From Eubacteriaceae bacterium (GTDB taxonomy: Bacteria; Bacillota; Clostridia; Peptostreptococcales; Anaerovoracaceae), in contig CABIXY010000002.1 in NCBI GenBank assembly GCA_902362805.1, forward strand, positions 682,001 to 746,000: a stretch of DNA of 64,000 nt, read 5' to 3'. The translations under genes were made by a program, and so were the position numbers. Below, in pieces: positions 1 through 64,000 of this stretch. The notes beneath the pieces were generated by a model. It made no database searches. It was not told the origin of the DNA and saw nothing but the letters and a program-made list of their open reading frames with translations. The stretch's first letter is position 1. The number at the start of each line of letters is the position of its first letter.

Positions 1-147
1 ATATTTCAGACTGTCTACAAGAAAATATAGGATTAATACGGAACATCCGATTGCCACAAAAATTCCAAATTCCGGTTTATAGTTTTTTACCAGTACGATA
101 ATCATGACGGCACATAGGGCAAGCGCTGCTATCTTTAGTATTTCCAT
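1..147 (-). CDS. spoIIIAD: Stage III sporulation protein AD, N-terminal part (runs off left edge)
   Basis: The first 49 residues of SpoIIIAD are visible, beginning MEILKIAALALCAVMIIVL and containing two hydrophobic stretches. SpoIIIAD is an inner-forespore/mother-cell membrane component of the SpoIIIA-SpoIIQ channel that keeps the forespore active during engulfment. The ATG at 147 lies 5 bases after the stop of spoIIIAC, as expected in the AA-AB-AC-AD order. The rest of the gene and the remainder of the operon are outside the window. Identity rests on the N-terminal sequence plus operon order. Confidence 0.9.
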   Translation of the reverse strand, partial: MEILKIAALALCAVMIIVLVKNYKPEFGIFVAIGCSVLILYFLVDSLKY

Positions 148-152
148 TTGTC

Positions 153-347
153 TTAAAACTGCATGAAGACTTTGATTGTATCAAAGAATTCTGCCAGCAT
201 CTTCACTATGATGACTAATACGATGATAACGCCTGCCAGAGTGGTCATCATGGCCATCTCCTCCTTGCCTGATTTAATCAAAATCTGATTCAGCAGAGCA
301 ATACATATGCCGATTCCGGCTATCTTAAAAATTACACTAACACCCAA
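153..347 (-). CDS. spoIIIAC: Stage III sporulation protein AC
   Basis: This 64-residue protein has two membrane helices (about residues 3-23 and 34-55) and the family sequence IFKIAGIGICIALLNQIL, typical of SpoIIIAC, a small membrane subunit of the SpoIIIA channel expressed in the mother cell. It starts with TTG; the Shine-Dalgarno TAGGAGG is well placed upstream. That ribosome-binding site directly abuts the end of a dispersed repeat element (363-454), so the only spacer between spoIIIAB and spoIIIAC is the repeat. Size is normal for the family. Confidence 0.93.
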   Translation of the reverse strand: MGVSVIFKIAGIGICIALLNQILIKSGKEEMAMMTTLAGVIIVLVIIVKMLAEFFDTIKVFMQF

Positions 348-362
348 TTTTTATCTTACCTC

Positions 363-454
363 CTAATGGACTTGCCCCAATTTACAAAGTAAAGTGCTGG
401 GAAATCCTTATGCTTTAACGCCCCGGCTTCAGTCGGCTAGGCGTTAGTCGTATA
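363..454 (+). repeat. Dispersed two-hairpin junction element, copy 1
   Basis: A 92-base element runs from CTAATGG to GTCGTATA on the plus strand and fills the spoIIIAB-spoIIIAC junction. Hairpin 1 has inner stem TTTAC-AAA-GTAAA and outer CCCA/TGGG. The invariant linker CCTTATGCTTTAA follows. Hairpin 2 has inner CCG/CGG and outer AACGCC/GGCGTT. Relatives occur at 22543-22594, 27225-27318, 27319-27407, 30314-30407 and 33709-33753. In the mRNA sense of the spoIIIA operon it lies just after the spoIIIAB stop and just before the spoIIIAC ribosome-binding site. Function unknown. Confidence 0.85.
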
Positions 455-455
455 G

Positions 456-977
456 TTAGATGAATACAATTGCTACGACTAAGCCGACAGAAACCCCCAT
501 TTTTCCATACATTCTGCCTTTTGTCTTGATGGACTCTTCTGCTTCAGCTACCTGTCTGTCTAATTGCATGTTCAGTAAACTGAAATGTTCCTGCTGCCTG
601 CTGAAATCGCTTTGTCCAAGAAAATCCCCACACTTTTTCATGATGGAGATATCTTCAAGGGTTAAAGATGAACCGCCGTATATATGATCCACGGCTGTTT
701 TCCAGATTTCTGCAATATTCATATTTTCAAGACTGTAAGCCGAAAGACATTCTCGGAGCAGAATCGTACGCTCCTTGTTATCTGCTGCCTCACTGGCCAG
801 CCTTTCAAAGATCTGGGGCAGAGGTTCCTTAAAATAACTCATTTCAGTAGAAATATGTACGAGAAGTTCTTTGAAGTCGACAAGCAGGATCCGCCGCCTC
901 TTAATCTCGGAAGCTTTATAAAAGCCGATGGTCGTACATGCAGCAAAGGCCATAAGGAGCCCTAAAAACTTAATCAC
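456..977 (-). CDS. spoIIIAB: Stage III sporulation protein AB
   Basis: This is SpoIIIAB of the mother-cell SpoIIIA complex. An N-terminal membrane anchor (IKFLGLLMAFAACTTIGF) is followed by a soluble helical domain with the family-typical RILLVDFKELLVHISTEMSYFKEPLP, shown here only as a description of the region at about residues 28-55, and a C-terminal membrane helix. I chose the GTG at 977 (173 residues, close to the usual 171) because GGGAGG lies 8 bases upstream and the frame then overlaps the end of spoIIIAA by 8 bases. The longer reading from 1013 would add an unlikely N-terminal extension inside spoIIIAA. Confidence 0.92.
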   Translation of the reverse strand: MIKFLGLLMAFAACTTIGFYKASEIKRRRILLVDFKELLVHISTEMSYFKEPLPQIFERLASEAADNKERTILLRECLSAYSLENMNIAEIWKTAVDHIYGGSSLTLEDISIMKKCGDFLGQSDFSRQQEHFSLLNMQLDRQVAEAEESIKTKGRMYGKMGVSVGLVVAIVFI

Positions 978-1848
978 GCAGCACCTCCCTGACTGTGCCA
1001 ACGGCGGGAACATCAGTGAGAAATATGATTACATTAAAAGTTTTATTCTCAATGAGCTCTATGATCTCAGAATTTTGCAGATCCGCAGTATCATTACCGT
1101 GGATTGTCGTGATCACTTTCACCCCGCAGTTTACACAAGTTTTAATTGCAGCAACATCCTCCTTCTTTCCAATTTCGTCAGTGATGATGACCTGGGGCGA
1201 CATAGAACGAATCATCATGATCATCCCTTCTGCCTTGGGACATCCGTCCAGCACATCTACCATCATACCGAAGTGATAGGAACTCACTCCGTTATACATG
1301 CCGGCAATTTCTGAACGTTCGTCACAGATGCCGACCTTGTAGCCTTTCGTGCTGATGTTTCTCGCGATATCACGAATCAAAGTAGTCTTTCCACAATTAG
1401 GCGGTGACACGATTAGGACGTTATTGAGACTTTTATCATCGTTGATAATCAGATGCATCAAGGTATCGGAACATCCGACAATTTCCTTTGAATATCTGAT
1501 ATTAAGGGAACTGATATCGCGAATCAGTGTTACCTTCCCTTTGTCTATTACAGCTTTTCCGCAGATGCCGACCCGGTGGCCTCCATCAATGGTGATGAAC
1601 CCTTTTGCCAGATCTTCTTCATAGGCGTAATAAGAAAATTTCATCAAATTATTTAACAGATTATTAATATCGCTGCCTTCTATTCTGCCTGACAAAGATA
1701 TTCTTTTTCCGCCAGAAAATACTTGGATTTCCCGGCCTTTGTACACCCGTACTTCTTCAATGGCTTCCTTTGTCCACTGATCCAAATTGGTGATCTGATG
1801 CTGAATCTTTGGCGGGAAGCATTGGAATACTTTTTCAAAATGATTCAT
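970..1848 (-). CDS. spoIIIAA: Stage III sporulation protein AA, secretion-type ATPase
   Basis: SpoIIIAA is the cytosolic ATPase of the SpoIIIA channel, related to type II/IV secretion and AAA ATPases. The Walker A motif SPPNCGKTT lies near residue 150, Walker B appears as VIITDEIG, and the conserved FITIDGGHRVGICG region precedes them. The ATG at 1848 (292 residues) follows GGACAAGGTAAGC and is preferred over an in-frame ATG at 1878, which has no ribosome-binding site and falls within a likely sigma-E -10 region. It is the first gene of the operon AA-AB-AC-AD, divergent from the MerR gene. Confidence 0.93.
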   Translation of the reverse strand: MNHFEKVFQCFPPKIQHQITNLDQWTKEAIEEVRVYKGREIQVFSGGKRISLSGRIEGSDINNLLNNLMKFSYYAYEEDLAKGFITIDGGHRVGICGKAVIDKGKVTLIRDISSLNIRYSKEIVGCSDTLMHLIINDDKSLNNVLIVSPPNCGKTTLIRDIARNISTKGYKVGICDERSEIAGMYNGVSSYHFGMMVDVLDGCPKAEGMIMMIRSMSPQVIITDEIGKKEDVAAIKTCVNCGVKVITTIHGNDTADLQNSEIIELIENKTFNVIIFLTDVPAVGTVREVLRD

Positions 1849-1868
1849 AAAGCTTACCTTGTCCTTTC

Positions 1869-1902
1869 CATATATCATATTCTGCGGACAGGCAAATATG
1901 AT
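1869..1902 (-). promoter_or_regulatory. Candidate sigma-E promoter of the spoIIIA operon
   Basis: On the minus strand an ATCATATT box (1895-1902), one base from the sigma-E -35 consensus GTCATATT, is followed about 14 bases later by an ATATGATAT segment that resembles the CATACA-T -10 box. It lies 20-50 bases before the ATG at 1848. spoIIIA operons are under sigma-E control in well-studied spore formers. The match was judged by eye only. Confidence 0.45.
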
Positions 1903-1942
1903 TAGGATTTTAAAATATTTTTTTCTGGCTAGAATCGTAACA

Positions 1943-1984
1943 CTCCACTATAACACCAGACTTTTCATTTGTGTTAAAATACTC
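1943..1984 (+). promoter_or_regulatory. Candidate MerR operator/promoter, site 1 (upstream of merR)
   Basis: The segment starts CTCCACTATAACACC and carries a spaced inverted repeat AACAC...GTGTT followed by TAAAAT (1975-1980), a plausible -10. A clearly related segment with a different but self-complementary pair of arms lies before the ABC genes at 2754-2795. The shared blocks are CTCCACT, CACCA and TTTTCAT. A regulator binding site recognised by the downstream MerR protein is the simplest reading; the -35 box is not consensus. Confidence 0.5.
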
Positions 1985-2007
1985 TAAGAAGTACGGAGGT
2001 AAGAAAA

Positions 2008-2751
2008 TTGAACACATATAAAACATCAGAAGTCGCAGAGATGATTGGTATCCATCCTAATACAGTCCGCCTATATGAGAAATTAGAATTGATTCCTAAA
2101 GCTCAGCGGCTTGCGAACGGTTATCGAGTCTTTACAGATTTTCACGTGGCACAGCTACGGCTTGCACGTATCGCCTTCCAAATTGAAGTCTTGCAGAATG
2201 GCTTGCGTAAGAAAGTCGTCGACATTGTAAAGGTTTCAGCAACTGGAGATTTTGATAGCGCACGCAGATTAACAGAAGAATATTTGAAACAACTCCGCAG
2301 GGAACGTTTACAGGCTGAGGCGGCAGTAAATATTACAGAGCGAATTTTATCAGGAGAACGGGTAGAAAATACGCATTTCATGAAAAGAAAAGAGGTGTCC
2401 GTTTATCTGGGGATTTCGATGGATACCCTGCGGAACTGGGAGATGAATGGCCTGCTGGCTGTAAAACGGAAAGAAAACGGTTATCGCGTTTATACCGATG
2501 AGGATTTGCAGCGCCTAACCATCATTCGCACCTTACGCGTTGCAAATTATTCTTTGGAAGCAATTCTACGCATGCTCTCTCAACTATCAAAAAATCCACA
2601 GGCTGATATCAGGGAACTACTCAATACACCCGATGAGGAAGCAAACATCATCACAGCTTGTGATAAACTAATTTCATCTTTGAAAGAGGCAGTAAAAAAC
2701 GCACAGTTGATGATTGAGATGCTGAAGGACATGAAGACAAAATTTAAATAA
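2008..2751 (+). CDS. MerR-family regulator with two MerR-type HTH domains
   Basis: This 247-residue regulator has two MerR winged-helix domains. The first spans about residues 4-72 (YKTSEVAEMIGIHPNTVRLY and the wing NGYRVFTDFHV). The second spans about 125-192 (MKRKEVSVYLGISMDTLRNW and NGYRVYTDEDLQRL). A helical linker joins them and a coiled C-terminal tail follows. It starts with TTG behind TACGGAGGTAAG. It precedes an ABC exporter on the same strand, and both units carry related dyad sites, so it probably regulates itself and the transporter. The duplication makes it act possibly as a built-in dimer. The effector is unknown. Confidence 0.88.
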   Translation: MNTYKTSEVAEMIGIHPNTVRLYEKLELIPKAQRLANGYRVFTDFHVAQLRLARIAFQIEVLQNGLRKKVVDIVKVSATGDFDSARRLTEEYLKQLRRERLQAEAAVNITERILSGERVENTHFMKRKEVSVYLGISMDTLRNWEMNGLLAVKRKENGYRVYTDEDLQRLTIIRTLRVANYSLEAILRMLSQLSKNPQADIRELLNTPDEEANIITACDKLISSLKEAVKNAQLMIEMLKDMKTKFK

Positions 2752-2753
2752 CC

Positions 2754-2795
2754 CTCCACTTTACCACCAATGTTTTCATCGGTGGTATTCTTTTG
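2754..2795 (+). promoter_or_regulatory. Candidate MerR operator/promoter, site 2 (upstream of ABC genes)
   Basis: The dyad ACCACC...GGTGGT with an 11-12 base spacer containing TTTTCAT lies between merR and the ABC ATPase gene. It aligns over its length with site 1 (1943-1984): CTCCACT, CACCA and TTTTCAT are identical, while the arms differ but remain complementary within each site. It could be a MerR operator or, in RNA, a hairpin. Confidence 0.5.
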
Positions 2796-2820
2796 TTGTA
2801 AAAGAATGGAGGTACAAATT

Positions 2821-3543
2821 ATGGAAGACATCATCAGAGTTAACAACCTGACCAAGACTTACGGAGCGCTGACCGCTGTGGACAAGGTGAATTTGTCTAT
2901 AAAATCTGGCACGGTATTCGGCTTGCTGGGCGCCAACGGAGCAGGCAAAACTACGACCATCGAGTGTATCCTGGGTACAAAAAAGGCTGATGGCGGAACT
3001 GTTTCGATTATGGGGATGAATCCCCATTCTGAACGAAAGAAATTATTTCAAAAGGTGGGTGTACAGTTTCAGGAGGCTGCTTACCAGGATAAGATTACTG
3101 TTGCTGAGTTATGTGAATTTACAACCGCACTCTATGAGAATACGACTGATTTTCTAGAACTTTTATCAAAGTTTGCTATTTCAGACAAGGTAAAAAGCCC
3201 TGTCAAAAATCTATCAGGCGGACAGCGGCAGCGGTTGTTCATCGTTTTAGCGCTGATTCCAAAGCCAGAGGTAGTTTTTTTAGATGAATTGACTACAGGG
3301 CTTGATGCCAGATCTCGCCGAGACGTTTGGAAAACGCTTGCAGGCTTAAAAGAAATGGGACTGACGATTTTTCTCACATCCCATTTTATGGACGAAGTGG
3401 AGGCTCTTTGCGATCAGATCTGTATCTTAAAAAGAGGGGTCATTGTTTTCTATGGCACTGTGACTGAAGCAATCAGGCAAAGCCCCTATGAGAAATTCGA
3501 AGATGCTTATCTATGGTTTACAGATGAGGAGGGATTAAAATAA
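2821..3543 (+). CDS. ABC transporter ATP-binding protein (ABC-2 exporter type)
   Basis: This 240-residue ABC ATPase has Walker A GANGAGKTT near residue 40, the signature LSGGQRQR, Walker B VVFLDE followed by TTGLD, and the switch histidine in TSHFMDE. I chose the ATG at 2821, which lies 8 bases after GGAGG; the longer reading from 2770 would run through the dyad site. It energises the permease encoded immediately downstream (stop and start overlap as TAATG). Exporters of this ABC-2 class usually move drugs, lipids or peptides; the substrate here is not evident. Walker B has the glutamate followed by LTT instead of PT. Confidence 0.93.
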   Translation: MEDIIRVNNLTKTYGALTAVDKVNLSIKSGTVFGLLGANGAGKTTTIECILGTKKADGGTVSIMGMNPHSERKKLFQKVGVQFQEAAYQDKITVAELCEFTTALYENTTDFLELLSKFAISDKVKSPVKNLSGGQRQRLFIVLALIPKPEVVFLDELTTGLDARSRRDVWKTLAGLKEMGLTIFLTSHFMDEVEALCDQICILKRGVIVFYGTVTEAIRQSPYEKFEDAYLWFTDEEGLK

Positions 3544-4286
3544 TGAAGACATTTAGAACAATGATGAAAATTGAACTGAAACTTTCACTGCGCGGTATGG
3601 ATATGCTCTTATTTGCAATCTGCATGCCCATCGTAGTATTGGCGATTTTAGGTATGCTTTACGGAAACAAGCCGGCTTTTGAAGGGGCAGACTACACTTT
3701 CCTGGAGCAGTCCTTTGGCGCACTGACTACGATATCGATTTGTGCAGGCGGTGTCATGGGATTACCTCTGGTGGTGTCCGATTACCGTGATAAAGGTATT
3801 TTGAAGCGATTTCAGGTGACACCGATCAGTCCCCTGCTGATTTTATCGGTACAAGTGGTGATTTACACCCTATATGCACTAATTTCTCTGCTGCTTCTCT
3901 ATCTCTGTGCTGCTATCTTTTTTGACTTCCACTTCCAGGGATCTTTGCTGGAATTTCTAGTCTATTATTTATTGGTAGCCTTATCCATGTTCAGCATCGG
4001 TATCATGGTAGGCGGTGTTGCACCTAATACGAAGACTGCCAGCATTGTGGCCAGCGTGCTCTATTTTCCCATGTTGGTTTTCTCCGGCGCTACCCTGCCC
4101 TATGAGATTATGCCAGCAGCGCTGCAAAAAGTTGCCAGTCTGATGCCGCTGACCCAGGGAATCAAGCTGCTAAAAAATGCCTCTTTGGACTTGCCAGCGG
4201 ACAATATTTTCATTCCCGCCCTCACCATGTCTGCCGTGGCACTGGTTTGTATCGGCATCTCACTTAAGTTTTTTAAGTGGGAATAA
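3543..4286 (+). CDS. ABC-2 type transporter permease
   Basis: This 247-residue integral membrane protein has about six helices and the ABC-2 family arrangement: a cytoplasmic N-terminus (KIELKLSLRGMDMLL), a helix at about 20-40, the conserved cytosolic loop DYRDKGILKRFQVTPISP, then four further helices and a final segment near 225-243. Its start overlaps the stop of the ATPase gene, so the two are translationally coupled and form one exporter. A strong terminator follows 20 bases after the stop. Substrate unknown; regulation is probably by the double-HTH MerR protein. Confidence 0.92.
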   Translation: MKTFRTMMKIELKLSLRGMDMLLFAICMPIVVLAILGMLYGNKPAFEGADYTFLEQSFGALTTISICAGGVMGLPLVVSDYRDKGILKRFQVTPISPLLILSVQVVIYTLYALISLLLLYLCAAIFFDFHFQGSLLEFLVYYLLVALSMFSIGIMVGGVAPNTKTASIVASVLYFPMLVFSGATLPYEIMPAALQKVASLMPLTQGIKLLKNASLDLPADNIFIPALTMSAVALVCIGISLKFFKWE

Positions 4287-4304
4287 ACACCTAGATTCTA
4301 AATC

Positions 4305-4346
4305 AAAAGAGAAGCATCGTCCAGAGGTCGATTTGCTTCTCTTTTT
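4305..4346. terminator. Bidirectional intrinsic terminator
   Basis: An AAAAGAGAAGCA / TGCTTCTCTTTT stem with a partly paired loop is followed by T-rich sequence on both strands. It separates the convergent ABC exporter operon (plus) and the blaI-blaR1-like operon (minus). Confidence 0.85.
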
Positions 4347-4364
4347 GTAAATTCATTCGCAGGT

Positions 4365-6092
4365 TCATTGCCGTTGGTAGAAATAGTCATCTTTTAGCGC
4401 AATCTCGTAATGTTCGCTGTCTTTTGTGGTCTCATTAAGACAATTAATACGTGCTTTCTTTTCATTCGTCGAAATTGTTACGATGCTTTTTTCTATTGTT
4501 TTATTGCTGTTTTTTAAATAGTGATGATAGGTTATGGTACTTTTGCCATCAGTGGATACTTGATAAACGTGGCGTACTCCGCCGATCAGTCGCTCGTTCG
4601 AACCTAACCATGTGTCGTAATCGCTGTACTTTTCAAAAAGAAAACCTATTACTTGGATGGGGAAATTGTAATCGGACAGATTTTTGAAGTCATAATCACC
4701 GTATCGGCCGATCTCAGCTTCTCTTCCTAGCTTGTCCAGATATGCCTTGGCATAAGCTTCCATCTGCGTTTCCAATTGGTCGGAGTAATCTTCACTATGT
4801 AATACTTTTTGATATAAATTCTGCGGAAATATCTCTTTTAAAACTTTTTCATAACTAAAATCACCGGTAGGATATTTTATTTTTTGGAAACGATAGCTTC
4901 CATTGTCTTTCGCCAGATAAATAACCACAGGAATTGCATTTGACTCGCTTCTCGCTAGGAATTTGTCGTCAAAAAAACCATACTTTCTAGTAGAGATGAT
5001 GGCATACACTTTTGTTATAGCGCCTTTTTCGTCTACTTTAAGAATTTTATGCCCTTCAGCGCTGCATTCAGCTTGTACAATATCACGATCTTTTTCTGAC
5101 AGTAATCCTCGGCTGATAGCAGCATCCATATCGCTATCTACTGCAATTTCTGTGGTCGCCAGGCTGGAAGGATTGGTCATAAAGCAGATGACAAATACCA
5201 TGGTAATCGCTGCGGTGAACGTAAGAATCGCCTTTGTTGGCTTATTGAAATGAAGTACATTGACAATGCGATCCTTGACGCCGATTTCACCAAAGGCTAA
5301 CGGACAGATGGACAGTGCCGAATGCTTTATAGAACAGTTCAGCAAAGCATTGGAATATTCTTTTCTCTCATCTATGGTCATATCTTTGACTACTTTTTCG
5401 TCGCAGGCAAGTTCCATATCACGACAGTACATGATAAATCCAACCCACACCAGCGGATTGAACCAGTGTAGCATCAAAATCAGATAAGCCAGCGGTTTTG
5501 TCACATGATCGAGACGTTTGATATGTGCCTCTTCGTGAGCGATAACGTGATGGAATTCTTCATCAATGGAGGCTGGCAGATAAATTCTGGGTCTGAAAAT
5601 CCCCAAGACGAAGGGGGTTTCAATCTCATGACAGAGATAAACCCTGCCCTGCAGCGATTTGGCATGTACTAACCGAATGTCCAATCTGACATAAGAAATT
5701 GCACAGAGGAGTGCCATCACTGCAATTCCCACAATCCAGGCAATCGACAGAATGCCCATATAGATCTGCATGGGATTTGCACTGGCCATCGTTGTCGCAC
5801 CGGAAGTTACCATAACTGAATTCACGGTATTGTCTACCATGCTGATACCGCTGTCGATGTGAGGAATGTAGTCATTCATAATATCTTTGGTAACCGTATG
5901 CCCGCTGGGAATGAGGCTGACTGCGCTTTCTAGTTCCAAAGGGACAGTCAGCCTAAGACCTGCTAACACCCAAAGGAGACAGATGTATTTTCGGGGTATT
6001 TTTTTAGCAAGGATTCTGATCAGCAGGACAGCTGCGATTAAATAGCTGGCTGTGATACTCATGTTCAGAAGTTTGATGAATAATTCGGTCAT
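4365..6092 (-). CDS. M56/BlaR1-like membrane metallopeptidase sensor
   Basis: The 575-residue protein has four membrane segments in its first ~330 residues and a zinc-protease motif HEEAH (in VIAHEEAHIKRLDH) with the downstream ELACDEKV, as in the M56 domain of BlaR1/MecR1. These proteases cleave or trigger loss of the partner repressor BlaI. The region after the last helix (about 240 residues) is not a penicillin-binding domain: I see no SxxK/KTG motifs, so the ligand is probably not a beta-lactam. The start at 6092 is chosen because GGAGG lies just upstream, inside the end of blaI; the stop-start distance is 1 base. Confidence 0.88.
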   Translation of the reverse strand: MTELFIKLLNMSITASYLIAAVLLIRILAKKIPRKYICLLWVLAGLRLTVPLELESAVSLIPSGHTVTKDIMNDYIPHIDSGISMVDNTVNSVMVTSGATTMASANPMQIYMGILSIAWIVGIAVMALLCAISYVRLDIRLVHAKSLQGRVYLCHEIETPFVLGIFRPRIYLPASIDEEFHHVIAHEEAHIKRLDHVTKPLAYLILMLHWFNPLVWVGFIMYCRDMELACDEKVVKDMTIDERKEYSNALLNCSIKHSALSICPLAFGEIGVKDRIVNVLHFNKPTKAILTFTAAITMVFVICFMTNPSSLATTEIAVDSDMDAAISRGLLSEKDRDIVQAECSAEGHKILKVDEKGAITKVYAIISTRKYGFFDDKFLARSESNAIPVVIYLAKDNGSYRFQKIKYPTGDFSYEKVLKEIFPQNLYQKVLHSEDYSDQLETQMEAYAKAYLDKLGREAEIGRYGDYDFKNLSDYNFPIQVIGFLFEKYSDYDTWLGSNERLIGGVRHVYQVSTDGKSTITYHHYLKNSNKTIEKSIVTISTNEKKARINCLNETTKDSEHYEIALKDDYFYQRQ

Positions 6093-6093
6093 G

Positions 6094-6456
6094 CTATTCC
6101 TCCTGGTATGAGTCAATCATATCCTTGATTTCTGCAATTTCCTCCTTCGAAAGAGACTGCTTTTTGGTGAAGGCTGCGATGAACTTCGGCAGAGAGCCAT
6201 CAAAAGTTTTCTCAACAATTTCATGGCTTTCGGCACATTGCACTTCTTCTTTAGAAACGAGAGACGTTACCACCGCACTTTCCGTCTTAACGACACCCCG
6301 CTCAGCCAGTCGTTTGATTACTGTATAGGTGGTCGATTTCTTCCATTGCAGCAGATCAGTGCAGAGTTTTGCCAGTTCACTGCTTTTGATCGGCTCGTGT
6401 TCCCAGAGAATTTGGCAGAATCGATATTCACTGTCAAAAATTTTTGGTATATCCAT
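6094..6456 (-). CDS. BlaI/MecI/CopY-family repressor
   Basis: This 120-residue winged-helix repressor has the family pattern: IPKIFDSEYRFCQILWEHEP at the N-terminus, then KSTTYTVIKRLAERGVV as recognition helix and wing, and a helical dimerisation tail. It pairs with the M56 protease gene downstream in the same operon. The ATG at 6456 follows GGGAGG by 8 bases; an alternative TTG lies two codons upstream. Two palindromes resembling operators sit in the promoter region (6500-6546). In this family, loss of the repressor by proteolysis opens the operon; the target genes here beyond the operon itself cannot be told. Confidence 0.9.
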   Translation of the reverse strand: MDIPKIFDSEYRFCQILWEHEPIKSSELAKLCTDLLQWKKSTTYTVIKRLAERGVVKTESAVVTSLVSKEEVQCAESHEIVEKTFDGSLPKFIAAFTKKQSLSKEEIAEIKDMIDSYQEE

Positions 6457-6499
6457 AAACAAAACCTCCCTTTTGATTCGTTTGAGGTGTAGAAAAAGG

Positions 6500-6558
6500 T
6501 CTAATGCATTAGAACTATCTTATACGAATAGTCTAACCTATTAGACCTATTGTGTCAA
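6500..6558 (-). promoter_or_regulatory. blaI-like promoter with two TCTAAT/ATTAGA-type operators
   Basis: On the minus strand TTGACA (6553-6558) is spaced 17 bases from TAGACT, a usable -10. Two palindromes flank or overlap it: TCTAATGCATTAGA (6500-6513) and GTCTAACCTATTAGAC (6531-6546). Both share the half-site TCTAA/TTAGA, differing from the classical BlaI TACA/TGTA half-sites. Autorepression by the downstream BlaI-like protein is the likely role. Confidence 0.65.
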
Positions 6559-6574
6559 GGCTTTTATTTTGCTG

Positions 6575-7165
6575 TCAAATGGTATATTCTCTCAAAATGA
6601 TTTCCACTGTTTTAGCAGCTTCCTCCACTAAAGAATAGCTCCCTTGGCAGATGCACCAATCAAAAGTAATACCTCTGACCAGCTTCATCAAGAACTCTGT
6701 GGCCTGTGCAGGATTGATTTCTTCGCGCAATTGACCTGATGAGACGCCCTCTTCTAAACTTTCCTGGATAAAGCGATAAGGGTAGCGTTCTGTGCTGAGA
6801 GTATATTTGTTGCCCGTGGTAAGGGTATATTTATACACGTCGCTGATAAATTTCCACCCCAGGTTCTCCATGACCAAATTAGCTTCTCTGAAGAGGCCAA
6901 GAATTTTTTCCTGGCAATCAGCGTAGATGTCTTTCCTCATGCTTTCTTCGATGTAGGCATCTATGCTCTGATAGCCTCTTTCAATGATACTCTCCTTTGA
7001 AGGGAAATGATGATAAAAAGCCCCTACAGATACGCCGGCGGCTTGACAGATATCGATTACTTTAACCGCATCCATCCCTTTTTCTTTGAAGAGGCCGAGG
7101 GCGATTTCGAGAATTTTAATTCTAGTTTCCATTGCTTGTTGTTTTCTACTTGTGCTTTCTTTCAT
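6575..7165 (-). CDS. TetR-family regulator
   Basis: This 196-residue regulator has an N-terminal HTH of TetR type (residues about 12-58: RIKILEIALGLFKEKG, then GVSVGAFYHHFPSKESI) and a helical ligand-binding C-terminal region. SD AGGAGACGGCT precedes the ATG. It is divergent from a polytopic membrane protein gene across a 196-base region with a consensus promoter and palindromes, so it probably represses that gene and itself. The ligand is unknown. Confidence 0.9.
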   Translation of the reverse strand: MKESTSRKQQAMETRIKILEIALGLFKEKGMDAVKVIDICQAAGVSVGAFYHHFPSKESIIERGYQSIDAYIEESMRKDIYADCQEKILGLFREANLVMENLGWKFISDVYKYTLTTGNKYTLSTERYPYRFIQESLEEGVSSGQLREEINPAQATEFLMKLVRGITFDWCICQGSYSLVEEAAKTVEIILREYTI

Positions 7166-7225
7166 AGCCGTCTCCTATCTGTTTTCTTTATTTATTCTAA
7201 CATATTTTTATGCCTTTTTAAATAA

Positions 7226-7292
7226 TTGACATTTCTGAATATTCGAGTTATAATTTTTACAGAACTAGATTCGGTGAATTTAATTCTGTAAA
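7226..7292 (+). promoter_or_regulatory. Consensus sigma-A promoter and candidate TetR operator
   Basis: TTGACA (7226-7231) and TATAAT (7249-7254) are separated by 17 bases. The spacer contains the palindrome GAATATTC (7237-7244). Just downstream of the -10, TTTACAGAA (7256-7264) is repeated as TTCTGTAAA (7284-7292). One of these is probably the operator for the divergent TetR gene. The promoter drives the membrane protein gene at 7362. Confidence 0.65.
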
Positions 7293-7361
7293 TGCTGCTA
7301 TATTTATAATGTCTTTGCTGCTGATATTCATTTTCAGCGAAAGGCAAGTGAGGAGGAACTT

Positions 7362-8294
7362 ATGGGTATTTTATATGAACAGACCGATATCATGGGCTGG
7401 GCTATATGGTGTGCAGTCCTCTTTGGATTGATGGCCTTCAACGAACTGGCCAGATCCAGTAAATGGTTCGGACTTATTTTGTTATTCGTACTGCCCTTGA
7501 TTTTGACCATTACCGTGTGGCCGACGACGGCCGCTCCCGGGAATGAATATGGAACAGGAAACTGGTTTAACTGGGCCAAGACCTATTCTGCTTTGGCTGG
7601 CTGTCTGGGATTCATGGCAATCTGCTACATACCAAAATTGGAGAAGTCCAAATTCGCCCTTTATTTCCCACCATTGATTTTGGCGTTTAATATCTTAGAA
7701 GCTGTCTTCAGAGACTTCCAATGCTTCTCTTATGGTGCTTTTGATGGAGAATACATCAACCACCTATGGGTCATGTCCGGTTCTTGGAATATCATGAACG
7801 GCATTGCCGGCCTGCTCAATATTGCAACAATCTGCGGCTGGCTGGGTATCTATGCGTCCAAAGGTAAACGCAAAGACATGATGTGGCCTGACATGATTTG
7901 GCCATGGATTATCGCTTATGATCTTTGGAATTTCGCTTATACCTATAACTGCATTGCAGATCACTCTTTCTACTGCGGCCTCGCCCTGCTTCTTTCATGC
8001 ACCATTCCGGCTTTTGTCATTAAAAAAGGAATGTGGCTGCAGCACAGAGCACAGACCTTGGGATTTTGGACCATGTTTATCATGACATTCCCTAGTTTTG
8101 CAGACCGGATTGCGCCGGTGTCTACGACTCATAATCCGACCATGTTTTTTATCGTCAGCTTTCTGTCTCTGACCTTTAACCTGGGGCTGGCAATCTATCA
8201 GTTCAGAAAAATCAAAAAGAATAAGTTGAATCCACTCAAGGATGAGTTGTACAAAGATACGAAAGCCTATCAAAGTGTCGTCAGTGAGGACTGA
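7362..8294 (+). CDS. Polytopic membrane protein of unknown function
   Basis: This 310-residue protein has about nine to ten predicted hydrophobic segments spread over residues 12-285 and a charged C-terminal tail. It is rich in Trp and contains conserved-looking loops such as AAPGNEYGTGNWFNWAK and PWIIAYDLWNFAYTYNCIADH. I recall similar Firmicute proteins in a domain-of-unknown-function family but cannot name a function. GAGGAGGAACTT precedes the ATG. It stands alone behind a strong promoter and opposite a TetR gene, suggesting inducible expression. A transporter or a membrane stress protein are both possible. Confidence 0.85.
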   Translation: MGILYEQTDIMGWAIWCAVLFGLMAFNELARSSKWFGLILLFVLPLILTITVWPTTAAPGNEYGTGNWFNWAKTYSALAGCLGFMAICYIPKLEKSKFALYFPPLILAFNILEAVFRDFQCFSYGAFDGEYINHLWVMSGSWNIMNGIAGLLNIATICGWLGIYASKGKRKDMMWPDMIWPWIIAYDLWNFAYTYNCIADHSFYCGLALLLSCTIPAFVIKKGMWLQHRAQTLGFWTMFIMTFPSFADRIAPVSTTHNPTMFFIVSFLSLTFNLGLAIYQFRKIKKNKLNPLKDELYKDTKAYQSVVSED

Positions 8295-8339
8295 CATTCG
8301 GTAATACGTGTTCAGATGATATTTCCTATGTTATAAAAG

Positions 8340-8370
8340 AGGGACTACCAGCCGGAAGCTGATAGTCCCT
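8340..8370. terminator. Intrinsic terminator between convergent genes
   Basis: A perfect-edged hairpin AGGGACTA...TAGTCCCT with an inner partly paired region. The minus strand reads CTTTT after the stem, the plus strand TTGATTG, so it is better as the terminator of the metallo-beta-lactamase operon. Confidence 0.75.
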
Positions 8371-8419
8371 TGATTGTTCCGGTTTAATTTGCCTTTTACT
8401 CCACCATAAGCGTTTCAAT

Positions 8420-9259
8420 CTATGTTCGAAGACAAGAAAGTATACTTTTCGCAAAAAGTGGATTGATGCTGTCCTTTTCAACACCCAAGTTCTGATATAC
8501 AAACCCAAGCTGCTCTTCTGCACTGCTGTTAAAATGCTCGCGACCGACTCGCTCTGCTATCTTGATAATCCTTTCAATCAGTACAATGCCATTCTTTGCA
8601 ATCTGTGCAATTTCCTTATTTGTGTACGCTCGATCCCATGCTGGACAGTACCACTGCACTTTTGGCAGATACATCAGAGTTTCAATAGAATCAATGCTTC
8701 TCTGCGGCTCTGTAAAAATTGGAATATCTCCTGGTGCAGGTATGACATCGCCAATGAAGGCAACAACAGAATTTGAACTTTGCAGGATGTAACTGACAGA
8801 TCCTGCAGAATGTCCAGGTGTTTCCAGTGCTCTGATTGTCATGCCCTCTTCCAAAGAAAAAACACTGTCACTAGAAACAAAGCTGTCAATTGTGACAGAA
8901 CGGTTCAGCAGATTGTAGAAGCCGGGAATCGGCCGCTCCCTGAACTGGCGGTCGATGTCTTCCAGCCACTTTCTTTCTCCCCTTCCGGCAACGATTTGAC
9001 AGCCGCTCAGCTCTTGAATTGCCGCAGCACTGCCCATGTGATCAGGATGAGAGTGGGTCAGAAAAATAGTTCTAATTTCCTCTATATCTCTACCTAGTTC
9101 AGCCATATATTCTTTGATGACGTCCTCCGAACCTGAGACACCACTGTCGATTAAATAACAAGATTTGCCTGTAATCAGATAGACATAGACATAACGTTTG
9201 AGACTTTCAGTAATATTGAAATCAATTTTAAGTTGATGAACCTGGTTACAAATTTTCAT
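8420..9259 (-). CDS. Metallo-beta-lactamase-fold hydrolase
   Basis: This 279-residue MBL-fold protein carries the metal-binding motif THSHPDHMG (about residues 69-77) together with later ligands TPGHSAGS and FIGD. Members hydrolyse thioesters, lactones or phosphodiesters; the substrate is not indicated. The C-terminal third is helical and resembles glyoxalase-like MBL proteins. Its start overlaps by 14 bases the end of a small ABM-type gene, with which it forms an operon downstream of a palindrome also found upstream of the tetR at 9640-10215. Confidence 0.86.
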   Translation of the reverse strand: MKICNQVHQLKIDFNITESLKRYVYVYLITGKSCYLIDSGVSGSEDVIKEYMAELGRDIEEIRTIFLTHSHPDHMGSAAAIQELSGCQIVAGRGERKWLEDIDRQFRERPIPGFYNLLNRSVTIDSFVSSDSVFSLEEGMTIRALETPGHSAGSVSYILQSSNSVVAFIGDVIPAPGDIPIFTEPQRSIDSIETLMYLPKVQWYCPAWDRAYTNKEIAQIAKNGIVLIERIIKIAERVGREHFNSSAEEQLGFVYQNLGVEKDSINPLFAKSILSCLRT

Positions 9260-9554
9260 TTACTTCCTCCTCGATGATGATGGCCTGACTATTTACTGAA
9301 TTGATTCTTTTATAGGCGATTTTATGATATTCTTTTGAATCAAAGCAGTGATTCAGGGCATCTCTTGTTGGAAACTCTATCAAAATGAAACGATTGGGAT
9401 GCCATCCAGAATCCAGAGGTGTGATGTTTTCTGAACGAATGAGATAGCGACCGCCATAACTTTCCACAATCGGTTTGACTTGATGAATATATGCGTCATA
9501 TTCACCTCGCCCCTTCTCCTCACCGATTTTAATGGTTACTGCAAAATATACCAT
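9246..9554 (-). CDS. Small DUF1330/ABM-like protein
   Basis: This is a 102-residue ferredoxin-like-fold protein of DUF1330 type: MVYFAVTIKIG, then YIHQVKPIVESYGGRYLIR, then GWHPNRFILIEFPTRDALNHCF ending with a small strand. Family members are of unclear function, sometimes linked to antibiotic or aldehyde metabolism. The ATG at 9554 follows AAAGGAGGAGTCTT; a longer in-frame reading to 9746 would run across an operator and into the tetR gene and is rejected. It is the first gene of a two-gene operon with the MBL hydrolase and lies 18 bases downstream of a TetR operator. Confidence 0.8.
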   Translation of the reverse strand: MVYFAVTIKIGEEKGRGEYDAYIHQVKPIVESYGGRYLIRSENITPLDSGWHPNRFILIEFPTRDALNHCFDSKEYHKIAYKRINSVNSQAIIIEEEVNENL

Positions 9555-9571
9555 AAGACTCCTCCTTTGTC

Positions 9572-9595
9572 GAATGCAAGTAAACACTTGCATTC
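9572..9595. promoter_or_regulatory. TetR operator, copy in front of the DUF1330-MBL operon
   Basis: GAATGCAAGT-AAAC-ACTTGCATTC is an inverted repeat with the same half-site ATGCAAGT as the site in front of the tetR gene (10228-10247). It sits between the end of tetR and the start of the small gene, overlapping the region where its promoter must be. Confidence 0.8.
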
Positions 9596-9609
9596 CTGAG
9601 TAATAAATA

Positions 9610-9631
9610 GGTGCATAATCACTTATGCACC
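9610..9631. terminator. Hairpin after tetR, possible terminator or second operator
   Basis: GGTGCATAA-TCAC-TTATGCACC is a perfect 9-base-pair inverted repeat 8 bases after the tetR stop codon. On the minus strand it is followed by TATTTATTAC, a poor U-run. It contains TGCAT-like half-sites and could instead bind the regulator. Confidence 0.45.
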
Positions 9632-9639
9632 GCGATTGT

Positions 9640-10215
9640 TTATGCGATTCCTTGTATAAAAGTACGTACACTTGCGTTGATGTATTCTTCTTTTGACAAA
9701 GGTGATAATTGATCGTCAAAGGACGCTTGCAGAAAAATGAAACCAAAATTCATGGAGAGAAATGTCATAGCCAGAGATTCCGAATCTGCTTTCTTTATTT
9801 TTCCCAGGCACTGCATCTCCTCAAAATAAGCCGTCAGGCAGTTTTTGAATATGGCAGGAACTGCCATGATTCCTGCAGCAGTATCACCAATAAGCTCCGG
9901 CGTCCTCAGTCCAATGGAGACTTTGACCATTTTGGGTGTAACTTTTTCCATATACAAATTTGAAAATCTGATCAGGTCTGATTCCAGTTCTCCTGTGTAC
10001 ACAGCGAGATCTTCTTCCTTCAAGTCGGGTTTCCACTCTGGCAGTTTCATAGCTGAGAGGACAATATCCTTTTTTCCTCTGAATTTACGAAAAATAGTGC
10101 ATTCGTTTATGCCCGCCTTAAACGCGATGTCCTTTGTCGTGGTCAGAGAATACCCCCTGTCCATAACTAAATTCATCGTCGCATTGATAATCTTTTCTCT
10201 TGTTTCGTCTATCAT
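9640..10215 (-). CDS. TetR-family regulator
   Basis: This 191-residue TetR protein has an HTH at about residues 8-54 (REKIINATMNLVMDRGYSLT, then DIAFKAGINECTIFRKFRGK). The C-terminal domain is helical and ligand-binding. I chose the ATG at 10215, which follows AAGAGGTGACT; an upstream ATG at 10233 lies inside the operator. A perfect 20-base palindrome lies just upstream (10228-10247), and a near-copy lies downstream ahead of the DUF1330-MBL pair, so the protein most likely controls both itself and these two genes. Confidence 0.9.
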   Translation of the reverse strand: MIDETREKIINATMNLVMDRGYSLTTTKDIAFKAGINECTIFRKFRGKKDIVLSAMKLPEWKPDLKEEDLAVYTGELESDLIRFSNLYMEKVTPKMVKVSIGLRTPELIGDTAAGIMAVPAIFKNCLTAYFEEMQCLGKIKKADSESLAMTFLSMNFGFIFLQASFDDQLSPLSKEEYINASVRTFIQGIA

Positions 10216-10227
10216 AGTCACCTCTTG

Positions 10228-10247
10228 ATGCAAGTATATACTTGCAT
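10228..10247. promoter_or_regulatory. TetR operator: perfect 20-base palindrome
   Basis: ATGCAAGTATATACTTGCAT is a perfect palindrome located 13 bases upstream of the tetR start codon. The half-site ATGCAAGT is shared with 9572-9595. Confidence 0.85.
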
Positions 10248-10354
10248 TTTAACATGCCTGCTGATGAATAGCAAGAAATGGAGTTAATTTTTGAATAAGA
10301 GTTCGATTTTCTCTCTATCGTAATCTAAAATCTGATTAATGTTCATCATATTTC

Positions 10355-11104
10355 TTATTTTGGACATTGGTACCGTGGCAGCCCCTTGCTATGGCTTCCA
10401 TATTCAATAGCCTCTGCAGGACATCCGCAGATGCACGCCATGCAGTGTGTACAGTTTTTGCCCCACGTCGGTTTCCCGTTGGCCATGTTGATATTGTTAA
10501 GAGGACAGTCTTTTTGACATTTGCCGCAGCTGATGCAAGCATCGGTGGCATAGAATTTCTTGGCGTGGATGATCGTCGGATAATAGATGGTGTTGATCAG
10601 GCTGCTTTTGATTTTGCCGGAAACTGTTTGACCAGGTTCGTCGAGATTATTTCCTTTTACAATATCGTCGATTACTCCAGAGATTGCTGGCTCCGCTCGT
10701 TCAATGATTGCCGCAGCCTCTTCTTTTTCTGGTGTTGTAAAAAGAGCAACATAATTCTCTGGCATGACGATTTCAGCACAACCTCGATAATCAAGATCTT
10801 TTGCATTGCAGAGTTTTCTAAGATATCTGCCTGCATTCCCAATATCACTGCCACAGGTCATGACAAAATACACTTGATGGTTTCCTGGAAAGTGAGAATT
10901 TCGTATCCAGCTGTCTACAATCCGCGGTATGCGCCAACCATAGGTGGGAACTACAAAGATAAGCCGTTCGTTGTCAACAGTTTTTGGCGCCAATTTATCG
11001 CTTTTAATTTTGTCGTTGATAGAACAGATTTCTTCGCCTGTCACCTCAGAAATTCTCTTTGCAACATAGGCGCTGTTGCCTGTACCTGAAAAATAAAATA
11101 ACAT
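10355..11104 (-). CDS. EFR1-type flavodoxin-ferredoxin protein
   Basis: This 249-residue protein has an N-terminal flavodoxin-like domain beginning with the FMN phosphate-binding loop FYFSGTGNSAYVAK and a C-terminal pair of [4Fe-4S] motifs: CISCGKCQKDCP from about residue 190 and CTHCMACICGCP from about residue 218. This layout matches clostridial EFR1-family proteins, thought to be electron carriers; partners are unknown. AAAGGAGGCATC precedes the ATG. It lies just downstream of the DUF1294 gene on the same strand, 15 bases apart, so they may be co-transcribed. Confidence 0.9.
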   Translation of the reverse strand: MLFYFSGTGNSAYVAKRISEVTGEEICSINDKIKSDKLAPKTVDNERLIFVVPTYGWRIPRIVDSWIRNSHFPGNHQVYFVMTCGSDIGNAGRYLRKLCNAKDLDYRGCAEIVMPENYVALFTTPEKEEAAAIIERAEPAISGVIDDIVKGNNLDEPGQTVSGKIKSSLINTIYYPTIIHAKKFYATDACISCGKCQKDCPLNNINMANGKPTWGKNCTHCMACICGCPAEAIEYGSHSKGLPRYQCPK

Positions 11105-11119
11105 GATGCCTCCTTTATT

Positions 11120-11386
11120 TTATAACCCTTTAAAATATAGCAAAAAGAGCAATGAGATGTGCAGTATGCAAATTGCGGGCACTCCGATGGTAAAGTTCTT
11201 ATGTCTCGTTTTATGTCTGAAAACCTTCATCGCCAGCAGAGCGCCTATAGAACCGCCAAGAAAGGCAAGGAGTAAAAGCGTTGATTCGCTGATTCGCCAG
11301 TTCCCCTTTTTCGCTTTCCACTTGTCAGCGCCGTAAAGGCTGAAGGTGAGGATATTTATAAAAACAAAGTAGATCAATACGACCAT
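11120..11386 (-). CDS. DUF1294 small membrane protein
   Basis: This 88-residue protein has three hydrophobic segments and the DUF1294 signature: a YGADKWKAKKGNWRISEST loop, the glycine-rich LLLAFLGGSIGALLAMKVFR, then HKTRHKNF before the last helix. It is an inner-membrane protein of unknown function, often found alone or fused to cold-shock domains. GGAGGGCATC precedes the ATG. Confidence 0.88.
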   Translation of the reverse strand: MVVLIYFVFINILTFSLYGADKWKAKKGNWRISESTLLLLAFLGGSIGALLAMKVFRHKTRHKNFTIGVPAICILHISLLFLLYFKGL

Positions 11387-11467
11387 GATGCCCTCCTATC
11401 GAGTTCCATTGTAACATTTTTCCCTTATCATGTCATCAAATTAAACGAATATGTGCTGCAAATCAAA

Positions 11468-11492
11468 AGAGCCTTCATTTGCGAAGGCTCTC
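11468..11492 (-). terminator. Intrinsic terminator of the LytTR-ABC operon
   Basis: The stem GAGAGCCTTC / GAAGGCTCTTTT is followed by TTTTG on the minus strand, 27 bases after the stop of the ABC permease gene. Confidence 0.85.
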
Positions 11493-11519
11493 TTCTGCTG
11501 CATCTTTCTCTTAAGAAGT

Positions 11520-12251
11520 TTAGTCATCTAATCCTTTCTTCTTGTAAATCCTCATAAAAACAATGATTCCGATGACAATCCAAGCTACACAGACACCGAA
11601 GGCAATCATATTGTCTCTGCTCATCAGCGGTAATTTGCTGTAGGCCGCTCCATAAATCGTATAAAGAGAAGTGGTCGGCACCAGAACAGATACTTTTTCG
11701 AAAAAGTTGTTCATAGTGGAAAATACAGGCGGTACCAGAAAGAGCATCATCAATGGCGTTCCCAAAGTCCCAGCCGCCATTTGATCCTTCGCTGAAATGC
11801 CCACTACGGCGCCAAATATGATAATTGCCAAAGAAACGATAAAGATGACACCCAGATAAAGAGCGAAGAGGTTCATCGCCAGACCACATAAGAGATAGAT
11901 GATGACACTTTCCGCAATCATCAGAATCAGACAGACTGCCGCTTTGCTGGCAATGAATTCTGCTCCGCCGACATTTGCCATCATCAGAGATCTCAGTGTA
12001 TGTTTCTCTTTTTCTTCAGAAATCAACATCGCTAGAATATTTAGTGGAATGACAGAAAGTGTCAAAACACTGCACATCAGCAAAGTAAAATAAGGCGAGA
12101 AAGATTCATCGGCTCCACCATTCATTAAAAACTTATAGAGCAGAACGAACAAAATCGGCAGCACTAGCATGAGTGATATGTTACGATTCATAAAGCAGTT
12201 TTTAAAGTCTTTCTTAAATAATGCGCGAAATACATGTAATTTGATTCCCAT
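11520..12251 (-). CDS. ABC-2 type transporter permease
   Basis: This 243-residue membrane protein has about six helices and the ABC-2 permease organisation: an N-terminal helix near 25-45 (LMLVLPILFVLLYKFLM), a cytosolic loop with the permease-typical SEEKEKHTLRSLMMANVGG, then paired helices and a final helix near 215-235. Its ATG is 1 base after the stop of the ATPase gene, with GGAGGGAAGATGAG as ribosome-binding site. It works with the ATPase encoded upstream as an exporter of NatAB type; substrate unknown. Confidence 0.9.
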   Translation of the reverse strand: MGIKLHVFRALFKKDFKNCFMNRNISLMLVLPILFVLLYKFLMNGGADESFSPYFTLLMCSVLTLSVIPLNILAMLISEEKEKHTLRSLMMANVGGAEFIASKAAVCLILMIAESVIIYLLCGLAMNLFALYLGVIFIVSLAIIIFGAVVGISAKDQMAAGTLGTPLMMLFLVPPVFSTMNNFFEKVSVLVPTTSLYTIYGAAYSKLPLMSRDNMIAFGVCVAWIVIGIIVFMRIYKKKGLDD

Positions 12252-12252
12252 C

Positions 12253-13080
12253 TCATCTTCCCTCCTCTGTCAATGTCAAAAATACTTCTTTTAAGCTGGG
12301 CTCTATCGAATGTATCATGATAATCTCTTCACATTTTTGCAAATAGTCGATTAGAGCGGATTTCGCTAAGGTAAGGGATTCTTTCCCCATATTTGAGGTT
12401 ACCTGTACCTGTTTTTTTGCATATTTCAACTTTAATTCATAGGGGCTGCCGCATTCTATGATGTGCCCCTTGTTGAGCAAAGCAATGCGGTCGCACATTT
12501 CGTCGGCTTCTTCCATGTTATGCGTAGTCAGAAATACAGTGGTTCCGTTTTCTTTCATCTGTCGGATCAAATCCCGCACTTCCTCAGCGGTCGACGGATC
12601 CAGATTTGCTGTCGGTTCGTCCAGGAACAGCAGCTTGGGCCCGTGAAGAATGGTTCTGGCAAAGATCAGTCTCTGCTTCATTCCTTTGGAGAGTTTTTCC
12701 ACCGATTTCTTTTTCTCTTCGTACAGGCCAACATCATGAAGCACCTGATCAATTCTCTCTGCAGGCAGTCTGTAGATTTCTGCGAACAATTTCAAATTAT
12801 CATAGACAGTCGCTTTTTCATAAAGACCGCTGTTATCACTCATGATACCAATTTTCTCTTTTATTGTTTCATCAAAGGGCGATTTCCCCAGCACTTCGAT
12901 TTCTCCCTGGTCGCTGTGCAGCTGTCCGCTGAGAAGCTTGATCGTGGTGGTTTTACCTGCGCCAGAAGGCCCCAGGTATCCAAACACCTCTCCTTTTTTT
13001 ATGGTGAAGGAACAGCTATCTAAAGCTACAGTCTCGTTAAATCTTTTCGATAGATTCCTTGTTTTGATTACAGTCTCCAT
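12253..13080 (-). CDS. ABC transporter ATP-binding protein
   Basis: This 275-residue ABC ATPase has Walker A GPSGAGKTT near residue 40, signature LSKGMKQR, Walker B LLFLDEP with TANLDP, and switch histidine TTHNMEEAD. The last 60 residues form the C-terminal extension common in ABC-2 ATPases. GGGAGGTAATAAT precedes the ATG. It sits between the LytTR regulator gene and the permease gene on one strand. Two LytTR-type direct repeats lie upstream (13154-13183), so it is likely controlled by the neighbouring regulator. Confidence 0.93.
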   Translation of the reverse strand: METVIKTRNLSKRFNETVALDSCSFTIKKGEVFGYLGPSGAGKTTTIKLLSGQLHSDQGEIEVLGKSPFDETIKEKIGIMSDNSGLYEKATVYDNLKLFAEIYRLPAERIDQVLHDVGLYEEKKKSVEKLSKGMKQRLIFARTILHGPKLLFLDEPTANLDPSTAEEVRDLIRQMKENGTTVFLTTHNMEEADEMCDRIALLNKGHIIECGSPYELKLKYAKKQVQVTSNMGKESLTLAKSALIDYLQKCEEIIMIHSIEPSLKEVFLTLTEEGR

Positions 13081-13153
13081 TCAATTATTACCTCCCAATT
13101 TCTATCTTACCGATGATTTTACGCAAAAAAAGCACCTTCGCAATAAAAATACG

Positions 13154-13183
13154 ACGAATGGTGCAAAAAAAGTGCTGAACGGT
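13154..13183 (-). promoter_or_regulatory. Candidate LytTR binding site (two direct repeats 21 bases apart)
   Basis: On the minus strand ACCGTTCAG (13175-13183) and ACCATTCGT (13154-13162) lie exactly 21 bases apart, two helical turns. LytTR proteins classically bind 9-base direct repeats of this kind spaced 12 bases apart. A likely -10 (TAAAAT) for the ABC genes is downstream, in the 113-base gap before the ATPase start. Confidence 0.6.
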
Positions 13184-13193
13184 GCAGGATTGA

Positions 13194-14078
13194 TCAAAAT
13201 TGAAAGGTGTCTTTCAGCTCCTGGATTTTCGCTTTGCTGAGGGGAACCATGAATTCCTTATAGTTTGCCAGCCGCAGTGAATAAGAACTCCTGGTCCACC
13301 TGACGATTTCTGTCACTTTCTGAATATTGACCAGATAGGATCGATGACAGCGATAAAAGCCGAAATTCTTTAACTTTTGTTCTAATTCGTCTAAGGTTAA
13401 TTGTGATACATAGCCCTCTTTTCTCACATAGACATAGCATTTGCCGTCATTGACTTCAATATAATCGATATCTTCTGGATTAAACAAGAAAATATTACCT
13501 TCAGATTTCACTGACAGCTTGTTGAGAAGCAAGGAATCCCCTTCATCACTTTCTGACGGATCTTCCTGATCCACCAGACGAATGCCTGTTTCAAAAAGAA
13601 AATAGTGATCTCCAGGACAGAGACAGATTTCCTTCAATGAAGGCGATACAGAGATGATGCGCCTGCCCTGTTCTATTTCATAGGACATCCAGGATACAAC
13701 CATTTTCATAGCAGCTTCTTCTAAATCCCGCAGAGGCTCCACCATGAAAATCGTTTGGCAGTCTAATAAAATCTGTCCTGCGATGCGAACCCTGACTTTT
13801 TGGCTGTCTGTACACTGTGACAGTTTGATGGTGCCGATGTCGGCAAGGTGCATCGCTTCAATGGCAGACTCCAACAGGTTTCTATGCTTAGTCAGATTTG
13901 CAAAAAAGGAAAGGTATTCCCGCACTCTCATATGTTCATATAAACCGATATTGCGCAGATAGACCGAAGTGTTTTCTATCGCGCTGAAATAGCTGATCAG
14001 TTCGTTGGTAATCTGTAGAGAACATTCGCCGTGAAAGCTTCTGCCGCTTTCAATTAACTCCAATAGTTCTTTTTCCAT
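13194..14078 (-). CDS. Degenerate ABC-ATPase domain fused to LytTR DNA-binding domain
   Basis: This 294-residue regulator ends in a LytTR domain (about residues 190-290: IFLFNPEDIDYIEVNDGKC, then FYRCHRSYLVNIQKV). The N-terminal 180 residues are not a response-regulator receiver. They align by eye with the second half of an ABC ATPase: RNIGLYEHMRVREYLSFF (Q-loop region), a decayed signature LSQCTDSQKVRVRIAG, a Walker B-like TIFMVEPLRDLEEAA with Asp lost, and a switch region RRIISVSPS. No Walker A is present, so ATP hydrolysis is unlikely. ATG at 14078 is 1 base past the upstream stop, with GGGGAAATAAA in front. It heads a regulator-ATPase-permease set. Confidence 0.85.
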   Translation of the reverse strand: MEKELLELIESGRSFHGECSLQITNELISYFSAIENTSVYLRNIGLYEHMRVREYLSFFANLTKHRNLLESAIEAMHLADIGTIKLSQCTDSQKVRVRIAGQILLDCQTIFMVEPLRDLEEAAMKMVVSWMSYEIEQGRRIISVSPSLKEICLCPGDHYFLFETGIRLVDQEDPSESDEGDSLLLNKLSVKSEGNIFLFNPEDIDYIEVNDGKCYVYVRKEGYVSQLTLDELEQKLKNFGFYRCHRSYLVNIQKVTEIVRWTRSSYSLRLANYKEFMVPLSKAKIQELKDTFQF

Positions 14079-14079
14079 T

Positions 14080-16650
14080 TTATTTCCCCAAGTATTTCTG
14101 ACGCATTTCTTCATTTACAGCCAAAATCCGCGCCTGTAGTTCTCTGGCGGGCATTCGTAATGCGCCCTGACCGAAGACCATCATCTGTTCCAGCCCGTCA
14201 GAGGTGGCAACGGTGATGCGAATCTTTTTGATGTTTTCCAGAACAAATTTTTCTATATATTGGTCAGCAGTCTGTCCCTCTTTCGTGTAGATCACTCTCA
14301 AATCCCCATAGCTTTCTGTACTGCCAGTATTTCCAGGCTGCTTATAGGCGTCGAATACCAGGAGGATTTTTTCGTTGGTATACCCTTGATAATTCTGCAG
14401 CACTTCAATCAAAAGACTGCGGGCGCTTTCCAAATTCAGCTTGGACATCTCTTTGAGTTCCTCCCAGGCAAAGATGATGTTGTAACCGTCAATCAGCAGG
14501 CAGCTCTCTGTCTTACTGTCGCTGAAAGCGTTTTTCACCCGCGGTCCAGCAGTCATTTCAAGAGGTTTGACGACTCGTGCGCTCTTCTTAAATTTAGACT
14601 GGTCTCTTTTGCTGATACCGTAAGTCATGCGAAATACGGCTTCCAATTCTTCATCGCTGTATCGCCTGCTGCCAGAGGCTGCACCGCTATTGCCGTCACT
14701 GTCTGCCAACTCTTTTGGGCTTTCTAAAGCGCTCGATAAATGCATATGCTGCTCGACTTCATTCCATGGAACGACGACCCCGCTGCCGTGAGAACAAAAT
14801 ACCGAACCGCAGGGATTTTCTAAATCCCTATCCGCATCATATTTCGCTGCGGCGATTACTTCTTCTGCTTTGTGACATGGAAAGTAACCTTTCAAGAAGC
14901 AGAATAACCGACCTACTCCCTTAGTATAAGAGACAACTTCTTTTTGATAGCCATTCATCGTTGCAACCGGTGCGTCGCCAGTAAGTACTGTTGTTTCGCC
15001 GAAACTCTCAGGCGGATTGCAGGTGCCGTACATCTTCTGCACGTCTGACATCGCCCTGCCCACCAGTTCCTGTGGTATTTCCAGGCGATATTCGTAATAC
15101 GGTTCTAAAAGGATGCTTTTGGCCTTGCGCAAGCCTTGACGGACAGCGCGATACGTTGCCTGGCGAAAGTCGCCGCCTTCTGTATGTTTGACGTGAGCTT
15201 TTCCCGCAGCCAGTGTGATTTTTATATCTGTGATTTCAGAACCAGTCAATACACCGAGATGTGGTTTTTCCGTCAGATGAGATAAAATCAGACGCTGCCA
15301 GTTACGATCCAGTACATCTTCACTGCAAGACGCAGTTGTAACCATGCCGCTTCCAGGCGGCAAAGGCTCTAGAAGCAGATGCACTTCGGCGTAATGACGC
15401 AGCGGTTCAAAATGGCCGACACCTTCCACCATATCTGCAATGGTCTCCTTATAGATGATGGTTTCACTGCCATAATCTATTTGCATGTCAAAACGTTCTG
15501 CAACCAGTTTTTTTAAGATTTCGCCCTGCACCTCTCCCATCATCTGAATGTGAATCTGCCTTTTCGTCTCATTCCAGACTACGTGTAACTCCGGAATTTC
15601 TTCTTCCAGCAGTTTTAATTTCATATAAGCACTGTGCTGATCATAACCTTCCGGCAGTAGAACCTGATAGGTTATGACGGTATCCAGCAACGGATCAAAA
15701 CCTCCCTTGCAGGCTCCCAGCCCCTGACCGATATGGGTATTCGCCAGACCTGTCACGGCGCAGATTGTTCCCGCTTCCGCTTTTTCTATACTTTGAAAGC
15801 GAGCACCGGAATATATTCTAATCTGATTGACTTTATCCTCACCGACTAAGTCTTTTACACGGAGAACGCCGCCGGTAATTTTCATGTGGGTCAGTCTATT
15901 CCCCTGTTCGTCTCTGGTGATTTTAAAGACCCGGGCGGAAAATGCTTCGCTGTAAGACGGACAGAAGGTAAGTTTCCCAAATTCATCCAAGAATTCTTGC
16001 ACCCCTTGCATTTTGAGAGCAGAGCCGCTGAAGCAGGGAAAAAGTCTGCGTTTTGCTGTCTGGTGAGTAATTTCCTCATCCGTAACGATTCCAGTCTCCA
16101 AATATTTCTCCAAAAGCGCTTCGTCACAGAGAGCCGCTTGCTCAAAAAAAGACTCGTCTTTTTTATCTGCCAGAATACAGCGTTCACTAAGCCTGTTACG
16201 CAGTTCGACCATGATATGTGACAAATCCGCTCCCTCCTGATCCATTTTGTTGATAAAGAGGAATGTAGGAATCTCGTATCGTTCTAGGAGTTTCCACAGA
16301 GTCTGTACCTGCCCCTGGATGCCATCAGGTCCGCTGATAACTAAGATGGCATAATCCAAAACCTGCAGGACGCGCTCCATTTCGGCAGAAAAGTCCATAT
16401 GTCCTGGTGTATCCAGCAGTGTGACTTCTTTTTGATCTAAGGGAAATACAGCCTGCTTTGAAAATATCGTAATGCCCCGCGCACGTTCCAGCTCAAAGGT
16501 ATCAAGAAAAGCATCACCGTGGTCTACTCTTCCAAGTGACCTGGTGATGCCATTCAAATACAAGATGCCTTCGGACAGCGTCGTCTTTCCTGCATCCACA
16601 TGGGCGAGTATTCCGATTGTCAATTTGTTACTCTTCTTCATTTTCATCAT
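14080..16650 (-). CDS. TetM/EF-G-like GTPase fused to YacP/Rae1-like NYN nuclease
   Basis: This 856-residue protein has a translation-factor GTPase of ribosomal-protection type: HVDAGKTT P-loop, RGITIFSKQA switch I, DTPGHMDF, NKMDQEG, then the EF-G domains II-V (about 215-640). After a linker, residues about 715-856 form an NYN/PIN domain of YacP type with all four acidic positions: LLIDGYNIIFAW, LLVFDAY, QTADQYIEK, VATSDGLEQ. YacP (Rae1) of Bacillus cuts mRNA in the ribosomal A site, so a fused ribosome-binding GTPase and nuclease is suggested (inference). Start uncertain: ATG ATG at 16650, ATG 16641 or TTG 16623, since no clear ribosome-binding site favours one; it overlaps the gene upstream. 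Confidence 0.87.
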   Translation of the reverse strand: MMKMKKSNKLTIGILAHVDAGKTTLSEGILYLNGITRSLGRVDHGDAFLDTFELERARGITIFSKQAVFPLDQKEVTLLDTPGHMDFSAEMERVLQVLDYAILVISGPDGIQGQVQTLWKLLERYEIPTFLFINKMDQEGADLSHIMVELRNRLSERCILADKKDESFFEQAALCDEALLEKYLETGIVTDEEITHQTAKRRLFPCFSGSALKMQGVQEFLDEFGKLTFCPSYSEAFSARVFKITRDEQGNRLTHMKITGGVLRVKDLVGEDKVNQIRIYSGARFQSIEKAEAGTICAVTGLANTHIGQGLGACKGGFDPLLDTVITYQVLLPEGYDQHSAYMKLKLLEEEIPELHVVWNETKRQIHIQMMGEVQGEILKKLVAERFDMQIDYGSETIIYKETIADMVEGVGHFEPLRHYAEVHLLLEPLPPGSGMVTTASCSEDVLDRNWQRLILSHLTEKPHLGVLTGSEITDIKITLAAGKAHVKHTEGGDFRQATYRAVRQGLRKAKSILLEPYYEYRLEIPQELVGRAMSDVQKMYGTCNPPESFGETTVLTGDAPVATMNGYQKEVVSYTKGVGRLFCFLKGYFPCHKAEEVIAAAKYDADRDLENPCGSVFCSHGSGVVVPWNEVEQHMHLSSALESPKELADSDGNSGAASGSRRYSDEELEAVFRMTYGISKRDQSKFKKSARVVKPLEMTAGPRVKNAFSDSKTESCLLIDGYNIIFAWEELKEMSKLNLESARSLLIEVLQNYQGYTNEKILLVFDAYKQPGNTGSTESYGDLRVIYTKEGQTADQYIEKFVLENIKKIRITVATSDGLEQMMVFGQGALRMPARELQARILAVNEEMRQKYLGK

Positions 16651-17056
16651 TCTTGTTTACAGCCTTATTCTCTTCATCGACAAATTTGCAGCCACATTCG
16701 TAACACTGCCGCTTGGCTCTGAGGATAACGATGAAATTTCCCGTCCAAACTGGTGCGCCGCAATTTGGACAGACAAAACTTTTCCGTATGTATTTTCCAA
16801 AGAAGTATTCGATAATCATAATGATAACCATGGCGGCCAGAGCGATAGCCGCCAGTTCGTTACTCCAGCCCATGGAAAAGACGACAAAGACGAGAATCGC
16901 ACTGATGATGCCTTTTTCTATCAATTCAATTTTCTTGTACTTCCAAAGGGTATGCTTGTACTCCCCTTCTGGTATTTCTTTGTATCCTTTGAACATGCCG
17001 AGTACATTTATATAGATGAACGCGATTAATAAAACTGACGCTATGGCAAATTTCAT
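16628..17056 (-). CDS. Small membrane protein with C-terminal zinc ribbon
   Basis: This 142-residue protein has three hydrophobic segments in its first 90 residues and a C-terminal zinc-ribbon pair CPNCGAPVW...CYECGCKF, followed by an acidic, Asn-rich tail. I do not recognise a named family. The ATG overlaps the stop of the CorC-like gene as ATGA with AGGAGGAGGAACA in front, so they are translationally coupled. The end overlaps the possible start of the TetM-NYN gene by up to 23 bases. The soluble ribbon would face the cytosol and could bind nucleic acid or protein. Confidence 0.8.
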   Translation of the reverse strand: MKFAIASVLLIAFIYINVLGMFKGYKEIPEGEYKHTLWKYKKIELIEKGIISAILVFVVFSMGWSNELAAIALAAMVIIMIIEYFFGKYIRKSFVCPNCGAPVWTGNFIVILRAKRQCYECGCKFVDEENKAVNKNDENEEE

Positions 17057-18345
17057 TGTTCCTCCTCCTTCTCTTCCTCACTGGTTTCCTGGTTAATCGT
17101 AATTTTCACTTTTTCGATTCGTCTTTCTTTGACAGAGAGAATTGTGAAGACATAGTTTTCGAAAGTAACTTCTCGATTTTCATCACCCTCCTCAGGAATT
17201 TCCCCTAGTATGTCAATCAAGAATCCACCGATGGTTTCACTATTCTCAGACTCTAAATTAATATTCACTTCTTCATTGAGGTCGTTGAGAGAAACATTAC
17301 CATCTACATAATAATTGTTATCGTCAACTTTATCGATGATGTGCTCTTCTTCATCGTATTCATCGTCGATATCTCCGACGATTTCTTCGATGATGTCTTC
17401 CATGGTGACGATACCGCTGAAACCGCCGTACTCGTCGATTAAAACAGCAATGTGCTGCTTCTCAATCTGTAATTCAAAGAACAGCGCATCGATATTCTTT
17501 GTCTCTGGAACAAAATATGGCTTTCTCAGAATTGCCCTGATATCGACTTTGTCAAAACCGGACTCTCTGGCTTTGATGAGATAGTCTTTAATATGGAGAA
17601 TGCCGATAATATTATCCGTTTCATCTTCGCAGACCGGAATTCTCGAATACCGCAGTTCCATCAACTGATCCAGGTATTCTTCTGCAGGATCGTTGATGTC
17701 GATCAAGAAGACATCTGTCCTCGGTGTCATGATTTCATAAGCAAGCTCATCGTCGAACTGAAAGATGCTGTTGATCATCTTCTTGCCTTCTTCTTTAATT
17801 TCACCGCTTTGCTGTCCTGCTTCCAGAATGGACATGACCTGTTCTTCTGAATAGCCGCTGTATTCGATATCCGTTTTTTGTCTGAAAATCTTCAGAAAGA
17901 TATCGGCAATCAAGGTCAGCAAAGCAACAAAAGGTGTCAGAATGATGACGAAAAATTTCTGCACACCAGCAAAAGCTAAAGCGATGGATTCGCTGTGCTG
18001 CTGTGCTAGTTTGCGAGTAAAAAACTCGCTGAAAGTTATCAAGGCCACTACATAAATTGCTATGGACAGAATGTCGCTGTTTGGCAATCTGATGGTAAAA
18101 AACAAGCCGACTGTGATGAACACGTAGCTGAGGAACCGATTGGTAAATCGATAGTGTGTCGGCTTGTCGAGGAGTATCTGCAGCTTTGCTGCAGTTCTGT
18201 CCTCGTCTGCCATCTGCCTGATTTTGTTTCGGCTGACAGTATTCATCGCAGTATTGGACAATACTGTGATGCCGTTCAGTATGATTGTGGCAATAATAAA
18301 GACAATTTGTAGTTGTAAAGGGATGTTACTGGGGTCGGATGTCAT
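17053..18345 (-). CDS. CorC/HlyC-family membrane protein with CBS domains
   Basis: This 430-residue protein has an N-terminal DUF21/CNNM membrane domain (three to four helices in residues 10-140), two CBS domains (about 190-310: MTPRTDVFLIDINDPAEEY, then IGILHIKDYL and AVLIDEYGGFSGIVTMEDI), and a CorC_HlyC C-terminal domain. Relatives are linked to magnesium and cobalt efflux; the haemolysin label in older annotations is historical. AAAGGAGTGATTTTTA precedes the ATG, a few bases after the U32 protease stop. The C-terminal tail is very acidic. Confidence 0.92.
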   Translation of the reverse strand: MTSDPSNIPLQLQIVFIIATIILNGITVLSNTAMNTVSRNKIRQMADEDRTAAKLQILLDKPTHYRFTNRFLSYVFITVGLFFTIRLPNSDILSIAIYVVALITFSEFFTRKLAQQHSESIALAFAGVQKFFVIILTPFVALLTLIADIFLKIFRQKTDIEYSGYSEEQVMSILEAGQQSGEIKEEGKKMINSIFQFDDELAYEIMTPRTDVFLIDINDPAEEYLDQLMELRYSRIPVCEDETDNIIGILHIKDYLIKARESGFDKVDIRAILRKPYFVPETKNIDALFFELQIEKQHIAVLIDEYGGFSGIVTMEDIIEEIVGDIDDEYDEEEHIIDKVDDNNYYVDGNVSLNDLNEEVNINLESENSETIGGFLIDILGEIPEEGDENREVTFENYVFTILSVKERRIEKVKITINQETSEEEKEEEQ

Positions 18346-18351
18346 TAAAAA

Positions 18352-19599
18352 TCACTCCTTTAATGTCGAATTGTATTTGCGCAGAATATAATTTTCTTTT
18401 ACTGGCCGGTTCATTTTTATTTTAAGGATTTGCTGTGGATGTGGGGCTGATTCCAGCCTTTCACCGCTTTCTGCATCGTACATTTCCTCTAAAATCTGTG
18501 TAAAAAACGGAATATCCGGTCCGAAAATTTCGATTTCTTCGCCGAGAGACATTTTGTTCCTCTGCTCTACGATGGCGATGGCTGTATCCGCATCATAGCT
18601 TCTGACAATACCAACAAAAGAATATTCTCGCGTGTAGGCGCTGGTCTGATAATTTTGGTCCTTGTTGGTAGGTTTGTCAAAGTAGAAACCTGTGGTGAAC
18701 TCTCTATGACTGACTTTTTTTAATTCAGACAGGCATTCCGGTTTGAACTCGTACCGCTCAGGATCAGCAAAATACGCGTCAATTGCCTGCCTATAGGCAT
18801 GAACAACCGTTGCTACGTAGAATACACTTTTCATTCGGCCTTCTATCTTTGCTGACATAATACCCGATTCCACAATTTGCGGGATATGCTCAATCATGCA
18901 AAGATCCCGAGAATTGAGAATATAGGTTCCCCGTTCATCCTCTTCTACGGGGTAATACTCTCCCGGCCTCTTTTCTTCCACTAAAGAGTATTTCCATCTG
19001 CACGGATGGGCACACATCCCCCGGTTAGCATCTCTTTCAATCATAAAATTACTCAACAGACATCTGCCTGAGTAAGAAATGCACATAGCGCCGTGGACAA
19101 AAGCCTCAATCTCCATATCTGCAGGAATATTTTCTCTGATTTGACTGATTTCAGAAAAAGTCAGTTCTCTGGCCAGTACCAGCCGTTTTACGCCCATCTT
19201 ATGCCAAAATCTGGCAGTCCTGAAATTAGTCATATTTGCCTGGGTGCTTAGGTGAACCTCCGCCTCGGGGATGATCTCCTGTATTAAATCAATGATGCCC
19301 GGATCAGATACGATGAAAGCGTCAATGTCGATATCTTTAATCTTTTCCAGATAAGCGGTCAACGGTTCGATGTCTTCGTTATGTGCGAAGATGTTCATCG
19401 TCAGATAGCACCGTTTTCCTCTATCGTGGGCAAAGCTGACGCCTTCTATCATTTCTTCGATGGTCAGGTTCCCTGCTCCGGCTCTGAGACTGAACATTTC
19501 GCCGCCGAAGTATACAGCGTCGGCACCATATATGATTGCTATTTTTAACTTTTCTAAATCGCCTGCAGGTGCAAGCAGTTCAAATTGCTCTCTATCCAT
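18352..19599 (-). CDS. trhP: U32 family protease-like protein, tRNA hydroxyuridine synthesis (TrhP type)
   Basis: This 415-residue protein has the U32 signature EAFVHGAMCISYSGRCLLSN with further Cys at CAHPCRWKY, and the N-terminal AGDLEKLKIAIIYGADAVYFGG. In Bacillus and E. coli, U32 proteins of this group (TrhP, YegQ-like) are needed to make 5-hydroxyuridine at wobble position 34 of tRNA. The next gene upstream is a TrmR-type methyltransferase acting on the same nucleotide, matching the B. subtilis yrrM-yrrN-yrrO order. ATG at 19599 follows AGAGGAG and overlaps trmR by 8 bases. Only one trhP-like gene is present here, whereas B. subtilis has two. Confidence 0.9.
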   Translation of the reverse strand: MDREQFELLAPAGDLEKLKIAIIYGADAVYFGGEMFSLRAGAGNLTIEEMIEGVSFAHDRGKRCYLTMNIFAHNEDIEPLTAYLEKIKDIDIDAFIVSDPGIIDLIQEIIPEAEVHLSTQANMTNFRTARFWHKMGVKRLVLARELTFSEISQIRENIPADMEIEAFVHGAMCISYSGRCLLSNFMIERDANRGMCAHPCRWKYSLVEEKRPGEYYPVEEDERGTYILNSRDLCMIEHIPQIVESGIMSAKIEGRMKSVFYVATVVHAYRQAIDAYFADPERYEFKPECLSELKKVSHREFTTGFYFDKPTNKDQNYQTSAYTREYSFVGIVRSYDADTAIAIVEQRNKMSLGEEIEIFGPDIPFFTQILEEMYDAESGERLESAPHPQQILKIKMNRPVKENYILRKYNSTLKE

Positions 19600-20257
19600 T
19601 TTCTCCTCTGTATATGGATACTGCAATGCCGTCTCCGATACTCATTAAAGTAGTATCCAAAGTCTTGTCGCTGCAGATATAATCCACATATTCTCGCATT
19701 TTTTTTATATTTGTCTTATGTTTTCCGTTGATATCAAATTGGTCGGAAACAGTCATGGCGCGCTGCAGGATGTTGTCAGATATGATGAGGGCGTTTTCCT
19801 CACATAGGGCAATCGCTGCGTCAAAAAATCGCTTATAATGACTCTTTGCAGCATCGATGAACACAAAATCGAAGCCGTCGATTCCCTGGTCGCGCAGTTT
19901 TTCTATCTGTTCCTGGCCGTCTCCAAAGAGTGAATGAATGCGGCTCTCAAGCCCGGCAGCAGTAATATTGTGCCTGGCAGACCTGGCTGCGTATTCATTT
20001 TTTTCGATGGTATAAATCTCCGCATCCTTGCAGCTTTCAGCAAAATAAAGAGCGGAATAACCGATTGCCGTTCCTACTTCCAATATTTTTTTTGGCTGCT
20101 TCAGTGCCAGAACCATATTGAGAAAGCTTTCCGTCTCCTTCAGTATGATGGGCACATTATCCTGTTCGCCAATCTGCCGCAGCTGTCCGAGTCTGCTGCT
20201 CAACGGCCGATAGCGGTGATTGATGTATTCTGTAACTAAATCGTTAGTGATGTTCAT
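19592..20257 (-). CDS. trmR: tRNA 5-hydroxyuridine methyltransferase (TrmR type)
   Basis: This 221-residue class I SAM-dependent O-methyltransferase has motif I ILEVGTAIGYSALYFAE, acidic motif IYTIEKNEY, and metal/catalytic region FVFIDAAKSHYKRF and ISDNILQR. The family includes catechol O-methyltransferase-like enzymes and TrmR, which converts ho5U34 to mo5U34 in tRNA. The neighbour is a U32 TrhP-like protein, which supports the tRNA role. The start is immediately after the mltG stop (1 base). Confidence 0.88.
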   Translation of the reverse strand: MNITNDLVTEYINHRYRPLSSRLGQLRQIGEQDNVPIILKETESFLNMVLALKQPKKILEVGTAIGYSALYFAESCKDAEIYTIEKNEYAARSARHNITAAGLESRIHSLFGDGQEQIEKLRDQGIDGFDFVFIDAAKSHYKRFFDAAIALCEENALIISDNILQRAMTVSDQFDINGKHKTNIKKMREYVDYICSDKTLDTTLMSIGDGIAVSIYRGENG

Positions 20258-21307
20258 TTACTCCTGACCCTCTAGTGCTTTATAGTAGGCGTCCTTGTCC
20301 TTCAGGAACTGATTGTAATCGCTGGAGAATTTCTGTGTGCCGTCCAGTTTATCACTGACAACAAAATACAGATAGTTTGTATCTTCCGGATACAGGGCGG
20401 CTTTAATAGAAGCCAGTCCCGGACAGCAAATCGGTCCTGGAGGAAGTCCGGCGTTGATGTAGGTGTTATATGGTGAAGATATTTCTGTGTCCGCATTGGT
20501 CAGCGTTTCTTTTTGCTTGCCGAGGACATACTGCACGGTAGAACACATCTGCAGCGGCATTTCTTCTTTCAGACGGTTATAGATGACGCTTGCTACTTTG
20601 CCGCGTTCTTCATCTACCTGGCATTCCCGCTCTATGACGGATGCGATGACCATGATATCGTTGATAGAATAACCCAGCTTGTCCGCCTGTTTTTTAAATT
20701 CGTCAGTGAAAACGCTGTCAAACTGATCTAACATAGTTCTGATGATGGTCTCTTCGTCAGCATTGTATTCTATGGTGTAAGTCTCTGGGAACAAATATCC
20801 TTCGAGGTGATTTTTTCCTGATTGTGCACCTTTGAGGAAGTCATAATCAAAATTGCCGTTTTTCAGTAAAGATTCAAATTTTGTCTTATCAACCAGACCT
20901 TCAGATGCCAGTTTGTCTGCCATTTGATAGATGGTGTATCCTTCCGGGATTGTAACAGTCATGTTGTTGGTTTTTCCACTCATGATAATATCTGCGATTT
21001 CAGAGAGTTTCATGGCAGGAGAAAGCGCATAGTTCCCAGCCTGGTATTTACTGTCGTATCTTTTAAATTTTGAAAAATACTTAAAAGATGTGGCACTTTT
21101 AATGATGCCTTTTTCTTCTAAGAGACTGCCGATATCATCTGTAGTAGAACCTGCCTCGATGGTTATATTGATGGTGTCCTTTTTACTGCTGTCAAAAGCC
21201 TTATCCAGGCTGTTCATATACAGCATGAAGCCGGCAAAGGCGATGACCACTAGGATTAATACACAAAAAAGTCCAAATATAACTTTGTTCTTCATCAACG
21301 TCTTCAT
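20258..21307 (-). CDS. mltG: Endolytic transglycosylase MltG
   Basis: This 349-residue protein has a membrane anchor at about 12-32 and the YceG/MltG periplasmic domain: a LysM-like part (ITIEAGSTTDDIGSLLEEKG), EGYTIYQMADKLASEGL, and catalytic GYLFPETY and SVIERE. MltG cleaves nascent peptidoglycan strands and is thought to act as a terminase for glycan polymerisation. It is followed directly by trmR, as in B. subtilis. ATGAGGTAAGAT precedes the ATG. The gene is separated from efp by a hairpin. Confidence 0.93.
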   Translation of the reverse strand: MKTLMKNKVIFGLFCVLILVVIAFAGFMLYMNSLDKAFDSSKKDTINITIEAGSTTDDIGSLLEEKGIIKSATSFKYFSKFKRYDSKYQAGNYALSPAMKLSEIADIIMSGKTNNMTVTIPEGYTIYQMADKLASEGLVDKTKFESLLKNGNFDYDFLKGAQSGKNHLEGYLFPETYTIEYNADEETIIRTMLDQFDSVFTDEFKKQADKLGYSINDIMVIASVIERECQVDEERGKVASVIYNRLKEEMPLQMCSTVQYVLGKQKETLTNADTEISSPYNTYINAGLPPGPICCPGLASIKAALYPEDTNYLYFVVSDKLDGTQKFSSDYNQFLKDKDAYYKALEGQE

Positions 21308-21328
21308 ATCTTACCTCATATATTTCTA

Positions 21329-21352
21329 AAGGGACGCAAAAATACGTCCCTT
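21329..21352 (-). terminator. Probable terminator after efp
   Basis: The stem AAGGGACG / CGTCCCTT has an 8-base loop and is followed by TAGAAATATATG, a weak U-run. It lies between efp and mltG. Confidence 0.55.
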
Positions 21353-21403
21353 CTCGGTCTAGCATATTCTTTTTATAACGTAGTGTCTGTCATTTTCAGA
21401 TTT

Positions 21404-21964
21404 TTATTTGGATCTTCCTAGATAATCACCAGTTCTGGTGTCAATCTGAATCTTTTCTCCTTCTTCGATGAAGATAGGAACCTGTACGACTGCTCCGGTT
21501 TCTACTGTGGCAGCCTTTGTAACGTTTGTGGCAGTATCGCCCTTGACGCCTGGCTCTGTCTCGATGACTACCAGGTCAACAAAGTTCGGCGCTTCTACGA
21601 TAAACGGTTTCTCTTGGAAAAATTTAATCGTGGCTTCATCGTTTTCTTTCAGGAATTTGATCGCATCTTCAACCATATCCTGACCAATTGGAACCTGCTC
21701 AAAGGTTTCGTTGTCCATGAAATAATAAAGTTCTCCGTCGTTATAGAGATACTGCATTACCTTTGTTTCGATATGTGCATTCTCGAATTTATCACTGGGA
21801 TTGAATGCTTCTTCTCTTGTTGCTCCCGTAATGATATTCTTGTATTTTGTTCTTACGAAAGCGGCTCCCTTTCCAGGCTTTACATGCTGGAAATCAAGCA
21901 CGACATGAGGTTCTCCATTAATCTGAAATGTCATTCCTTTTCTAAAATCACCTGCTGTAATCAT
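21404..21964 (-). CDS. efp: Elongation factor P
   Basis: This 186-residue EF-P has the KOW-like N-domain with the modified-lysine loop [13 protein letters not shown] (Lys about residue 32), two OB domains, and the C-terminal signature [17 protein letters not shown] binds between the P and E sites and helps ribosomes through proline runs. The start at 21964 is chosen because it gives the usual N-terminus [14 protein letters not shown]; an in-frame reading to 22063 overlaps the upstream promoter and the 3' end of ylbF. A consensus promoter is located at 22035-22063. Confidence 0.95.
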
Positions 21965-22034
21965 CGGTCTATTCTCACTTTCTTTTAGTTTATATTGTAT
22001 TTTTCTGCACGATAGTACATTTTCTGATAAAAGT

Positions 22035-22063
22035 ATTATACCAAATTTATCCCATGTTGCCAA
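22035..22063 (-). promoter_or_regulatory. Sigma-A promoter of efp
   Basis: TTGGCA (22058-22063) and TATAAT (22035-22040) are separated by 17 bases on the minus strand. The -35 box lies inside the last codons of the upstream ylbF gene, so efp can be transcribed independently. Confidence 0.75.
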
Positions 22064-22385
22064 GTCCCATTACTTCGCCAAGAATCTTGTACACATCGTT
22101 CATCATGAGGGAAAACCTCATTTCTGCCTGCATGTACTGTGCGGCCATAGGATCTTTCATGATAATCTGATATAAGTTCTGAATCTGCTGGCTCATGTCA
22201 GGAGCAGCTTCCTCTCCCATCATCTGTTTTGCCTGCGCCTCGAACTGTTTGGACTGAAAGTCTTTGATCATCTTTGACAATTCTTCGTTTTGATCGACGA
22301 CCTTCTTCAACTGGTCATATTGCTTGAATTCTTCTGACTCTCTGATGGCTGCCGCCAATCCGTGAGCTTGATCATATACGTTCAT
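22047..22385 (-). CDS. YlbF/YmcA-family protein
   Basis: This 112-residue helical protein matches the YlbF/YmcA (DUF964) family: [20 protein letters not shown], followed by a long helix with [12 protein letters not shown] and a C-terminal amphipathic part ending [14 protein letters not shown]. YlbF and YmcA form the Y-complex that steers RNase Y cleavage of mRNA in Bacillus. The gene lies downstream of RNase J, which fits an RNA-decay role, but whether this paralogue is part of the Y-complex is inference. ATG at 22385 follows GAGAGGTGCAAC. Confidence 0.85.
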
Positions 22386-22436
22386 GTTGCACCTCTCTAT
22401 GCTCTTGTGGGAAATTTGCACTTTTCATATTTCAAT

Positions 22437-22540
22437 TGCCCGTGAATTCTTCTGTCTCTGGCAAGGCGTCAAGTGACTGCCGCTCAGAGCGTACATATAG
22501 TACGTGAGAAACGAAACCAGAGACGAAAAAGGCAGGCAAC
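22437..22540. repeat. Long imperfect palindrome between ylbF and rnj
   Basis: GTCTCTGG (22454-22461) pairs with CCAGAGAC (22517-22524), and a weaker outer pairing joins TTGCC/GGCAA near 22437 and 22536. An inner hairpin GTACATATAGTAC with flanking CTCA/GTGAG lies at about 22483-22508. A total of about 100 bases of foldable sequence is directly adjacent to copy 6 of the junction element. No T-run, coding or protein signal was seen. It may be a second repeat family or a structured leader for ylbF. Confidence 0.6.
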
Positions 22541-22542
22541 TT

Positions 22543-22594
22543 TATACGACTTAATCCAGCCAATTTCTTGCAGAAATCGGGGCCAGGATCATTA
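22543..22594 (-). repeat. Dispersed junction element, copy 6 (internally deleted)
   Basis: Read on the minus strand this copy starts TAATGATCC, has hairpin 1 (GATTTCT-GCA-AGAAATT), and ends GTCGTATA. The central CCTTATGCTTTAA and hairpin 2 are missing, giving a 52-base variant. It begins in the stop codon of RNase J (TAA of TAATG). Confidence 0.65.
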
Positions 22595-24382
22595 TACGTC
22601 AAGGAATATCGGCAGTATAATCGGACTTCTCTTGGTCTTTTTAAAGATAAACTTGCGCAGTTCTTCTCTGACGCTGTTTTTTATACCGCTCCAATCTCGA
22701 TTGCCAGCTTCCAGACTATCTTCCAATGCCTGATGCGCAATTTTTTTCGCATCATTGATCAGATCTTCGTTTTCTCTGACATAAACAAATCCTCTGGATA
22801 CGATATCAGGACCGGATATAATTTCACCGGAAGCCCTGTCGATTGCCGACACCACGATGATCAGACCTGATTCTGAAAGCAGCTTTCTATCTCTCAAAAC
22901 GATGTTTCCTACATCGCCTACGCCCAATCCATCGACGAGGATGTCATCTGCATTGACGACGTTGCGAAATTTAACGGCGTTTCGTTTATCTACTGACAAT
23001 TGATCCCCGTTTGATAAGATGAAAATCCTGTCTTTTCTCATTCCTACGCTTTCTGCAATGACGGAATGCTGTACCAGATGCCTGTATTCACCGTGAACTG
23101 GCATGAAGAACTTCGGTTTGATCAAAGTGTGAATCAATTTCAATTCTTCCTGACAGGCGTGGCCAGATACGTGGATATCTGCGATATCGTTATAGATGAC
23201 TTCTACTTCTTTTTCAAATAATTTATTTACAACGCTGGATACTGTTTTTTCATTGCCAGGAACAGGTGAAGATGAAAGAATGACCATGTCCCCTTTTTTC
23301 AACTTGACGTTCCGATGCTCGTTGTTTGCCATTCTCGACAAAGCTGACATCGGCTCTCCCTGACTTCCTGTTGTAATAATGACTAGCTCGTTGTCCGGTA
23401 TGTTTCTCGTCTTATTCAGTTCAACATATGCGCCTGCAGGAATGTGCAGGTAACCGAGTTCGATGGCTAGAGTGACTACGTTTTCCATGCTTCGACCGGA
23501 AACGGCTACTTTTCGCCCGTATTTCACAGCAAGTTCGATGATTTTCTGTACTCGGTGGACATTTGAGGAGAAGGTAGCAATAATGATTCTATTCTTCGCT
23601 TCTCGAAATATTCCGTCCAATGTCTGGCCTACCACCTTTTCAGATGCTGTGTAACCTTTTCGCAGAGCATTGGTGCTGTCCGCCATCATCAAGTCTATGC
23701 CGCGTCTGCCGATTTCAGCGAATTTAGCGAGATCAATTGGTTCTCCATCGATGGGTGTATAGTCAATTTTAAAGTCGCCTGTGTGAAAGATAGACGCAAC
23801 AGGCGTCTGGATATACAGGCAGATGGCATCGGCAATGGAGTGCGTTGTCCTAATGGCTTCAATTTTGAATTCTCCTAATTTGAACTTATCCCCAGCCTTA
23901 ATTGTGTTCAGTTTCGCCTTCAAACCGTGTTCTTTTAACTTATTCTCAATCAGCCCCAGAGGAAGCCTGGTGCCGTAAATCGGAACATTGATCTGCTTCA
24001 GCAGGTATGGAACTGCTCCGATGTGGTCTTCGTGTCCGTGGGTAATGACCACACCCAAAATTTTGTGCGCGTTTTTCACCAAATAGCTGAAATCAGGAAT
24101 GACAACGTCGATTCCGTACATTTCATCTTCTGGGAAAGTCATACCACAGTCGATGAGAATCATCTGGTCTTTATACTCTAATACCGTCAGGTTCTTACCG
24201 ATTTCGTTAAGTCCTCCGATCGGTATTACTTTTAGATTGTCGGCTTTCTTACCCTGCTTTACAGGATTTTTCTTTGGTAGTATCTTATTGACGGTTTTTT
24301 GTTTAGCCGGCACTTCCTTTGTCGGTGGTTTCTTAACTGCAGCCTTTTTTACAGGCGGCTTTTTGCTATTGTAATCTCTCAT
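22592..24382 (-). CDS. rnj: Ribonuclease J
   Basis: This 596-residue RNase J has the beta-CASP metallo-beta-lactamase core: ITHGHEDHIGAVPYLL, then SGHACQEELKL, and PVHGEYRHL. RNase J is the 5'-to-3' exo/endoribonuclease of Firmicute mRNA decay. It carries an unusual ~48-residue basic Lys-Pro-Ala-rich N-terminal extension (KKPPVKKAAVKKPPTKEV) before the usual start at KVIPIGGLNEIGKN. AAAGGGGAGAAC precedes the ATG, 10 bases after leuS. Whether it is RNase J1 or J2 cannot be told here. Confidence 0.95.
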   Translation of the reverse strand: MRDYNSKKPPVKKAAVKKPPTKEVPAKQKTVNKILPKKNPVKQGKKADNLKVIPIGGLNEIGKNLTVLEYKDQMILIDCGMTFPEDEMYGIDVVIPDFSYLVKNAHKILGVVITHGHEDHIGAVPYLLKQINVPIYGTRLPLGLIENKLKEHGLKAKLNTIKAGDKFKLGEFKIEAIRTTHSIADAICLYIQTPVASIFHTGDFKIDYTPIDGEPIDLAKFAEIGRRGIDLMMADSTNALRKGYTASEKVVGQTLDGIFREAKNRIIIATFSSNVHRVQKIIELAVKYGRKVAVSGRSMENVVTLAIELGYLHIPAGAYVELNKTRNIPDNELVIITTGSQGEPMSALSRMANNEHRNVKLKKGDMVILSSSPVPGNEKTVSSVVNKLFEKEVEVIYNDIADIHVSGHACQEELKLIHTLIKPKFFMPVHGEYRHLVQHSVIAESVGMRKDRIFILSNGDQLSVDKRNAVKFRNVVNADDILVDGLGVGDVGNIVLRDRKLLSESGLIIVVSAIDRASGEIISGPDIVSRGFVYVRENEDLINDAKKIAHQALEDSLEAGNRDWSGIKNSVREELRKFIFKKTKRSPIILPIFLDV

Positions 24383-24392
24383 GTTCTCCCCT

Positions 24393-26861
24393 TTACTTTA
24401 TAACGATATTTACAAGCTTGCCAGGGACAGCAATGACTTTTACTACGTTCTTGTCTTCTGTCAAAGCTTGTACTTTGTCATTGGAAAGAGCAATTTTTTC
24501 CAGATCTTCTCTGCTTAGATTGTTTGCAACGTTTAACTTTTCTTTCACTTTTCCGTTTACCTGAATAACGATTTCTACTGTATCTCTTACTAGTGCGTCT
24601 TCATCGTAAGACGGCCATGAGACCGCAGTCAGTGATTGGTCATATCCAAGCGCTTCCCACATTTCCTCACAGACATGAGGGGCAAATGGTGAAAGGATCA
24701 TTACGACTGTATCGATTGCCTTTTTCATGAAGGCCTGGTTTGCATCTTCCAATTCTTTGTATTTATATAATTCATTAACTAATTCCATAATAGAACTGAT
24801 TGCAGTATTGAAGCTGAATCTGCCTCCTACGTCCTCAGTTACTTTCTTTATGGTAGTGTTAAGTACATAGTTCAGTTCTTTATCTGCATCTGACTTTATT
24901 TCATAATCAGTTTCTCCCTGATAATTCTGACTGAAATCACTGACCAGACGGTATACTCTGTTGAGGAATCTGTAGCTTCCCTCTACACCTGCATCTGACC
25001 AGTCAAGTTCTCTTTCTGGCGGTGCAGCAAAGAGAATAAATAATCTGGCTGTGTCGGCGCCATATTTTTTGATGATTTCTTCTGGGCTGACAACATTGCC
25101 CAAAGATTTGCTCATTTTCTTTCCGTCCTTGTTTACCATTCCCTGGGTCAGAAGGTTCTTGAACGGTTCTTCGTCTTTAACCAGTCCCAGATCGTGCAGT
25201 GCCATTTGGAAGAATCTAGCGTACATCAGATGAAGAATTGCATGTTCAACTCCGCCGATATATTGATCGACGTTCATCCAGTAGTCTGCTTTTTCTTTAT
25301 CAAAGATAGCATTTTCGTTTCTAGGATCGCAGTATCTCAAGAAATACCAGGAAGAATCCAGGAAGGTATCCATGGTATCCATTTCTCGCGTCGCTTTCTT
25401 GCCGCATTTCGGACAGGTGCACTCTGCAAAAGTCTTTGAGGTTGTCAGCGGTGACTCTCCCTTGCCTGTGAAGGCAACGTCAGTCGGCAGCATTACGGGC
25501 AGGTTTTCTTCTTTTTCTGGCACCCAGCCGCATTCCTCACAGTAAATCATCGGAATCGGTGTTCCCCAATATCTCTGTCTGGAAATCAGCCAGTCACGCA
25601 GCCTGTAGTTGACTGTTTTCGTGCCGATACCCTCTTCTTCCAGCCAGTCGATCATGGCGGCGATGGCTTTTCTGTTATTGAGTCCGTCAAACTTGCCGGA
25701 GTTGATCATGGTACCCTCAGCATCAAAAGCTTCTTTCAGATTATTGACATCGACTGCCGGGTCTTCGGAATTGACCACTGGTATAATTTCCAAATCAAAT
25801 TTCTTTGCAAAGTCAAAGTCTCTCTGATCGTGAGCTGGTACAGCCATGATGGCGCCAGTACCATACCCCATCAGTACATAGTCTGAGATGAAGATTGGAA
25901 CCTTCTTGCCATTGACTGGGTTAACTGCATATCTGCCGATGAAAACACCTGTTTTTTCATTGGTAGTGGAAGTTCTTTCGATGTCGTTCATGTGCTGTAC
26001 TTTATCAAGGTAGTCCTGTACAGGCTTTTCATATTCTGTATCCTTCACCAGTTCCATCACATAAGGATGTTCTGGCGCCATAACCATATAAGTTACACCA
26101 AACAGCGTGTCTGCGCGGGTGGTGAATACTTTCATCAGTTTATCTGTTTCGTCGATTTTGAAATCAATTTCAGCACCGATAGACTTTCCAATCCAGTTTC
26201 TCTGCATGGTTTTGACCTTGGCAGGCCATCCATCAAGGGTGTCCAGATTGTCGAGCAGCCTGTCTGCGTAATCGGTGATTTTGAAATACCACTGAGAAAG
26301 ATTTTTCTTTCCTACAGGTGTCTTACATCTTTCGCAACAACCGTCAACGACCTGTTCATTGGCAAGTACGGTCTGGCAGCTCGGACACCAGTTGACCGGA
26401 TTCTCTTTTTTATAGGCCAGTCCTTTGTTGTAAAACTGAATGAATATCCACTGCATCCACTTATAATAATCCGGATTGCAGGTCTGGACCTCTCTGTCCC
26501 AGTCATAGGAAAGCCCCAGCTGGTCCAACTGGTTTTCCATCTCATGTATGTTTTCCCATGTCCACTTGCTCGGTTCCGCGCCGTGTTTGATGGCAGCGTT
26601 TTCCGCCGGCAATCCAAAAGAGTCGAAACCCATCGGATGCAGCACGTTATACCCCTGCATCTTCTTGCATCTAGCTACGACGTCTCCGATGGAGTAGTTT
26701 CTCACATGACCCATGTGCAGTTTTCCCGACGGATATGGGAACATTTCGAGCACATAGTATTTTTCTTGACTCGTATCTTCTACTGTCTTAAAACAGTCGT
26801 TCTCTTTCCAGTATTTCTGCCATTTTTCTTCGATTGCTTTAAAATTATACTTTTCGTTCAT
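24393..26861 (-). CDS. leuS: Leucyl-tRNA synthetase
   Basis: This 822-residue class I synthetase has the HIGH motif as HMGH ([10 protein letters not shown]), a zinc-like region [14 protein letters not shown]...CCERC, the editing CP1 domain ([34 protein letters not shown]), KMSKS as [10 protein letters not shown], and a C-terminal anticodon-binding domain. ATG at 26861 lies 13 bases after GGAGGAG inside the end of rsfS; the longer reading from 26885 starts inside that gene. It follows rsfS and precedes rnj on the same strand. Confidence 0.97.
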
Positions 26862-26871
26862 ATCGCTTTTC

Positions 26872-27213
26872 TTACTCCTCCACATCTAAGAAGCTGCAGT
26901 CTCCCCACACCTTCTCGATATTATATTTTTCTCTCATCTCTTTGGTGAAGATATTGACGATCACATCACCGAAGTCCATGAGTATCCATCCAGAATTTTT
27001 CCCTTCAATACTTTTTACTAAAAGTCCTTCCTTCGCAAACTGTTCCTCTACCTCGTCTACAAGTGTATTGACTTGTCTTTCGGAATTACCCGATGCAATC
27101 ACGAGATAGTCTGCAAAAGATGATTTCTCCATAATATCTATGACGACAACATCTGTTGCCTTCTTGTTATCCAGCAGTCTGGCTGCCAGTAATGCAAAAC
27201 TCTTATTTTCCAT
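26872..27213 (-). CDS. rsfS: Ribosomal silencing factor RsfS
   Basis: This 113-residue protein has the DUF143/RsfS pattern: [40 protein letters not shown] and [15 protein letters not shown]. RsfS binds L14 and blocks 30S-50S joining in starvation. AAGGAGAGATTGA precedes the ATG and abuts the end of the first of two tandem junction elements (27225-27407) that separate rsfS from yqeK. The gene order nadD-yqeK-rsfS is conserved in Firmicutes. Confidence 0.93.
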
Positions 27214-27224
27214 TCAATCTCTCC

Positions 27225-27318
27225 TTAATGGACTCGTCCCAATTTACAAGGTAAATTGATGGAGAGTCCTTATGCTTTAAACACCCAAATCTTTGATTTG
27301 GCTGCGTTTTGTCGTATA
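27225..27318 (+). repeat. Dispersed two-hairpin junction element, copy 2
   Basis: 94 bases, TTAATGG to GTCGTATA. Hairpin 1 is CAATTTAC-AAG-GTAAATTG flanked by TCC/GGA. The linker is CCTTATGCTTTAA. Hairpin 2 is CAAAT-CTTTG-ATTTG with AAAC/GTTT outside. Its mRNA-sense end lies next to the rsfS ribosome-binding site. It is in tandem with copy 3. Confidence 0.85.
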
Positions 27319-27407
27319 ATGGGGTTGCCCCAATTCGCAAAGCGAATTGCTGGGAACTCCTTATGCTTTAACGCCCCAGCTTTAGCTGGTCAGGCTTTCG
27401 TCGTATA
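27319..27407 (+). repeat. Dispersed two-hairpin junction element, copy 3
   Basis: 89 bases (91 counting the TA shared with copy 2). Hairpin 1 is CCCCAATTCGC-AAA-GCGAATTG...GGG. The linker is CCTTATGCTTTAA. Hairpin 2 is CCAGC-TTTA-GCTGG with GCC/GGC outside. Its end overlaps the yqeK reading frame: the last residues YTTKA and the stop of YqeK are encoded by the element end. Confidence 0.85.
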
Positions 27408-27959
27408 CTTCATAAAATAATCTCTGGCAAGCAGTGTATCCTGATCTAAATAGTTTCCTTGTCCCTGCACGTATTCTATGGTTCTAGTCAAAGATAAGAG
27501 ACATGCCTCATTCAAATCGTGTTTAGCGGCTTCTCTGAGTGCGTCCACGCCGGGATAATTTCTATTGGGTTCGATGGCATCGGCGATGTATATGATTTTT
27601 TCTAATAGTGACATCCCTGGCCTTCCCGTCGTGTGATAACTGACCGCATTGATGATATCCTCGTCTTCAATATGATAGTCTCGCTTCATGATGACAGCTG
27701 CGATTTTACTGTGAGCGAGATTACAGTTGTTCAGATATTTTTTGTCTAAATGCAGATGTTTGATATAGTAATTGAGCACATCTTCTGAAACGCCGCGGTA
27801 CATATCGTGAAATAAGGCTGCCAGTTCAGCCTTGTCCACATCGGCTCCATATTTTTCGGCTAAAACGATCGCAGTCTTTCTGACTCCTTCTGTATGAATT
27901 TTTCTTTTCTCAGAAAAATTCTTTTCTATATAGCTATTTATAGAGTCCGTGTTCATCAA
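27390..27959 (-). CDS. yqeK: HD-domain Ap4A hydrolase-like protein YqeK
   Basis: This 189-residue HD-superfamily phosphohydrolase has H...HD...D pattern: HTEGVRKTAIVLAEKYG, ALFHDMYRG, LAHSKIAAVIMKRDY, and IIYIADAIEPNR. YqeK hydrolyses Ap4A symmetrically and is normally encoded next to nadD and rsfS, as here. It overlaps nadD by 26 bases. Its C-terminal residues (YTTKA) come from the end of the adjacent junction element, suggesting the element arrived at the gene end. Confidence 0.92.
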   Translation of the reverse strand: MMNTDSINSYIEKNFSEKRKIHTEGVRKTAIVLAEKYGADVDKAELAALFHDMYRGVSEDVLNYYIKHLHLDKKYLNNCNLAHSKIAAVIMKRDYHIEDEDIINAVSYHTTGRPGMSLLEKIIYIADAIEPNRNYPGVDALREAAKHDLNEACLLSLTRTIEYVQGQGNYLDQDTLLARDYFMKYTTKA

Positions 27960-28536
27960 TATACCTTTCTATCTGTGTAGGAACTAAGCTTTCTATGCTC
28001 TGTCCAGATCTGATGTTATTTTTTATCTCTGTCGATGATACTTCAACAATTTCATTGTGAAGCATCCTGATCTCGGCATTGTATTTCTCTTTCAGTCTTT
28101 TCGCTGTGTTTTCTGTCTCACTGATCTTGTATCCCGGCCTGATGCCGATGATAAACGCGAATTCACGCAGCAGTTCTTTCCCCTTGTACCATTCTTCCAA
28201 TGTCAAAAAGGAATCGGTGCCCAGAATAAAATAGAACTTATCATCTGGATACTCCTTCTGCAATAGTTTCAGGGTCTTATAAGTATAAGAAACCCGCTGG
28301 CTGAAAGCTTCGATGGTAGAAACACGAAGCTTTCTATTTTCTTCAGCTATCAGGCGGACCATGTTAACCCGGTCCTCTTCTGATGCCATTTCTCTGCCGA
28401 TTTTAAAAGGCTGAACCTTTGTCGGCAGAAGTATGACTTCTGAAAGATCAAATTCTTCGATGGCAGCTTCTGCAATGGACAGATGACCAAAATGAAAAGG
28501 ATCAAAGGTGCCGCCTAATATACCTATTTCACTCAT
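27934..28536 (-). CDS. nadD: Nicotinate-mononucleotide adenylyltransferase
   Basis: This 200-residue nucleotidyltransferase has the family motifs GGTFDPFHFGHLSIAEAA at the N-terminus and VSSTEIKNNIRSG near the C-terminus (the ISSTxIR motif). It makes nicotinic acid adenine dinucleotide in NAD synthesis. TGAGGTAAAA precedes the ATG, which is just past the aspS stop. Confidence 0.95.
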   Translation of the reverse strand: MSEIGILGGTFDPFHFGHLSIAEAAIEEFDLSEVILLPTKVQPFKIGREMASEEDRVNMVRLIAEENRKLRVSTIEAFSQRVSYTYKTLKLLQKEYPDDKFYFILGTDSFLTLEEWYKGKELLREFAFIIGIRPGYKISETENTAKRLKEKYNAEIRMLHNEIVEVSSTEIKNNIRSGQSIESLVPTQIERYIDEHGLYK

Positions 28537-28538
28537 TT

Positions 28539-30302
28539 TTACCTCAAGCTAATTCCAAGTTCTTCAAGTTGTCCTTCTTCTACAACACCTGGTGCCTCAC
28601 AGACCATGCACTGCGCGTTCTGATTTTTCGGAAAAGCCATGACTTCTCTGATGCTGTGCTCACCGCTGAGCAGCATGACCAGCCTGTCCAGGCCGTAGGC
28701 CAATCCGCCGTGTGGCGGTGCACCGTATTTGAAAGCTTCTAGCAGAAAACCGAACTTTTCCTCGCATTCTTCATCTGTCAGTTTCAATGCTTTGAACATT
28801 TTTGCCTGCAGATCTCCTTCGTGGATTCTGATGCTGCCTCCGCCTAGTTCTACACCGTTTAAGACGATGTCATACGCATCTGCCTTGACCTTTTCAGGCA
28901 TTGTGTCAAGGAGCGGGATATCTTCCTGTTTTGGGTGTGTAAACGGATGATGCATCGCTTTCAGTTCTCCGGTTTCGTCGTCTTTTTCAAACATCGGGAA
29001 GTCTGTTACCCACAATAGATGAAACTGTTTGTCATCGAGAAGCCCCAAGATACCAGCAACATGTCTTCTGAGGAATCCCAGGCTGTCAAAGACGACTTTT
29101 GTTTTATCAGCAGCAATCAGAATCAAATCGCCGCTTTTAGCGCTAAAAACGGCTGCAATTTCAGAAAGCTGCTCTTGGTTAAAGAACTTATTGACAGACG
29201 ATTTAATTTCATTTTCTTCAACTCTGATCCAAACAAGCCCCTTTGCACCGTAGTGTTTTGTCTGTTCGGTTAATTTGTCGATATCTTTTCTGCTGAATTT
29301 TGCACTGCCGCCATCGATACAGATTCCTCTGACATCACCGCCACCAGCGAGAGCGTCTGCAAATACCTTGAATTCCGTGTCAGCTACGACTGCATTGAGA
29401 GATTTCAGCTCAAAGCCAAAACGGGTGTCTGGCTTATCGCTGCCGTAGCGTTCCATAGCCTCATCATAGGTCATTCTCGGAAATGGTGTCTCAATTTCAA
29501 TATCCATCAACTCTTTGAACAATCGCTGCAAAAAACCTTCTTGCATGGCGATGACGTCATCTTGATCGACGAAGGACATTTCCAAGTCAATCTGAGTGAA
29601 TTCCGGCTGTCTGTCAGCACGCAAGTCTTCATCTCGGAAACATTTTGCAATCTGCATATAACGATCACATCCGCTGACCATCAAAAGTTGTTTAAATAAC
29701 TGAGGAGACTGGGGTAATGCGTAAAAATGCCCCTGGTTGACTCTGCTGGGAACCAGGTAATCTCTCGCTCCTTCCGGCGTAGATTTAATGAGAATCGGTG
29801 TCTCAATTTCTGTAAAGCCGTTTTCATCAAAATAGTCTCTTGCAAGTTTCGTCACCTGGTGACGAAAACGCATATTCTCCTGCATCTTGAGCTTACGTAA
29901 ATCCAAGTATCTATATTTCAATCTCAGATTGTCGTCTACCTTATCGTCGTCTTTGATATAGATCGGGGGTGTTTCAGACTGAGAATACAATGCCAGATCT
30001 TTGGCAAAGACTTCTATTTCGCCTGTAGGCAGATTTGGATTCTTTGATGCTCTTTCTTTGACGATACCCTTAATGCCGATAACATATTCACTGCGCAGGG
30101 CTTCTGCCTGTTCAAAGACCTCTTTAGGAATAGTATCGTCAAAAGTAATCTGAACGATTCCTGTTTTATCTCGTAAATCAACGAAAATGAGGCCGCCAAG
30201 ACTTCTCTGCTTGGCTACCCATCCGTTGAGTACGACTTCTTCATCGACATTTTCAATATTTAAATTTCCACATAGGTGGGTTCTCTTAAATAACTCTGAC
30301 AT
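28539..30302 (-). CDS. aspS: Aspartyl-tRNA synthetase
   Basis: This 587-residue class II synthetase has an N-terminal OB anticodon-binding domain (about 1-105), motif 2 CFRDEDLRADRQPEFTQID, the bacterial GAD insertion domain (about 280-410), and motif 3 GLAYGLDRLVMLLSG. Bacterial-type length. GGGAGCATGAA precedes the ATG and abuts junction element copy 4. It follows hisS in the same order seen across Clostridia. Confidence 0.97.
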   Translation of the reverse strand: MSELFKRTHLCGNLNIENVDEEVVLNGWVAKQRSLGGLIFVDLRDKTGIVQITFDDTIPKEVFEQAEALRSEYVIGIKGIVKERASKNPNLPTGEIEVFAKDLALYSQSETPPIYIKDDDKVDDNLRLKYRYLDLRKLKMQENMRFRHQVTKLARDYFDENGFTEIETPILIKSTPEGARDYLVPSRVNQGHFYALPQSPQLFKQLLMVSGCDRYMQIAKCFRDEDLRADRQPEFTQIDLEMSFVDQDDVIAMQEGFLQRLFKELMDIEIETPFPRMTYDEAMERYGSDKPDTRFGFELKSLNAVVADTEFKVFADALAGGGDVRGICIDGGSAKFSRKDIDKLTEQTKHYGAKGLVWIRVEENEIKSSVNKFFNQEQLSEIAAVFSAKSGDLILIAADKTKVVFDSLGFLRRHVAGILGLLDDKQFHLLWVTDFPMFEKDDETGELKAMHHPFTHPKQEDIPLLDTMPEKVKADAYDIVLNGVELGGGSIRIHEGDLQAKMFKALKLTDEECEEKFGFLLEAFKYGAPPHGGLAYGLDRLVMLLSGEHSIREVMAFPKNQNAQCMVCEAPGVVEEGQLEELGISLR

Positions 30303-30313
30303 TTCATGCTCCC

Positions 30314-30407
30314 TTAATGGCGCTTGTCATCATTTCGCAAAGCGAAGCAGATGGAAGGCCTTATGATTTAACTCCCCAGCTTTAGCTGGATAGGAGTTGG
30401 TCGTATT
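30314..30407 (+). repeat. Dispersed two-hairpin junction element, copy 4
   Basis: About 94 bases, TTAATGG to GTCGTATT, filling the hisS-aspS junction. Hairpin 1 is TTCGC-AAA-GCGAA with CATC/GATG outside. The linker reads CCTTATGATTTAA. Hairpin 2 is CCAGC-TTTA-GCTGG with AACTCC/GGAGTT outside, where copy 1 has AACGCC/GGCGTT: a compensatory pair. The final A overlaps the hisS stop. Confidence 0.85.
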
Positions 30408-31659
30408 ATTTTGCTAATTCTTCTAGCAGGTCATCCAATTTAACCTGACGCTGCTGTGATGTTGCCATTTCTTTGATGGATACGACACCCTCTGTCAATT
30501 CATTATCACCGATGACTACGGTATATTGCGCATCTAATCTATCGGCATACTTGAACTGTCCTTTAATATTTCTGGCTAAAGTGTCCATTTCGGCTTTGAC
30601 ACCCTTTTTGTGAAGATCCCTCAGCAGCTTCAAGCCGAATGCTTTTGCATGATCGCCCATGACAGCGATGAAAGCTTTCAAAGGCTCAGGCTGCGGGATT
30701 TCTACGTTATTTTCTTCCATGAGCATGATCAGTCTTTCAATGCCCAACCCAAATCCCACACCTGGAATCGGAGGTCCGCCGATCTCCTCAATCAGATGAT
30801 CATACCTGCCGCCGCCGCAAACAGTTCCTTGGGTTCCGTTGCTGTCGGTGACAAATTCAAAGGCGGTCTTTGTATAATAGTCAAGACCTCTGACGATTCT
30901 AGGATCTACGACGTATTCGATACCCATGGCATCCAGGTTCTTCTTTACATCTTCAAAAGCATCCGCACATTCATCGCACAGATAATCAATCATGTTCGGT
31001 GCATCTTTTACTAATTCTTGACAGATTTCTGATTTGCAGTCCAAAATTCTCATCGGATTTCTCTCATATCTGTCTTTGCACGTATTGCACAGCTGATCAT
31101 AAACTGGTTCTAAAAACTTTCTCAAGGCTTCTCTATGGTTTTTTCTGCACTCTGGACAGCCTACGCTGTTAATTCGCAGCTGAATGTCCTTGATTCCCAT
31201 CTCGTGGAGGAAATCATAACCGAGACAGATAACGTCAGCATCGGCCAGCATATTGGTCGTGCCGAAAATTTCGATTCCGAACTGGTGGAATGCTCTCAGT
31301 CTGCCGGACTGCGGCTTCTCGTATCTGAAGCAAGGTGTGATATAGTAATACTTGGTCGGTTGGACTTCTGCATACTGCTTGTGTTCGATAAACGCTCTTG
31401 CCACTGGTGAAGTTCCTTCAGGCTTTAAGGTAATGCTTCTGTTGGCATAGTCGTTGAATGTATACATTTCTTTCTGCACGATATCTGTGGTATCGCCTAC
31501 ACCTCTCTGAAAAAGTTCTGTATGCTCAAAAGCAGGAGTTCTGATCTCTTTAAAGCCATATTTGTCACAAATCTCAGAGAATTTCTTTTCTACGTAATGC
31601 CATTTGTACACCTGTGACGGTAACGTATCTTTTGTTCCTTTTGGTGCAATAATTGCCAT
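30406..31659 (-). CDS. hisS: Histidyl-tRNA synthetase
   Basis: This 417-residue class II synthetase has motif 1 near EIRTPAFEHTELFQRGVG, motif 2 TPCFRYEKPQSGRLRAFHQF, the histidine-specific GRYDHLIEEIGG and YYTKTAFEFV, motif 3 GFGLGIERLI, and a C-terminal anticodon-binding domain. GGAGGTATAAAA precedes the ATG; it lies 2 bases after hemZ. Confidence 0.97.
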   Translation of the reverse strand: MAIIAPKGTKDTLPSQVYKWHYVEKKFSEICDKYGFKEIRTPAFEHTELFQRGVGDTTDIVQKEMYTFNDYANRSITLKPEGTSPVARAFIEHKQYAEVQPTKYYYITPCFRYEKPQSGRLRAFHQFGIEIFGTTNMLADADVICLGYDFLHEMGIKDIQLRINSVGCPECRKNHREALRKFLEPVYDQLCNTCKDRYERNPMRILDCKSEICQELVKDAPNMIDYLCDECADAFEDVKKNLDAMGIEYVVDPRIVRGLDYYTKTAFEFVTDSNGTQGTVCGGGRYDHLIEEIGGPPIPGVGFGLGIERLIMLMEENNVEIPQPEPLKAFIAVMGDHAKAFGLKLLRDLHKKGVKAEMDTLARNIKGQFKYADRLDAQYTVVIGDNELTEGVVSIKEMATSQQRQVKLDDLLEELAK

Positions 31660-31661
31660 TT

Positions 31662-33023
31662 TTATACCTCCATAAATAAATTCTTTTCTTTTCTATCCAG
31701 CATTTCGTCAATACGATTTATATACTCCTGATAGTTGGTTACGTTGGGCACCCTCTCCAGGCGGTTTTCAGCCGGAAAATACACCTTCGTGATACCACCG
31801 GCACCCAGTGCGATAATCGTCTGATGCTCGTCCATAATTCGTATATTATAAATGCAATCCTTATCTTTTTTACAATACCCCGTATTCTCAAAAGCACCAG
31901 CCATGTGTTTCTGCCTGTACATGTAATACGGTATGTATCCTGCCTCTTCTAGAATCTTGCGGCCCTTCCCTAACATCTCAGCGACAATTTCCGCCTGCTT
32001 ATAATGAAAGTCTTTGTCGATGTCTTTTAGTCTGGACGCTCTTTTCACAGCCAGGCAATGGACTGTGATATTCTCAGGCGCAAGAGACAGCAATTCTCGC
32101 AAGGTTTCTAGAAAGTCTTCAGCATTTTCTTCTGGCAGTCCGGCAATCACGTCAGCATTGATAGACTGAAAATGATGTTCTTTCGCAAGGGCAAAGGCTT
32201 TGGTGATGTCTTCTGGTTTATGGCCGCGGCCGATTAAATCCAGGGTATGCTGCTTCATAGACTGGGGATTAATGCTGATGCGTTCTATCCCCGCGCTTTG
32301 AATCACTGCCAGTTTTTCTTCTGTAATCGTATCGGGTCGTCCTGCTTCGATTGTGAATTCCTTTAATTGTGATAAATCAAAAGAGTCCTTAATATGTTTT
32401 ATTAATTCTGCTAGCTGACGCGCACTGAGGGTTGTCGGGGTTCCGCCGCCGATATAAATGGTTTCTGCGGTGAGTCCGCATTCCTTCATCCTTCTGCCGG
32501 TATATTCAATTTCCTTATGTAATGCGGTTAAATATTTAGCGATTTCAATGTCTGGAACCTGGTTTGAGGCAAAAGAACAATAAACACACCTGGTGGGACA
32601 AAAAGGAATCCCGATATAGATACCAGCAGATTTTTCTGGTGCCATGCCACAGAAATCCTTTTGATGTAAATAGGTATCCATAATGAGCTGTGCTTTTTCT
32701 TCACTGATATAATATTCTTCTTTTAAAATCCGCAGTGTCAGGTCGACATCCTGCAGATTTTCATAAAGCTCTCCACAGAGTTTTACCGGTCTGATTCCCG
32801 TCAGAATACCCCACTCAGGCTGCTTCCCTGTCAGAACTGATAATTTATCATAAATCTGTCTGTAGATCGTACGTTTCTCAGAAAAGTTTTCTTCGTTAAA
32901 CACCAGATCTACGTCCATCTCATCTTCTTCTATCAGCACGTATTGATCTGGCCGTAAAAAAATCTTAATCAGTTCGTCGAGCAGATATTTCTTCTCAAAG
33001 TTCAATATCTTTATTTTATACAA
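31662..33023 (-). CDS. hemZ: Radical SAM coproporphyrinogen III oxidase-like protein HemZ
   Basis: This 453-residue radical SAM protein has the cluster motif CPTRCVYCSF preceded by YIGIPF, TIYIGGGTPTTLS and SINPQSM, and an N-terminal ~140-residue domain typical of HemZ. HemZ is described as an oxygen-independent coproporphyrinogen oxidase homologue. The start is uncertain: I favour the TTG at 33023, which follows AAAAGGAG and gives an 8-base overlap with the MBL hydrolase gene. The ATG at 33083 would overlap it by 68 bases. Confidence 0.88.
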   Translation of the reverse strand: MYKIKILNFEKKYLLDELIKIFLRPDQYVLIEEDEMDVDLVFNEENFSEKRTIYRQIYDKLSVLTGKQPEWGILTGIRPVKLCGELYENLQDVDLTLRILKEEYYISEEKAQLIMDTYLHQKDFCGMAPEKSAGIYIGIPFCPTRCVYCSFASNQVPDIEIAKYLTALHKEIEYTGRRMKECGLTAETIYIGGGTPTTLSARQLAELIKHIKDSFDLSQLKEFTIEAGRPDTITEEKLAVIQSAGIERISINPQSMKQHTLDLIGRGHKPEDITKAFALAKEHHFQSINADVIAGLPEENAEDFLETLRELLSLAPENITVHCLAVKRASRLKDIDKDFHYKQAEIVAEMLGKGRKILEEAGYIPYYMYRQKHMAGAFENTGYCKKDKDCIYNIRIMDEHQTIIALGAGGITKVYFPAENRLERVPNVTNYQEYINRIDEMLDRKEKNLFMEV

Positions 33024-33633
33024 AAGGATTGTGCTCCTTTTCGTAGGCAATCGTAGTTTCTCCCATATGTCCAGGCAGAACAACGGTATTATCAGGAAGT
33101 ACGAATAGTCTTTCCCGAATTGATTTTACAATCTCGTTAAAATCTCCGCCATAGAAATCAGTCCGACCGATTGATGCTCTGAACAAGGTGTCACCGCTGA
33201 AAACGTACCCTGGAGCGATAATGCACATGCCGCCTTTTGTATGACCAGGTGTATGAACAAAGGTGAGTTCAGTCGTCCCGATCATCATGGTTTCCCGATC
33301 TTTCACATAGATGTCAGCATCTACTGTTACCGCGTAACCGCAGATACCCATGGATTCATTGAGGTTCGCATCCAAGAGCATTTCTTTTTCCCCTTCAAAA
33401 GCGATAATCTTTGCATCGGGAAAATCCTTCTTAAAATCAGCAATTCCGCTGATATGGTCGCCATGACCGTGGGTCAAAATGATATATTCGACAGAAACGC
33501 CTTCCTGCTTTGCTTTTTCGGTCAACTGAGCGCTGTATCCGCCGGGATCAACGATAAACCCTTTTTTTGTTTCGTCATATGCCAGGTACGTATTTACCTG
33601 GATTGGACATGTTAAATATCTATAAATTTTCAT
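33016..33633 (-). CDS. MBL-fold hydrolase, glyoxalase II-like
   Basis: This 205-residue metallo-beta-lactamase protein has ILTHGHGDHISGI, VHTPGHTKGGMCI and VFSGDTLF, the metal ligands of the glyoxalase II group. Such genes sit between rel and hemZ in many Clostridia. It probably hydrolyses a small thioester; the true substrate is unknown. The upstream 120-base gap holds copy 5 of the junction element in reverse orientation. Confidence 0.9.
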   Translation of the reverse strand: MKIYRYLTCPIQVNTYLAYDETKKGFIVDPGGYSAQLTEKAKQEGVSVEYIILTHGHGDHISGIADFKKDFPDAKIIAFEGEKEMLLDANLNESMGICGYAVTVDADIYVKDRETMMIGTTELTFVHTPGHTKGGMCIIAPGYVFSGDTLFRASIGRTDFYGGDFNEIVKSIRERLFVLPDNTVVLPGHMGETTIAYEKEHNPFV

Positions 33634-33708
33634 ATGTTGGTCTCCTTCTATTTATATGACTAAATCTATCCAATCGAACTTGCACATCATATGCCTGTTC
33701 TCTTGTAG

Positions 33709-33753
33709 ACTTAAAGCATAAGGAATTCCCCACAAATTGAGGCAATTCCATTA
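33709..33753 (-). repeat. Dispersed junction element, copy 5 (truncated, opposite orientation)
   Basis: Read on the minus strand it begins TTAATGG, in which TAA is the rel stop codon. A degenerate hairpin 1 and the intact CCTTATGCTTTAA follow, then GTC TACAAG where the second hairpin is missing. It is opposite to copies 1-4 and lies after a stop codon, as does copy 6. Confidence 0.65.
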
Positions 33754-35952
33754 ACTTTTTGCTCTATAAACGTTAGATACACCTGGCACATTCCTCAAGG
33801 TTCTCAGCACTTTTTGCATCTGCTGCGTGCTGGAAATAGAAAGTGTCAAAGTGATATTAACGGTCTCGTCCTTTCCACTCTTTGCGTTGACGCCTGAAAT
33901 GTGAACATCCATGTCCTCGCAGGCTCTGGAAATATCAGAGAACATTCCTTTTCTGTCGGTACTTATGATGCAGATATCTGCATTATAGGATTTTCCAACC
34001 TTCAGATCTTCCCATTCCACATCAATAAATCTAGCCTTCTCTTCTTCTGGCAGAGACGTGATGTTAGAACAATCTTTTCTGTGGACAGAGATACCTCTGC
34101 CCTTCGTGATAAAACCGATAATCTCATCGCCAGGAACTGGATTGCAGCATCTGGAAACTCTGATCATCAGATTGTCGGCACCTTTTACGATGATGCCCGG
34201 ATTTTCTCTTCTCGAACGATCCAGTTTGTCCTTTTTGGCATCATTTGAAAGCAGGGCCTTCTGCTTCTCTTCTTCTTTTTTCTGTTCGATTCTCTTTTCT
34301 TCGGCTAAATAGCCGAAAAGAAGATTTGCATATTTGCTGAGGACGGTTCCGCCCTTTCCAATTTGAGCAAAAACTTCATCCATGGTAGCAATGTTCATCT
34401 CCCGCATCGCTTTGGAGAGATAACTGGATTTTCCTACTTGCTGAGGATCAAATCCTTTTTTTCGTATATATTTATCTAATGCGTCTTTGCCTTTGGCGAC
34501 GTCATCAGACTTATTTTCTTTTTTCAGCCACTGCCGGATCTTATTTCTGGCGGTGGAACTCTTTGCAATTTTAAGCCAGTCGACGCTAGGGCCGCTGGAA
34601 TTAGAAGATGTGACGATTTCTACAATATCGCCATTGTTTAATGTGTGGTCGATGGTGACCATTTTGCCATTGACTTTTGCCCCTACACATTTGCAGCCTA
34701 CGGCTGTATGAATTTTAAAGGCAAAGTCCAAAGGCGTCGAACCTGCTGGCAGGTCAATGACTTCACCTTTTGGAGTAAAAACGAATACCTGGCTGGAGAA
34801 GAGGTCCATCTTGAGTGTTTCCATGAACTCTTTCGGATCGTTAAGCTCTTTCTGCCATTCTAGAGTCTGGCGCAGCCACGCCAGTTTCATATCTTCGTTG
34901 TTCTGATCGCCCTTTGTATTACCCTCTTTGTATTTCCAGTGGGCGGCAATACCGTATTCTGCGACCCTGTGCATTTCGTAGGTTCTGATTTGTATTTCGA
35001 AAGGTTCACCATTGTCCCCCAGTACCGTAGTATGCAGAGATTGATACATATTGGGTTTAGGCATGGCGATATAATCTTTAAATCTGCCCGGGAGAGGTTT
35101 CCACATGGTGTGCACCTGACCCAGCACGGCATAACAGTCCCTTACGTTTTCGACGATAATTCTCACAGCGGTGAGGTCGAAGATTTCATCCAACTGTTTA
35201 TGCTGCAGAATCATTTTTTTATAGACGCTGTAAAGATGCTTAGATCTGCCTGAAATATCATACTGCATGTTCATCTGATCTAGGGCTTCTTTGATTTCAT
35301 CGATTACCTGGTTGATAAACTGTACACGTTGTTCTTTCTTTTCAGTTACTTCTATTTCTAGTGTTTCATATTCTCTCGGATGCAGATATTTGAGGGAAAT
35401 ATCCTCAAGTTCAAACTTTACCGTATAGATACCCAGTCTGCTGGCAAGAGGCGCATAGATGTCCAAAGTCTCTCTGGCTTTTTCCAACTTCTTCTCTTCC
35501 CTCATGAATTCCAAGGTTCTCATGTTGTGAAGCCTATCAGCTAACTTGATGATGAGAACGCGAATGTCTTTCGACATGGCGAGAAACATCTTTCGTAAGT
35601 TTTCAGCCTGTGCTTCTTCTTTTGTGTCGAATTTGATTGCACCCAGTTTGGTGACACCGTCTACCAGAAGAGCAACCTCTTCGCTAAAATCTTGAACAAG
35701 CTGCTCTCTGGTATACTCTGTGTCTTCAACGACGTCATGCAAAAGCCCACCGACGATGGTTTCATCATCCATGCCCAGCTGGACCAAAATTTTGGCCACA
35801 GCGATGGGATGAATCAGGTATGGCTCTCCGCTCTTGCGGAGCTGCCCGTCATGCAGCTCCCTGGCGATATCAAAAGCCTTGCCAATCAAGTCGGTGTTAT
35901 AATTTTTATTGATGTCTGTTATCTCTTCTAAAAATTTCGCTCTTGTTTCCAT
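33751..35952 (-). CDS. relA: Bifunctional (p)ppGpp synthetase/hydrolase Rel
   Basis: This 733-residue long RSH protein has the HD hydrolase domain (GGLLHDVVEDTEYTREQL, with the HDxxED motif near residue 78), the synthetase domain (GRFKDYIAMPKPNMYQSLHT), TGS domain (VFVFTPKGEVIDLPAGST), and C-terminal ACT domain. Both catalytic halves look intact, so it should make and degrade (p)ppGpp and set the stringent response. AGGAGCATAACGATTC precedes the ATG, with a rather long spacing. It heads the rel-MBL-hemZ-hisS-aspS order. Confidence 0.97.
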   Translation of the reverse strand: METRAKFLEEITDINKNYNTDLIGKAFDIARELHDGQLRKSGEPYLIHPIAVAKILVQLGMDDETIVGGLLHDVVEDTEYTREQLVQDFSEEVALLVDGVTKLGAIKFDTKEEAQAENLRKMFLAMSKDIRVLIIKLADRLHNMRTLEFMREEKKLEKARETLDIYAPLASRLGIYTVKFELEDISLKYLHPREYETLEIEVTEKKEQRVQFINQVIDEIKEALDQMNMQYDISGRSKHLYSVYKKMILQHKQLDEIFDLTAVRIIVENVRDCYAVLGQVHTMWKPLPGRFKDYIAMPKPNMYQSLHTTVLGDNGEPFEIQIRTYEMHRVAEYGIAAHWKYKEGNTKGDQNNEDMKLAWLRQTLEWQKELNDPKEFMETLKMDLFSSQVFVFTPKGEVIDLPAGSTPLDFAFKIHTAVGCKCVGAKVNGKMVTIDHTLNNGDIVEIVTSSNSSGPSVDWLKIAKSSTARNKIRQWLKKENKSDDVAKGKDALDKYIRKKGFDPQQVGKSSYLSKAMREMNIATMDEVFAQIGKGGTVLSKYANLLFGYLAEEKRIEQKKEEEKQKALLSNDAKKDKLDRSRRENPGIIVKGADNLMIRVSRCCNPVPGDEIIGFITKGRGISVHRKDCSNITSLPEEEKARFIDVEWEDLKVGKSYNADICIISTDRKGMFSDISRACEDMDVHISGVNAKSGKDETVNITLTLSISSTQQMQKVLRTLRNVPGVSNVYRAKS

Positions 35953-35978
35953 GAATCGTTATGCTCCTGCTGAATTGT

Positions 35979-38246
35979 CTATTTTTTCTTCTTTGAAGCT
36001 TTTGCTTCTTTCTTTTCTTTTGCTTTCTGAGCTGTGAGATATTTTGACTTATCTTCACTCTTGCTGAATTCGTAGAACAGCGGACTGCACAGGAAGATAG
36101 AGGAATAAGTTCCTACCAATACGCCGACCATCAGTGGCAGTACGAATTCTCTGATGGAAGTTGAAACCATCAGGAAAAGTGGTACCATGCAAATCAGAGT
36201 TGTCAGTGATGTCATGATAGATCTGTTCAATGTCTGGTTGACACTGCGGTCGATGACCACTTCATTGCTATCCTTGCGGTAAAGCTTCTTGTTTTCCCTG
36301 ATTCTATCAAAGATAACGATCGTATCATTGATAGAGTATCCGACAACGGTCAAAATACCTGCAATAAACGGATTGTTAATTGTAACGTTAAATATAGCAT
36401 AGAAGGCTAATACGATCAGTACATCGTGGAAAATTCCTGCGATAGAGGATACGCCGTATTTCCATGACTTGAATCTGAAGATAATGTAGATCAACATGCC
36501 AATCGCCGCAATTAATACGGATTTTAAGGCATTGGTCTTCAGTTCCTGGCCGACAGTCGGTCCGAATTCTTCTGAAGAAAGCACGTCTTTCTGTGTTATA
36601 TCGTACTTTTTACCCAACGTATCTACAACGTCAGCTCTCGCCTTATTGCCCAGGGCGTTAGTGGTTTTGATGATGATTTCATCTTTATCATCGCCGCTGA
36701 GGACAACAGACAAGTCTTTCATTTCATATTTTGCCAAAGCATCTTTTACTTCTTCTGTTTCCACGGTCTTGCCCATGTCAATCTGAATCATGGTACCGCC
36801 TGTGAAGTCGATTCCATAGTTAAATCCTCTCACTACAGAGAACACCAGACCTAAAATGATGACACCCGCACTGATGCAGTAGAATATTTTTCTGTTGCCG
36901 ATAAATTTAAACTCTCTCTTGAGGAAACTCTTTGGTGTTCCATCTTCGTTGACGCCAAAGAACTTATTCTTCGCAAATTTCTTACTGCCCGCAAGAAGGC
37001 TGATAAACAACTGTGTAATCACTACGGCTGTAAAGATACTGATGATAATACCGATCATCAGCGTCAATGCGAATCCCTTTACGGAGGTGGACCCGATCTC
37101 ATACAGAACGATAGATGCGATCAATGTCGTTATCTGTGCGTCAAGGACTGTAGTCAAAGCGTGCTTGAATCCCTGATCCACGGCTACGCGGATGGTCTTG
37201 CCTGCGGCAATTTCCTCCTTGATTCTGGCAAAGATGATGACGTTCGCATCGACAGCCATACCGATGGACAGGATGATACCTGCGATACCAGGCAGTGTCA
37301 ATACGCTTCCCATGCCTGCCATGACCCAAAGTACGATCAATACGTAGAGCAGCAGTGCAACGTCTGCAACCAGACCCAATATATTGTACATCAAAATCAT
37401 CAGCAAGAATACTAATCCCAGACCGATGACACCGGCAACCACGCTCTTATTCAGCGCATCTACACCGATTGTAGCAGTCTGAACAGAAGATGTCACCTCG
37501 TGCAGAGAAATCGGCAGCGCGCCGCCTCTGATCAGGGCAGCTGTGGTAGAAGCTTCTTCCTTGGAATAACCACCGCCTCTCTGCGTGATTTCGCAGGTGG
37601 TGCTGTTAATCGTCTGATCTACTGTAGGTGCTGTGACGATTTCGTCGTCCAGCATGATGATGACAGCTGTCTTATCTACGTTAGCCTGCTGGAAAGCCTT
37701 AGACAACGTAACTTGACCGCTGGAAGCTCTCTTTGTCGCTTCAGCGAACTTGTCCGATCCTGCGGCAGTAAACTCTAAGTTGATCTTGTAGCCGCCGTTT
37801 TGCGAGTCTGTATCGATGGCAGCATTCTTTACCTCGTTACCAGTCAGAACTACAGTACCGTCAGCCAGCAAAAACTGCATCTGCGCCGTCCTGCCGATCT
37901 GGTCGATGGCGTCCTGTGCATTCTCTACGCCCGGCATCTCCACTCTCAGACGATTGGTACCTTCGAGGGAAACTGTCGCCTCAGAAATACCCATGGCATT
38001 GACTCTGTTATTCAATACCGCCCTAGTCTGCTCCATAACCTCTGCTAATTCCTGGCTTGAAAGATCAGCTATATCTTCTTTGTCAGCCTCCATTACGACA
38101 TAGACACCACCATTGATGTCGAGGCCGAATTTCATCACGTCTTTAATGGAATTGACCGAGCCGATACCGAATACGGTAACGTACCAGCCGAAAAGAACGC
38201 AAATGACGACTAAGCTGGCCAAAATTTTCTTTAGTTTTGAATTCAT
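35979..38246 (-). CDS. secDF: Protein translocase SecDF, fused form
   Basis: This 755-residue protein has SecD (about 1-450) and SecF (about 460-740) in one chain with about twelve membrane helices, the SecD motif GLDINGGVYVVMEAD and the P1 head region, then the SecF DFTGGTMIQIDMGKT. The fused form uses the proton-motive force to pull on the exported chain. ATG at 38246 follows GAGAGGATTAAA; the frame extends further upstream but lacks a better start. The gene lies between rel and yajC and is separated from yajC by a terminator. The C-terminus is Lys-rich (AKEKKEAKASKKKK). Confidence 0.95.
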   Translation of the reverse strand: MNSKLKKILASLVVICVLFGWYVTVFGIGSVNSIKDVMKFGLDINGGVYVVMEADKEDIADLSSQELAEVMEQTRAVLNNRVNAMGISEATVSLEGTNRLRVEMPGVENAQDAIDQIGRTAQMQFLLADGTVVLTGNEVKNAAIDTDSQNGGYKINLEFTAAGSDKFAEATKRASSGQVTLSKAFQQANVDKTAVIIMLDDEIVTAPTVDQTINSTTCEITQRGGGYSKEEASTTAALIRGGALPISLHEVTSSVQTATIGVDALNKSVVAGVIGLGLVFLLMILMYNILGLVADVALLLYVLIVLWVMAGMGSVLTLPGIAGIILSIGMAVDANVIIFARIKEEIAAGKTIRVAVDQGFKHALTTVLDAQITTLIASIVLYEIGSTSVKGFALTLMIGIIISIFTAVVITQLFISLLAGSKKFAKNKFFGVNEDGTPKSFLKREFKFIGNRKIFYCISAGVIILGLVFSVVRGFNYGIDFTGGTMIQIDMGKTVETEEVKDALAKYEMKDLSVVLSGDDKDEIIIKTTNALGNKARADVVDTLGKKYDITQKDVLSSEEFGPTVGQELKTNALKSVLIAAIGMLIYIIFRFKSWKYGVSSIAGIFHDVLIVLAFYAIFNVTINNPFIAGILTVVGYSINDTIVIFDRIRENKKLYRKDSNEVVIDRSVNQTLNRSIMTSLTTLICMVPLFLMVSTSIREFVLPLMVGVLVGTYSSIFLCSPLFYEFSKSEDKSKYLTAQKAKEKKEAKASKKKK

Positions 38247-38376
38247 TTTAATCCTCTCACCTTCTATTATAGTCACTAATTTGCCCATAGTTACGGCATT
38301 TTATTTTACTCTTTATTCTACTACGTTTTCAATGGTTCGGCAAGGAAAATGTAGACTTTTCTGTTTAAAAATAGAA

Positions 38377-38400
38377 AAACCCCTAATCGCTTAGGGGTTT
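38377..38400 (-). terminator. Intrinsic terminator of yajC
   Basis: The hairpin AAACCCCTAA-GCGA-TTAGGGGTTT is followed by TTCTATTTTTA on the minus strand, 18 bases after the yajC stop. Confidence 0.85.
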
Positions 38401-38417
38401 CAATCTCAATCACATCT

Positions 38418-38798
38418 TTACTTTTCGTCTTCTGGGATGTTCTCTTCTTCGTCGTCTGTCGCTTTCTTCAGTCTCTTAGGCATAGCCTTCTTTGTTTCTT
38501 CCTCTGCTTTTTCAGCTTTGGAAGCGGAGTTGCTTGCACTTACGACAGAAGATACGGACCATCTCATCATTTCAAATTTGACTTTGTCTGCACCAACCTG
38601 GATAACAATGGACTCTTCTTTGGTCTTGACGACTTTTCCGCAGATCCCGCCAATTGTAACGATTTCATCTCCAACCTGCAGGCTGTTTCTCATATTCTGA
38701 ATCGTCTTTTCCTTTTTCTTCTGGGGTCTGATCAGCAAAAGATACATAGCTCCGATAAAGACGACTAAAATAACTACCTGAACTGTTAATTGATTCAT
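38418..38798 (-). CDS. yajC: Preprotein translocase subunit YajC
   Basis: This 126-residue protein has an N-terminal membrane helix (LTVQVVILVVFIGAMYLLLI) and the YajC signature RPQKKKEKTIQNMRNSLQVGDEIVTIGGICGKV. The C-terminal tail is charged and longer than usual. YajC associates with SecDF. GTAGGAGGAAAAA precedes the ATG. It lies downstream of two tRNA genes, each of which has its own promoter. Confidence 0.93.
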   Translation of the reverse strand: MNQLTVQVVILVVFIGAMYLLLIRPQKKKEKTIQNMRNSLQVGDEIVTIGGICGKVVKTKEESIVIQVGADKVKFEMMRWSVSSVVSASNSASKAEKAEEETKKAMPKRLKKATDDEEENIPEDEK

Positions 38799-38851
38799 TT
38801 TTTCCTCCTACAATGCATTTAATAATATATTAATTTAAAGCATTTTCAATT

Positions 38852-38938
38852 TGGTGCCGGCGATGGGGGTCGAACCCATACGGTGTTGCCACCACGGGAT
38901 TTTGAATCCCGCACGTCTGCCAATTCCATCACGCCGGC
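38852..38938 (-). tRNA. tRNA-Leu (anticodon CAA)
   Basis: The 87-base gene has acceptor stem GCCGGCG/CGCCGGC, a D-arm region GATGGAATTGGCAGAC, anticodon stem CGGGA/TCCCG with loop TTCAAAA giving CAA, a long variable arm typical of tRNA-Leu, a TTCGA T-loop, and encoded CCA. A promoter TTGACG-17-TAAAAT is at 38950-38978. The leucine CAA anticodon reads UUG. Confidence 0.95.
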
Positions 38939-39003
38939 GCAATAATAGTATTTTAGCATAAGGCGAAAGACTCGTCAATACTTCTTTTTCCATTTTGCAA
39001 AAA

Positions 39004-39077
39004 TGGAGCGGACAACGGGAATCGAACCCGCCTCCTCAGCTTGGGAAGCTGATATTCTACCAATGAACTATGTCCGC
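39004..39077 (-). tRNA. tRNA-Gly (anticodon CCC)
   Basis: The 74-base gene has acceptor GCGGACA/TGTCCGC, D-arm GTTCATTGGTAGAAT, anticodon stem TCAGC/GCTGA with loop TTCCCAA giving CCC, T-arm GGCGGGTTCGATTCCCG and encoded CCA. A promoter TTGAAA-18-TATTAT lies at 39093-39122. It is upstream of the tRNA-Leu (CAA) on the same strand. Confidence 0.95.
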
Positions 39078-39129
39078 GCTTCAACATAGAATATAATATC
39101 ATAAACCCTAAGGTGTTTTCAAGTTGATT

Positions 39130-39900
39130 TTATTTAAGAAGACATTTTTCTTGCAATAATCTCTTTTCTGCCTCACTGATTCCTAAGCGATTCGCAAAAA
39201 AGGCCGCAATAGACTCATTTTTTTCTTCGATAGCGTCAAAGGCTGCTTGAAGATATTTTTCGTCAGCAAGAAAAATCCTGCGAACCATCTGCGCTTTTTC
39301 TTCATCTCCGGTCTTTTGCAGCACCATTTTCATAGCCGCATCAGCTCGCTGCACTGCTGCTTGATTGGTCATCAGATAATCCTCAAAGATCGTTTCGCGA
39401 TCAACATCCAGCAATGATAAAACGAGAGCGGATATGATGCCGCAACGATCTTTGCCTTCTGTACAATGCCAGAGGACGGCACCGTCATTGCAGTGAACGA
39501 TCGTTTTGAGCGTTTTTGACAGTTGATTTATTGAAAAATCGTCGGTTACAATTTTCCTGTAAAGCTGCCGCATATCAGGCAGAACCCATTTTTCGGCGTT
39601 TTTGTCCGTGGAAGTCTCATGGGTAATGCCGACAGTTTCTTCCTCGATCAGAGGAATCCAGACTGATATCACTCCTGCTATTTCCTGATCCGGCTTATCT
39701 TTCATCTCTGTTTTCGTGCGGAGGTCGATGACCTTTGATAAATGGTGTTCTTTTTTTAATACGGCAATGTCTGCGCCGGTCAAGGTGTGAAGATGTCTGC
39801 TGCGCAGGAGTTTTCCAGGCCGTATCAAGCACCCTTTTTTATTCACTGTATTTGCAAAGTCTCTGATGTTGTCTGTTCCTTCTAAAATAATTTCTTTCAT
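39130..39900 (-). CDS. Tyrosine-protein-phosphatase-like protein (Y_phosphatase3 type)
   Basis: This 256-residue protein has the catalytic CX5R motif LWHCTEGKDRCGIISALVL, the N-terminal DNIRDFANTVNKKGCLIRPGKLLRS typical of bacterial DSP/Y_phosphatase3 proteins, and a general-acid region nearby. Members dephosphorylate tyrosine residues or phosphoinositide-like substrates. GAAAGGTGATATA precedes the ATG, 4 bases after the GntR gene. No partner is evident beyond the regulator. Confidence 0.88.
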   Translation of the reverse strand: MKEIILEGTDNIRDFANTVNKKGCLIRPGKLLRSRHLHTLTGADIAVLKKEHHLSKVIDLRTKTEMKDKPDQEIAGVISVWIPLIEEETVGITHETSTDKNAEKWVLPDMRQLYRKIVTDDFSINQLSKTLKTIVHCNDGAVLWHCTEGKDRCGIISALVLSLLDVDRETIFEDYLMTNQAAVQRADAAMKMVLQKTGDEEKAQMVRRIFLADEKYLQAAFDAIEEKNESIAAFFANRLGISEAEKRLLQEKCLLK

Positions 39901-39904
39901 TATA

Positions 39905-41356
39905 TCACCTTTCTGAAACTACTAAGTCTGCAATGTTATCCACTTCATCAATGCCCGCTTTCTTCAGCCTCTCCTTCATTTCAGTAAAAGTTTGACCGGT
40001 CATCTGGCTAAAGGCCTTAGCAAAGCGCTTGTAATCGCCGTCATTGAAACTCTGGGAGAGTTTTTGAAACATGATATCCCCTTGAGAAATCTGTTGTTCA
40101 TCACCGAAGCGGAGGATGCTGCCGTTCAGAAGCAGTATTGTAATCTTTTGATAGATTTCTCGGATTGCAGTGAGGGGGCATTCGCAGGCAATGATTTGCA
40201 GACAGACACTGTAAATCGTTATCGCGGCAGAAAAATTCCCGGCTCCGTTCTCTAATGCATGGGCAAGGGATTCTAATGATTTTTCTGAACAATACGGCAA
40301 TGTATAGCTGAGGACTGCCTCGGAAGTAAAAGCTAGAAATTGCAACGATTCTAAAAAGGTCTTCAGATGCTCGTCTATCATCAAATTCTTAAATTTGGCT
40401 AGTACGGATAGATTGCCGGCAGATTGCACTTTTGTGCCGATGCCATTAAACGTTTTTGTGATGCCTGATTTATTTAGAAGGTCGATGGTTCGGCGAATTG
40501 TAATCTCTGAAACATGATAGGTTTTTGCCAGCGCCGCTTTATTGGGAAGTTGCGATTCTACGGGATATCTGCCCTCATTGATTTTGCACACCAGGTCAAT
40601 GGCGATGAGATCGCAGTATTTTTTCCTGCCCTTGAGGGGCTCCCAGAAAAAGTTTTCCTGTTCTTCTTCGCAAGAGGTCTCTATCTGCAGCCGATTGAAA
40701 TACTCTGTTATATCATGAAAAAAGAGGCACTTTAAATCGTTGAGCTTTTTCTTTGCCGCATCGTGACGAGATTGTTTACAATCTTCTATAACATCAAAAA
40801 TCGACTCTGTAATTGACTCCAAAAAGGTCTTATATGCAATCTCACTTTTTTCTTTCGCTAAAATATCGAGAAAAGCGCTTTCCAAAAAAGCGCCGATATC
40901 ATAATAGAGGTTTAACACTGTTTGGTTTCCCAGAGCTCGAAGCCCTTGATCAAACAAGTGATAAAGCCGTTTTCCCTGATGTTCGTAGGTCAGATGATCA
41001 GAATCGACATCTTTGTCCATCGCACTAAACCCCTGAAGGCAAATAGACGGCGACAGCAGTTCCAGTGCTTTGCTTAAATCTTTCAATGCTGACAGACGGT
41101 TTTGAAAAGTAGAGCTTTCTAAATAATTTTCATGAGGTCTGGCTAATACAACCGTTTCTTTTCCGCGGCAAAGTTTGATGAGGCCGTCCCGTTCAAGTGC
41201 CTTCAAGGCTCTCTGCGCCGGACAATAGGAGACTTGAAAATATGTCGCAATTTCCATGACGGAAGGAAATCTTTCTCCTTCTTGAAAAAAGCCGAGCTGC
41301 AGCTGTCCGGCAAGACTGCGGTAAATTGTCAGTTCCTGACTGCTCGTGTTGTACAT
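39905..41356 (-). CDS. Regulator with two GntR-type winged-helix domains
   Basis: This 483-residue protein has a first GntR winged helix at residues 9-73 (LQLGFFQEGERFPSVMEIAT, then CPAQRALKALERDGLIKL) and a second at about 245-315 (CKINEGRYPVESQLPNKAAL, then VSEITIRRTIDLLNKSGI). The intervening ~170 residues and the C-terminal ~165 residues are helical with no recognised ligand domain. GTGAGGATGTCAG precedes the ATG. A terminated leader is located upstream (41437-41552). The gene forms an operon with the phosphatase downstream. Function unknown; the layout suggests an internal duplication. Confidence 0.85.
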   Translation of the reverse strand: MYNTSSQELTIYRSLAGQLQLGFFQEGERFPSVMEIATYFQVSYCPAQRALKALERDGLIKLCRGKETVVLARPHENYLESSTFQNRLSALKDLSKALELLSPSICLQGFSAMDKDVDSDHLTYEHQGKRLYHLFDQGLRALGNQTVLNLYYDIGAFLESAFLDILAKEKSEIAYKTFLESITESIFDVIEDCKQSRHDAAKKKLNDLKCLFFHDITEYFNRLQIETSCEEEQENFFWEPLKGRKKYCDLIAIDLVCKINEGRYPVESQLPNKAALAKTYHVSEITIRRTIDLLNKSGITKTFNGIGTKVQSAGNLSVLAKFKNLMIDEHLKTFLESLQFLAFTSEAVLSYTLPYCSEKSLESLAHALENGAGNFSAAITIYSVCLQIIACECPLTAIREIYQKITILLLNGSILRFGDEQQISQGDIMFQKLSQSFNDGDYKRFAKAFSQMTGQTFTEMKERLKKAGIDEVDNIADLVVSER

Positions 41357-41436
41357 CTGACATCCTCACTTCCTGTAAATTTATAAAAAACGTGGAACTA
41401 TTATACCATGATTCCGCTTTTATAACTAGAATGAAA

Positions 41437-41471
41437 AAAGAGACACCGGCCAAATTGACCGGTGTCTCTTT
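41437..41471. terminator. Terminator hairpin in the leader of the double-GntR gene
   Basis: A perfect 13-base-pair stem AAAGAGACACCGG/CCGGTGTCTCTTT is followed by TTTTTC on the minus strand. It lies between a strong promoter at 41524-41552 and the GntR start at 41356, so it can act as an attenuator or as the 3' end of a small RNA of about 85 bases. Confidence 0.75.
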
Positions 41472-41523
41472 GCGTATGGTAAAAATTAAACCAGGAATAA
41501 CTAAAACGTTAATCCTTGTTCAT

Positions 41524-41552
41524 ATTATATCTGAAATTGTCGCGAAAAGCAA
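41524..41552 (-). promoter_or_regulatory. Promoter of the terminated leader / small RNA
   Basis: TTGCTT (41547-41552) and TATAAT (41524-41529) are spaced 17 bases apart on the minus strand. The transcript would begin near 41517 and contains an imperfect hairpin GGATTAAC...GTTATTCC before the terminator at 41437-41471. Confidence 0.65.
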
Positions 41553-41649
41553 TCAATTCATCCAAATTTCGACAAAGAGACTGTTATGCCCCTGCCGAAT
41601 ATGTTTTCTTTTGAAAAAAACGATCAATGATTATCCATTAACATGAAAA

Positions 41650-41676
41650 AAGTCGACTGCAAACTGCAATCGACTT
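41650..41676 (-). terminator. Terminator of tRNA-Leu (GAG)
   Basis: The stem AAGTCGA...TCGACTT with inner GCA/TGC pairing is followed by TTTTTT on the minus strand, 4 bases after the tRNA 3' end. Confidence 0.88.
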
Positions 41677-41680
41677 CTTC

Positions 41681-41764
41681 TGGTGCGGCTGACTGGACTT
41701 GAACCAGCACGGTGTTACCCACACGGCCCTCAACCGTGCGCGTCTGCCATTCCGCCACAGCCGC
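41681..41764 (-). tRNA. tRNA-Leu (anticodon GAG)
   Basis: The 84-base gene has acceptor GCGGCTG/CAGCCGC, D-arm GGCGGAATGGCAGACGC, anticodon stem CACGG/CCGTG with loop TTGAGGG giving GAG, a long variable arm, T-loop TTCAAGT and encoded CCA. A strong promoter TTTACA-17-TATAAT lies at 41803-41831. A terminator follows. Confidence 0.95.
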
Positions 41765-41852
41765 ATATCATCGCGATCGCTTAATTTCTGACCGCGAAAA
41801 TTATTATACACTAAGGAGCAAATTTTGTAAACACCTAAATAGAAAAAATTTT

Positions 41853-43490
41853 CTATTCCTTTTCTTTTTCTTCTGTCACCACTACTTTTTCCCATTTCCA
41901 AGTGTCACATCCCCGATACATATCGAAGAATGTAGGAATCTCCGTGCTGGTGAACCGCTTTACTGCAATAAACGAGTACGTTTTATAGCATAAGCCGTAG
42001 TATGGCAAATCCTCCTGCAGCAAAGTCTTTAACTTTTCGTAGGTTTCTTTTTGCTGTTCTGCGGAAATGCAGGTCTCTAATTTTTTAACGTAATTGAGAA
42101 CCTGGTCATTTTTATATCCTAAGTAATTGCTTCTGCTAAACAAAGCTCTCAAATCATACTTCTTGTCAAATTGATATCCACCAAGATAAAGATCGAAGTC
42201 TCCGCTGCGTATTTCACTGCGATAAACAGACCAGGATACCTTTTCAACGGAGGCTTTAATTCCAATCTGGTTCAAAGCTTCCGCAATGCTGGAGGCAGTG
42301 TCACTGCGGCTGCCATTATTGCTATTGACCAAAATCTTCAGTTTAAAATCGCGCCCTTTGCTGTCTTCTAATATACCGTCTTCATTTGAATCCTTAAAAC
42401 CGGCCTTTTTTAAGAGTTCTGAAGCCCCTTTCTGATCCTGTTCAAAGGGATCTCCTTTGTTTTCCGTACCTAAAAAACCAGGAAAATAGATAGAATCAGA
42501 GGTTACACCGCCGCCACCGTAATTATCCTGAATCAAGCCTTCCGAGTCGATTGCCAAAGCAATGGCCTGTCTTACCTCTTTTTTAGCAAGATACTTGTTG
42601 TCAAAGTTGAATCCTAAATACTCAAGTTCACTAGAAGGAAACTGTGTGACGTTGAGTTTTTTATCTTCAGCGTCAGCATCGGCGTCTTCTGCCGTACTGA
42701 CATAGGCTGTAACCGAATCGGTTGTCATAAGCCCTGTGGTTTTTGCTTTGTCCTGAATGACTTTAAATTGAATCTTATTTTCTGGTGCACCTCCATAATA
42801 ATACTGGTTTGGCTTCAGCTTTAAGAATTTCATACTATCGTAACTGCCATAAGTATATCGGCCGCTGCCCACTACCTTATTGCTGGAAGCATCAAAACTT
42901 CTGCTGGATACGATTGGAAATACTAGATTATCTAGAGCTGCATCGCTTGGATTTTCAAATGTGATTGTAAGACTGTAGCTGCCAGAGGTTTTTACAGAAT
43001 CAATCTTTGAGGCGTATTCGTAATATGGACTCTCCTCACCGATTCTGAGAATCTGATTCACGGTATAGCGAACATCTTCGGCTGTCACATTTGAGCCATC
43101 ACTGAATTTCGCATCCTCCCTCAGTTTGATGGAAACACTGCCATTGCTGGAATTGGCTGTGTAGGATGATACCAGGTCAGGCTCGATATTCAGATGATCA
43201 TCAAGTCTGAACAAACTGCTGAACATCAGCTGCGAAATGTAGTATACATCTCGATCCTCAGATGATAAAGGATTCAGTGATTTAACAGGATCCATTGCAA
43301 AATAAATCGTGTTCATAGGTTCGTAAGTGCGTTTTTCGGTCTCTTCTGCGCTTGTCTTCACATCACCTTTGACGATGGCAATCGTTGAAATTACCCCTGC
43401 CAGCACAACGACTGCGATGATAATCGCGATAACGTGTTCATGTAAAAAATCTAATACTCGATATGCTCTATTCCCTTTATTCTTCAACAT
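41853..43490 (-). CDS. Membrane-anchored peptide/solute-binding protein (SBP_bac_5 family)
   Basis: This 545-residue protein of the family-5 extracellular solute-binding type has FSDGSNVTAEDVRYTVNQIL and the YYIGFNFD-like LEYLGFNFDNKYL, with VRQAIALAIDSEGLIQDNYGGG. It is anchored by an N-terminal transmembrane helix (about 16-38) with no lipobox Cys. No permease or ATPase genes are adjacent. It overlaps coaE by 14 bases and lies downstream of polA and coaE in one transcript, so it is an orphan binding protein. Substrate unknown. Confidence 0.88.
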   Translation of the reverse strand: MLKNKGNRAYRVLDFLHEHVIAIIIAVVVLAGVISTIAIVKGDVKTSAEETEKRTYEPMNTIYFAMDPVKSLNPLSSEDRDVYYISQLMFSSLFRLDDHLNIEPDLVSSYTANSSNGSVSIKLREDAKFSDGSNVTAEDVRYTVNQILRIGEESPYYEYASKIDSVKTSGSYSLTITFENPSDAALDNLVFPIVSSRSFDASSNKVVGSGRYTYGSYDSMKFLKLKPNQYYYGGAPENKIQFKVIQDKAKTTGLMTTDSVTAYVSTAEDADADAEDKKLNVTQFPSSELEYLGFNFDNKYLAKKEVRQAIALAIDSEGLIQDNYGGGGVTSDSIYFPGFLGTENKGDPFEQDQKGASELLKKAGFKDSNEDGILEDSKGRDFKLKILVNSNNGSRSDTASSIAEALNQIGIKASVEKVSWSVYRSEIRSGDFDLYLGGYQFDKKYDLRALFSRSNYLGYKNDQVLNYVKKLETCISAEQQKETYEKLKTLLQEDLPYYGLCYKTYSFIAVKRFTSTEIPTFFDMYRGCDTWKWEKVVVTEEKEKE

Positions 43491-44076
43491 ACTTCATCAA
43501 TAAATACTCTATCTGCCCGTAGAGTTCTTCCTTTCCTTTTGAATTGTCTATGATTTCTTGTGCAAGTCGTCTTTTTTCTTCACCCTCCATTTGATTCTGA
43601 ATTCTGTCTACGACTTCTTTTTCGGAAATCCCGTCTCTGTCCATCACCCTTTTAATTCTGACTTTCGTATCAGCGTCCACAAGCCAGACCAGATCTGTCA
43701 GTTTATCAGCGCCAGTTTCAAAGAGCAACGGTGCGTCGACAAAAATTATATCATATTTTTCTTCTTTGCGGAAATCATCTATTTGTTTTTTTATGATATT
43801 GACAACTTCCACCGTCGTAATCTGTTCTAATTGCCGCTTCTTCTCTTCGTCATTGAAAACGATGGCCCCAAGCTTTCGGCGATTGAGGCTTCCGTCTTCA
43901 AGCAGAACTGCTGTCCCAAAGCAGTGGACGATTTTTTCTAAAGCCGCCGCATCTTTTTCTGTAATTTGACGGGCTATAGCATCAGCATCGATGACGATAT
44001 AACCCCTTCCTCTCAGATGATCGGTTACAGTAGACTTGCCAGCTCCGATTCCACCTGTCAATCCAATTACTTTCAT
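43477..44076 (-). CDS. coaE: Dephospho-CoA kinase
   Basis: This 199-residue P-loop kinase has Walker A GLTGGIGAGKST at residues 5-16, DADAIARQI, and VDAPLLFETGADKL. It catalyses the last step of coenzyme A synthesis. CAGGGGAGAAAAG precedes the ATG. It sits between polA and a solute-binding protein gene. Confidence 0.96.
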   Translation of the reverse strand: MKVIGLTGGIGAGKSTVTDHLRGRGYIVIDADAIARQITEKDAAALEKIVHCFGTAVLLEDGSLNRRKLGAIVFNDEEKKRQLEQITTVEVVNIIKKQIDDFRKEEKYDIIFVDAPLLFETGADKLTDLVWLVDADTKVRIKRVMDRDGISEKEVVDRIQNQMEGEEKRRLAQEIIDNSKGKEELYGQIEYLLMKYVEE

Positions 44077-44100
44077 CTTTTCTCCCCTGTTGCAAAACCG

Positions 44101-46770
44101 CTATTTTAAATCATACCAGGTATCACCTTGGTTCAAATCACTTTCCAGTTTGACTTTCAGATCCATCGCACCTTCCATATTTCTCACCAGAAGTTCTTCA
44201 ATTTCGGCCATCTCGTTCCTGTCAGTTCTGATAATCAGTTCATCGTGAACCTGTAAAATCAATTTTGAATGATAGTTTTTCTCTTTCAGTTCGCGATAAA
44301 CTTTGATCATGGCAATTTTGATAATATCTGCCGCACTGCCTTGAATCGGCGAATTCATGGCCAAACGTTCCCCTAACTGGCGAGTCATATAGTTAGACGA
44401 GTTGATTTCATGAATATATCTCTTACGGCCCATGATGGTTTCTGAATAGCCGTTCGCTTTGCAGTTCGCAACTTGCTCGTCCATGTAATTTTTAACGGCC
44501 ATGTGTTTGTCAAAATAATCTTTAATATATTTTTCCGCTTCTTTTCGGGTAATCTGCAGCTCCTCGGACAAGCCAAAACCACTCATACCATAAATTACAC
44601 CGAAATTAACAGCTTTTGCTCTGCTTCTGTCCAGCGGTGTCACGGCATCGTAATCAAGATTGAAAACTCTGGCAGCTGTATTTCGATGAATATCATCGCC
44701 CTCGTTAAAAGCCTCGATCAGATTCTCATCACCTGAGAGATGTGCCAGTATTCTCAGTTCAATCTGTGAATAATCGGCTCCCACCAGGGTGCAGTTTTCA
44801 CATCCCGGAACAAAAGACTTACGCAGCTGCCTTCCCAAATCCTGTCTGATTGGAATGTTCTGCAGATTCGGTTCTGTACAGCTGATTCTTCCTGTCGCAG
44901 TGACTGTCTGCTGCAAATGGGCTCTGATTTTTCCGTCTTTTCCAATCAGCGGTTTGAGCCCCTCTACATAAGTGCTGTTCAGTTTGGTCAAGGTTCTGTA
45001 CTGCAATACCATATCCACGATTGGATGCTGATCTCGAATCTTCTCTAAAATATCGGCGCTGGTGCTATATCCCCGCTTCGTCTTTTTGCCGGCAGGCAAT
45101 GCAAGCTTTTCAAAGAGAATTTCGCCCAGCTGTGCCGGAGAATTGATGTTAAATTCTGTACCTGCGAGGGCATAAATGCTTTTTTCCAGTTTTACGATCT
45201 CTTCTTTTAATTCAAGACCGAAATTCTCCAGAGTTTCTTTGTCTACGCTGAAGCCTTCTACTTCCATAGAAGCCAGCACCTCAATTAAAGGCAGTTCCAC
45301 CTGACGAAAGACTTTCTCCAAATCATTGTCAGCAAGGATTTTTTTCTGAAGCTGCATCAATCTTTTGACAGCAACGCACCAGTCAAAGCCGTAATCAATG
45401 TATTTTAAAGTGTTGCCGCCCAAAAGGTCAATCTGTCCGCTCTCTTCCATAAATTCCTTTTCGTCTTTCAACTCATAATGCAGGTTCTCAAAGGCCAGGG
45501 TCTTCATGTTATAATTGGATTTTGTCGGATCAATGACGTACTGGGCGATAGCCGTATCAAATTCTGTGTCTGGTGATGTGAATCCCTTATACATCAAGGT
45601 ATAATAATCTTTAATCAAGTCGTGGCCAATGATAGAAAAGCGTTTTTCATTGAGGAGGGTGATCACCTCAGGAAGAATATCCGCCGCATCAAAATTTACA
45701 TAATAATAATTATCGTCTACTAGAAAAGCTGCACCAAAAACCAACGGTTCGTCGATATGGCTGTTATCACTGAATACTTTCAGAATGAGCGGAGTTCCCG
45801 CCTCCAATTCTTTGAGAAAAGTTAAACCGTTCCCATCAGTGATTTCTGTTTTGCTGTATTCCACATCACTGTCTTCAAAGTCCATAGACATTTCTGGATT
45901 ATCTTCGATGTGAAGACGTTTCAGAAAACTGTTGAACTCCAATTTCACGTAGAGAGTGATCAAGGCATTATAATCCGGCTGCATCACTTTATATTTTTCT
46001 ATTTCGATGTCTAAAGGCACATACTGATTGATGGTTGCAAGTCTTCTGCTCATGGCAGCAAGCTGTGCATTTTCCTCAACCTTTGCCCGAAGTTTCGCAT
46101 TACTGATTTGGTCCGTATTGGCCAGCAGATTAGCTACGCTGCCGAATTGAGTCAAGAGTTTAATTCCAGTTTTCTCCCCTACGCCGGGTATACCGGGAAT
46201 GTTATCAGACTGATCACCCATGAGGCCTTTGAGATCGATGAACTGTTCTGGCGTCAGCTGATACCGCTCAATCATTTTTTCTCTATCGTAAAGGTCGAAC
46301 TCAGATATGCCTTTTTTGGTAATCAAAATATGTGTTACATCAGTGGCTAACTGTAAAGCATCCTTATCTCCAGTGATAACCAATGGTTCCAAGCCATCTT
46401 CTTCAGCGATTCTTGCGACTGTACCGATGATGTCATCGGCTTCAAAGCCATCGATTTCTAAATTTTCGATGTTCATCGCTGTGAGAATCTCTTTCATCAG
46501 GGGAATTTCCATAGCCAGTTCCGGCGGCATCTTTTTGCGGCCGGCCTTATATTCCTTGTACTCTTCATGCCGGAAAGTCGGTGCCTTTCGATCCCAGGCA
46601 ACGGTAATATAGTCAGGTACATAATCGTCCTGTATTTTTGTAAGCATATTGATAAATCCATAAATCCCCTGAGTATAAATTCCCTCTTTGGTGATCATTG
46701 GACGCTGCATCGCATAATAAGCTCTGTTAATTAAGCTGTTTCCGTCGATAATGACAATTCTTTTTCCCAT
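44101..46770 (-). CDS. polA: DNA polymerase I
   Basis: This 889-residue family-A polymerase has a 5'-nuclease domain (residues 1-290, with DGNSLINRAYYAM and GDKDALQL), a middle domain, and a polymerase domain (GADYSQIELRILAHLS, KAVNFGVIYGMSGFGLS, and LQVHDELI). The middle 3'-5' exonuclease-like domain lacks the DxE motif (it reads LKVFSDNSHIDEPLVF), so proofreading is probably lost, as in the Bacillus enzyme. AAAAGGATTAGCAAA precedes the ATG. Confidence 0.96.
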   Translation of the reverse strand: MGKRIVIIDGNSLINRAYYAMQRPMITKEGIYTQGIYGFINMLTKIQDDYVPDYITVAWDRKAPTFRHEEYKEYKAGRKKMPPELAMEIPLMKEILTAMNIENLEIDGFEADDIIGTVARIAEEDGLEPLVITGDKDALQLATDVTHILITKKGISEFDLYDREKMIERYQLTPEQFIDLKGLMGDQSDNIPGIPGVGEKTGIKLLTQFGSVANLLANTDQISNAKLRAKVEENAQLAAMSRRLATINQYVPLDIEIEKYKVMQPDYNALITLYVKLEFNSFLKRLHIEDNPEMSMDFEDSDVEYSKTEITDGNGLTFLKELEAGTPLILKVFSDNSHIDEPLVFGAAFLVDDNYYYVNFDAADILPEVITLLNEKRFSIIGHDLIKDYYTLMYKGFTSPDTEFDTAIAQYVIDPTKSNYNMKTLAFENLHYELKDEKEFMEESGQIDLLGGNTLKYIDYGFDWCVAVKRLMQLQKKILADNDLEKVFRQVELPLIEVLASMEVEGFSVDKETLENFGLELKEEIVKLEKSIYALAGTEFNINSPAQLGEILFEKLALPAGKKTKRGYSTSADILEKIRDQHPIVDMVLQYRTLTKLNSTYVEGLKPLIGKDGKIRAHLQQTVTATGRISCTEPNLQNIPIRQDLGRQLRKSFVPGCENCTLVGADYSQIELRILAHLSGDENLIEAFNEGDDIHRNTAARVFNLDYDAVTPLDRSRAKAVNFGVIYGMSGFGLSEELQITRKEAEKYIKDYFDKHMAVKNYMDEQVANCKANGYSETIMGRKRYIHEINSSNYMTRQLGERLAMNSPIQGSAADIIKIAMIKVYRELKEKNYHSKLILQVHDELIIRTDRNEMAEIEELLVRNMEGAMDLKVKLESDLNQGDTWYDLK

Positions 46771-46901
46771 TTTGCTAATCCTTTTCCTTTAAATTTCTAA
46801 CTATTAGTATAAGGCAGAATGGCGAATTTTACAACAAAGGTTTTTGGCATGAGTGCTCGGGCGGCGATAAAGATAAGATGATATTCGGTTCCTATACAAA
46901 A

Positions 46902-46927
46902 AGGGCCATTCCAAATGGAACAGCCCT
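46902..46927 (-). terminator. Terminator of the OPT-P1 peptidase operon
   Basis: The stem GGGCTGTTCC/GGAATGGCCC is followed by TTTTTGTATAGG on the minus strand, 12 bases after the P1 peptidase stop. Confidence 0.85.
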
Positions 46928-46938
46928 CCTCATTTTCT

Positions 46939-47898
46939 TTATTTCAAATCTTTGGCCGCCTTCAGGCCATACGCTGACTCTGCTTGCAGCACAGCCCTCT
47001 CAATAGCGCTTGCTATCTGTTCTGTGGCCAGAACAGCCAAAGCGTCGAAATTGACCTCCACCTCTCCTGTGGCCATAACGAATATCGTATCTCCATCAGC
47101 AGTGGAATGTACTGGTTTGATTGCTCTGGCATAACCATCGTGAGCGATGGAAGCTAGTTTGGTACATTGTGCTTTCGTCAACTTCCCATTGGTTAAAATG
47201 CAGCTGATCGTGGTATTTCCTTTGAAGATATCGAACTGCCTCGTTATATCTTCCTTGATGATTTCTGAGGTAGATTGCAGCGTGGTCCCATCTTCAGATA
47301 AAATGCCGGCAATCTGTTTTCCCAGACCATCGAATACATCACCCAATGCGTTGACTGCCGAAATAGCGCCTACTTGCAGTTCACCCACTTCTATGGCCGA
47401 GGCACCCTGCCCGCTTTTCATCATACGGCCCGGTCCCCGGTACTTGCCTACGGAAGCGCCTGTGCCAGCACCATGATTGCCTTCTGCAAATATACCCTGA
47501 AAAGCGTTTTCAGCGGCTCTGCGTCCCATTTCCTTATCGGGGCGGACCTTTCCATCGCCGACTACCAGATCAAACAGGGATGCACCGCAGACAATCGGCA
47601 CAAGTCCCACACCGACATCAAATCCGATGCCCTTCTCTTCAAGGAAATCCATGATGCCGCAGCCTGCTTCCAGGCCAAAAGCACTGCCTCCGGATAAGGC
47701 AACAGCGTTGATTTCCTGTACCATGTTTTCCGGTTTCAGCAAATCTGTCTCTCTTGTGGCAGGACCGCCGCCACGGACATCTACGCCGGCTGTAGCGCCT
47801 TTCTCACTGATGATGACAGTCACACCAGTAGCCGCCTCTGCATTTTCAGCAGAACCGATTTGAAAGCCTTTCATATCTTTGATATTTATATGATTCAT
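46939..47898 (-). CDS. P1/DmpA-family peptidase (S58-like Ntn hydrolase)
   Basis: This 319-residue protein of the DmpA/P1 family has VALSGGSAFGLEAGCGIMDFLEE and the autocleavage region GNTTISCILTNGKLTKAQC, which in DmpA has the nucleophile Ser after a Gly-X. Relatives are aminopeptidases that process themselves into two chains. The gene overlaps no neighbour but lies 12 bases downstream of the OPT peptide transporter gene and shares a terminator, so uptake and hydrolysis of peptides may be coupled. Confidence 0.88.
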   Translation of the reverse strand: MNHINIKDMKGFQIGSAENAEAATGVTVIISEKGATAGVDVRGGGPATRETDLLKPENMVQEINAVALSGGSAFGLEAGCGIMDFLEEKGIGFDVGVGLVPIVCGASLFDLVVGDGKVRPDKEMGRRAAENAFQGIFAEGNHGAGTGASVGKYRGPGRMMKSGQGASAIEVGELQVGAISAVNALGDVFDGLGKQIAGILSEDGTTLQSTSEIIKEDITRQFDIFKGNTTISCILTNGKLTKAQCTKLASIAHDGYARAIKPVHSTADGDTIFVMATGEVEVNFDALAVLATEQIASAIERAVLQAESAYGLKAAKDLK

Positions 47899-47910
47899 AT
47901 TCTCACCTTC

Positions 47911-49515
47911 TTACGAAATCGCCTTCAGTGCGACGATAATCGCGATGATGACTCCGACAATCGCTTCACCGCCCAAAATACCAGAGGCGATAATCTGACC
48001 TTTTGCATCTTTTTCAAAGTTCGGGAAAAATTTGTCCACTACAAAACGGAGTGCCCCTCCGATAAATGCTGTAGCTGACATATAAAATGGAAGATAAATG
48101 CCAAGTCCCAAGGTCATGACTGGGAAATTGACGCAGTACAGCACTGCGGCGATGATCAGTCCTGCCCAGAATACAGGGATGTTGGAAATTCCTCCTACCA
48201 TAGCTGCTACTGCACTAGCCTGCGCAGCCGGGAAGAGTTCGCCGCCAAAAGCACCCGATCCATAAGCTTTTAATATAAATGACAGTACGAAAACCGAAAC
48301 CAGCGCACCGACAATGCCGCCGATGGCTTCTGCAATCCACTGCGCTTTCGCATTGGTTTTCAGAATATATCCTTCTTTAAAATCGTTCATTACGTCACCG
48401 ACAAGGCCACAAGCAACAGCCACTACAGCTGCAACAAAGAAGGCTTCTGTCTGACCGATTGACGTGACGGTCTTTGCAGCAAGAAGAACGATGATACCGA
48501 AAATTTCCATAGGGTTCACACCTGATTGCCCTACACACTGTGCTGACATGGAAGTAGCCAGCCAAACCCCTAAAATAGTAATGATAGAAGCGACAATTCC
48601 CATCTTGCATACAGTCGTTAATATAGCAGCGAAGAGTACCATAGCAATAGGCGCCCATCTCATAGCGATAATTGAATCTCCAATTCGCTCCTTGCTGAAC
48701 ATTCCGCCGAAGATTTCCTTTGCTTTCGGAAGAATTCCTTTTACCAGGATGCCGACACCGGTCCCTACCATCATGCCGATACCCAGAGACTGTTTGATAT
48801 TTGTCGCCTGCGCCAAGTCCCAAATCTGGAATGCCTGGCCGCCTATGAGAATGCCTACATCTCCAATCAGAGCGCCGATAAACCATACGCCGATGAATAC
48901 CGGACCTACGATATATCCGATGGCAGCCAGCATCGGTGATATGTAAAACCCTCCATAAGAACCATATTGCAGCATCTTTTCACTGAACCAGGTTACTGGA
49001 ATTTTGCCGAACCAGTCTCTCAGTACAGCGAAGATGCCAGCCACGCCCATAGAGGTAAAAAGCATACCCGCTTTTTTGCCGCCTTCGTCGCCAATCTGCA
49101 GGGTTTCTGCTGCTGCTTGTCCCATCGCATAGGGAAGTTCTTTGGTTTCAACAAAATACTTTCTAATCAGCGCTGTAAAGATCAGCCCCAGGATGACGCC
49201 GCCAAGGGCGATGATGAGGAGCTGCAGCGTACTCACTTCTGCATCTGGATTGAGTATGTAGATGCCGGGAATCGTGAAAGCCATTCCTCCAGCTACCATT
49301 GCACCTGCTGACATAGCAGTATGGGTCACATTGATCTCATTGAGATTGGTTTTGCCCAAAGCTTTCAGTGCTAACATAGAAAATAAGGCCACGAACATAA
49401 TAGGCCATGGCAGCGAGCTTAGTTTCAGCGCGATAAACATGGAACTGCAAGTGATGATTACAGAACCGATGACGCCGATCACCATGCCGCGTGCGGTAAG
49501 TTGATTACCTTTCAT
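47911..49515 (-). CDS. OPT-family oligopeptide transporter
   Basis: This 534-residue membrane protein of the OPT family has about 14-16 hydrophobic segments, with GVSVGSVIITCSSMFIALKL-like N-terminal sequence, PYAMGQAAAETLQIGDEGGKK and a repeated pattern of Gly-rich helices. OPT proteins import oligopeptides or metal chelates. I chose the ATG at 49515, which follows AAAAGGAGAACACAA, because the longer in-frame reading to 49701 runs through the 6S-like RNA. An ATGAC...GTCAT palindrome lies about 80 bases upstream and could be an operator. Confidence 0.88.
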   Translation of the reverse strand: MKGNQLTARGMVIGVIGSVIITCSSMFIALKLSSLPWPIMFVALFSMLALKALGKTNLNEINVTHTAMSAGAMVAGGMAFTIPGIYILNPDAEVSTLQLLIIALGGVILGLIFTALIRKYFVETKELPYAMGQAAAETLQIGDEGGKKAGMLFTSMGVAGIFAVLRDWFGKIPVTWFSEKMLQYGSYGGFYISPMLAAIGYIVGPVFIGVWFIGALIGDVGILIGGQAFQIWDLAQATNIKQSLGIGMMVGTGVGILVKGILPKAKEIFGGMFSKERIGDSIIAMRWAPIAMVLFAAILTTVCKMGIVASIITILGVWLATSMSAQCVGQSGVNPMEIFGIIVLLAAKTVTSIGQTEAFFVAAVVAVACGLVGDVMNDFKEGYILKTNAKAQWIAEAIGGIVGALVSVFVLSFILKAYGSGAFGGELFPAAQASAVAAMVGGISNIPVFWAGLIIAAVLYCVNFPVMTLGLGIYLPFYMSATAFIGGALRFVVDKFFPNFEKDAKGQIIASGILGGEAIVGVIIAIIVALKAIS

Positions 49516-49649
49516 TTTGTGTTCTCCTTTTATGAAGTTTATTTTATAAAAAGGTCCTAGTCCCCGCAGGGCTCTATGCCTTTTCATAACATTTATATGA
49601 CAGATATGGTCATTTTTCTCTGATGATAATAGAAAAAACCCAGATGCAC

Positions 49650-49800
49650 CGTCAGGATATAATTGACGCCCTATCATAATGATAGGTGGGTACCCTGTCA
49701 ACGGCTTCTGTCTTCCGCTCTAGTTGGCGGCTTGACATAGGTCGTTAGAACTCGGATTCCCGATGTTAAAGTGTAGGTTCAATTATGAATCCTTAACGCA
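49650..49800 (-). ncRNA. ssrS: Probable 6S RNA
   Basis: A minus-strand RNA of about 150 bases is closed by a stem joining AAGGATTCATAATTGA (49779-49794) and TCAATTATATCCT (49654-49666). Inside it carries GAACCTACACTTTAACA, CGGGAATCCGAG, GTCAAGCCGCC and GACAGGGTACCCACCT, which I recognise as the Firmicute 6S pattern, with an internal bubble facing the promoter-mimic side. An AT-rich promoter with TATAAT lies upstream and a T-run (49633-49638) downstream. 6S RNA sequesters sigma-A RNA polymerase. Identity is from memory of family members, without a covariance-model search. Confidence 0.72.
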
Positions 49801-49817
49801 TGCTCTAGGCTAAATAT

Positions 49818-49823
49818 ATTATA
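49818..49823 (-). promoter_or_regulatory. -10 box of the 6S-like RNA promoter
   Basis: TATAAT on the minus strand is embedded in TTTGTATTATAATATAT. The -35 is less clear; TTTACA at 49847-49852 is too far upstream (23-base spacing). Confidence 0.5.
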
Positions 49824-49898
49824 ATACAAATTGAAGAAAATATCACTGTAAATTTATGTTTTTTTTACGAAACCTGATGATTCGTCATAAAAAAAGTC

Positions 49899-49929
49899 TG
49901 AGGATACCCTGCCTGGCAGAATATCCTCA
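49899..49929 (-). terminator. Terminator of yebC
   Basis: The stem TGAGGATATTCTGCC/GGCAGGGTATCCTCA is followed by GACTTTTTTT on the minus strand. Confidence 0.88.
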
Positions 49930-49934
49930 CTTGA

Positions 49935-50663
49935 TTAATCTTCGTACAGATCTACTGCGCAGTTGGTATGTACTTTCTGCACGTCATCGTTATCTTCCAG
50001 AACTTCAATCAGCTTTTTCAGTTTTTTAATGTCATGTTCATCTGTCGGTGTGCTTTCCATCGATGGAACGAATTCCACATCAGATTCTACAAATGCATAA
50101 CCTGCTGCTGCCAAAGCCTGATAGACGTCAGTATATGCAGATGGGTCTGTATAGATGGTGAAGCTGTCTTCTTCTGTAATCATATCTTCGGCACCAGCTT
50201 CCAAAGCTGCTTCCATCAAGGCATCTTCGTCAATTTCATCAGTTTTTTCAATGATGAGAACGCCTTTTCTTGAGAACATATAAGATACACATCCCGGAGT
50301 ACCCAGGTTGCCGCCGTGTTTGTCAAAAGAAGATCTCACTGCTGACGTCGTTCTGTTGTTATTGTCTGTCAGACAGTCAACGATAATTGCAACGCCGCCT
50401 GCACCGTAACCTTCGAAGGAAAGTTCCTCATATGAAGCTCCTCCCAGCTCTCCAGTTCCTTTTTTGATTGCTCTCTGAATATTATCGTTAGGCATACTGA
50501 TTGCCTTAGCTTTTTCGATCGCCACTCTGAGTCCGGCGTTGTACTCAGGATCCCCGCCATCTTTTGCTGCTACTGTAATGGCTTTTGCATATTTTGTGAA
50601 CATCGCAGCTCTCTTTGAATCCTGTGCCGCTTTTCTACCGGCAATTGTACCGTGTCTTCCCAT
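49935..50663 (-). CDS. yebC: YebC/PmpR-family regulatory protein
   Basis: This 242-residue protein has the YebC family start MGRHGTIAGRKAAQDSKRAA and the later YEELSFEGYGAGGVAIIVDC. Some YebC proteins act at promoters, others (TACO1 and recently YebC in Firmicutes) help ribosomes through proline stretches; the role here is not set by sequence alone. ATG at 50663 follows GGAGGTGTCTCC; the longer reading to 50735 is rejected. Its own promoter is at 50707-50735. Confidence 0.93.
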   Translation of the reverse strand: MGRHGTIAGRKAAQDSKRAAMFTKYAKAITVAAKDGGDPEYNAGLRVAIEKAKAISMPNDNIQRAIKKGTGELGGASYEELSFEGYGAGGVAIIVDCLTDNNNRTTSAVRSSFDKHGGNLGTPGCVSYMFSRKGVLIIEKTDEIDEDALMEAALEAGAEDMITEEDSFTIYTDPSAYTDVYQALAAAGYAFVESDVEFVPSMESTPTDEHDIKKLKKLIEVLEDNDDVQKVHTNCAVDLYED

Positions 50664-50706
50664 GGAGACACCTCCTATCCTATTCTTTAGTATTTTTAAC
50701 TTTAAT

Positions 50707-50735
50707 AGTATACTACAATATCTATTTTGTTTCAA
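50707..50735 (-). promoter_or_regulatory. Sigma-A promoter of yebC
   Basis: TTGAAA (50730-50735) and TATACT (50707-50712) are separated by 17 bases on the minus strand. The -35 lies in the last codons of the 1407-residue gene. Confidence 0.7.
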
Positions 50736-53700
50736 TCATATTTTTGTGAGCCGTTGCCATCATCAGCTTGATTCTATTGAGCTGGTTGACGTCACTGGCA
50801 CCTGGATCGTAGTCGATTGCAGCGATGTTGGCCTTCGGATTCATCTTTCTGATGGCTTTCATCATGCCTTTTCCTGTCACGTGGTTTGGCAAGCAGGCGA
50901 AAGGCTGCAGACACACTACATTTTCTACACCATTGTGAATCAATTCCACCATCTCACCTGTAAGCAGCCATCCTTCACCACATTGGTTCCCGATGGAAAT
51001 AATCTTGGACGCTGCCTCTGCAGTTTCCTCTATGTAGGACGGTTCATCAAAATGCACACTCTCCCGCAAGGCTTTACGGAGAGGTTTGCGCAACCATTCA
51101 ACGGCGATAATTCCCAGCTTATTGATCCACATCTGTTTATATGAACCAGAGAGACGTTCATAATTGAATTTTTTGCTGTACATTCCGTAGAGGAAGAAAT
51201 CCAACATATCCAGCACCACAGCTTCGCCGCCTTCTGCTTCGATGATGTCTACGATGTTGTTGTTGGCGTTGGGATGATACTTTACTAAAATTTCTCCAAC
51301 CACGCCGACTTTCGGCTTTTTTTCGGAAGTTCGTTCCACCTTGTCAAAATCTTCTGTGATACCTTTTAAGTTTGCATAGTAGTCTTTTTTATTAAAATGT
51401 ATCACATTTCTGACAATCTTATCATGCCATTTGTCCAGGATGGCTTCGCAGGTTCCTGGGACTTTCTCGTAAGGCCTGGTGGCGTAGAGCACTCTCATGA
51501 TCAAGTCGCCATAAACGACACCCACCGCAAGACGCAGACCCATCTGCGGAGTAATTTTAAATCCCGGATTCTGCTCCAGCCCTACCGTATTGAAAGATAC
51601 GACAGGGATTTGCTCCATGCCCAGGTCTTTTAATGCCTTTCTGAGAAGCGCGACATAATTGCTGGCTCTGCAGCCCCCGCCTGTCTGCGACATGAAGACT
51701 GCTGTTTTGTCCAGATCATACTCTCCTGATTTTAGGGCGGAAATAATTTGCCCCAGAGTCACAATGGTCGGATAACAAGCGTCGTTGTTGATATATTTCA
51801 ATCCTTCTTCCACTGAGTTCTTGTCTACTGGAGGCAGAAGCACGGCGTTGTAACCGCAGGCTTTCATGGCCTCTTCCAAATAGGTAAAGTGGATTGGTGA
51901 CATCTGCGGCACCAAAATGTTGTACTTCAGCCGCATATTCTCTGTAAAAATCTTTCTTTCGTAAGGTTTTCTGTTGGTCACAGCTTTGACGCCGTTCTTC
52001 TCTCTCTCATCCATGGCTGCTTTCAGAGAACGGATTCTAATTTTCGCTGCGCCCAAATTGGAACCTTCGTCTATTTTCAAGACGGTGTACAGTTTGTTGT
52101 GGCTTCGGCAGATTTCTTCTACCTGGTCAGTGGTCACCGCATCCAGTCCGCAGCCAAAGGAATTGAGCTGAATCAGTTCCACGTCGTCACAGGTTCCCAC
52201 AAATTCGGCTGCTTTATACAGCCTGGAGTGGTATACCCATTGATCCAAAACGCGAATTGGCCGTTCCAAGATACCCATGTGGGCTACAGAGTCCTCAGTG
52301 AGAACCACCATATCGAAGGAATTGATCAGCTTATCGATGCCATGGTTGATTTCTGGATCCAAGTGATAGGGCCTGCCAGAAAGAACAATGCACTTCTTAT
52401 CGTGAGATCTGGCATATTTTAACGCGTATTCGCCCTGCTTTTTGATGTCGTTCTTAAATCGAATCTGTTCTTTTCTTGCCTTCGAGACTGCCCGCATAAC
52501 CTCTTCCTTAGAAATATGATTGAGTTTCAAGTCCTTTGCCAGAACGTCAGCTAAACGAAGGTCATTGTCATAGGGTAAGAATGGCTGAGAAAATCTTACT
52601 AAATTCTCCTGAAAGATGTCATCCATATTGTTCTTGATTACTTCAGGATAGGTAGCGACGATGGGACAGTTATAGTGGTTTGGTGCCGAAGGGTCTTCAT
52701 TTCTCTCATAGTTCAGACAAGGATAGAAGATCCACTGTTCTCCATTGTCCACCAGCCATTTGACATGACCGTGAACCAATTTTGCCGGATAGCAGGCAGT
52801 ATCTGAAGAAATCGTTTCCATCCCCATCTCGTAGATTGCTTTGCTGGATGGCGGAGAAAGAACCACTCTGAATTTCAGTTCGGTGAAGAATGTAAACCAG
52901 AAAGGGTAATCTTCGTACATGTTCAGCACACGCGGGATCGCTACTGTACCTCTCGTAGCATCAAAATCAGAAATCGGTTTGTATCCGAACAATCTCTGCA
53001 GTTTATATTCATAGAGATTCGGCAGCTTGTTGGCATGCTGTGCGCCGCCAGCTCCCTTCTCACATCGGTTTCCCGTGACGAATTTTGAACCGTCACTGAA
53101 CTTATTGATGGTCAGAATGCAGCGGTTCTCACAACCATTACATCTTCCATTGGTATGCTCTACAGAAAAGTCGTTCAGTTCTTCTCTGGTCAAAATAGAG
53201 GATTCCGTTCCCTCCACATAGTTTTCCATGGCGATTAAGGCAGAGCCATAAGCGCCCATAAGACCTGCAATATCGGGTCTGACCACATTCTTGCCTATAA
53301 TCTTTTCGATACTTCGCAGAACAGCGTTGTTCATAAACGTACCGCCCTGCACGACGATTTTATCGCCGGCTTCGTCAGTATTGCGCAGCTTGATGACCTT
53401 GTAAAGAGCATTTTTGATGACCGAATAAGACAGACCTGCAGAGATATCGCCGATGGATGCCCCTTCTTTCTGCGCCTGTTTTACCTTGGAGTTCATGAAA
53501 ACAGTACATCTCGTTCCCAAGTCTACGGGGTTATCTGCAAAAAGAGCCTCTTCCGCAAAGGCATCAGGATCAAGATTGACCGATTTCGCGTAGGTTTCCA
53601 AAAATGAACCACAGCCGGAAGAACAGGCTTCGTTGAGCATGATGTTGTAAATCGCGCCGTCTTTGATTTTCATGCATTTCATATCCTGGCCGCCGATATC

Positions 53701-54945
53701 GAGAATAAAGTCAACTCCCGGCAAAAAGGCTTCTGCCGCCTTATAGTGAGCCATGGTTTCGATTTCCCCAAGATCTGCTTTAAAAGCGGCTTTGATCAAT
53801 CCTTCTCCATACCCTGTAACACAGGTATTTGCAATGATAGCGTTATCCGGCAACTGTGAATATAATTCCTTCAGCATGGTTCTTGTCGCTTCAACGGGAT
53901 TTCCCTCATTGCTCCGATAGAACGAATAGAGCAAGTTCTTTTCACTGTCTATCAAAGTCGCCTTCGTAGTCGTCGAACCGGCGTCAATACCGAGGAAGGT
54001 CTCTTCTTTCGCCTTACGGATATCCTTCCTTCTGATTTTATGTTGGTTGTGACGCATCATAAAGGCGTTAAATTCATCTTTATCTTTAAATAGAGGTTCG
54101 ATGTGTTTTGTTTCTGCCATTTGCCCCTGATCAGCGTTCTGCATTCTGTCGACGATGATTTTCAAAGAAATGCTCTCCCTGTTGTCTGCAAGCATAGCGG
54201 CGCCGATGGCAACAAAATATTTGGAATCCTCCGGAAAGATGACTTCTTCCGCGGTCAGTTCCAATGTTTCGATAAATCTTTTGCGCAGTTCGGACAAGAA
54301 AGACAGCGGTCCGCCGAGGAACGCTACTTTCCCTTTGATTGTATGACCACAGGCCAGCCCGCTGATTGTCTGATTGACCACAGCTTGGAAAATCGAAGCA
54401 GATAAGTCTTCAATGGCAGCGCCATCGTTGATCAGCGGCTGAATGTCTGTCTTGGCAAAGACACCGCAGCGAGCTGCTATGGGATAAATCATCTTTTCTC
54501 GCTTTGCTGCTTCGTTGAGACCGCCAGCGTCTGTATTGAGCAGCACCGCCATCTGGTCAATAAAAGCACCGGTACCGCCTGCACAGGTACCGTTCATCCT
54601 TTGTTCTATGGTTGCGCCATAAAATGTAATTTTTGCGTCTTCCCCGCCCAATTCTATGGCAACGTCAGTTTCAGGGATCAAAGTTTCCACTGCTTTACTG
54701 CAGGATATTACCTCCTGCTCAAAGTGAATGCCGAGGAGCTTTGCCAGCGACAAGCCGCCAGATCCGGTAATAATCGGTCTGATGTCAATATCACCGTATT
54801 CCCTGTACATCATTTCTATTAATTCTTTGACTTTGTCAAACACGTTGGACATATGACGTTCGTATCTCGAAAATACAATCGAATCACTATCGTCCAGCAA
54901 TACAAGTTTGACTGTAGTTGAACCAATATCAATTCCTAGTTTCAT
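50722..54945 (-). CDS. Fused 2-hydroxyacyl-CoA dehydratase/activase-type Fe-S protein
   Basis: This 1407-residue protein has two tandem BcrA/BadF/HgdC-type ATPase domains (about 1-260, starting GIDIGSTTVKLVLL, and about 318-580, starting GIDAGSTTTKATLI), each with a phosphate-binding start. Cysteines for a bridging [4Fe-4S] cluster occur at GTCAGGTGAF and AARCGVFAKTD in the first and NEACSSGCGSFLE and GTRCTVFMNSK in the second. A Cys-rich piece (CNGCENRC) follows, then a DUF2229/HgdB-like domain with Cys-containing loops (DTACYPAKLVHGH, NDACYPTIVTLG). Such proteins couple ATP to low-potential electron transfer, possibly onto a double-cubane cluster. Substrate unknown. AAGAGGTAAACG precedes the ATG. 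Confidence 0.88.
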   Translation of the reverse strand: MKLGIDIGSTTVKLVLLDDSDSIVFSRYERHMSNVFDKVKELIEMMYREYGDIDIRPIITGSGGLSLAKLLGIHFEQEVISCSKAVETLIPETDVAIELGGEDAKITFYGATIEQRMNGTCAGGTGAFIDQMAVLLNTDAGGLNEAAKREKMIYPIAARCGVFAKTDIQPLINDGAAIEDLSASIFQAVVNQTISGLACGHTIKGKVAFLGGPLSFLSELRKRFIETLELTAEEVIFPEDSKYFVAIGAAMLADNRESISLKIIVDRMQNADQGQMAETKHIEPLFKDKDEFNAFMMRHNQHKIRRKDIRKAKEETFLGIDAGSTTTKATLIDSEKNLLYSFYRSNEGNPVEATRTMLKELYSQLPDNAIIANTCVTGYGEGLIKAAFKADLGEIETMAHYKAAEAFLPGVDFILDIGGQDMKCMKIKDGAIYNIMLNEACSSGCGSFLETYAKSVNLDPDAFAEEALFADNPVDLGTRCTVFMNSKVKQAQKEGASIGDISAGLSYSVIKNALYKVIKLRNTDEAGDKIVVQGGTFMNNAVLRSIEKIIGKNVVRPDIAGLMGAYGSALIAMENYVEGTESSILTREELNDFSVEHTNGRCNGCENRCILTINKFSDGSKFVTGNRCEKGAGGAQHANKLPNLYEYKLQRLFGYKPISDFDATRGTVAIPRVLNMYEDYPFWFTFFTELKFRVVLSPPSSKAIYEMGMETISSDTACYPAKLVHGHVKWLVDNGEQWIFYPCLNYERNEDPSAPNHYNCPIVATYPEVIKNNMDDIFQENLVRFSQPFLPYDNDLRLADVLAKDLKLNHISKEEVMRAVSKARKEQIRFKNDIKKQGEYALKYARSHDKKCIVLSGRPYHLDPEINHGIDKLINSFDMVVLTEDSVAHMGILERPIRVLDQWVYHSRLYKAAEFVGTCDDVELIQLNSFGCGLDAVTTDQVEEICRSHNKLYTVLKIDEGSNLGAAKIRIRSLKAAMDEREKNGVKAVTNRKPYERKIFTENMRLKYNILVPQMSPIHFTYLEEAMKACGYNAVLLPPVDKNSVEEGLKYINNDACYPTIVTLGQIISALKSGEYDLDKTAVFMSQTGGGCRASNYVALLRKALKDLGMEQIPVVSFNTVGLEQNPGFKITPQMGLRLAVGVVYGDLIMRVLYATRPYEKVPGTCEAILDKWHDKIVRNVIHFNKKDYYANLKGITEDFDKVERTSEKKPKVGVVGEILVKYHPNANNNIVDIIEAEGGEAVVLDMLDFFLYGMYSKKFNYERLSGSYKQMWINKLGIIAVEWLRKPLRKALRESVHFDEPSYIEETAEAASKIISIGNQCGEGWLLTGEMVELIHNGVENVVCLQPFACLPNHVTGKGMMKAIRKMNPKANIAAIDYDPGASDVNQLNRIKLMMATAHKNMIETK

Positions 54946-55047
54946 CGTTTACCTCTTAATTAATTATCCATTAAATCTATGAATCCAATAACCTGTTTAT
55001 TTTAACACTATTTATAAGATTTTTCACTATATATTTGCTTTTTATTG

Positions 55048-55093
55048 TATAATTTGAAGCAGAGTGAAATTCTCGACATCTGCTATAGATGTC
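55048..55093 (+). promoter_or_regulatory. Promoter and inverted repeat before the Cys-rich gene
   Basis: A TATAAT -10 lies at 55048-55053 and downstream an inverted repeat GACATC...GATGTC at 55075-55093. The repeat falls in the 5' leader and may be an operator or a small hairpin. Confidence 0.5.
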
Positions 55094-55118
55094 ATAAAGA
55101 AAGGAATCGACAATATTT

Positions 55119-55667
55119 ATGAAAAGTACGATCAGAAAAAGCACCTATCTGGCAATTTACAGACTATTGGACTTGGTATCTCCTCTCTCCTTTGACTGTG
55201 GAACTCTCTGCAACGCGGCCTGCTGCGACTGCGGCAATGATGATGAAACTCTGGGAATCTATTTGCTTCCAGGAGAAGATAAGGTTCATCATCGCGACGA
55301 GAGCTGGCTCCACTGGAGCAGTGAAAAGGCGGAAGACTTTGATTTTCCTGAATCCTGGAAAGGCAAAGTTTACTTCGTTCGCTGTAAGACGCCGCCAATC
55401 TGTCCTAGAGAAAAAAGGCCCATGCAATGCAGAACCTTTCCTTTGACTCCTCATATTGATGAAAACGAGGTATTGTCCCTCGTGTGGAATGACATAGAAC
55501 TTCCCTATCAATGTCCACTCATCGAGGAAGAGTTTCCCCTCGACCCCAATTTCATAAAAGCAACCTATACATGTTGGAAACATTTGATCAGAGATCCGCT
55601 GATCTATGATCTTGTAAAGCAAGATTCGGAGTACAGAATTCTTGCAGAGAGAGACTTTGATAAGTAA
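55119..55667 (+). CDS. Cys-rich protein of YkgJ-like type, function unknown
   Basis: This 182-residue soluble protein has two Cys clusters: CGTLCNAACCDCG near residue 27 and CKTPPICPREKRPMQCRTF near residue 87, with later CPLIEEEF and CWKHLIRD. The spacing resembles YkgJ/CxxCxxCC metal-binding proteins. Its RBS is AAGGAATCG. It is the only plus-strand gene between 8.3 and 64 kb and sits next to the Fe-S activase gene, which suggests (inference) a role in metal cluster handling. Confidence 0.78.
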   Translation: MKSTIRKSTYLAIYRLLDLVSPLSFDCGTLCNAACCDCGNDDETLGIYLLPGEDKVHHRDESWLHWSSEKAEDFDFPESWKGKVYFVRCKTPPICPREKRPMQCRTFPLTPHIDENEVLSLVWNDIELPYQCPLIEEEFPLDPNFIKATYTCWKHLIRDPLIYDLVKQDSEYRILAERDFDK

Positions 55668-57059
55668 TTACAAGGTCTTTATTTCTTTTTGATATAGTAC
55701 CTTCAGCATCACTGCTGAATAGATGAGTCCAATAATTTCTGCCAATGGGAACGATGCCCAGGATGCCGTAATCCCAGCCATATGATAGATGATGTATGCA
55801 AGCGGCAGGATACCGACAAGCTGTCTGATTAACGATCCCATTAAACTATATACACCATGCCCCGTTCCTTGAAACAGGGTCGAGGTCATAATTCCAAAAG
55901 CAGCTGGAATGAAACAGATACTGATCAGTCTTAAGGCCGGGATACCCATTTTCATCATCTCAGCGTCGGCACTGAACATCTTCAGAAACGCTCCTGGAAA
56001 TGCCTGGAATAAAATTGTTCCAATTGTCATAATTACAATCGCGGTGATCAGAGCATTCTTGTAGACCAGCATCAATCGATTTCTATTCTTTGCCCCGAAA
56101 TTGTAACCCATGATCGGCATAGCCCCTTGGTTGAGGCCGAACACAGGCATGAATATAAAGGACTGCAATTTAAAATATACGCCCAAAACAGCTACTGCCG
56201 TAGGAGAAGCTGCTAAAATTGCATTATAGCCTAACAGCATGACGGAGCCGATGGACTGCATGATGATAGAGGGAAGTCCGACACCATAGATGTCTCTTAC
56301 GACTCTCCAGTCCATTTTAAAGCCTTTTAATTGTATTTTTACGTCATGTTCTTTTTTAAAGACCATGAATACAGCTACGCATAGTGCTACTGCCTGACCA
56401 GTGACTGTTGCGATGGCAGCGCCGGCAATGCCAAGCTTTGGTACGCCCAGCAGGCCGAAAATCAAGATCGGATCTAAAATCAGGTTTGTCACAGCGCCGC
56501 TGAGACTGATGAGCATCGGTGCAATCATGTTGCCAGTGGCCTGCAGCACTTTTTCCAACTGTACCTCTACCATGCTGAAAAAACAAAAGATCGTGATGAT
56601 TTGCAGATAAGTCACGCCGCCATCAAAGATCTCCTGGTCATCAGTATATAAGTTCATAAACGGTTTTGCTAGGAAAATGCCTACACAGGCGAAGATAATA
56701 AAGTTAAAGAGTCCGATTCTGATACTGGTTCCAGCCGCTTTATCCGCTTCTTCAAAACGTTTGGCACCAAGCCTGCGGGATATCAGCGAGTTTACACCGA
56801 CACCGCTTCCGATCGCCAGAGAAATCATCAAAAGCTGAATCGGCAGCACCAGAGATACTGACGTCAAAGCTTTCTGACTGACCATGGCGACAAACATGCT
56901 GTCCACCACGTTGTAAAGCGCATTGATGGTCATAGATAAAATCGCCGGCCAAGCCATAGATGCGAGGAGTTTGCCGACCGGGGCTGTCCCCATTTTATCT
57001 GCTTCGTTGTCATTCTCTAATTTGTTATTTTTATCTTTATCGTCAATTTCTGTCGTCAT
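55668..57059 (-). CDS. MATE-family multidrug efflux protein
   Basis: This 463-residue protein has twelve membrane helices in two bundles, with GKLLASMAWPAILSMTINALY at the N-terminus and VDSMFVAMVSQKALTSVSLV following. NorM-like/DinF-like, pumping cations or drugs with a Na+ or H+ gradient. ATG at 57059 follows GTGAGGTTTGCGG. A promoter TTGCCC-17-TATAAA overlaps the 3' end of rnpB. It is convergent with the Cys-rich gene, whose stop is adjacent. Confidence 0.93.
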   Translation of the reverse strand: MTTEIDDKDKNNKLENDNEADKMGTAPVGKLLASMAWPAILSMTINALYNVVDSMFVAMVSQKALTSVSLVLPIQLLMISLAIGSGVGVNSLISRRLGAKRFEEADKAAGTSIRIGLFNFIIFACVGIFLAKPFMNLYTDDQEIFDGGVTYLQIITIFCFFSMVEVQLEKVLQATGNMIAPMLISLSGAVTNLILDPILIFGLLGVPKLGIAGAAIATVTGQAVALCVAVFMVFKKEHDVKIQLKGFKMDWRVVRDIYGVGLPSIIMQSIGSVMLLGYNAILAASPTAVAVLGVYFKLQSFIFMPVFGLNQGAMPIMGYNFGAKNRNRLMLVYKNALITAIVIMTIGTILFQAFPGAFLKMFSADAEMMKMGIPALRLISICFIPAAFGIMTSTLFQGTGHGVYSLMGSLIRQLVGILPLAYIIYHMAGITASWASFPLAEIIGLIYSAVMLKVLYQKEIKTL

Positions 57060-57121
57060 CCGCAAACCTCACTTCCTTCTTAATTCTATAGATACTTTAT
57101 TATTTATATGGAAATTTTATG

Positions 57122-57470
57122 TTATGGGCAAGCCTATAAGCCGGGTTCTGTATTTGACAATCATCTATCTAAGGCGTAACATCACTGCACGCTCGTGCGG
57201 CCTACCTCTCGGGCGGTGACGGGCAGCCACCTTTTGCGCCCATTTTGGCCTTGCTCCGGATGGGGTTTACACGGCCGCCATGTCTCCATGACGCCGGTGA
57301 GCTCTTACCTCACCATTTCAACCTTACCACGGCATTACCCGTTTCGGCGGAATGTTTCTGTTGCACTTTCCCTATAGTTACCTACGCCGGACGTTATCCG
57401 GCATCCCTGCCCTGTGGAGCCCGGACTTTCCTCATGCATCACTGCACGCGATTGTCTGGCTTACCCATAA
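57122..57470 (-). ncRNA. rnpB: RNase P RNA, type A
   Basis: On the minus strand the RNA starts near GGGTAAGCCAGACAATCGCG, contains the conserved GAGGAAAGTCCGGGCTCC, GATGCCGG...GGCGTAGGTAACTATAGG, the universally conserved ACAGAAA, and ends with the CR-V and TAAGCCGGGTT-type region, closing with GCTTGCCCATAA. RNase P matures tRNA 5' ends. Length is about 350 bases, consistent with type A. An A/T-rich promoter is just upstream. Confidence 0.95.
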
Positions 57471-57511
57471 CTATATAATTTTATCATATTTAAAACGAAA
57501 AATCTACTGTT

Positions 57512-58288
57512 TTATATAAATGGATTGATATCGGTCATTGATTCTAAAATTTCGATATCGTCATCGTTACAAGCCGCCCGTAAAAAATCAGCCATGTTCT
57601 CTGCAAAGATCTTCTCACTGCCGTAATGGCCCGCGTCGAGAATGCAGAGACCCATTTCTTTTGCCATCTGCGCTTCATGATATTTGAGATCACCTGTGAT
57701 ATAGAGGTCACAGCCTTCTTCTGCCGCAGCCTTGATGAACTCGCTGCCGGCGCCGCTGCACCAGCCGATGGTATCAATGGCTGCAGTCGGATCTCCGACA
57801 CACTTAAAGTACCTTTCGTCAATATCAAAGCATTCTGCCGCCTTATGAACCACTTCAAGAAATGTGGTTTCAAAAGGTGTGTTGCCCTTTCTGCAAAATC
57901 CATTGTCCTGATCAAAAGGTCTGACATTAGAAAGCCCCAGAAGCTTGCCGATATAATCATTGTTACCGCCTGGCATCTTATCGAAGCTGGTATGGCAGGC
58001 ATAAACGGAAATTTGATTTTCAATCAGGCGAATCAAATAATTTCCGATAATATCATCATTTTCTATCTTTTTAATCCCTTGAAATAAAAGCGGGTGATGG
58101 GTGAGGATAAAGTTCGCCCCTTCTACAATGGCTTCGTCTATGATTTCATCGGTCACTTCTAACGAGACCAGCACACAATTAATATCTTCTTTTCCGCAAT
58201 TAAGCTGAAAACCGCAGTTATCCCATTCTTCTGCCGTAGCAGAGGGACAAAAAGATTCTATTGCGCTTACCAATTCCTTCTTTTTCAT
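57512..58288 (-). CDS. Nif3-like dinuclear metal centre protein (YqfO type)
   Basis: This 258-residue protein has the Nif3/DUF34 fold: EWDNCGFQLNCGKEDINC, the metal ligand region ILTHHPLLFQGIKKI and SVYACHTSFDKMPGGNNDYIGKLLGL, and the later GDLKYHEAQMAKEMG. The enzyme activity is not firmly known; some act as GTP cyclohydrolase or nucleotide hydrolases. It overlaps trmK by 4 bases (ATGA). Confidence 0.92.
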   Translation of the reverse strand: MKKKELVSAIESFCPSATAEEWDNCGFQLNCGKEDINCVLVSLEVTDEIIDEAIVEGANFILTHHPLLFQGIKKIENDDIIGNYLIRLIENQISVYACHTSFDKMPGGNNDYIGKLLGLSNVRPFDQDNGFCRKGNTPFETTFLEVVHKAAECFDIDERYFKCVGDPTAAIDTIGWCSGAGSEFIKAAAEEGCDLYITGDLKYHEAQMAKEMGLCILDAGHYGSEKIFAENMADFLRAACNDDDIEILESMTDINPFI

Positions 58289-59001
58289 TCTGCATCTCCT
58301 AATTGTTTCTTCAGTAAATACCTCAATCTGTTAATTCGTTCTCTGCAGATGGCAGCTTCAACTTCTGCAGCCCTGCTGTGTTCAGCAATATTTTTGCAGA
58401 TATTCTCTTCTATAGCTAATTTTTTTTCTAGATATTCATCTGTCAAAGGGTTTCGATCAGTTAAAAGACTTTCTGGATAGTCGAAGGCAGCAGAATACGG
58501 CTCATGTTGTTTTTCTTCTGGGAATCCACTATGCACTGTTAAAATCTCACAGATGAATTTTCCCTCTCTCACCAGGCTCTCTTTTGTGATGATAAATCCA
58601 TTTTCAGCAAGCCAATACCGCAGTCTGCCCACATTATTTCTGGGCTGCAAGATGTACCGCTTGATGGAACGACTTTTTGCCAGATTCCATTCCAGAATAT
58701 CTGCGATCAGCAGTCCTCCCATACCTGCGAGGACTACCACATCTACTTCTCCGTCTTGCAGAACATCGATGCCGTTGCCAAGGCGCAGATCATATTCCCG
58801 CTCAGGATGTAATGACTTGCAGTTGTCTTCCGCCTTTTTCAAGGAACCCGCACTGATATCAGCCATCACTACATGGGGACATTTTCCCGTTTCCAGCAGA
58901 TATAACGGTAAAAAACCATGGTCAGTACCAATGTCGGCCATGGTTTCTCCTTTATTGATTTCATCTGCTATCAATTGTAATCTATCACTAAGCTTCATCA
59001 A
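58285..59001 (-). CDS. trmK: tRNA (adenine22-N1)-methyltransferase TrmK
   Basis: This 238-residue SAM-dependent methyltransferase has MADIGTDHGFLPLYLLETG at the N-terminus, VVVLAGMGGLLIADIL as catalytic loop, and a helical C-terminus with heptad-like character. TrmK makes m1A22 in bacterial tRNAs. It lies between rpoD and nif3 as in many Firmicutes. Confidence 0.93.
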   Translation of the reverse strand: MMKLSDRLQLIADEINKGETMADIGTDHGFLPLYLLETGKCPHVVMADISAGSLKKAEDNCKSLHPEREYDLRLGNGIDVLQDGEVDVVVLAGMGGLLIADILEWNLAKSRSIKRYILQPRNNVGRLRYWLAENGFIITKESLVREGKFICEILTVHSGFPEEKQHEPYSAAFDYPESLLTDRNPLTDEYLEKKLAIEENICKNIAEHSRAAEVEAAICRERINRLRYLLKKQLGDAE

Positions 59002-59003
59002 AA

Positions 59004-60197
59004 TTACTCCAAATAGTCCTTCAGCTTCTTGCGTCTGCTCGGATGTCTTAATTTTCGAAGTGCTTTCGCTTCGATCTGTCTGATTCTCTCCCTGGTGACA
59101 TCAAACTCTTTTCCTACTTCCTCCAGTGTTCTTGATCTTCCATCCTCCAGGCCAAATCTCAGTTTTAAAACCTTTTGTTCACGCTCGGTCAAAGTGTCCA
59201 GCACTTCCACAAGTTGTTCCTTCAACATTGAAAATGCCGCCGCTTCTGCCGGTGCAGGAACATCATCATCTGGAATAAAGTCGCCGAGATGGCTGTCTTC
59301 CTCTTCTCCGATCGGGGTTTCCAAAGATACAGGCTCCTGGGCGATTTTCTGGATCTCTCTCACTTTGTCGACAGAGATGCCCATTTCCTTAGCGATTTCT
59401 TCCGGGGTCGGTTCTCTTCCATAAGTCTGCAGCAGTTGTCTGGAAACACGAATCAGCTTATTAATCGTCTCTACCATATGCACAGGAATTCTGATTGTTC
59501 TCGCCTGGTCTGCAATGGACCTGGTGATGGCCTGTCTGATCCACCAAGTAGCATAGGTGGAGAACTTATATCCTTTTCTATAGTCAAATTTATCGACAGC
59601 TTTAATCAATCCAAGATTTCCTTCTTGAATCAGGTCCAAAAATAACATTCCTCTGCCGACATACCTCTTAGCTATGCTGACAACCAGTCGTAGGTTCGCT
59701 TCACAAAGTTTTTTCTTCGCTTCTTCATCCCCTGCTTCCATCTTCTGTGCCAGGAGGATTTCTTCATCGGCGCTTAGTAGAGGTACTTTTCCGATTTCTT
59801 TTAAATACATTCTCACCGGATCGTCCACTGCGATACCTTTTGGCAGCGTTGCCTCGATATCAATTTCACCGGATTCTGTGACAACAATGCCGTCGTCTTC
59901 GTTTGCATCTAAGTCGTCGTCATCGCCATCCAGAATGCTGGCAAAATCTTCGGGTTCTGTTTCACTGGCAATTTCTATATCTTTTGCGAGAAGTGATTCA
60001 TAGATTTCGTCAACGACGTTCTTGTCCAAATCAAAAGCATCGAGATAATCAGCCATATCCGTATAAGTCAAGACATTCTTCTTCGTCTTTGCTTTTTTGG
60101 TCAGCTGTGCAATCAACTCTTTCTTGATCTGATCAGGAGTCATGTTGGCAAATGCTTCATTCAAATTGTTAACTTCTTTTTTTCCATCTGTGCTCAT
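59004..60197 (-). CDS. rpoD: RNA polymerase primary sigma factor
   Basis: This 397-residue group-1 sigma factor has region 1.1 (acidic N-term), 1.2 ([18 protein letters not shown]), 2 ([31 protein letters not shown] and the -10 recognition helix [12 protein letters not shown]), 3 and 4 ([20 protein letters not shown], then [15 protein letters not shown]). GTAGGGGGATATAGA precedes the ATG, 1 base after dnaG. Confidence 0.97.
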
Positions 60198-60198
60198 T

Positions 60199-61953
60199 CT
60201 ATATCCCCCTACTATTGGTTTTTCGTTCTTTTTGCACTTTCATTAACTGATCTGTCAGTTCTCTTATTCTTTCCTGATTATCTTCCTCGTCTGCCATAGA
60301 CAGCAAGCTAATCAGTCGCTGTTCTTCTTTTGCTAAATTTTTGTCTTTCCAGGTTTTGATACAATCGTCGAAGACCTTTTCTTCGTTGCCGCCCACGATG
60401 ATATGATCCATGATTTCCTGCAGGCAGGCGGCGCCTTCACTGGTCAAGCCATCCATAATCTTATTTAAATCAATCAATTGGTTTCTGCGGTATTCCTCTG
60501 CCAAAGTTTCGTATATTCTGACAGCAAAATCACTTTCTAAAATTTGTGGGAAATCTGCAATTCTGCTGATATATGATTCGTCTGTCAGCATAACCTTCAA
60601 TAAAGTCTTTTCAATCGGTGTAATCTCAGAGCTGGAAATTTCTTCTTTCTCTTCCCTTGTCTGGGTAAATGAAGCTTTTTCAGTACTATCATTGCCTAAA
60701 AGTTCCATTCTAATCGCACCTTCTGCAATCTTCAGATCTTTTGATAACTTCTTTATATAAATTTCCTGCTCTACAGGACCGAGTTGTCTTATTATGTCCG
60801 TGGCTTTTTTTATATAATCAATCTTATCTTCATCTTTTGCCAAGTCATAGCCGGCTTTTGCTGATTCCAGCTTGTAATCGCCATAAGGAAGAGCATCTTC
60901 GACCAATTTCAGAAATGCGGTTTTGCCGTTTTTCTTTATGTACTCGTCAGGGTCCTTGCCGTCAGTCACATGCAGCACTTTCACCTTGCACTCCTCTTTG
61001 CGCAGGATATCTAATCCTCTGAGGGCGGCAGCTCTGCCTGCGCCGTCGGCATCATAGGACAAGATAACATCTCTTGTATACCGTTTTATCAATTTAGCCT
61101 GGTTTTCTGTCAAAGCAGTGCCCAGAGAGGCGGCTACGTTTTCAATACCACTCTGATAGAGGGCGATGGTATCCATATACCCTTCCACCAGGATGATGAA
61201 CCCCTCTTTTCCCACGCTCTGCCTGGAAATATTTAGGCCATATAGATTATATTTCTTTTGGAATATCTTGCTTTCTGCAGAATTGAGGTACTTTGGATTA
61301 TCCTCTGCGTCGATAGCCCTGCCGCCAAAACCGATGACCTTGCCGCTGGTATTGATGATAGGAAAAATGACGCGATTTCTGAATTTGTCGTAATATTTGC
61401 CTTTACTCTCAGAAACCAGTCCCAGTTCAACCATGATCTTCTTATCGACACCTTGCGACAGCAGATATTTATAAAGGCTGTCCCACTGTGCGTCGGCATA
61501 ACCGATACCAAATTTTTTGAGAATGGCAGGTGAAATGCCTCGCCGCTTCATATAAGCATAACCCTTATTGGCTTTTTCGGTAAAGGCTTTGTAAAAGAAA
61601 TTGGCGGCCAGTTTGTTCACCTTGTAATAAACTTCTCGATTATCGTTGAAAGTATTTTTCTCTAAAGCAATGCCGTATTCTCCCGCCAGCTTCTCAATTG
61701 CTTCGGAAAAATCCAGATTGTAATATCGTTTGACAAATTCGATGGCATCACCTGTTGCGCCGCAGCCAAAACAGGTAAAAATCTGTTTCGGTTCCGAGAC
61801 AACAAAAGAAGGTGTTTTTTCATTATGAAATGGACATACACCTTTATAGTTGCTGCCAGCCCTCTTCAGTGGGACAACCCGTCCGACTACATCGATAATG
61901 TTGATCTGGTTTTTCAAATTTTCAATTGTATGATTCGAAAAAGAAAAGCCCAT
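60199..61953 (-). CDS. dnaG: DNA primase
   Basis: This 584-residue primase has a CHC2 zinc finger ([18 protein letters not shown]...CFGCG), a TOPRIM-containing core ([25 protein letters not shown]), and a C-terminal helicase-binding domain. It synthesises RNA primers. CAGGAGACAATC precedes the ATG. dgt upstream and rpoD downstream follow the standard order. Confidence 0.97.
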
Positions 61954-62021
61954 GATTGTCTCCTGATTGTTTTGTTTTTGAAATTAGGGTTTCCACTTCC
62001 CTCATAATTTATTATTCTACA

Positions 62022-62044
62022 AAATAAAGGCTTTTCCTTTATTT
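62022..62044 (-). terminator. Hairpin at the end of dgt
   Basis: AAATAAAGG-CTTTT-CCTTTATTT is a perfect 9-base-pair hairpin overlapping the dgt stop codon. The T-run after it is weak, so termination is only possible. Confidence 0.4.
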
Positions 62045-63037
62045 TTTTAGAAATATTTCCGAATAAAGATTTAGAGCATATCTGTCTGTCATTCCTGCTA
62101 TATAGTCCTTCACTACCACATGAGTACCATCTCGCATGAGCAGTTCATAATTATCTTCAGGCAGTTTTTCAGGATGATGCAGAAAAAAATCATAGAGGGA
62201 ACTGATCACTTCTTCTACTTTTGTCAAATCCTCTTCTTTCTTCACCTTCTGGCTCTTGTAAACGTTGGAAAACATAAAACTGCGCAGCTGATCCAATTGT
62301 GCCGCGTGTTCTTCGTCCATCGACACTCTGTCTTTGCCATCACTGAAAGTCACGACATTAGAAACCATGCAGTCAATTCGTTCCCGATGTCCTCTGCCAA
62401 ACAAGGCAATGGGTTCCTCCGGCAGATCTGACATCGCAATGACGCCGCTTCTGATCGCGTCGTCAATATCGTGATTGATATAAGCAATTCTGTCACTAAT
62501 TTTTACGATCTGCCCTTCCAAAGTAGCCGCAGGCAGGCTGCCTGTGTGATTGAGAATGCCGTCTTTCACTTCAAAAGTCAGGTTCATTCCCTTTCTGCTC
62601 GGTGTCGACTCCAGCACCTCTACAACCCGCAGGCTCTGTTCATTGTGTCTAAAGCCGCCAGGATGAATACTGTTCAGTACCATTTCTCCATTGTGACCGA
62701 AGGGGGTATGCCCTAAATCGTGTCCCATAGCGATGGCCTCTGTCAGGTCCTCATTGAGTCCTAGATTTCTGGCTATGGTTCTGGCAACTTGAGTGACTTC
62801 CAAAGTGTGGGTCAGCCTGGTCCTGTAGTGGTCACCCTCCGGTGCCAAAAAAACCTGCGTCTTATGCATCAGGCGGCGAAAAGCCTTGGAATGAATGATT
62901 CGATCCCGGTCCCGCTGAAACTCTGTTCTGAATTTGCAAGGTTCCTCATAGGTTTCTCGGCCTTTAGACTGCGATGACCTGCAGGCCAAAGGAGCTAACA
63001 GTTCTTCTCTTTTTTCTAAATCTTCTCGATACAGCAT
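62039..63037 (-). CDS. dgt: Deoxyguanosinetriphosphate triphosphohydrolase
   Basis: This 332-residue HD-domain dNTPase has RDRIIHSKAFRRLMHKTQVF, then the H...HD...D site RTRLTHTLEVTQVARTIARN and AIAMGHDLGHTPFGHNGE, and ISDRIAYINHDIDDAI. It hydrolyses dNTPs to nucleoside and tripolyphosphate. It starts 2 bases downstream of the dut stop codon. Confidence 0.94.
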   Translation of the reverse strand: MLYREDLEKREELLAPLACRSSQSKGRETYEEPCKFRTEFQRDRDRIIHSKAFRRLMHKTQVFLAPEGDHYRTRLTHTLEVTQVARTIARNLGLNEDLTEAIAMGHDLGHTPFGHNGEMVLNSIHPGGFRHNEQSLRVVEVLESTPSRKGMNLTFEVKDGILNHTGSLPAATLEGQIVKISDRIAYINHDIDDAIRSGVIAMSDLPEEPIALFGRGHRERIDCMVSNVVTFSDGKDRVSMDEEHAAQLDQLRSFMFSNVYKSQKVKKEEDLTKVEEVISSLYDFFLHHPEKLPEDNYELLMRDGTHVVVKDYIAGMTDRYALNLYSEIFLKK

Positions 63038-63039
63038 AT

Positions 63040-63468
63040 TTAAACTCCTGTATGTCCGAAACCGCCAGTGCCTCTCTCTGTACTGTCTAAACTCTCCGTC
63101 AGTTCAAACTCAATCTGTTCATATTTGTTGATAACCACCTGGGCAATTCGATCGCCATCTCGTATAGTAAAATCCTTTTCTCCCCAGTTAATCATGGGAA
63201 CAAGCAGCTCTCCCCGATAATCAGAGTCTACGGTTCCGATGCCGTTCACCAATCCAATACCATTTTTAATCGCCAGACCGCTTCTTGCTCTCACCTGTGC
63301 TTCATATCCCGGTGGAATCTCCATGAAAATTCCCGTGGGAACCAGTCTTCTCTCACCAGGTTTCAGCGTAATAGGCTCTTCCAGATATGCGGGTAAGTCG
63401 AACCCTGCTGAACCGGAGGTCTCGTATTTTGGGGTAATCCCGCTTTTACTGATTATTCTTATTTTCAT
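63040..63468 (-). CDS. dut: Deoxyuridine triphosphatase (dUTPase)
   Basis: This 142-residue trimeric dUTPase has motif 1 SAGFDLPAYL, motif 2 VRARSGLAIKNGI, motif 3 GIGTVDSDYRGELLVPMIN, motif 4 IAQVVINKYE and motif 5 RGTGGFGHTG. It prevents uracil incorporation. Its start overlaps the end of the M16 peptidase gene as ATGA. Confidence 0.95.
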   Translation of the reverse strand: MKIRIISKSGITPKYETSGSAGFDLPAYLEEPITLKPGERRLVPTGIFMEIPPGYEAQVRARSGLAIKNGIGLVNGIGTVDSDYRGELLVPMINWGEKDFTIRDGDRIAQVVINKYEQIEFELTESLDSTERGTGGFGHTGV

Positions 63469-64000
63469 AAAGATCCTTTCATAATGCGTTTCAAATCTAC
63501 ATGCTGTTTGGATACGACCACTGCAGAATAATTGGAGAAATCGCAGATAAGCTTCTTCATCTTTTCAATATCGTCCATAGTCACATCGTCAAAGCCTTTG
63601 ACGACTTCTTCCGGCGTGCTGATTTTGCCAGTGAGAATGGTGTTCTTTCCGTTTTTAAACATTCTGCCGGCTACGTTTTCCTGCCCAAAGACATAAGCAG
63701 CCTTCAGCTGTGCACGGGAAGATTCCAATTCTTCAGAACTGATTCCCTTTTCTTCAAGAAGCGCCAGTTCTTCTCTAATGCCAAAGATGGCGTCTTTTAC
63801 CTTATCGTGGCTGACACCTGCATAAATATTGTAATACCCGTCGTCGCTAAAGGAACCGCTCATAGAATAAACGGAATAAGCAAGACCTTTCTGTTCTCTG
63901 ATATTTTGGAAAAATCTCGAACTCATGCTGCCTCCCATAATATTGTTCAAAATTGAGAAAGCATAGTATCTGTCATCGTCCAAAGGAATGCCCTTTGTGG
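63465..64000 (-). CDS. M16-family peptidase, C-terminal part (runs off right edge)
   Basis: The last 178 or so residues visible of an insulinase-like zinc peptidase: the LDDDRYYAFSILNNIMGGSM segment, MSSRFFQNIREQKGLAYSVY and a helical C-terminus. The frame is open to position 64000, so the apparent TTG start at 63983 is internal. The catalytic HxxEH half lies outside the window. In Clostridia this gene often lies next to dut; the peptidase is probably cytosolic. Confidence 0.88.
   Translation of the reverse strand, partial: TKGIPLDDDRYYAFSILNNIMGGSMSSRFFQNIREQKGLAYSVYSMSGSFSDDGYYNIYAGVSHDKVKDAIFGIREELALLEEKGISSEELESSRAQLKAAYVFGQENVAGRMFKNGKNTILTGKISTPEEVVKGFDDVTMDDIEKMKKLICDFSNYSAVVVSKQHVDLKRIMKGSL

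Follow-up and report, generated by a model that had tools for sequence, protein, structure and literature searches.

A family of gene-less hairpin repeats, probably mobile, beside ribosome-binding sites and stop codons in E. timonensis and its relatives

Gene junctions of E. timonensis and, to judge from sequence matches, of other members of its family are host to a family of DNA repeats of about 90 bp that contain no gene of their own and are, in our assessment, probably non-autonomous mobile elements moved as single strands in trans. Mobile DNA in tightly packed operons faces the problem of avoiding gene breakage, and this family suggests a simple solution, namely insertion next to a Shine-Dalgarno sequence or within a stop codon, which is then rebuilt by the element. 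In the mechanism that we propose, the repeat would move in folded, single-stranded form, cut by a transposase acting in trans, in a manner resembling that of the IS200/IS605 and REP elements, and the central motif TTRTGC would serve as one guide for both ends. Either landing place, next to the ribosome-binding site or inside a stop codon, would leave both flanking genes working, which would allow copies to accumulate in housekeeping operons.

Six copies lie in the window, by which we mean the whole 64 kb stretch analysed (GCA_902362805.1, contig CABIXY010000002.1), at junctions in housekeeping and sporulation operons; five are full length (90-100 bp), and one is internally deleted. Copy 1 (364..453, plus strand) fills the spoIIIAB-spoIIIAC junction and is made up of the left end TAATGG, hairpin 1 (368-407), the centre TTATGC (408-413), hairpin 2 (417-445), and the right end GTCGTAT; its left end directly abuts the spoIIIAC Shine-Dalgarno sequence (358..363, minus strand), which reads ACCTCC on the plus strand. 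Copies 2 (27226..27316) and 3 (27317..27406), both full length and on the plus strand, stand in tandem between yqeK and rsfS, with GTCGTA running directly into TAATGG at their joint; copy 2 lies directly upstream, in the gene sense, of the rsfS Shine-Dalgarno sequence (CTCTCCT on the plus strand), and the right end of copy 3 overlaps the final bases of yqeK. Copy 4 (30315..30405, plus strand), also full length, lies between the hisS stop codon and the aspS Shine-Dalgarno sequence. On the minus strand, copy 5 (22543..22594) is reduced to hairpin 1 and the two ends, with centre and hairpin 2 missing; the RNase J gene (22592-24382), followed by ylbF, takes its stop codon from the left end of this copy, and relA likewise takes its stop codon TAA from the left end of copy 6 (33654..33753), also on the minus strand and full length.

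Model R1, built partly from four of the window copies, finds 27226-27318, 364-454, 30315-30407, and 33653-33753 (minus strand) at E<=5.2e-10 and copy 5 weakly (22541-22594, minus strand, E=0.28), while copy 3 (27317-27407), sharing two bases with the adjacent copy, is absent from the R1 list and was identified by direct reading. A pattern of ends and centre, written after the copies had been seen, has four occurrences in the window, whereas 200 block shuffles gave 0.005 on average. Related sequence is present at all six places named in the original prediction, whose element ends at the spoIIIAC, rsfS, and aspS ribosome-binding sites and stop codons inside element ends (those of copies 5 and 6) agree with our reading of the junctions; of the two copies that it held to be shortened, 22543-22594 is so, whereas 33709-33753 is half of the full-length copy 6. 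The motif CCTTATG(C/A)TTTAA was likewise recovered between the hairpins in five of the six copies. The element boundaries as first drawn were rejected on re-reading the copies, and the ends, described as identical in all six, differ: the common left-end core is TAATG(G/A), and the right end is GTCGTATA in copies 1, 2, 3, and 5, GTCGTATT in copy 4, and GTCATATA in copy 6. Judged from the copies compared, the unit begins at about TAATGG and finishes at about GTCGTA(T), to within one or two bases. The idea that the left-end TAA is always host DNA was dropped, since the relA and RNase J right flanks keep a TAA, possibly an old stop codon, and since at a tandem joint in G373 TGC is directly followed by AATGG.

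The repeat extends well beyond the window. E. timonensis (G001), a close relative of the window's source, holds at least 70 copies, many of them in tandem arrays, and matches occur in 49 of the 349 genomes of the family, G001 included; an order-level sample that takes in family members yields matches in 28 of 393 genomes, all 28 of them among those 49. Copy counts per genome are lower bounds throughout, with no more than 70, 12, or 10 candidates scored in each, and one genome with at least nine matches (G205) stood outside the pattern-based characterisation. Arrays range from 1 to about 11 units, and clusters occur in which the repeat (type A) alternates in orientation with a second element type (type B).

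Placement is strongly patterned. In G001, 27 of 42 arrays begin flush with a Shine-Dalgarno complement (CCTCC, CTCCT, or CTCCC), against a background of 1.2% (binomial p 6e-42); other copies begin at TAA stop codons. Comparison with relatives shows most copies to lie in one orientation, directly 5' (in the gene sense) of a Shine-Dalgarno sequence that relatives with an empty site possess as well, and shows other copies to start in a stop-codon TAA that is restored by the end of the element. Where copies adjoin a Shine-Dalgarno sequence, the left TA is invariant and the right flank variable. The strand of the element is antisense to the mRNA at one site class, that of the Shine-Dalgarno sequences, and sense at the other, that of the stop codons, which argues against a riboregulator.

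The element folds into two hairpins, one near each end, as in IS200/IS605-type elements, and the hairpins contain a bulge. The compensatory stem changes pointed out in the original prediction are borne out in 16 of 25 pairs among 20 copies and in 22 of 25 pairs in an alignment of 55 distinct rows from G001, where double-change cells number 253 against 74.6 after shuffling (0 of 500 shuffles reaching this) and 18-36 with slid partners; the covariance-model check that it proposed returned both strong covariation and many further copies. It had taken such covariation as a sign of selected structure, and a cis-acting mRNA element (processing, stabilising, or riboregulatory), retained at the junctions for its function whatever its origin, is indeed a reading to which the exact placement beside Shine-Dalgarno sequences and the location in housekeeping and sporulation operons would lend themselves, as would the hisS-aspS copies of the window and G001, which have diverged and yet retain their pairing. 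We nevertheless consider it very improbable. The same element strand is antisense at one site class and sense at the other; the almost invariant T.G pair that joins the centre to the right end can form on the element strand only and becomes a mismatch in the antisense transcript; in predicted folds of three leaders, that of spoIIIAC (one of the three) loses hairpin 1; array length varies as given above; and the hisS-aspS junction, filled in the window and G001, is unoccupied in all 12 of the other near relatives (G002-G013). A known structured RNA family was ruled out by Rfam searches, which matched no family in the window at gathering scores; searched at E up to 5, three copy-bearing E. timonensis loci gave a single match, which lay outside the repeat. 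Single copies may still act at the RNA level.

The mobile-element option, one of several offered in the original prediction, is the one borne out by orthologous junctions that are filled in some genomes and empty in others, by insertions of one element inside another, by tandem arrays, and by the dispersed distribution, both occupied and empty relatives having been found in the presence/absence comparison that it had suggested. All 12 empty hisS-aspS junctions carry their own GGAG-type Shine-Dalgarno sequence. The RNase J junction, in a comparison that leaves out G005 (where the gene is cut), reads GACGTA^TAAAATTGC in the empty G001 and GACGTA, element, TAAAGTTGC in the filled window. At relA the site is filled in two clades, that of the window and G001 and that of G012, G008, and G005, and empty in the intervening G006, G010, G003, and G007, which implies either that the element has inserted there more than once or that it has been lost cleanly. 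Eight sites of G012 were queried against G008 (84.6% identity): two had no match, and of the six with an ortholog four are occupied in both genomes and two are empty in G008, one with the Shine-Dalgarno sequence present (L104/L204, where some 20 further base differences leave the edges unclean) and one with the stop TAA present (L107/L210). In comparisons with G005, L107/L207 (70% identity) looks empty, L104/L205 is occupied, and L108/L203 is unalignable across the site. Type-B elements lie inside type-A copies at CCAAT^C in five cases, and for three of these (L112, L116, L136) an intact type-A relative displays, by eye, the uninterrupted site with no duplication.

The clearest filled and empty pairs can be explained with no target-site duplication, a point that bears on a further reading, an ordinary MITE moved by a DDE transposase (e.g., of IS630 type) with TA duplicated at the target, in the form TA-ATGG...GTCGTA-TA. 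The left end does read TA and the right flank frequently begins with TA, and the RNase J and relA pairs, taken alone, are ambiguous by a few bases, such that TA can be read into both and a short repeat written on either side. We regard this reading as unlikely, in view of the variable right flank beside a constant left TA at Shine-Dalgarno sites, the lack by eye of terminal inverted repeats (AATGG against ATACGAC, the reverse complement of the right end), the nested type-B insertions without duplication, and the strongly preferred orientation to the target. The MITE-like ERIC, RUP, and bcr1 are likewise short, structured, intergenic, and mobile; they have terminal repeats and target duplications, neither of which is seen in this repeat.

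As for the age of the mobile insertions that we favour, four of the window's five occupied junctions are filled in G001 too: the spoIIIAB-spoIIIAC site with nested inserts, yqeK-rsfS with a longer array, hisS-aspS, and relA as a deletion remnant. The stretch of G001 orthologous to the window has no additional occupied junction, so no recent movement is demonstrable; copies in the Emergencia pair look mostly old, and the difference at RNase J could reflect precise loss through short flanking repeats.

The absence of a visible enzyme makes it a concrete discovery target in a gut-bacterial family. In G001 a Y1 transposase profile finds nothing at E<=0.001 (two matches fall below threshold) and a RAYT profile finds no match. 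The IS200s of six relatives (G002, G005, G007, G008, G012, G013) have ends that differ, by eye, from those of the repeat, and R1 has no match near them; RAYT-like proteins are present elsewhere in the family, again with no R1 match at their loci. A visible IS200 or RAYT was therefore rejected as mobiliser. The kindred proposal of a REP/BIME family whose RAYT (TnpA-REP) mover has since been lost from most hosts could draw on those RAYT-like proteins and on the traits shared with REPs, REPINs, and BIMEs: gene-less, high-copy extragenic hairpins with bulges and compensatory changes, clusters alternating with a second element type, and tandem arrays, as described for REPINs in PMC3116915. It is in our judgement quite unlikely. 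By eye, the unit has no GTAG, GGAG, or CGTC tag, GGAG occurring only outside it as the host Shine-Dalgarno sequence; its two hairpins are direct, not inverted; the RAYT profile is empty in 20 of the 21 genomes tested, copy-rich ones among them, with one decayed fragment in G373; and the placement against the 5' end of the gene downstream is the reverse of that given in PMC3733652, where REPs keep close to the 3' end of the gene upstream and their distance to the downstream gene varies. Neither the repeat nor any hairpin element abutting a Shine-Dalgarno sequence is described in the accessible parts of the mostly open-access literature, including PMC3733652, PMC8266576, PMC3116915, and PMC6006769.

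The closest resemblance in manner of movement may be to IS200/IS605. Shared with it are a hairpin near either end, a stretch on the 5' side of the right hairpin that base-pairs with the last bases of the right end, a preferred orientation to the target, and, in the nested cases, no need for target duplication. It differs in having no transposase inside or recognisably related one nearby. According to PMC6006769, the left guide of IS200/IS605 elements sits on the 5' side of the left hairpin and their target tetranucleotide is conserved, whereas here the left partner is found on the 3' side of hairpin 1, a single centre is used by both ends, and the left flanks vary (CTCC, CTCCT, GAGT, CGTA, CCAT, GTTC, and others), the preferred target being the Shine-Dalgarno complement. 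It is conceivable, if doubtful, that these features define a new class of gene-less single-strand element, with one guide for both cleavage ends, a Shine-Dalgarno-complement target that would bring it down next to a functional ribosome-binding site, and a mobilising enzyme outside both the recognisable Y1/IS200 type and the RAYTs.

As a guide, the central TTRTGC would pair with GTAY at the right end, and YAA at the left end would compete for it; a pairing of this guide-like sort, in which the centre and both ends change in step, offers a testable case of target choice by base pairing in an enzyme-less element. In the helix between centre and right end (helix 2), 95.7% of cells are paired, with double changes in only two of four pairs, one sequence each. 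Outside the guide pair, the preference of G.T over A.C is weak (43 v 30, 35 v 18). In G007, four copies with a TTGTG centre (L118, L119, L120, L122) have C at both ends and three with a TTATG centre (L117, L121, L124) have T at both. Across 124 pattern matches, false ones included, the guide matching is imperfect: a central A goes with T at the left end in 88 of 104 and at the right in 86 of 104, and a central G with C at the left in 4 of 8 and at the right in 7 of 8.

The window contains six related repeats, as the original prediction held, but only one of the two copies that it took to be shortened is so: the repeat at 22543-22594 (minus strand, RNase J/ylbF junction) lacks the centre and second hairpin, whereas that at 33654-33753 (minus strand, relA/metallo-hydrolase junction) is one of five full-length copies. 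The other four, all on the plus strand, occupy the spoIIIAB/spoIIIAC (364-453; the SpoIIIAB neighbour scored under the cut-off of its model), yqeK/rsfS (27226-27316 and 27317-27406) and hisS/aspS (30315-30405) junctions. A literature search for a published account of the repeat found none, and the copies form a real family of structured, very probably mobile repeats, apparently undescribed so far, whose landing place is unusual and precise. Window bases 1-63087 align with one stretch of Emergencia timonensis SN18 (G001) in 13 syntenic blocks of 79-91% identity, one short block being exceptional at 96%; by sequence, the source of the window is a close relative of SN18, and we infer that the genus is the same.

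Along its own strand, the element consists of TAATGG, hairpin 1, CCTTATGC(TTTA), hairpin 2, and GTCGTA(T); by eye, the two hairpins are alike (GCCCC...GGCTAGGC in many copies) and both tend to carry a bulge on the 3' side. The proposal that the stems drift with pairing kept is upheld: compensatory change occurs at 16/25 predicted pairs among 20 copies, and among the G001 repeat rows (59 matches, 55 distinct, from fetched stretches and including weak matches up to E=1) 93.5% of cells are paired and 22 of the 25 pairs are doubly changed. The alignment of these rows was fitted to the model and is biased toward it, which was guarded against by shuffle and slide controls: 253 double-change cells were observed vs 74.6 in shuffled data and 18-36 with slid partners.

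The centre TATGC is complementary to the right end GTATA, with a T.G wobble in 49/53 G001 cells and 39/43 cells elsewhere, and the centre TTA is able to pair with the left-end TAA, the two pairings being mutually exclusive. In the near relative G007, four of nine loci combine centre TTGTG with left CAATGG and right GTACA, three combine TTATG with left TAATGG and a right-end T, and the remaining two are of a second element type; this change of the centre and both ends in concert is suggestive of a guide role rather than proof of one, because it comes from one genome. Mechanical counting across 124 pattern matches, some of them false, gives a less clean picture: where the centre has A, the left end has T in 88/104 and the right end T in 86/104; where it has G, the left end has C in 4/8 and the right end C in 7/8. 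Centre and right end also co-vary in more distant family members (TTATGCA with CTGCAT, TTATACA with CTGTATG). At tandem joints, for example window 27314-27322, GTATAATGG contains a candidate, perfect -10 promoter hexamer.

In G001, the left end abuts CCTCC, CTCCT or CTCCC, the Shine-Dalgarno complement, in 27 of 42 arrays, against a background of 1.2% for such pyrimidine contact among bases ending in T in the same sequence (binomial p 6e-42). For most of these arrays an opposite-strand gene starts 10-17 bases away according to a simple ORF caller, which chose a different start for the few off this distance. The 15 arrays outside the criterion comprise similar pyrimidine runs that fail its strict form (L063, L072, L084 (9742)), arrays that start at the stop codon TAA of a gene on their own strand (L077, L089, L095), as do the relA and RNase J copies in the window, one placed after an old right end (L081 (3001)), and those of neither site class or with weak matches (L062, L069, L071, L076, L078, L083 (3001), L088, L096). 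At L013, a remnant (~1459-1515) between a spoVAD-like gene (by eye) and the next gene retains hairpin 1 alone, still abutting the Shine-Dalgarno.

The element strand is antisense to the mRNA at Shine-Dalgarno sites and sense at stop-codon sites, and this opposition renders the riboregulator option doubtful, as one RNA strand could hardly function in both relations. Comparing G.T with A.C pairs outside the guide pair (43 v 30 in A3, 35 v 18 in A4) is a weak test, because the G.T excess is modest. Among three leader RNAs folded, hairpin 1 is predicted in those of rsfS, with the Shine-Dalgarno open, and aspS; in that of spoIIIAC it is lost and the Shine-Dalgarno is paired.

That the repeat is mobile, another of the options first raised, we regard as very probable, given filled and empty orthologous junctions and nested insertions. 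The hisS-aspS junction is filled in the window and G001 and empty in all 12 others of the near genomes G002-G013, which retain a GGAG-type Shine-Dalgarno there, and also in G018 and G022; for the RNase J copy, G001 provides a close empty counterpart. G008 has orthologs for 6/8 queried G012 sites. Four of these are filled in both genomes, among them L105/L202 with two units in G012 vs one in G008; G008 lacks the element at the remaining two, L104/L204 (rpoA-rplQ, by eye) and L107/L210 (by eye, following an MBOAT-like gene). In a phylogeny built from HisS, RelA and RNase J, the relA site is filled in the window, G001 (remnant), G012, G008 (partly deleted) and G005, and empty in G006, G010, G003 and G007, genomes placed between the filled ones or next to them; the RNase J site holds a copy in the window and in G012 and a short remnant in G008, and is empty in G001 and the others read. 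This patchiness implies repeated insertion at one place or clean loss. The spoIIIAC, rsfS, aspS and relA (as remnant) sites are common to the window and G001, which has no extra filled site within the matching stretch, and the copies in this pair are therefore mostly old; their array lengths and hairpin sequences differ, which points to recombination among copies.

The second element type (type B, TGAAGCC...TTTACTGC) interrupts one or other hairpin of a copy of the first (type A), always at CCAAT^C; this occurs at five loci (L112 3144-3230, L113 3124-3213, L115 3074-3161, L116 3070-3158, L136 3114-3202). It has the same two-hairpin layout (TGAAGCCC...CATGCAAG...TTTACTGC) in the orientation opposite to its host copy, and in three of the loci (L112, L116, L136) comparison by eye with an intact relative reveals the uninterrupted site, without duplication. 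In G001, a further hairpin repeat (GGGAGACCTAACCC...GGTAGGTCCCC...) splits the copy at the spoIIIAC junction (L100 ~13436-13786), a tandem of four units (GTATAATAGTTCC...GGAAAGAACTATTGAATCACATGC...) lies at L097 ~8016-8387, where the window has none, and a different short tandem repeat (GCATTAAGCAAAAAGGCAGATGTGGAGTGAATCTGCG...), unrelated by eye, lies at L170 ~1450-1800.

We lean towards movement by a single-strand, guide-based route. The IS200/IS605 plan (PMC6006769) agrees with the right end of the repeat but not with the left. Y1_Tnp scored above cut-off in 7/13 near genomes (G002, G005, G007, G008; G013, twice; G012, with an internal stop; G006, a contig-end fragment) and not in G001, G003, G004, G009, G010 or G011. 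The complete Y1 loci read are, by eye, ordinary IS200s with ends unlike those of the repeat, and R1, a search model built partly from four window copies, had no match beside the near-genome IS200s. Twelve of 24 additional element-bearing family genomes have a Y1 match, RAYT-like proteins being among them (G227, G206, G259); two RAYT-like genes (L241, L242) are flanked by other inverted repeats, which hold GGGACGGTTC, and R1 had no match at these loci either. L252, too, carries a RAYT-like gene of the family. A RAYT profile search of 21 genomes gave nothing in 20 and one decayed fragment in G373. With no repeat-linked Y1 or RAYT found, the mobiliser may have been lost, may have diverged too far, or may belong to a different kind of enzyme.

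Tagged REPs lie near the 3' end of upstream genes and at varying distance from downstream ones (PMC3733652), whereas the present repeat exactly abuts the start of the downstream gene. For REPINs, both tandem arrays and compensatory changes are on record (PMC3116915). The window also carries, both on the minus strand, a class A RNase P RNA (57121-57467) and a 6S RNA (49633-49814).
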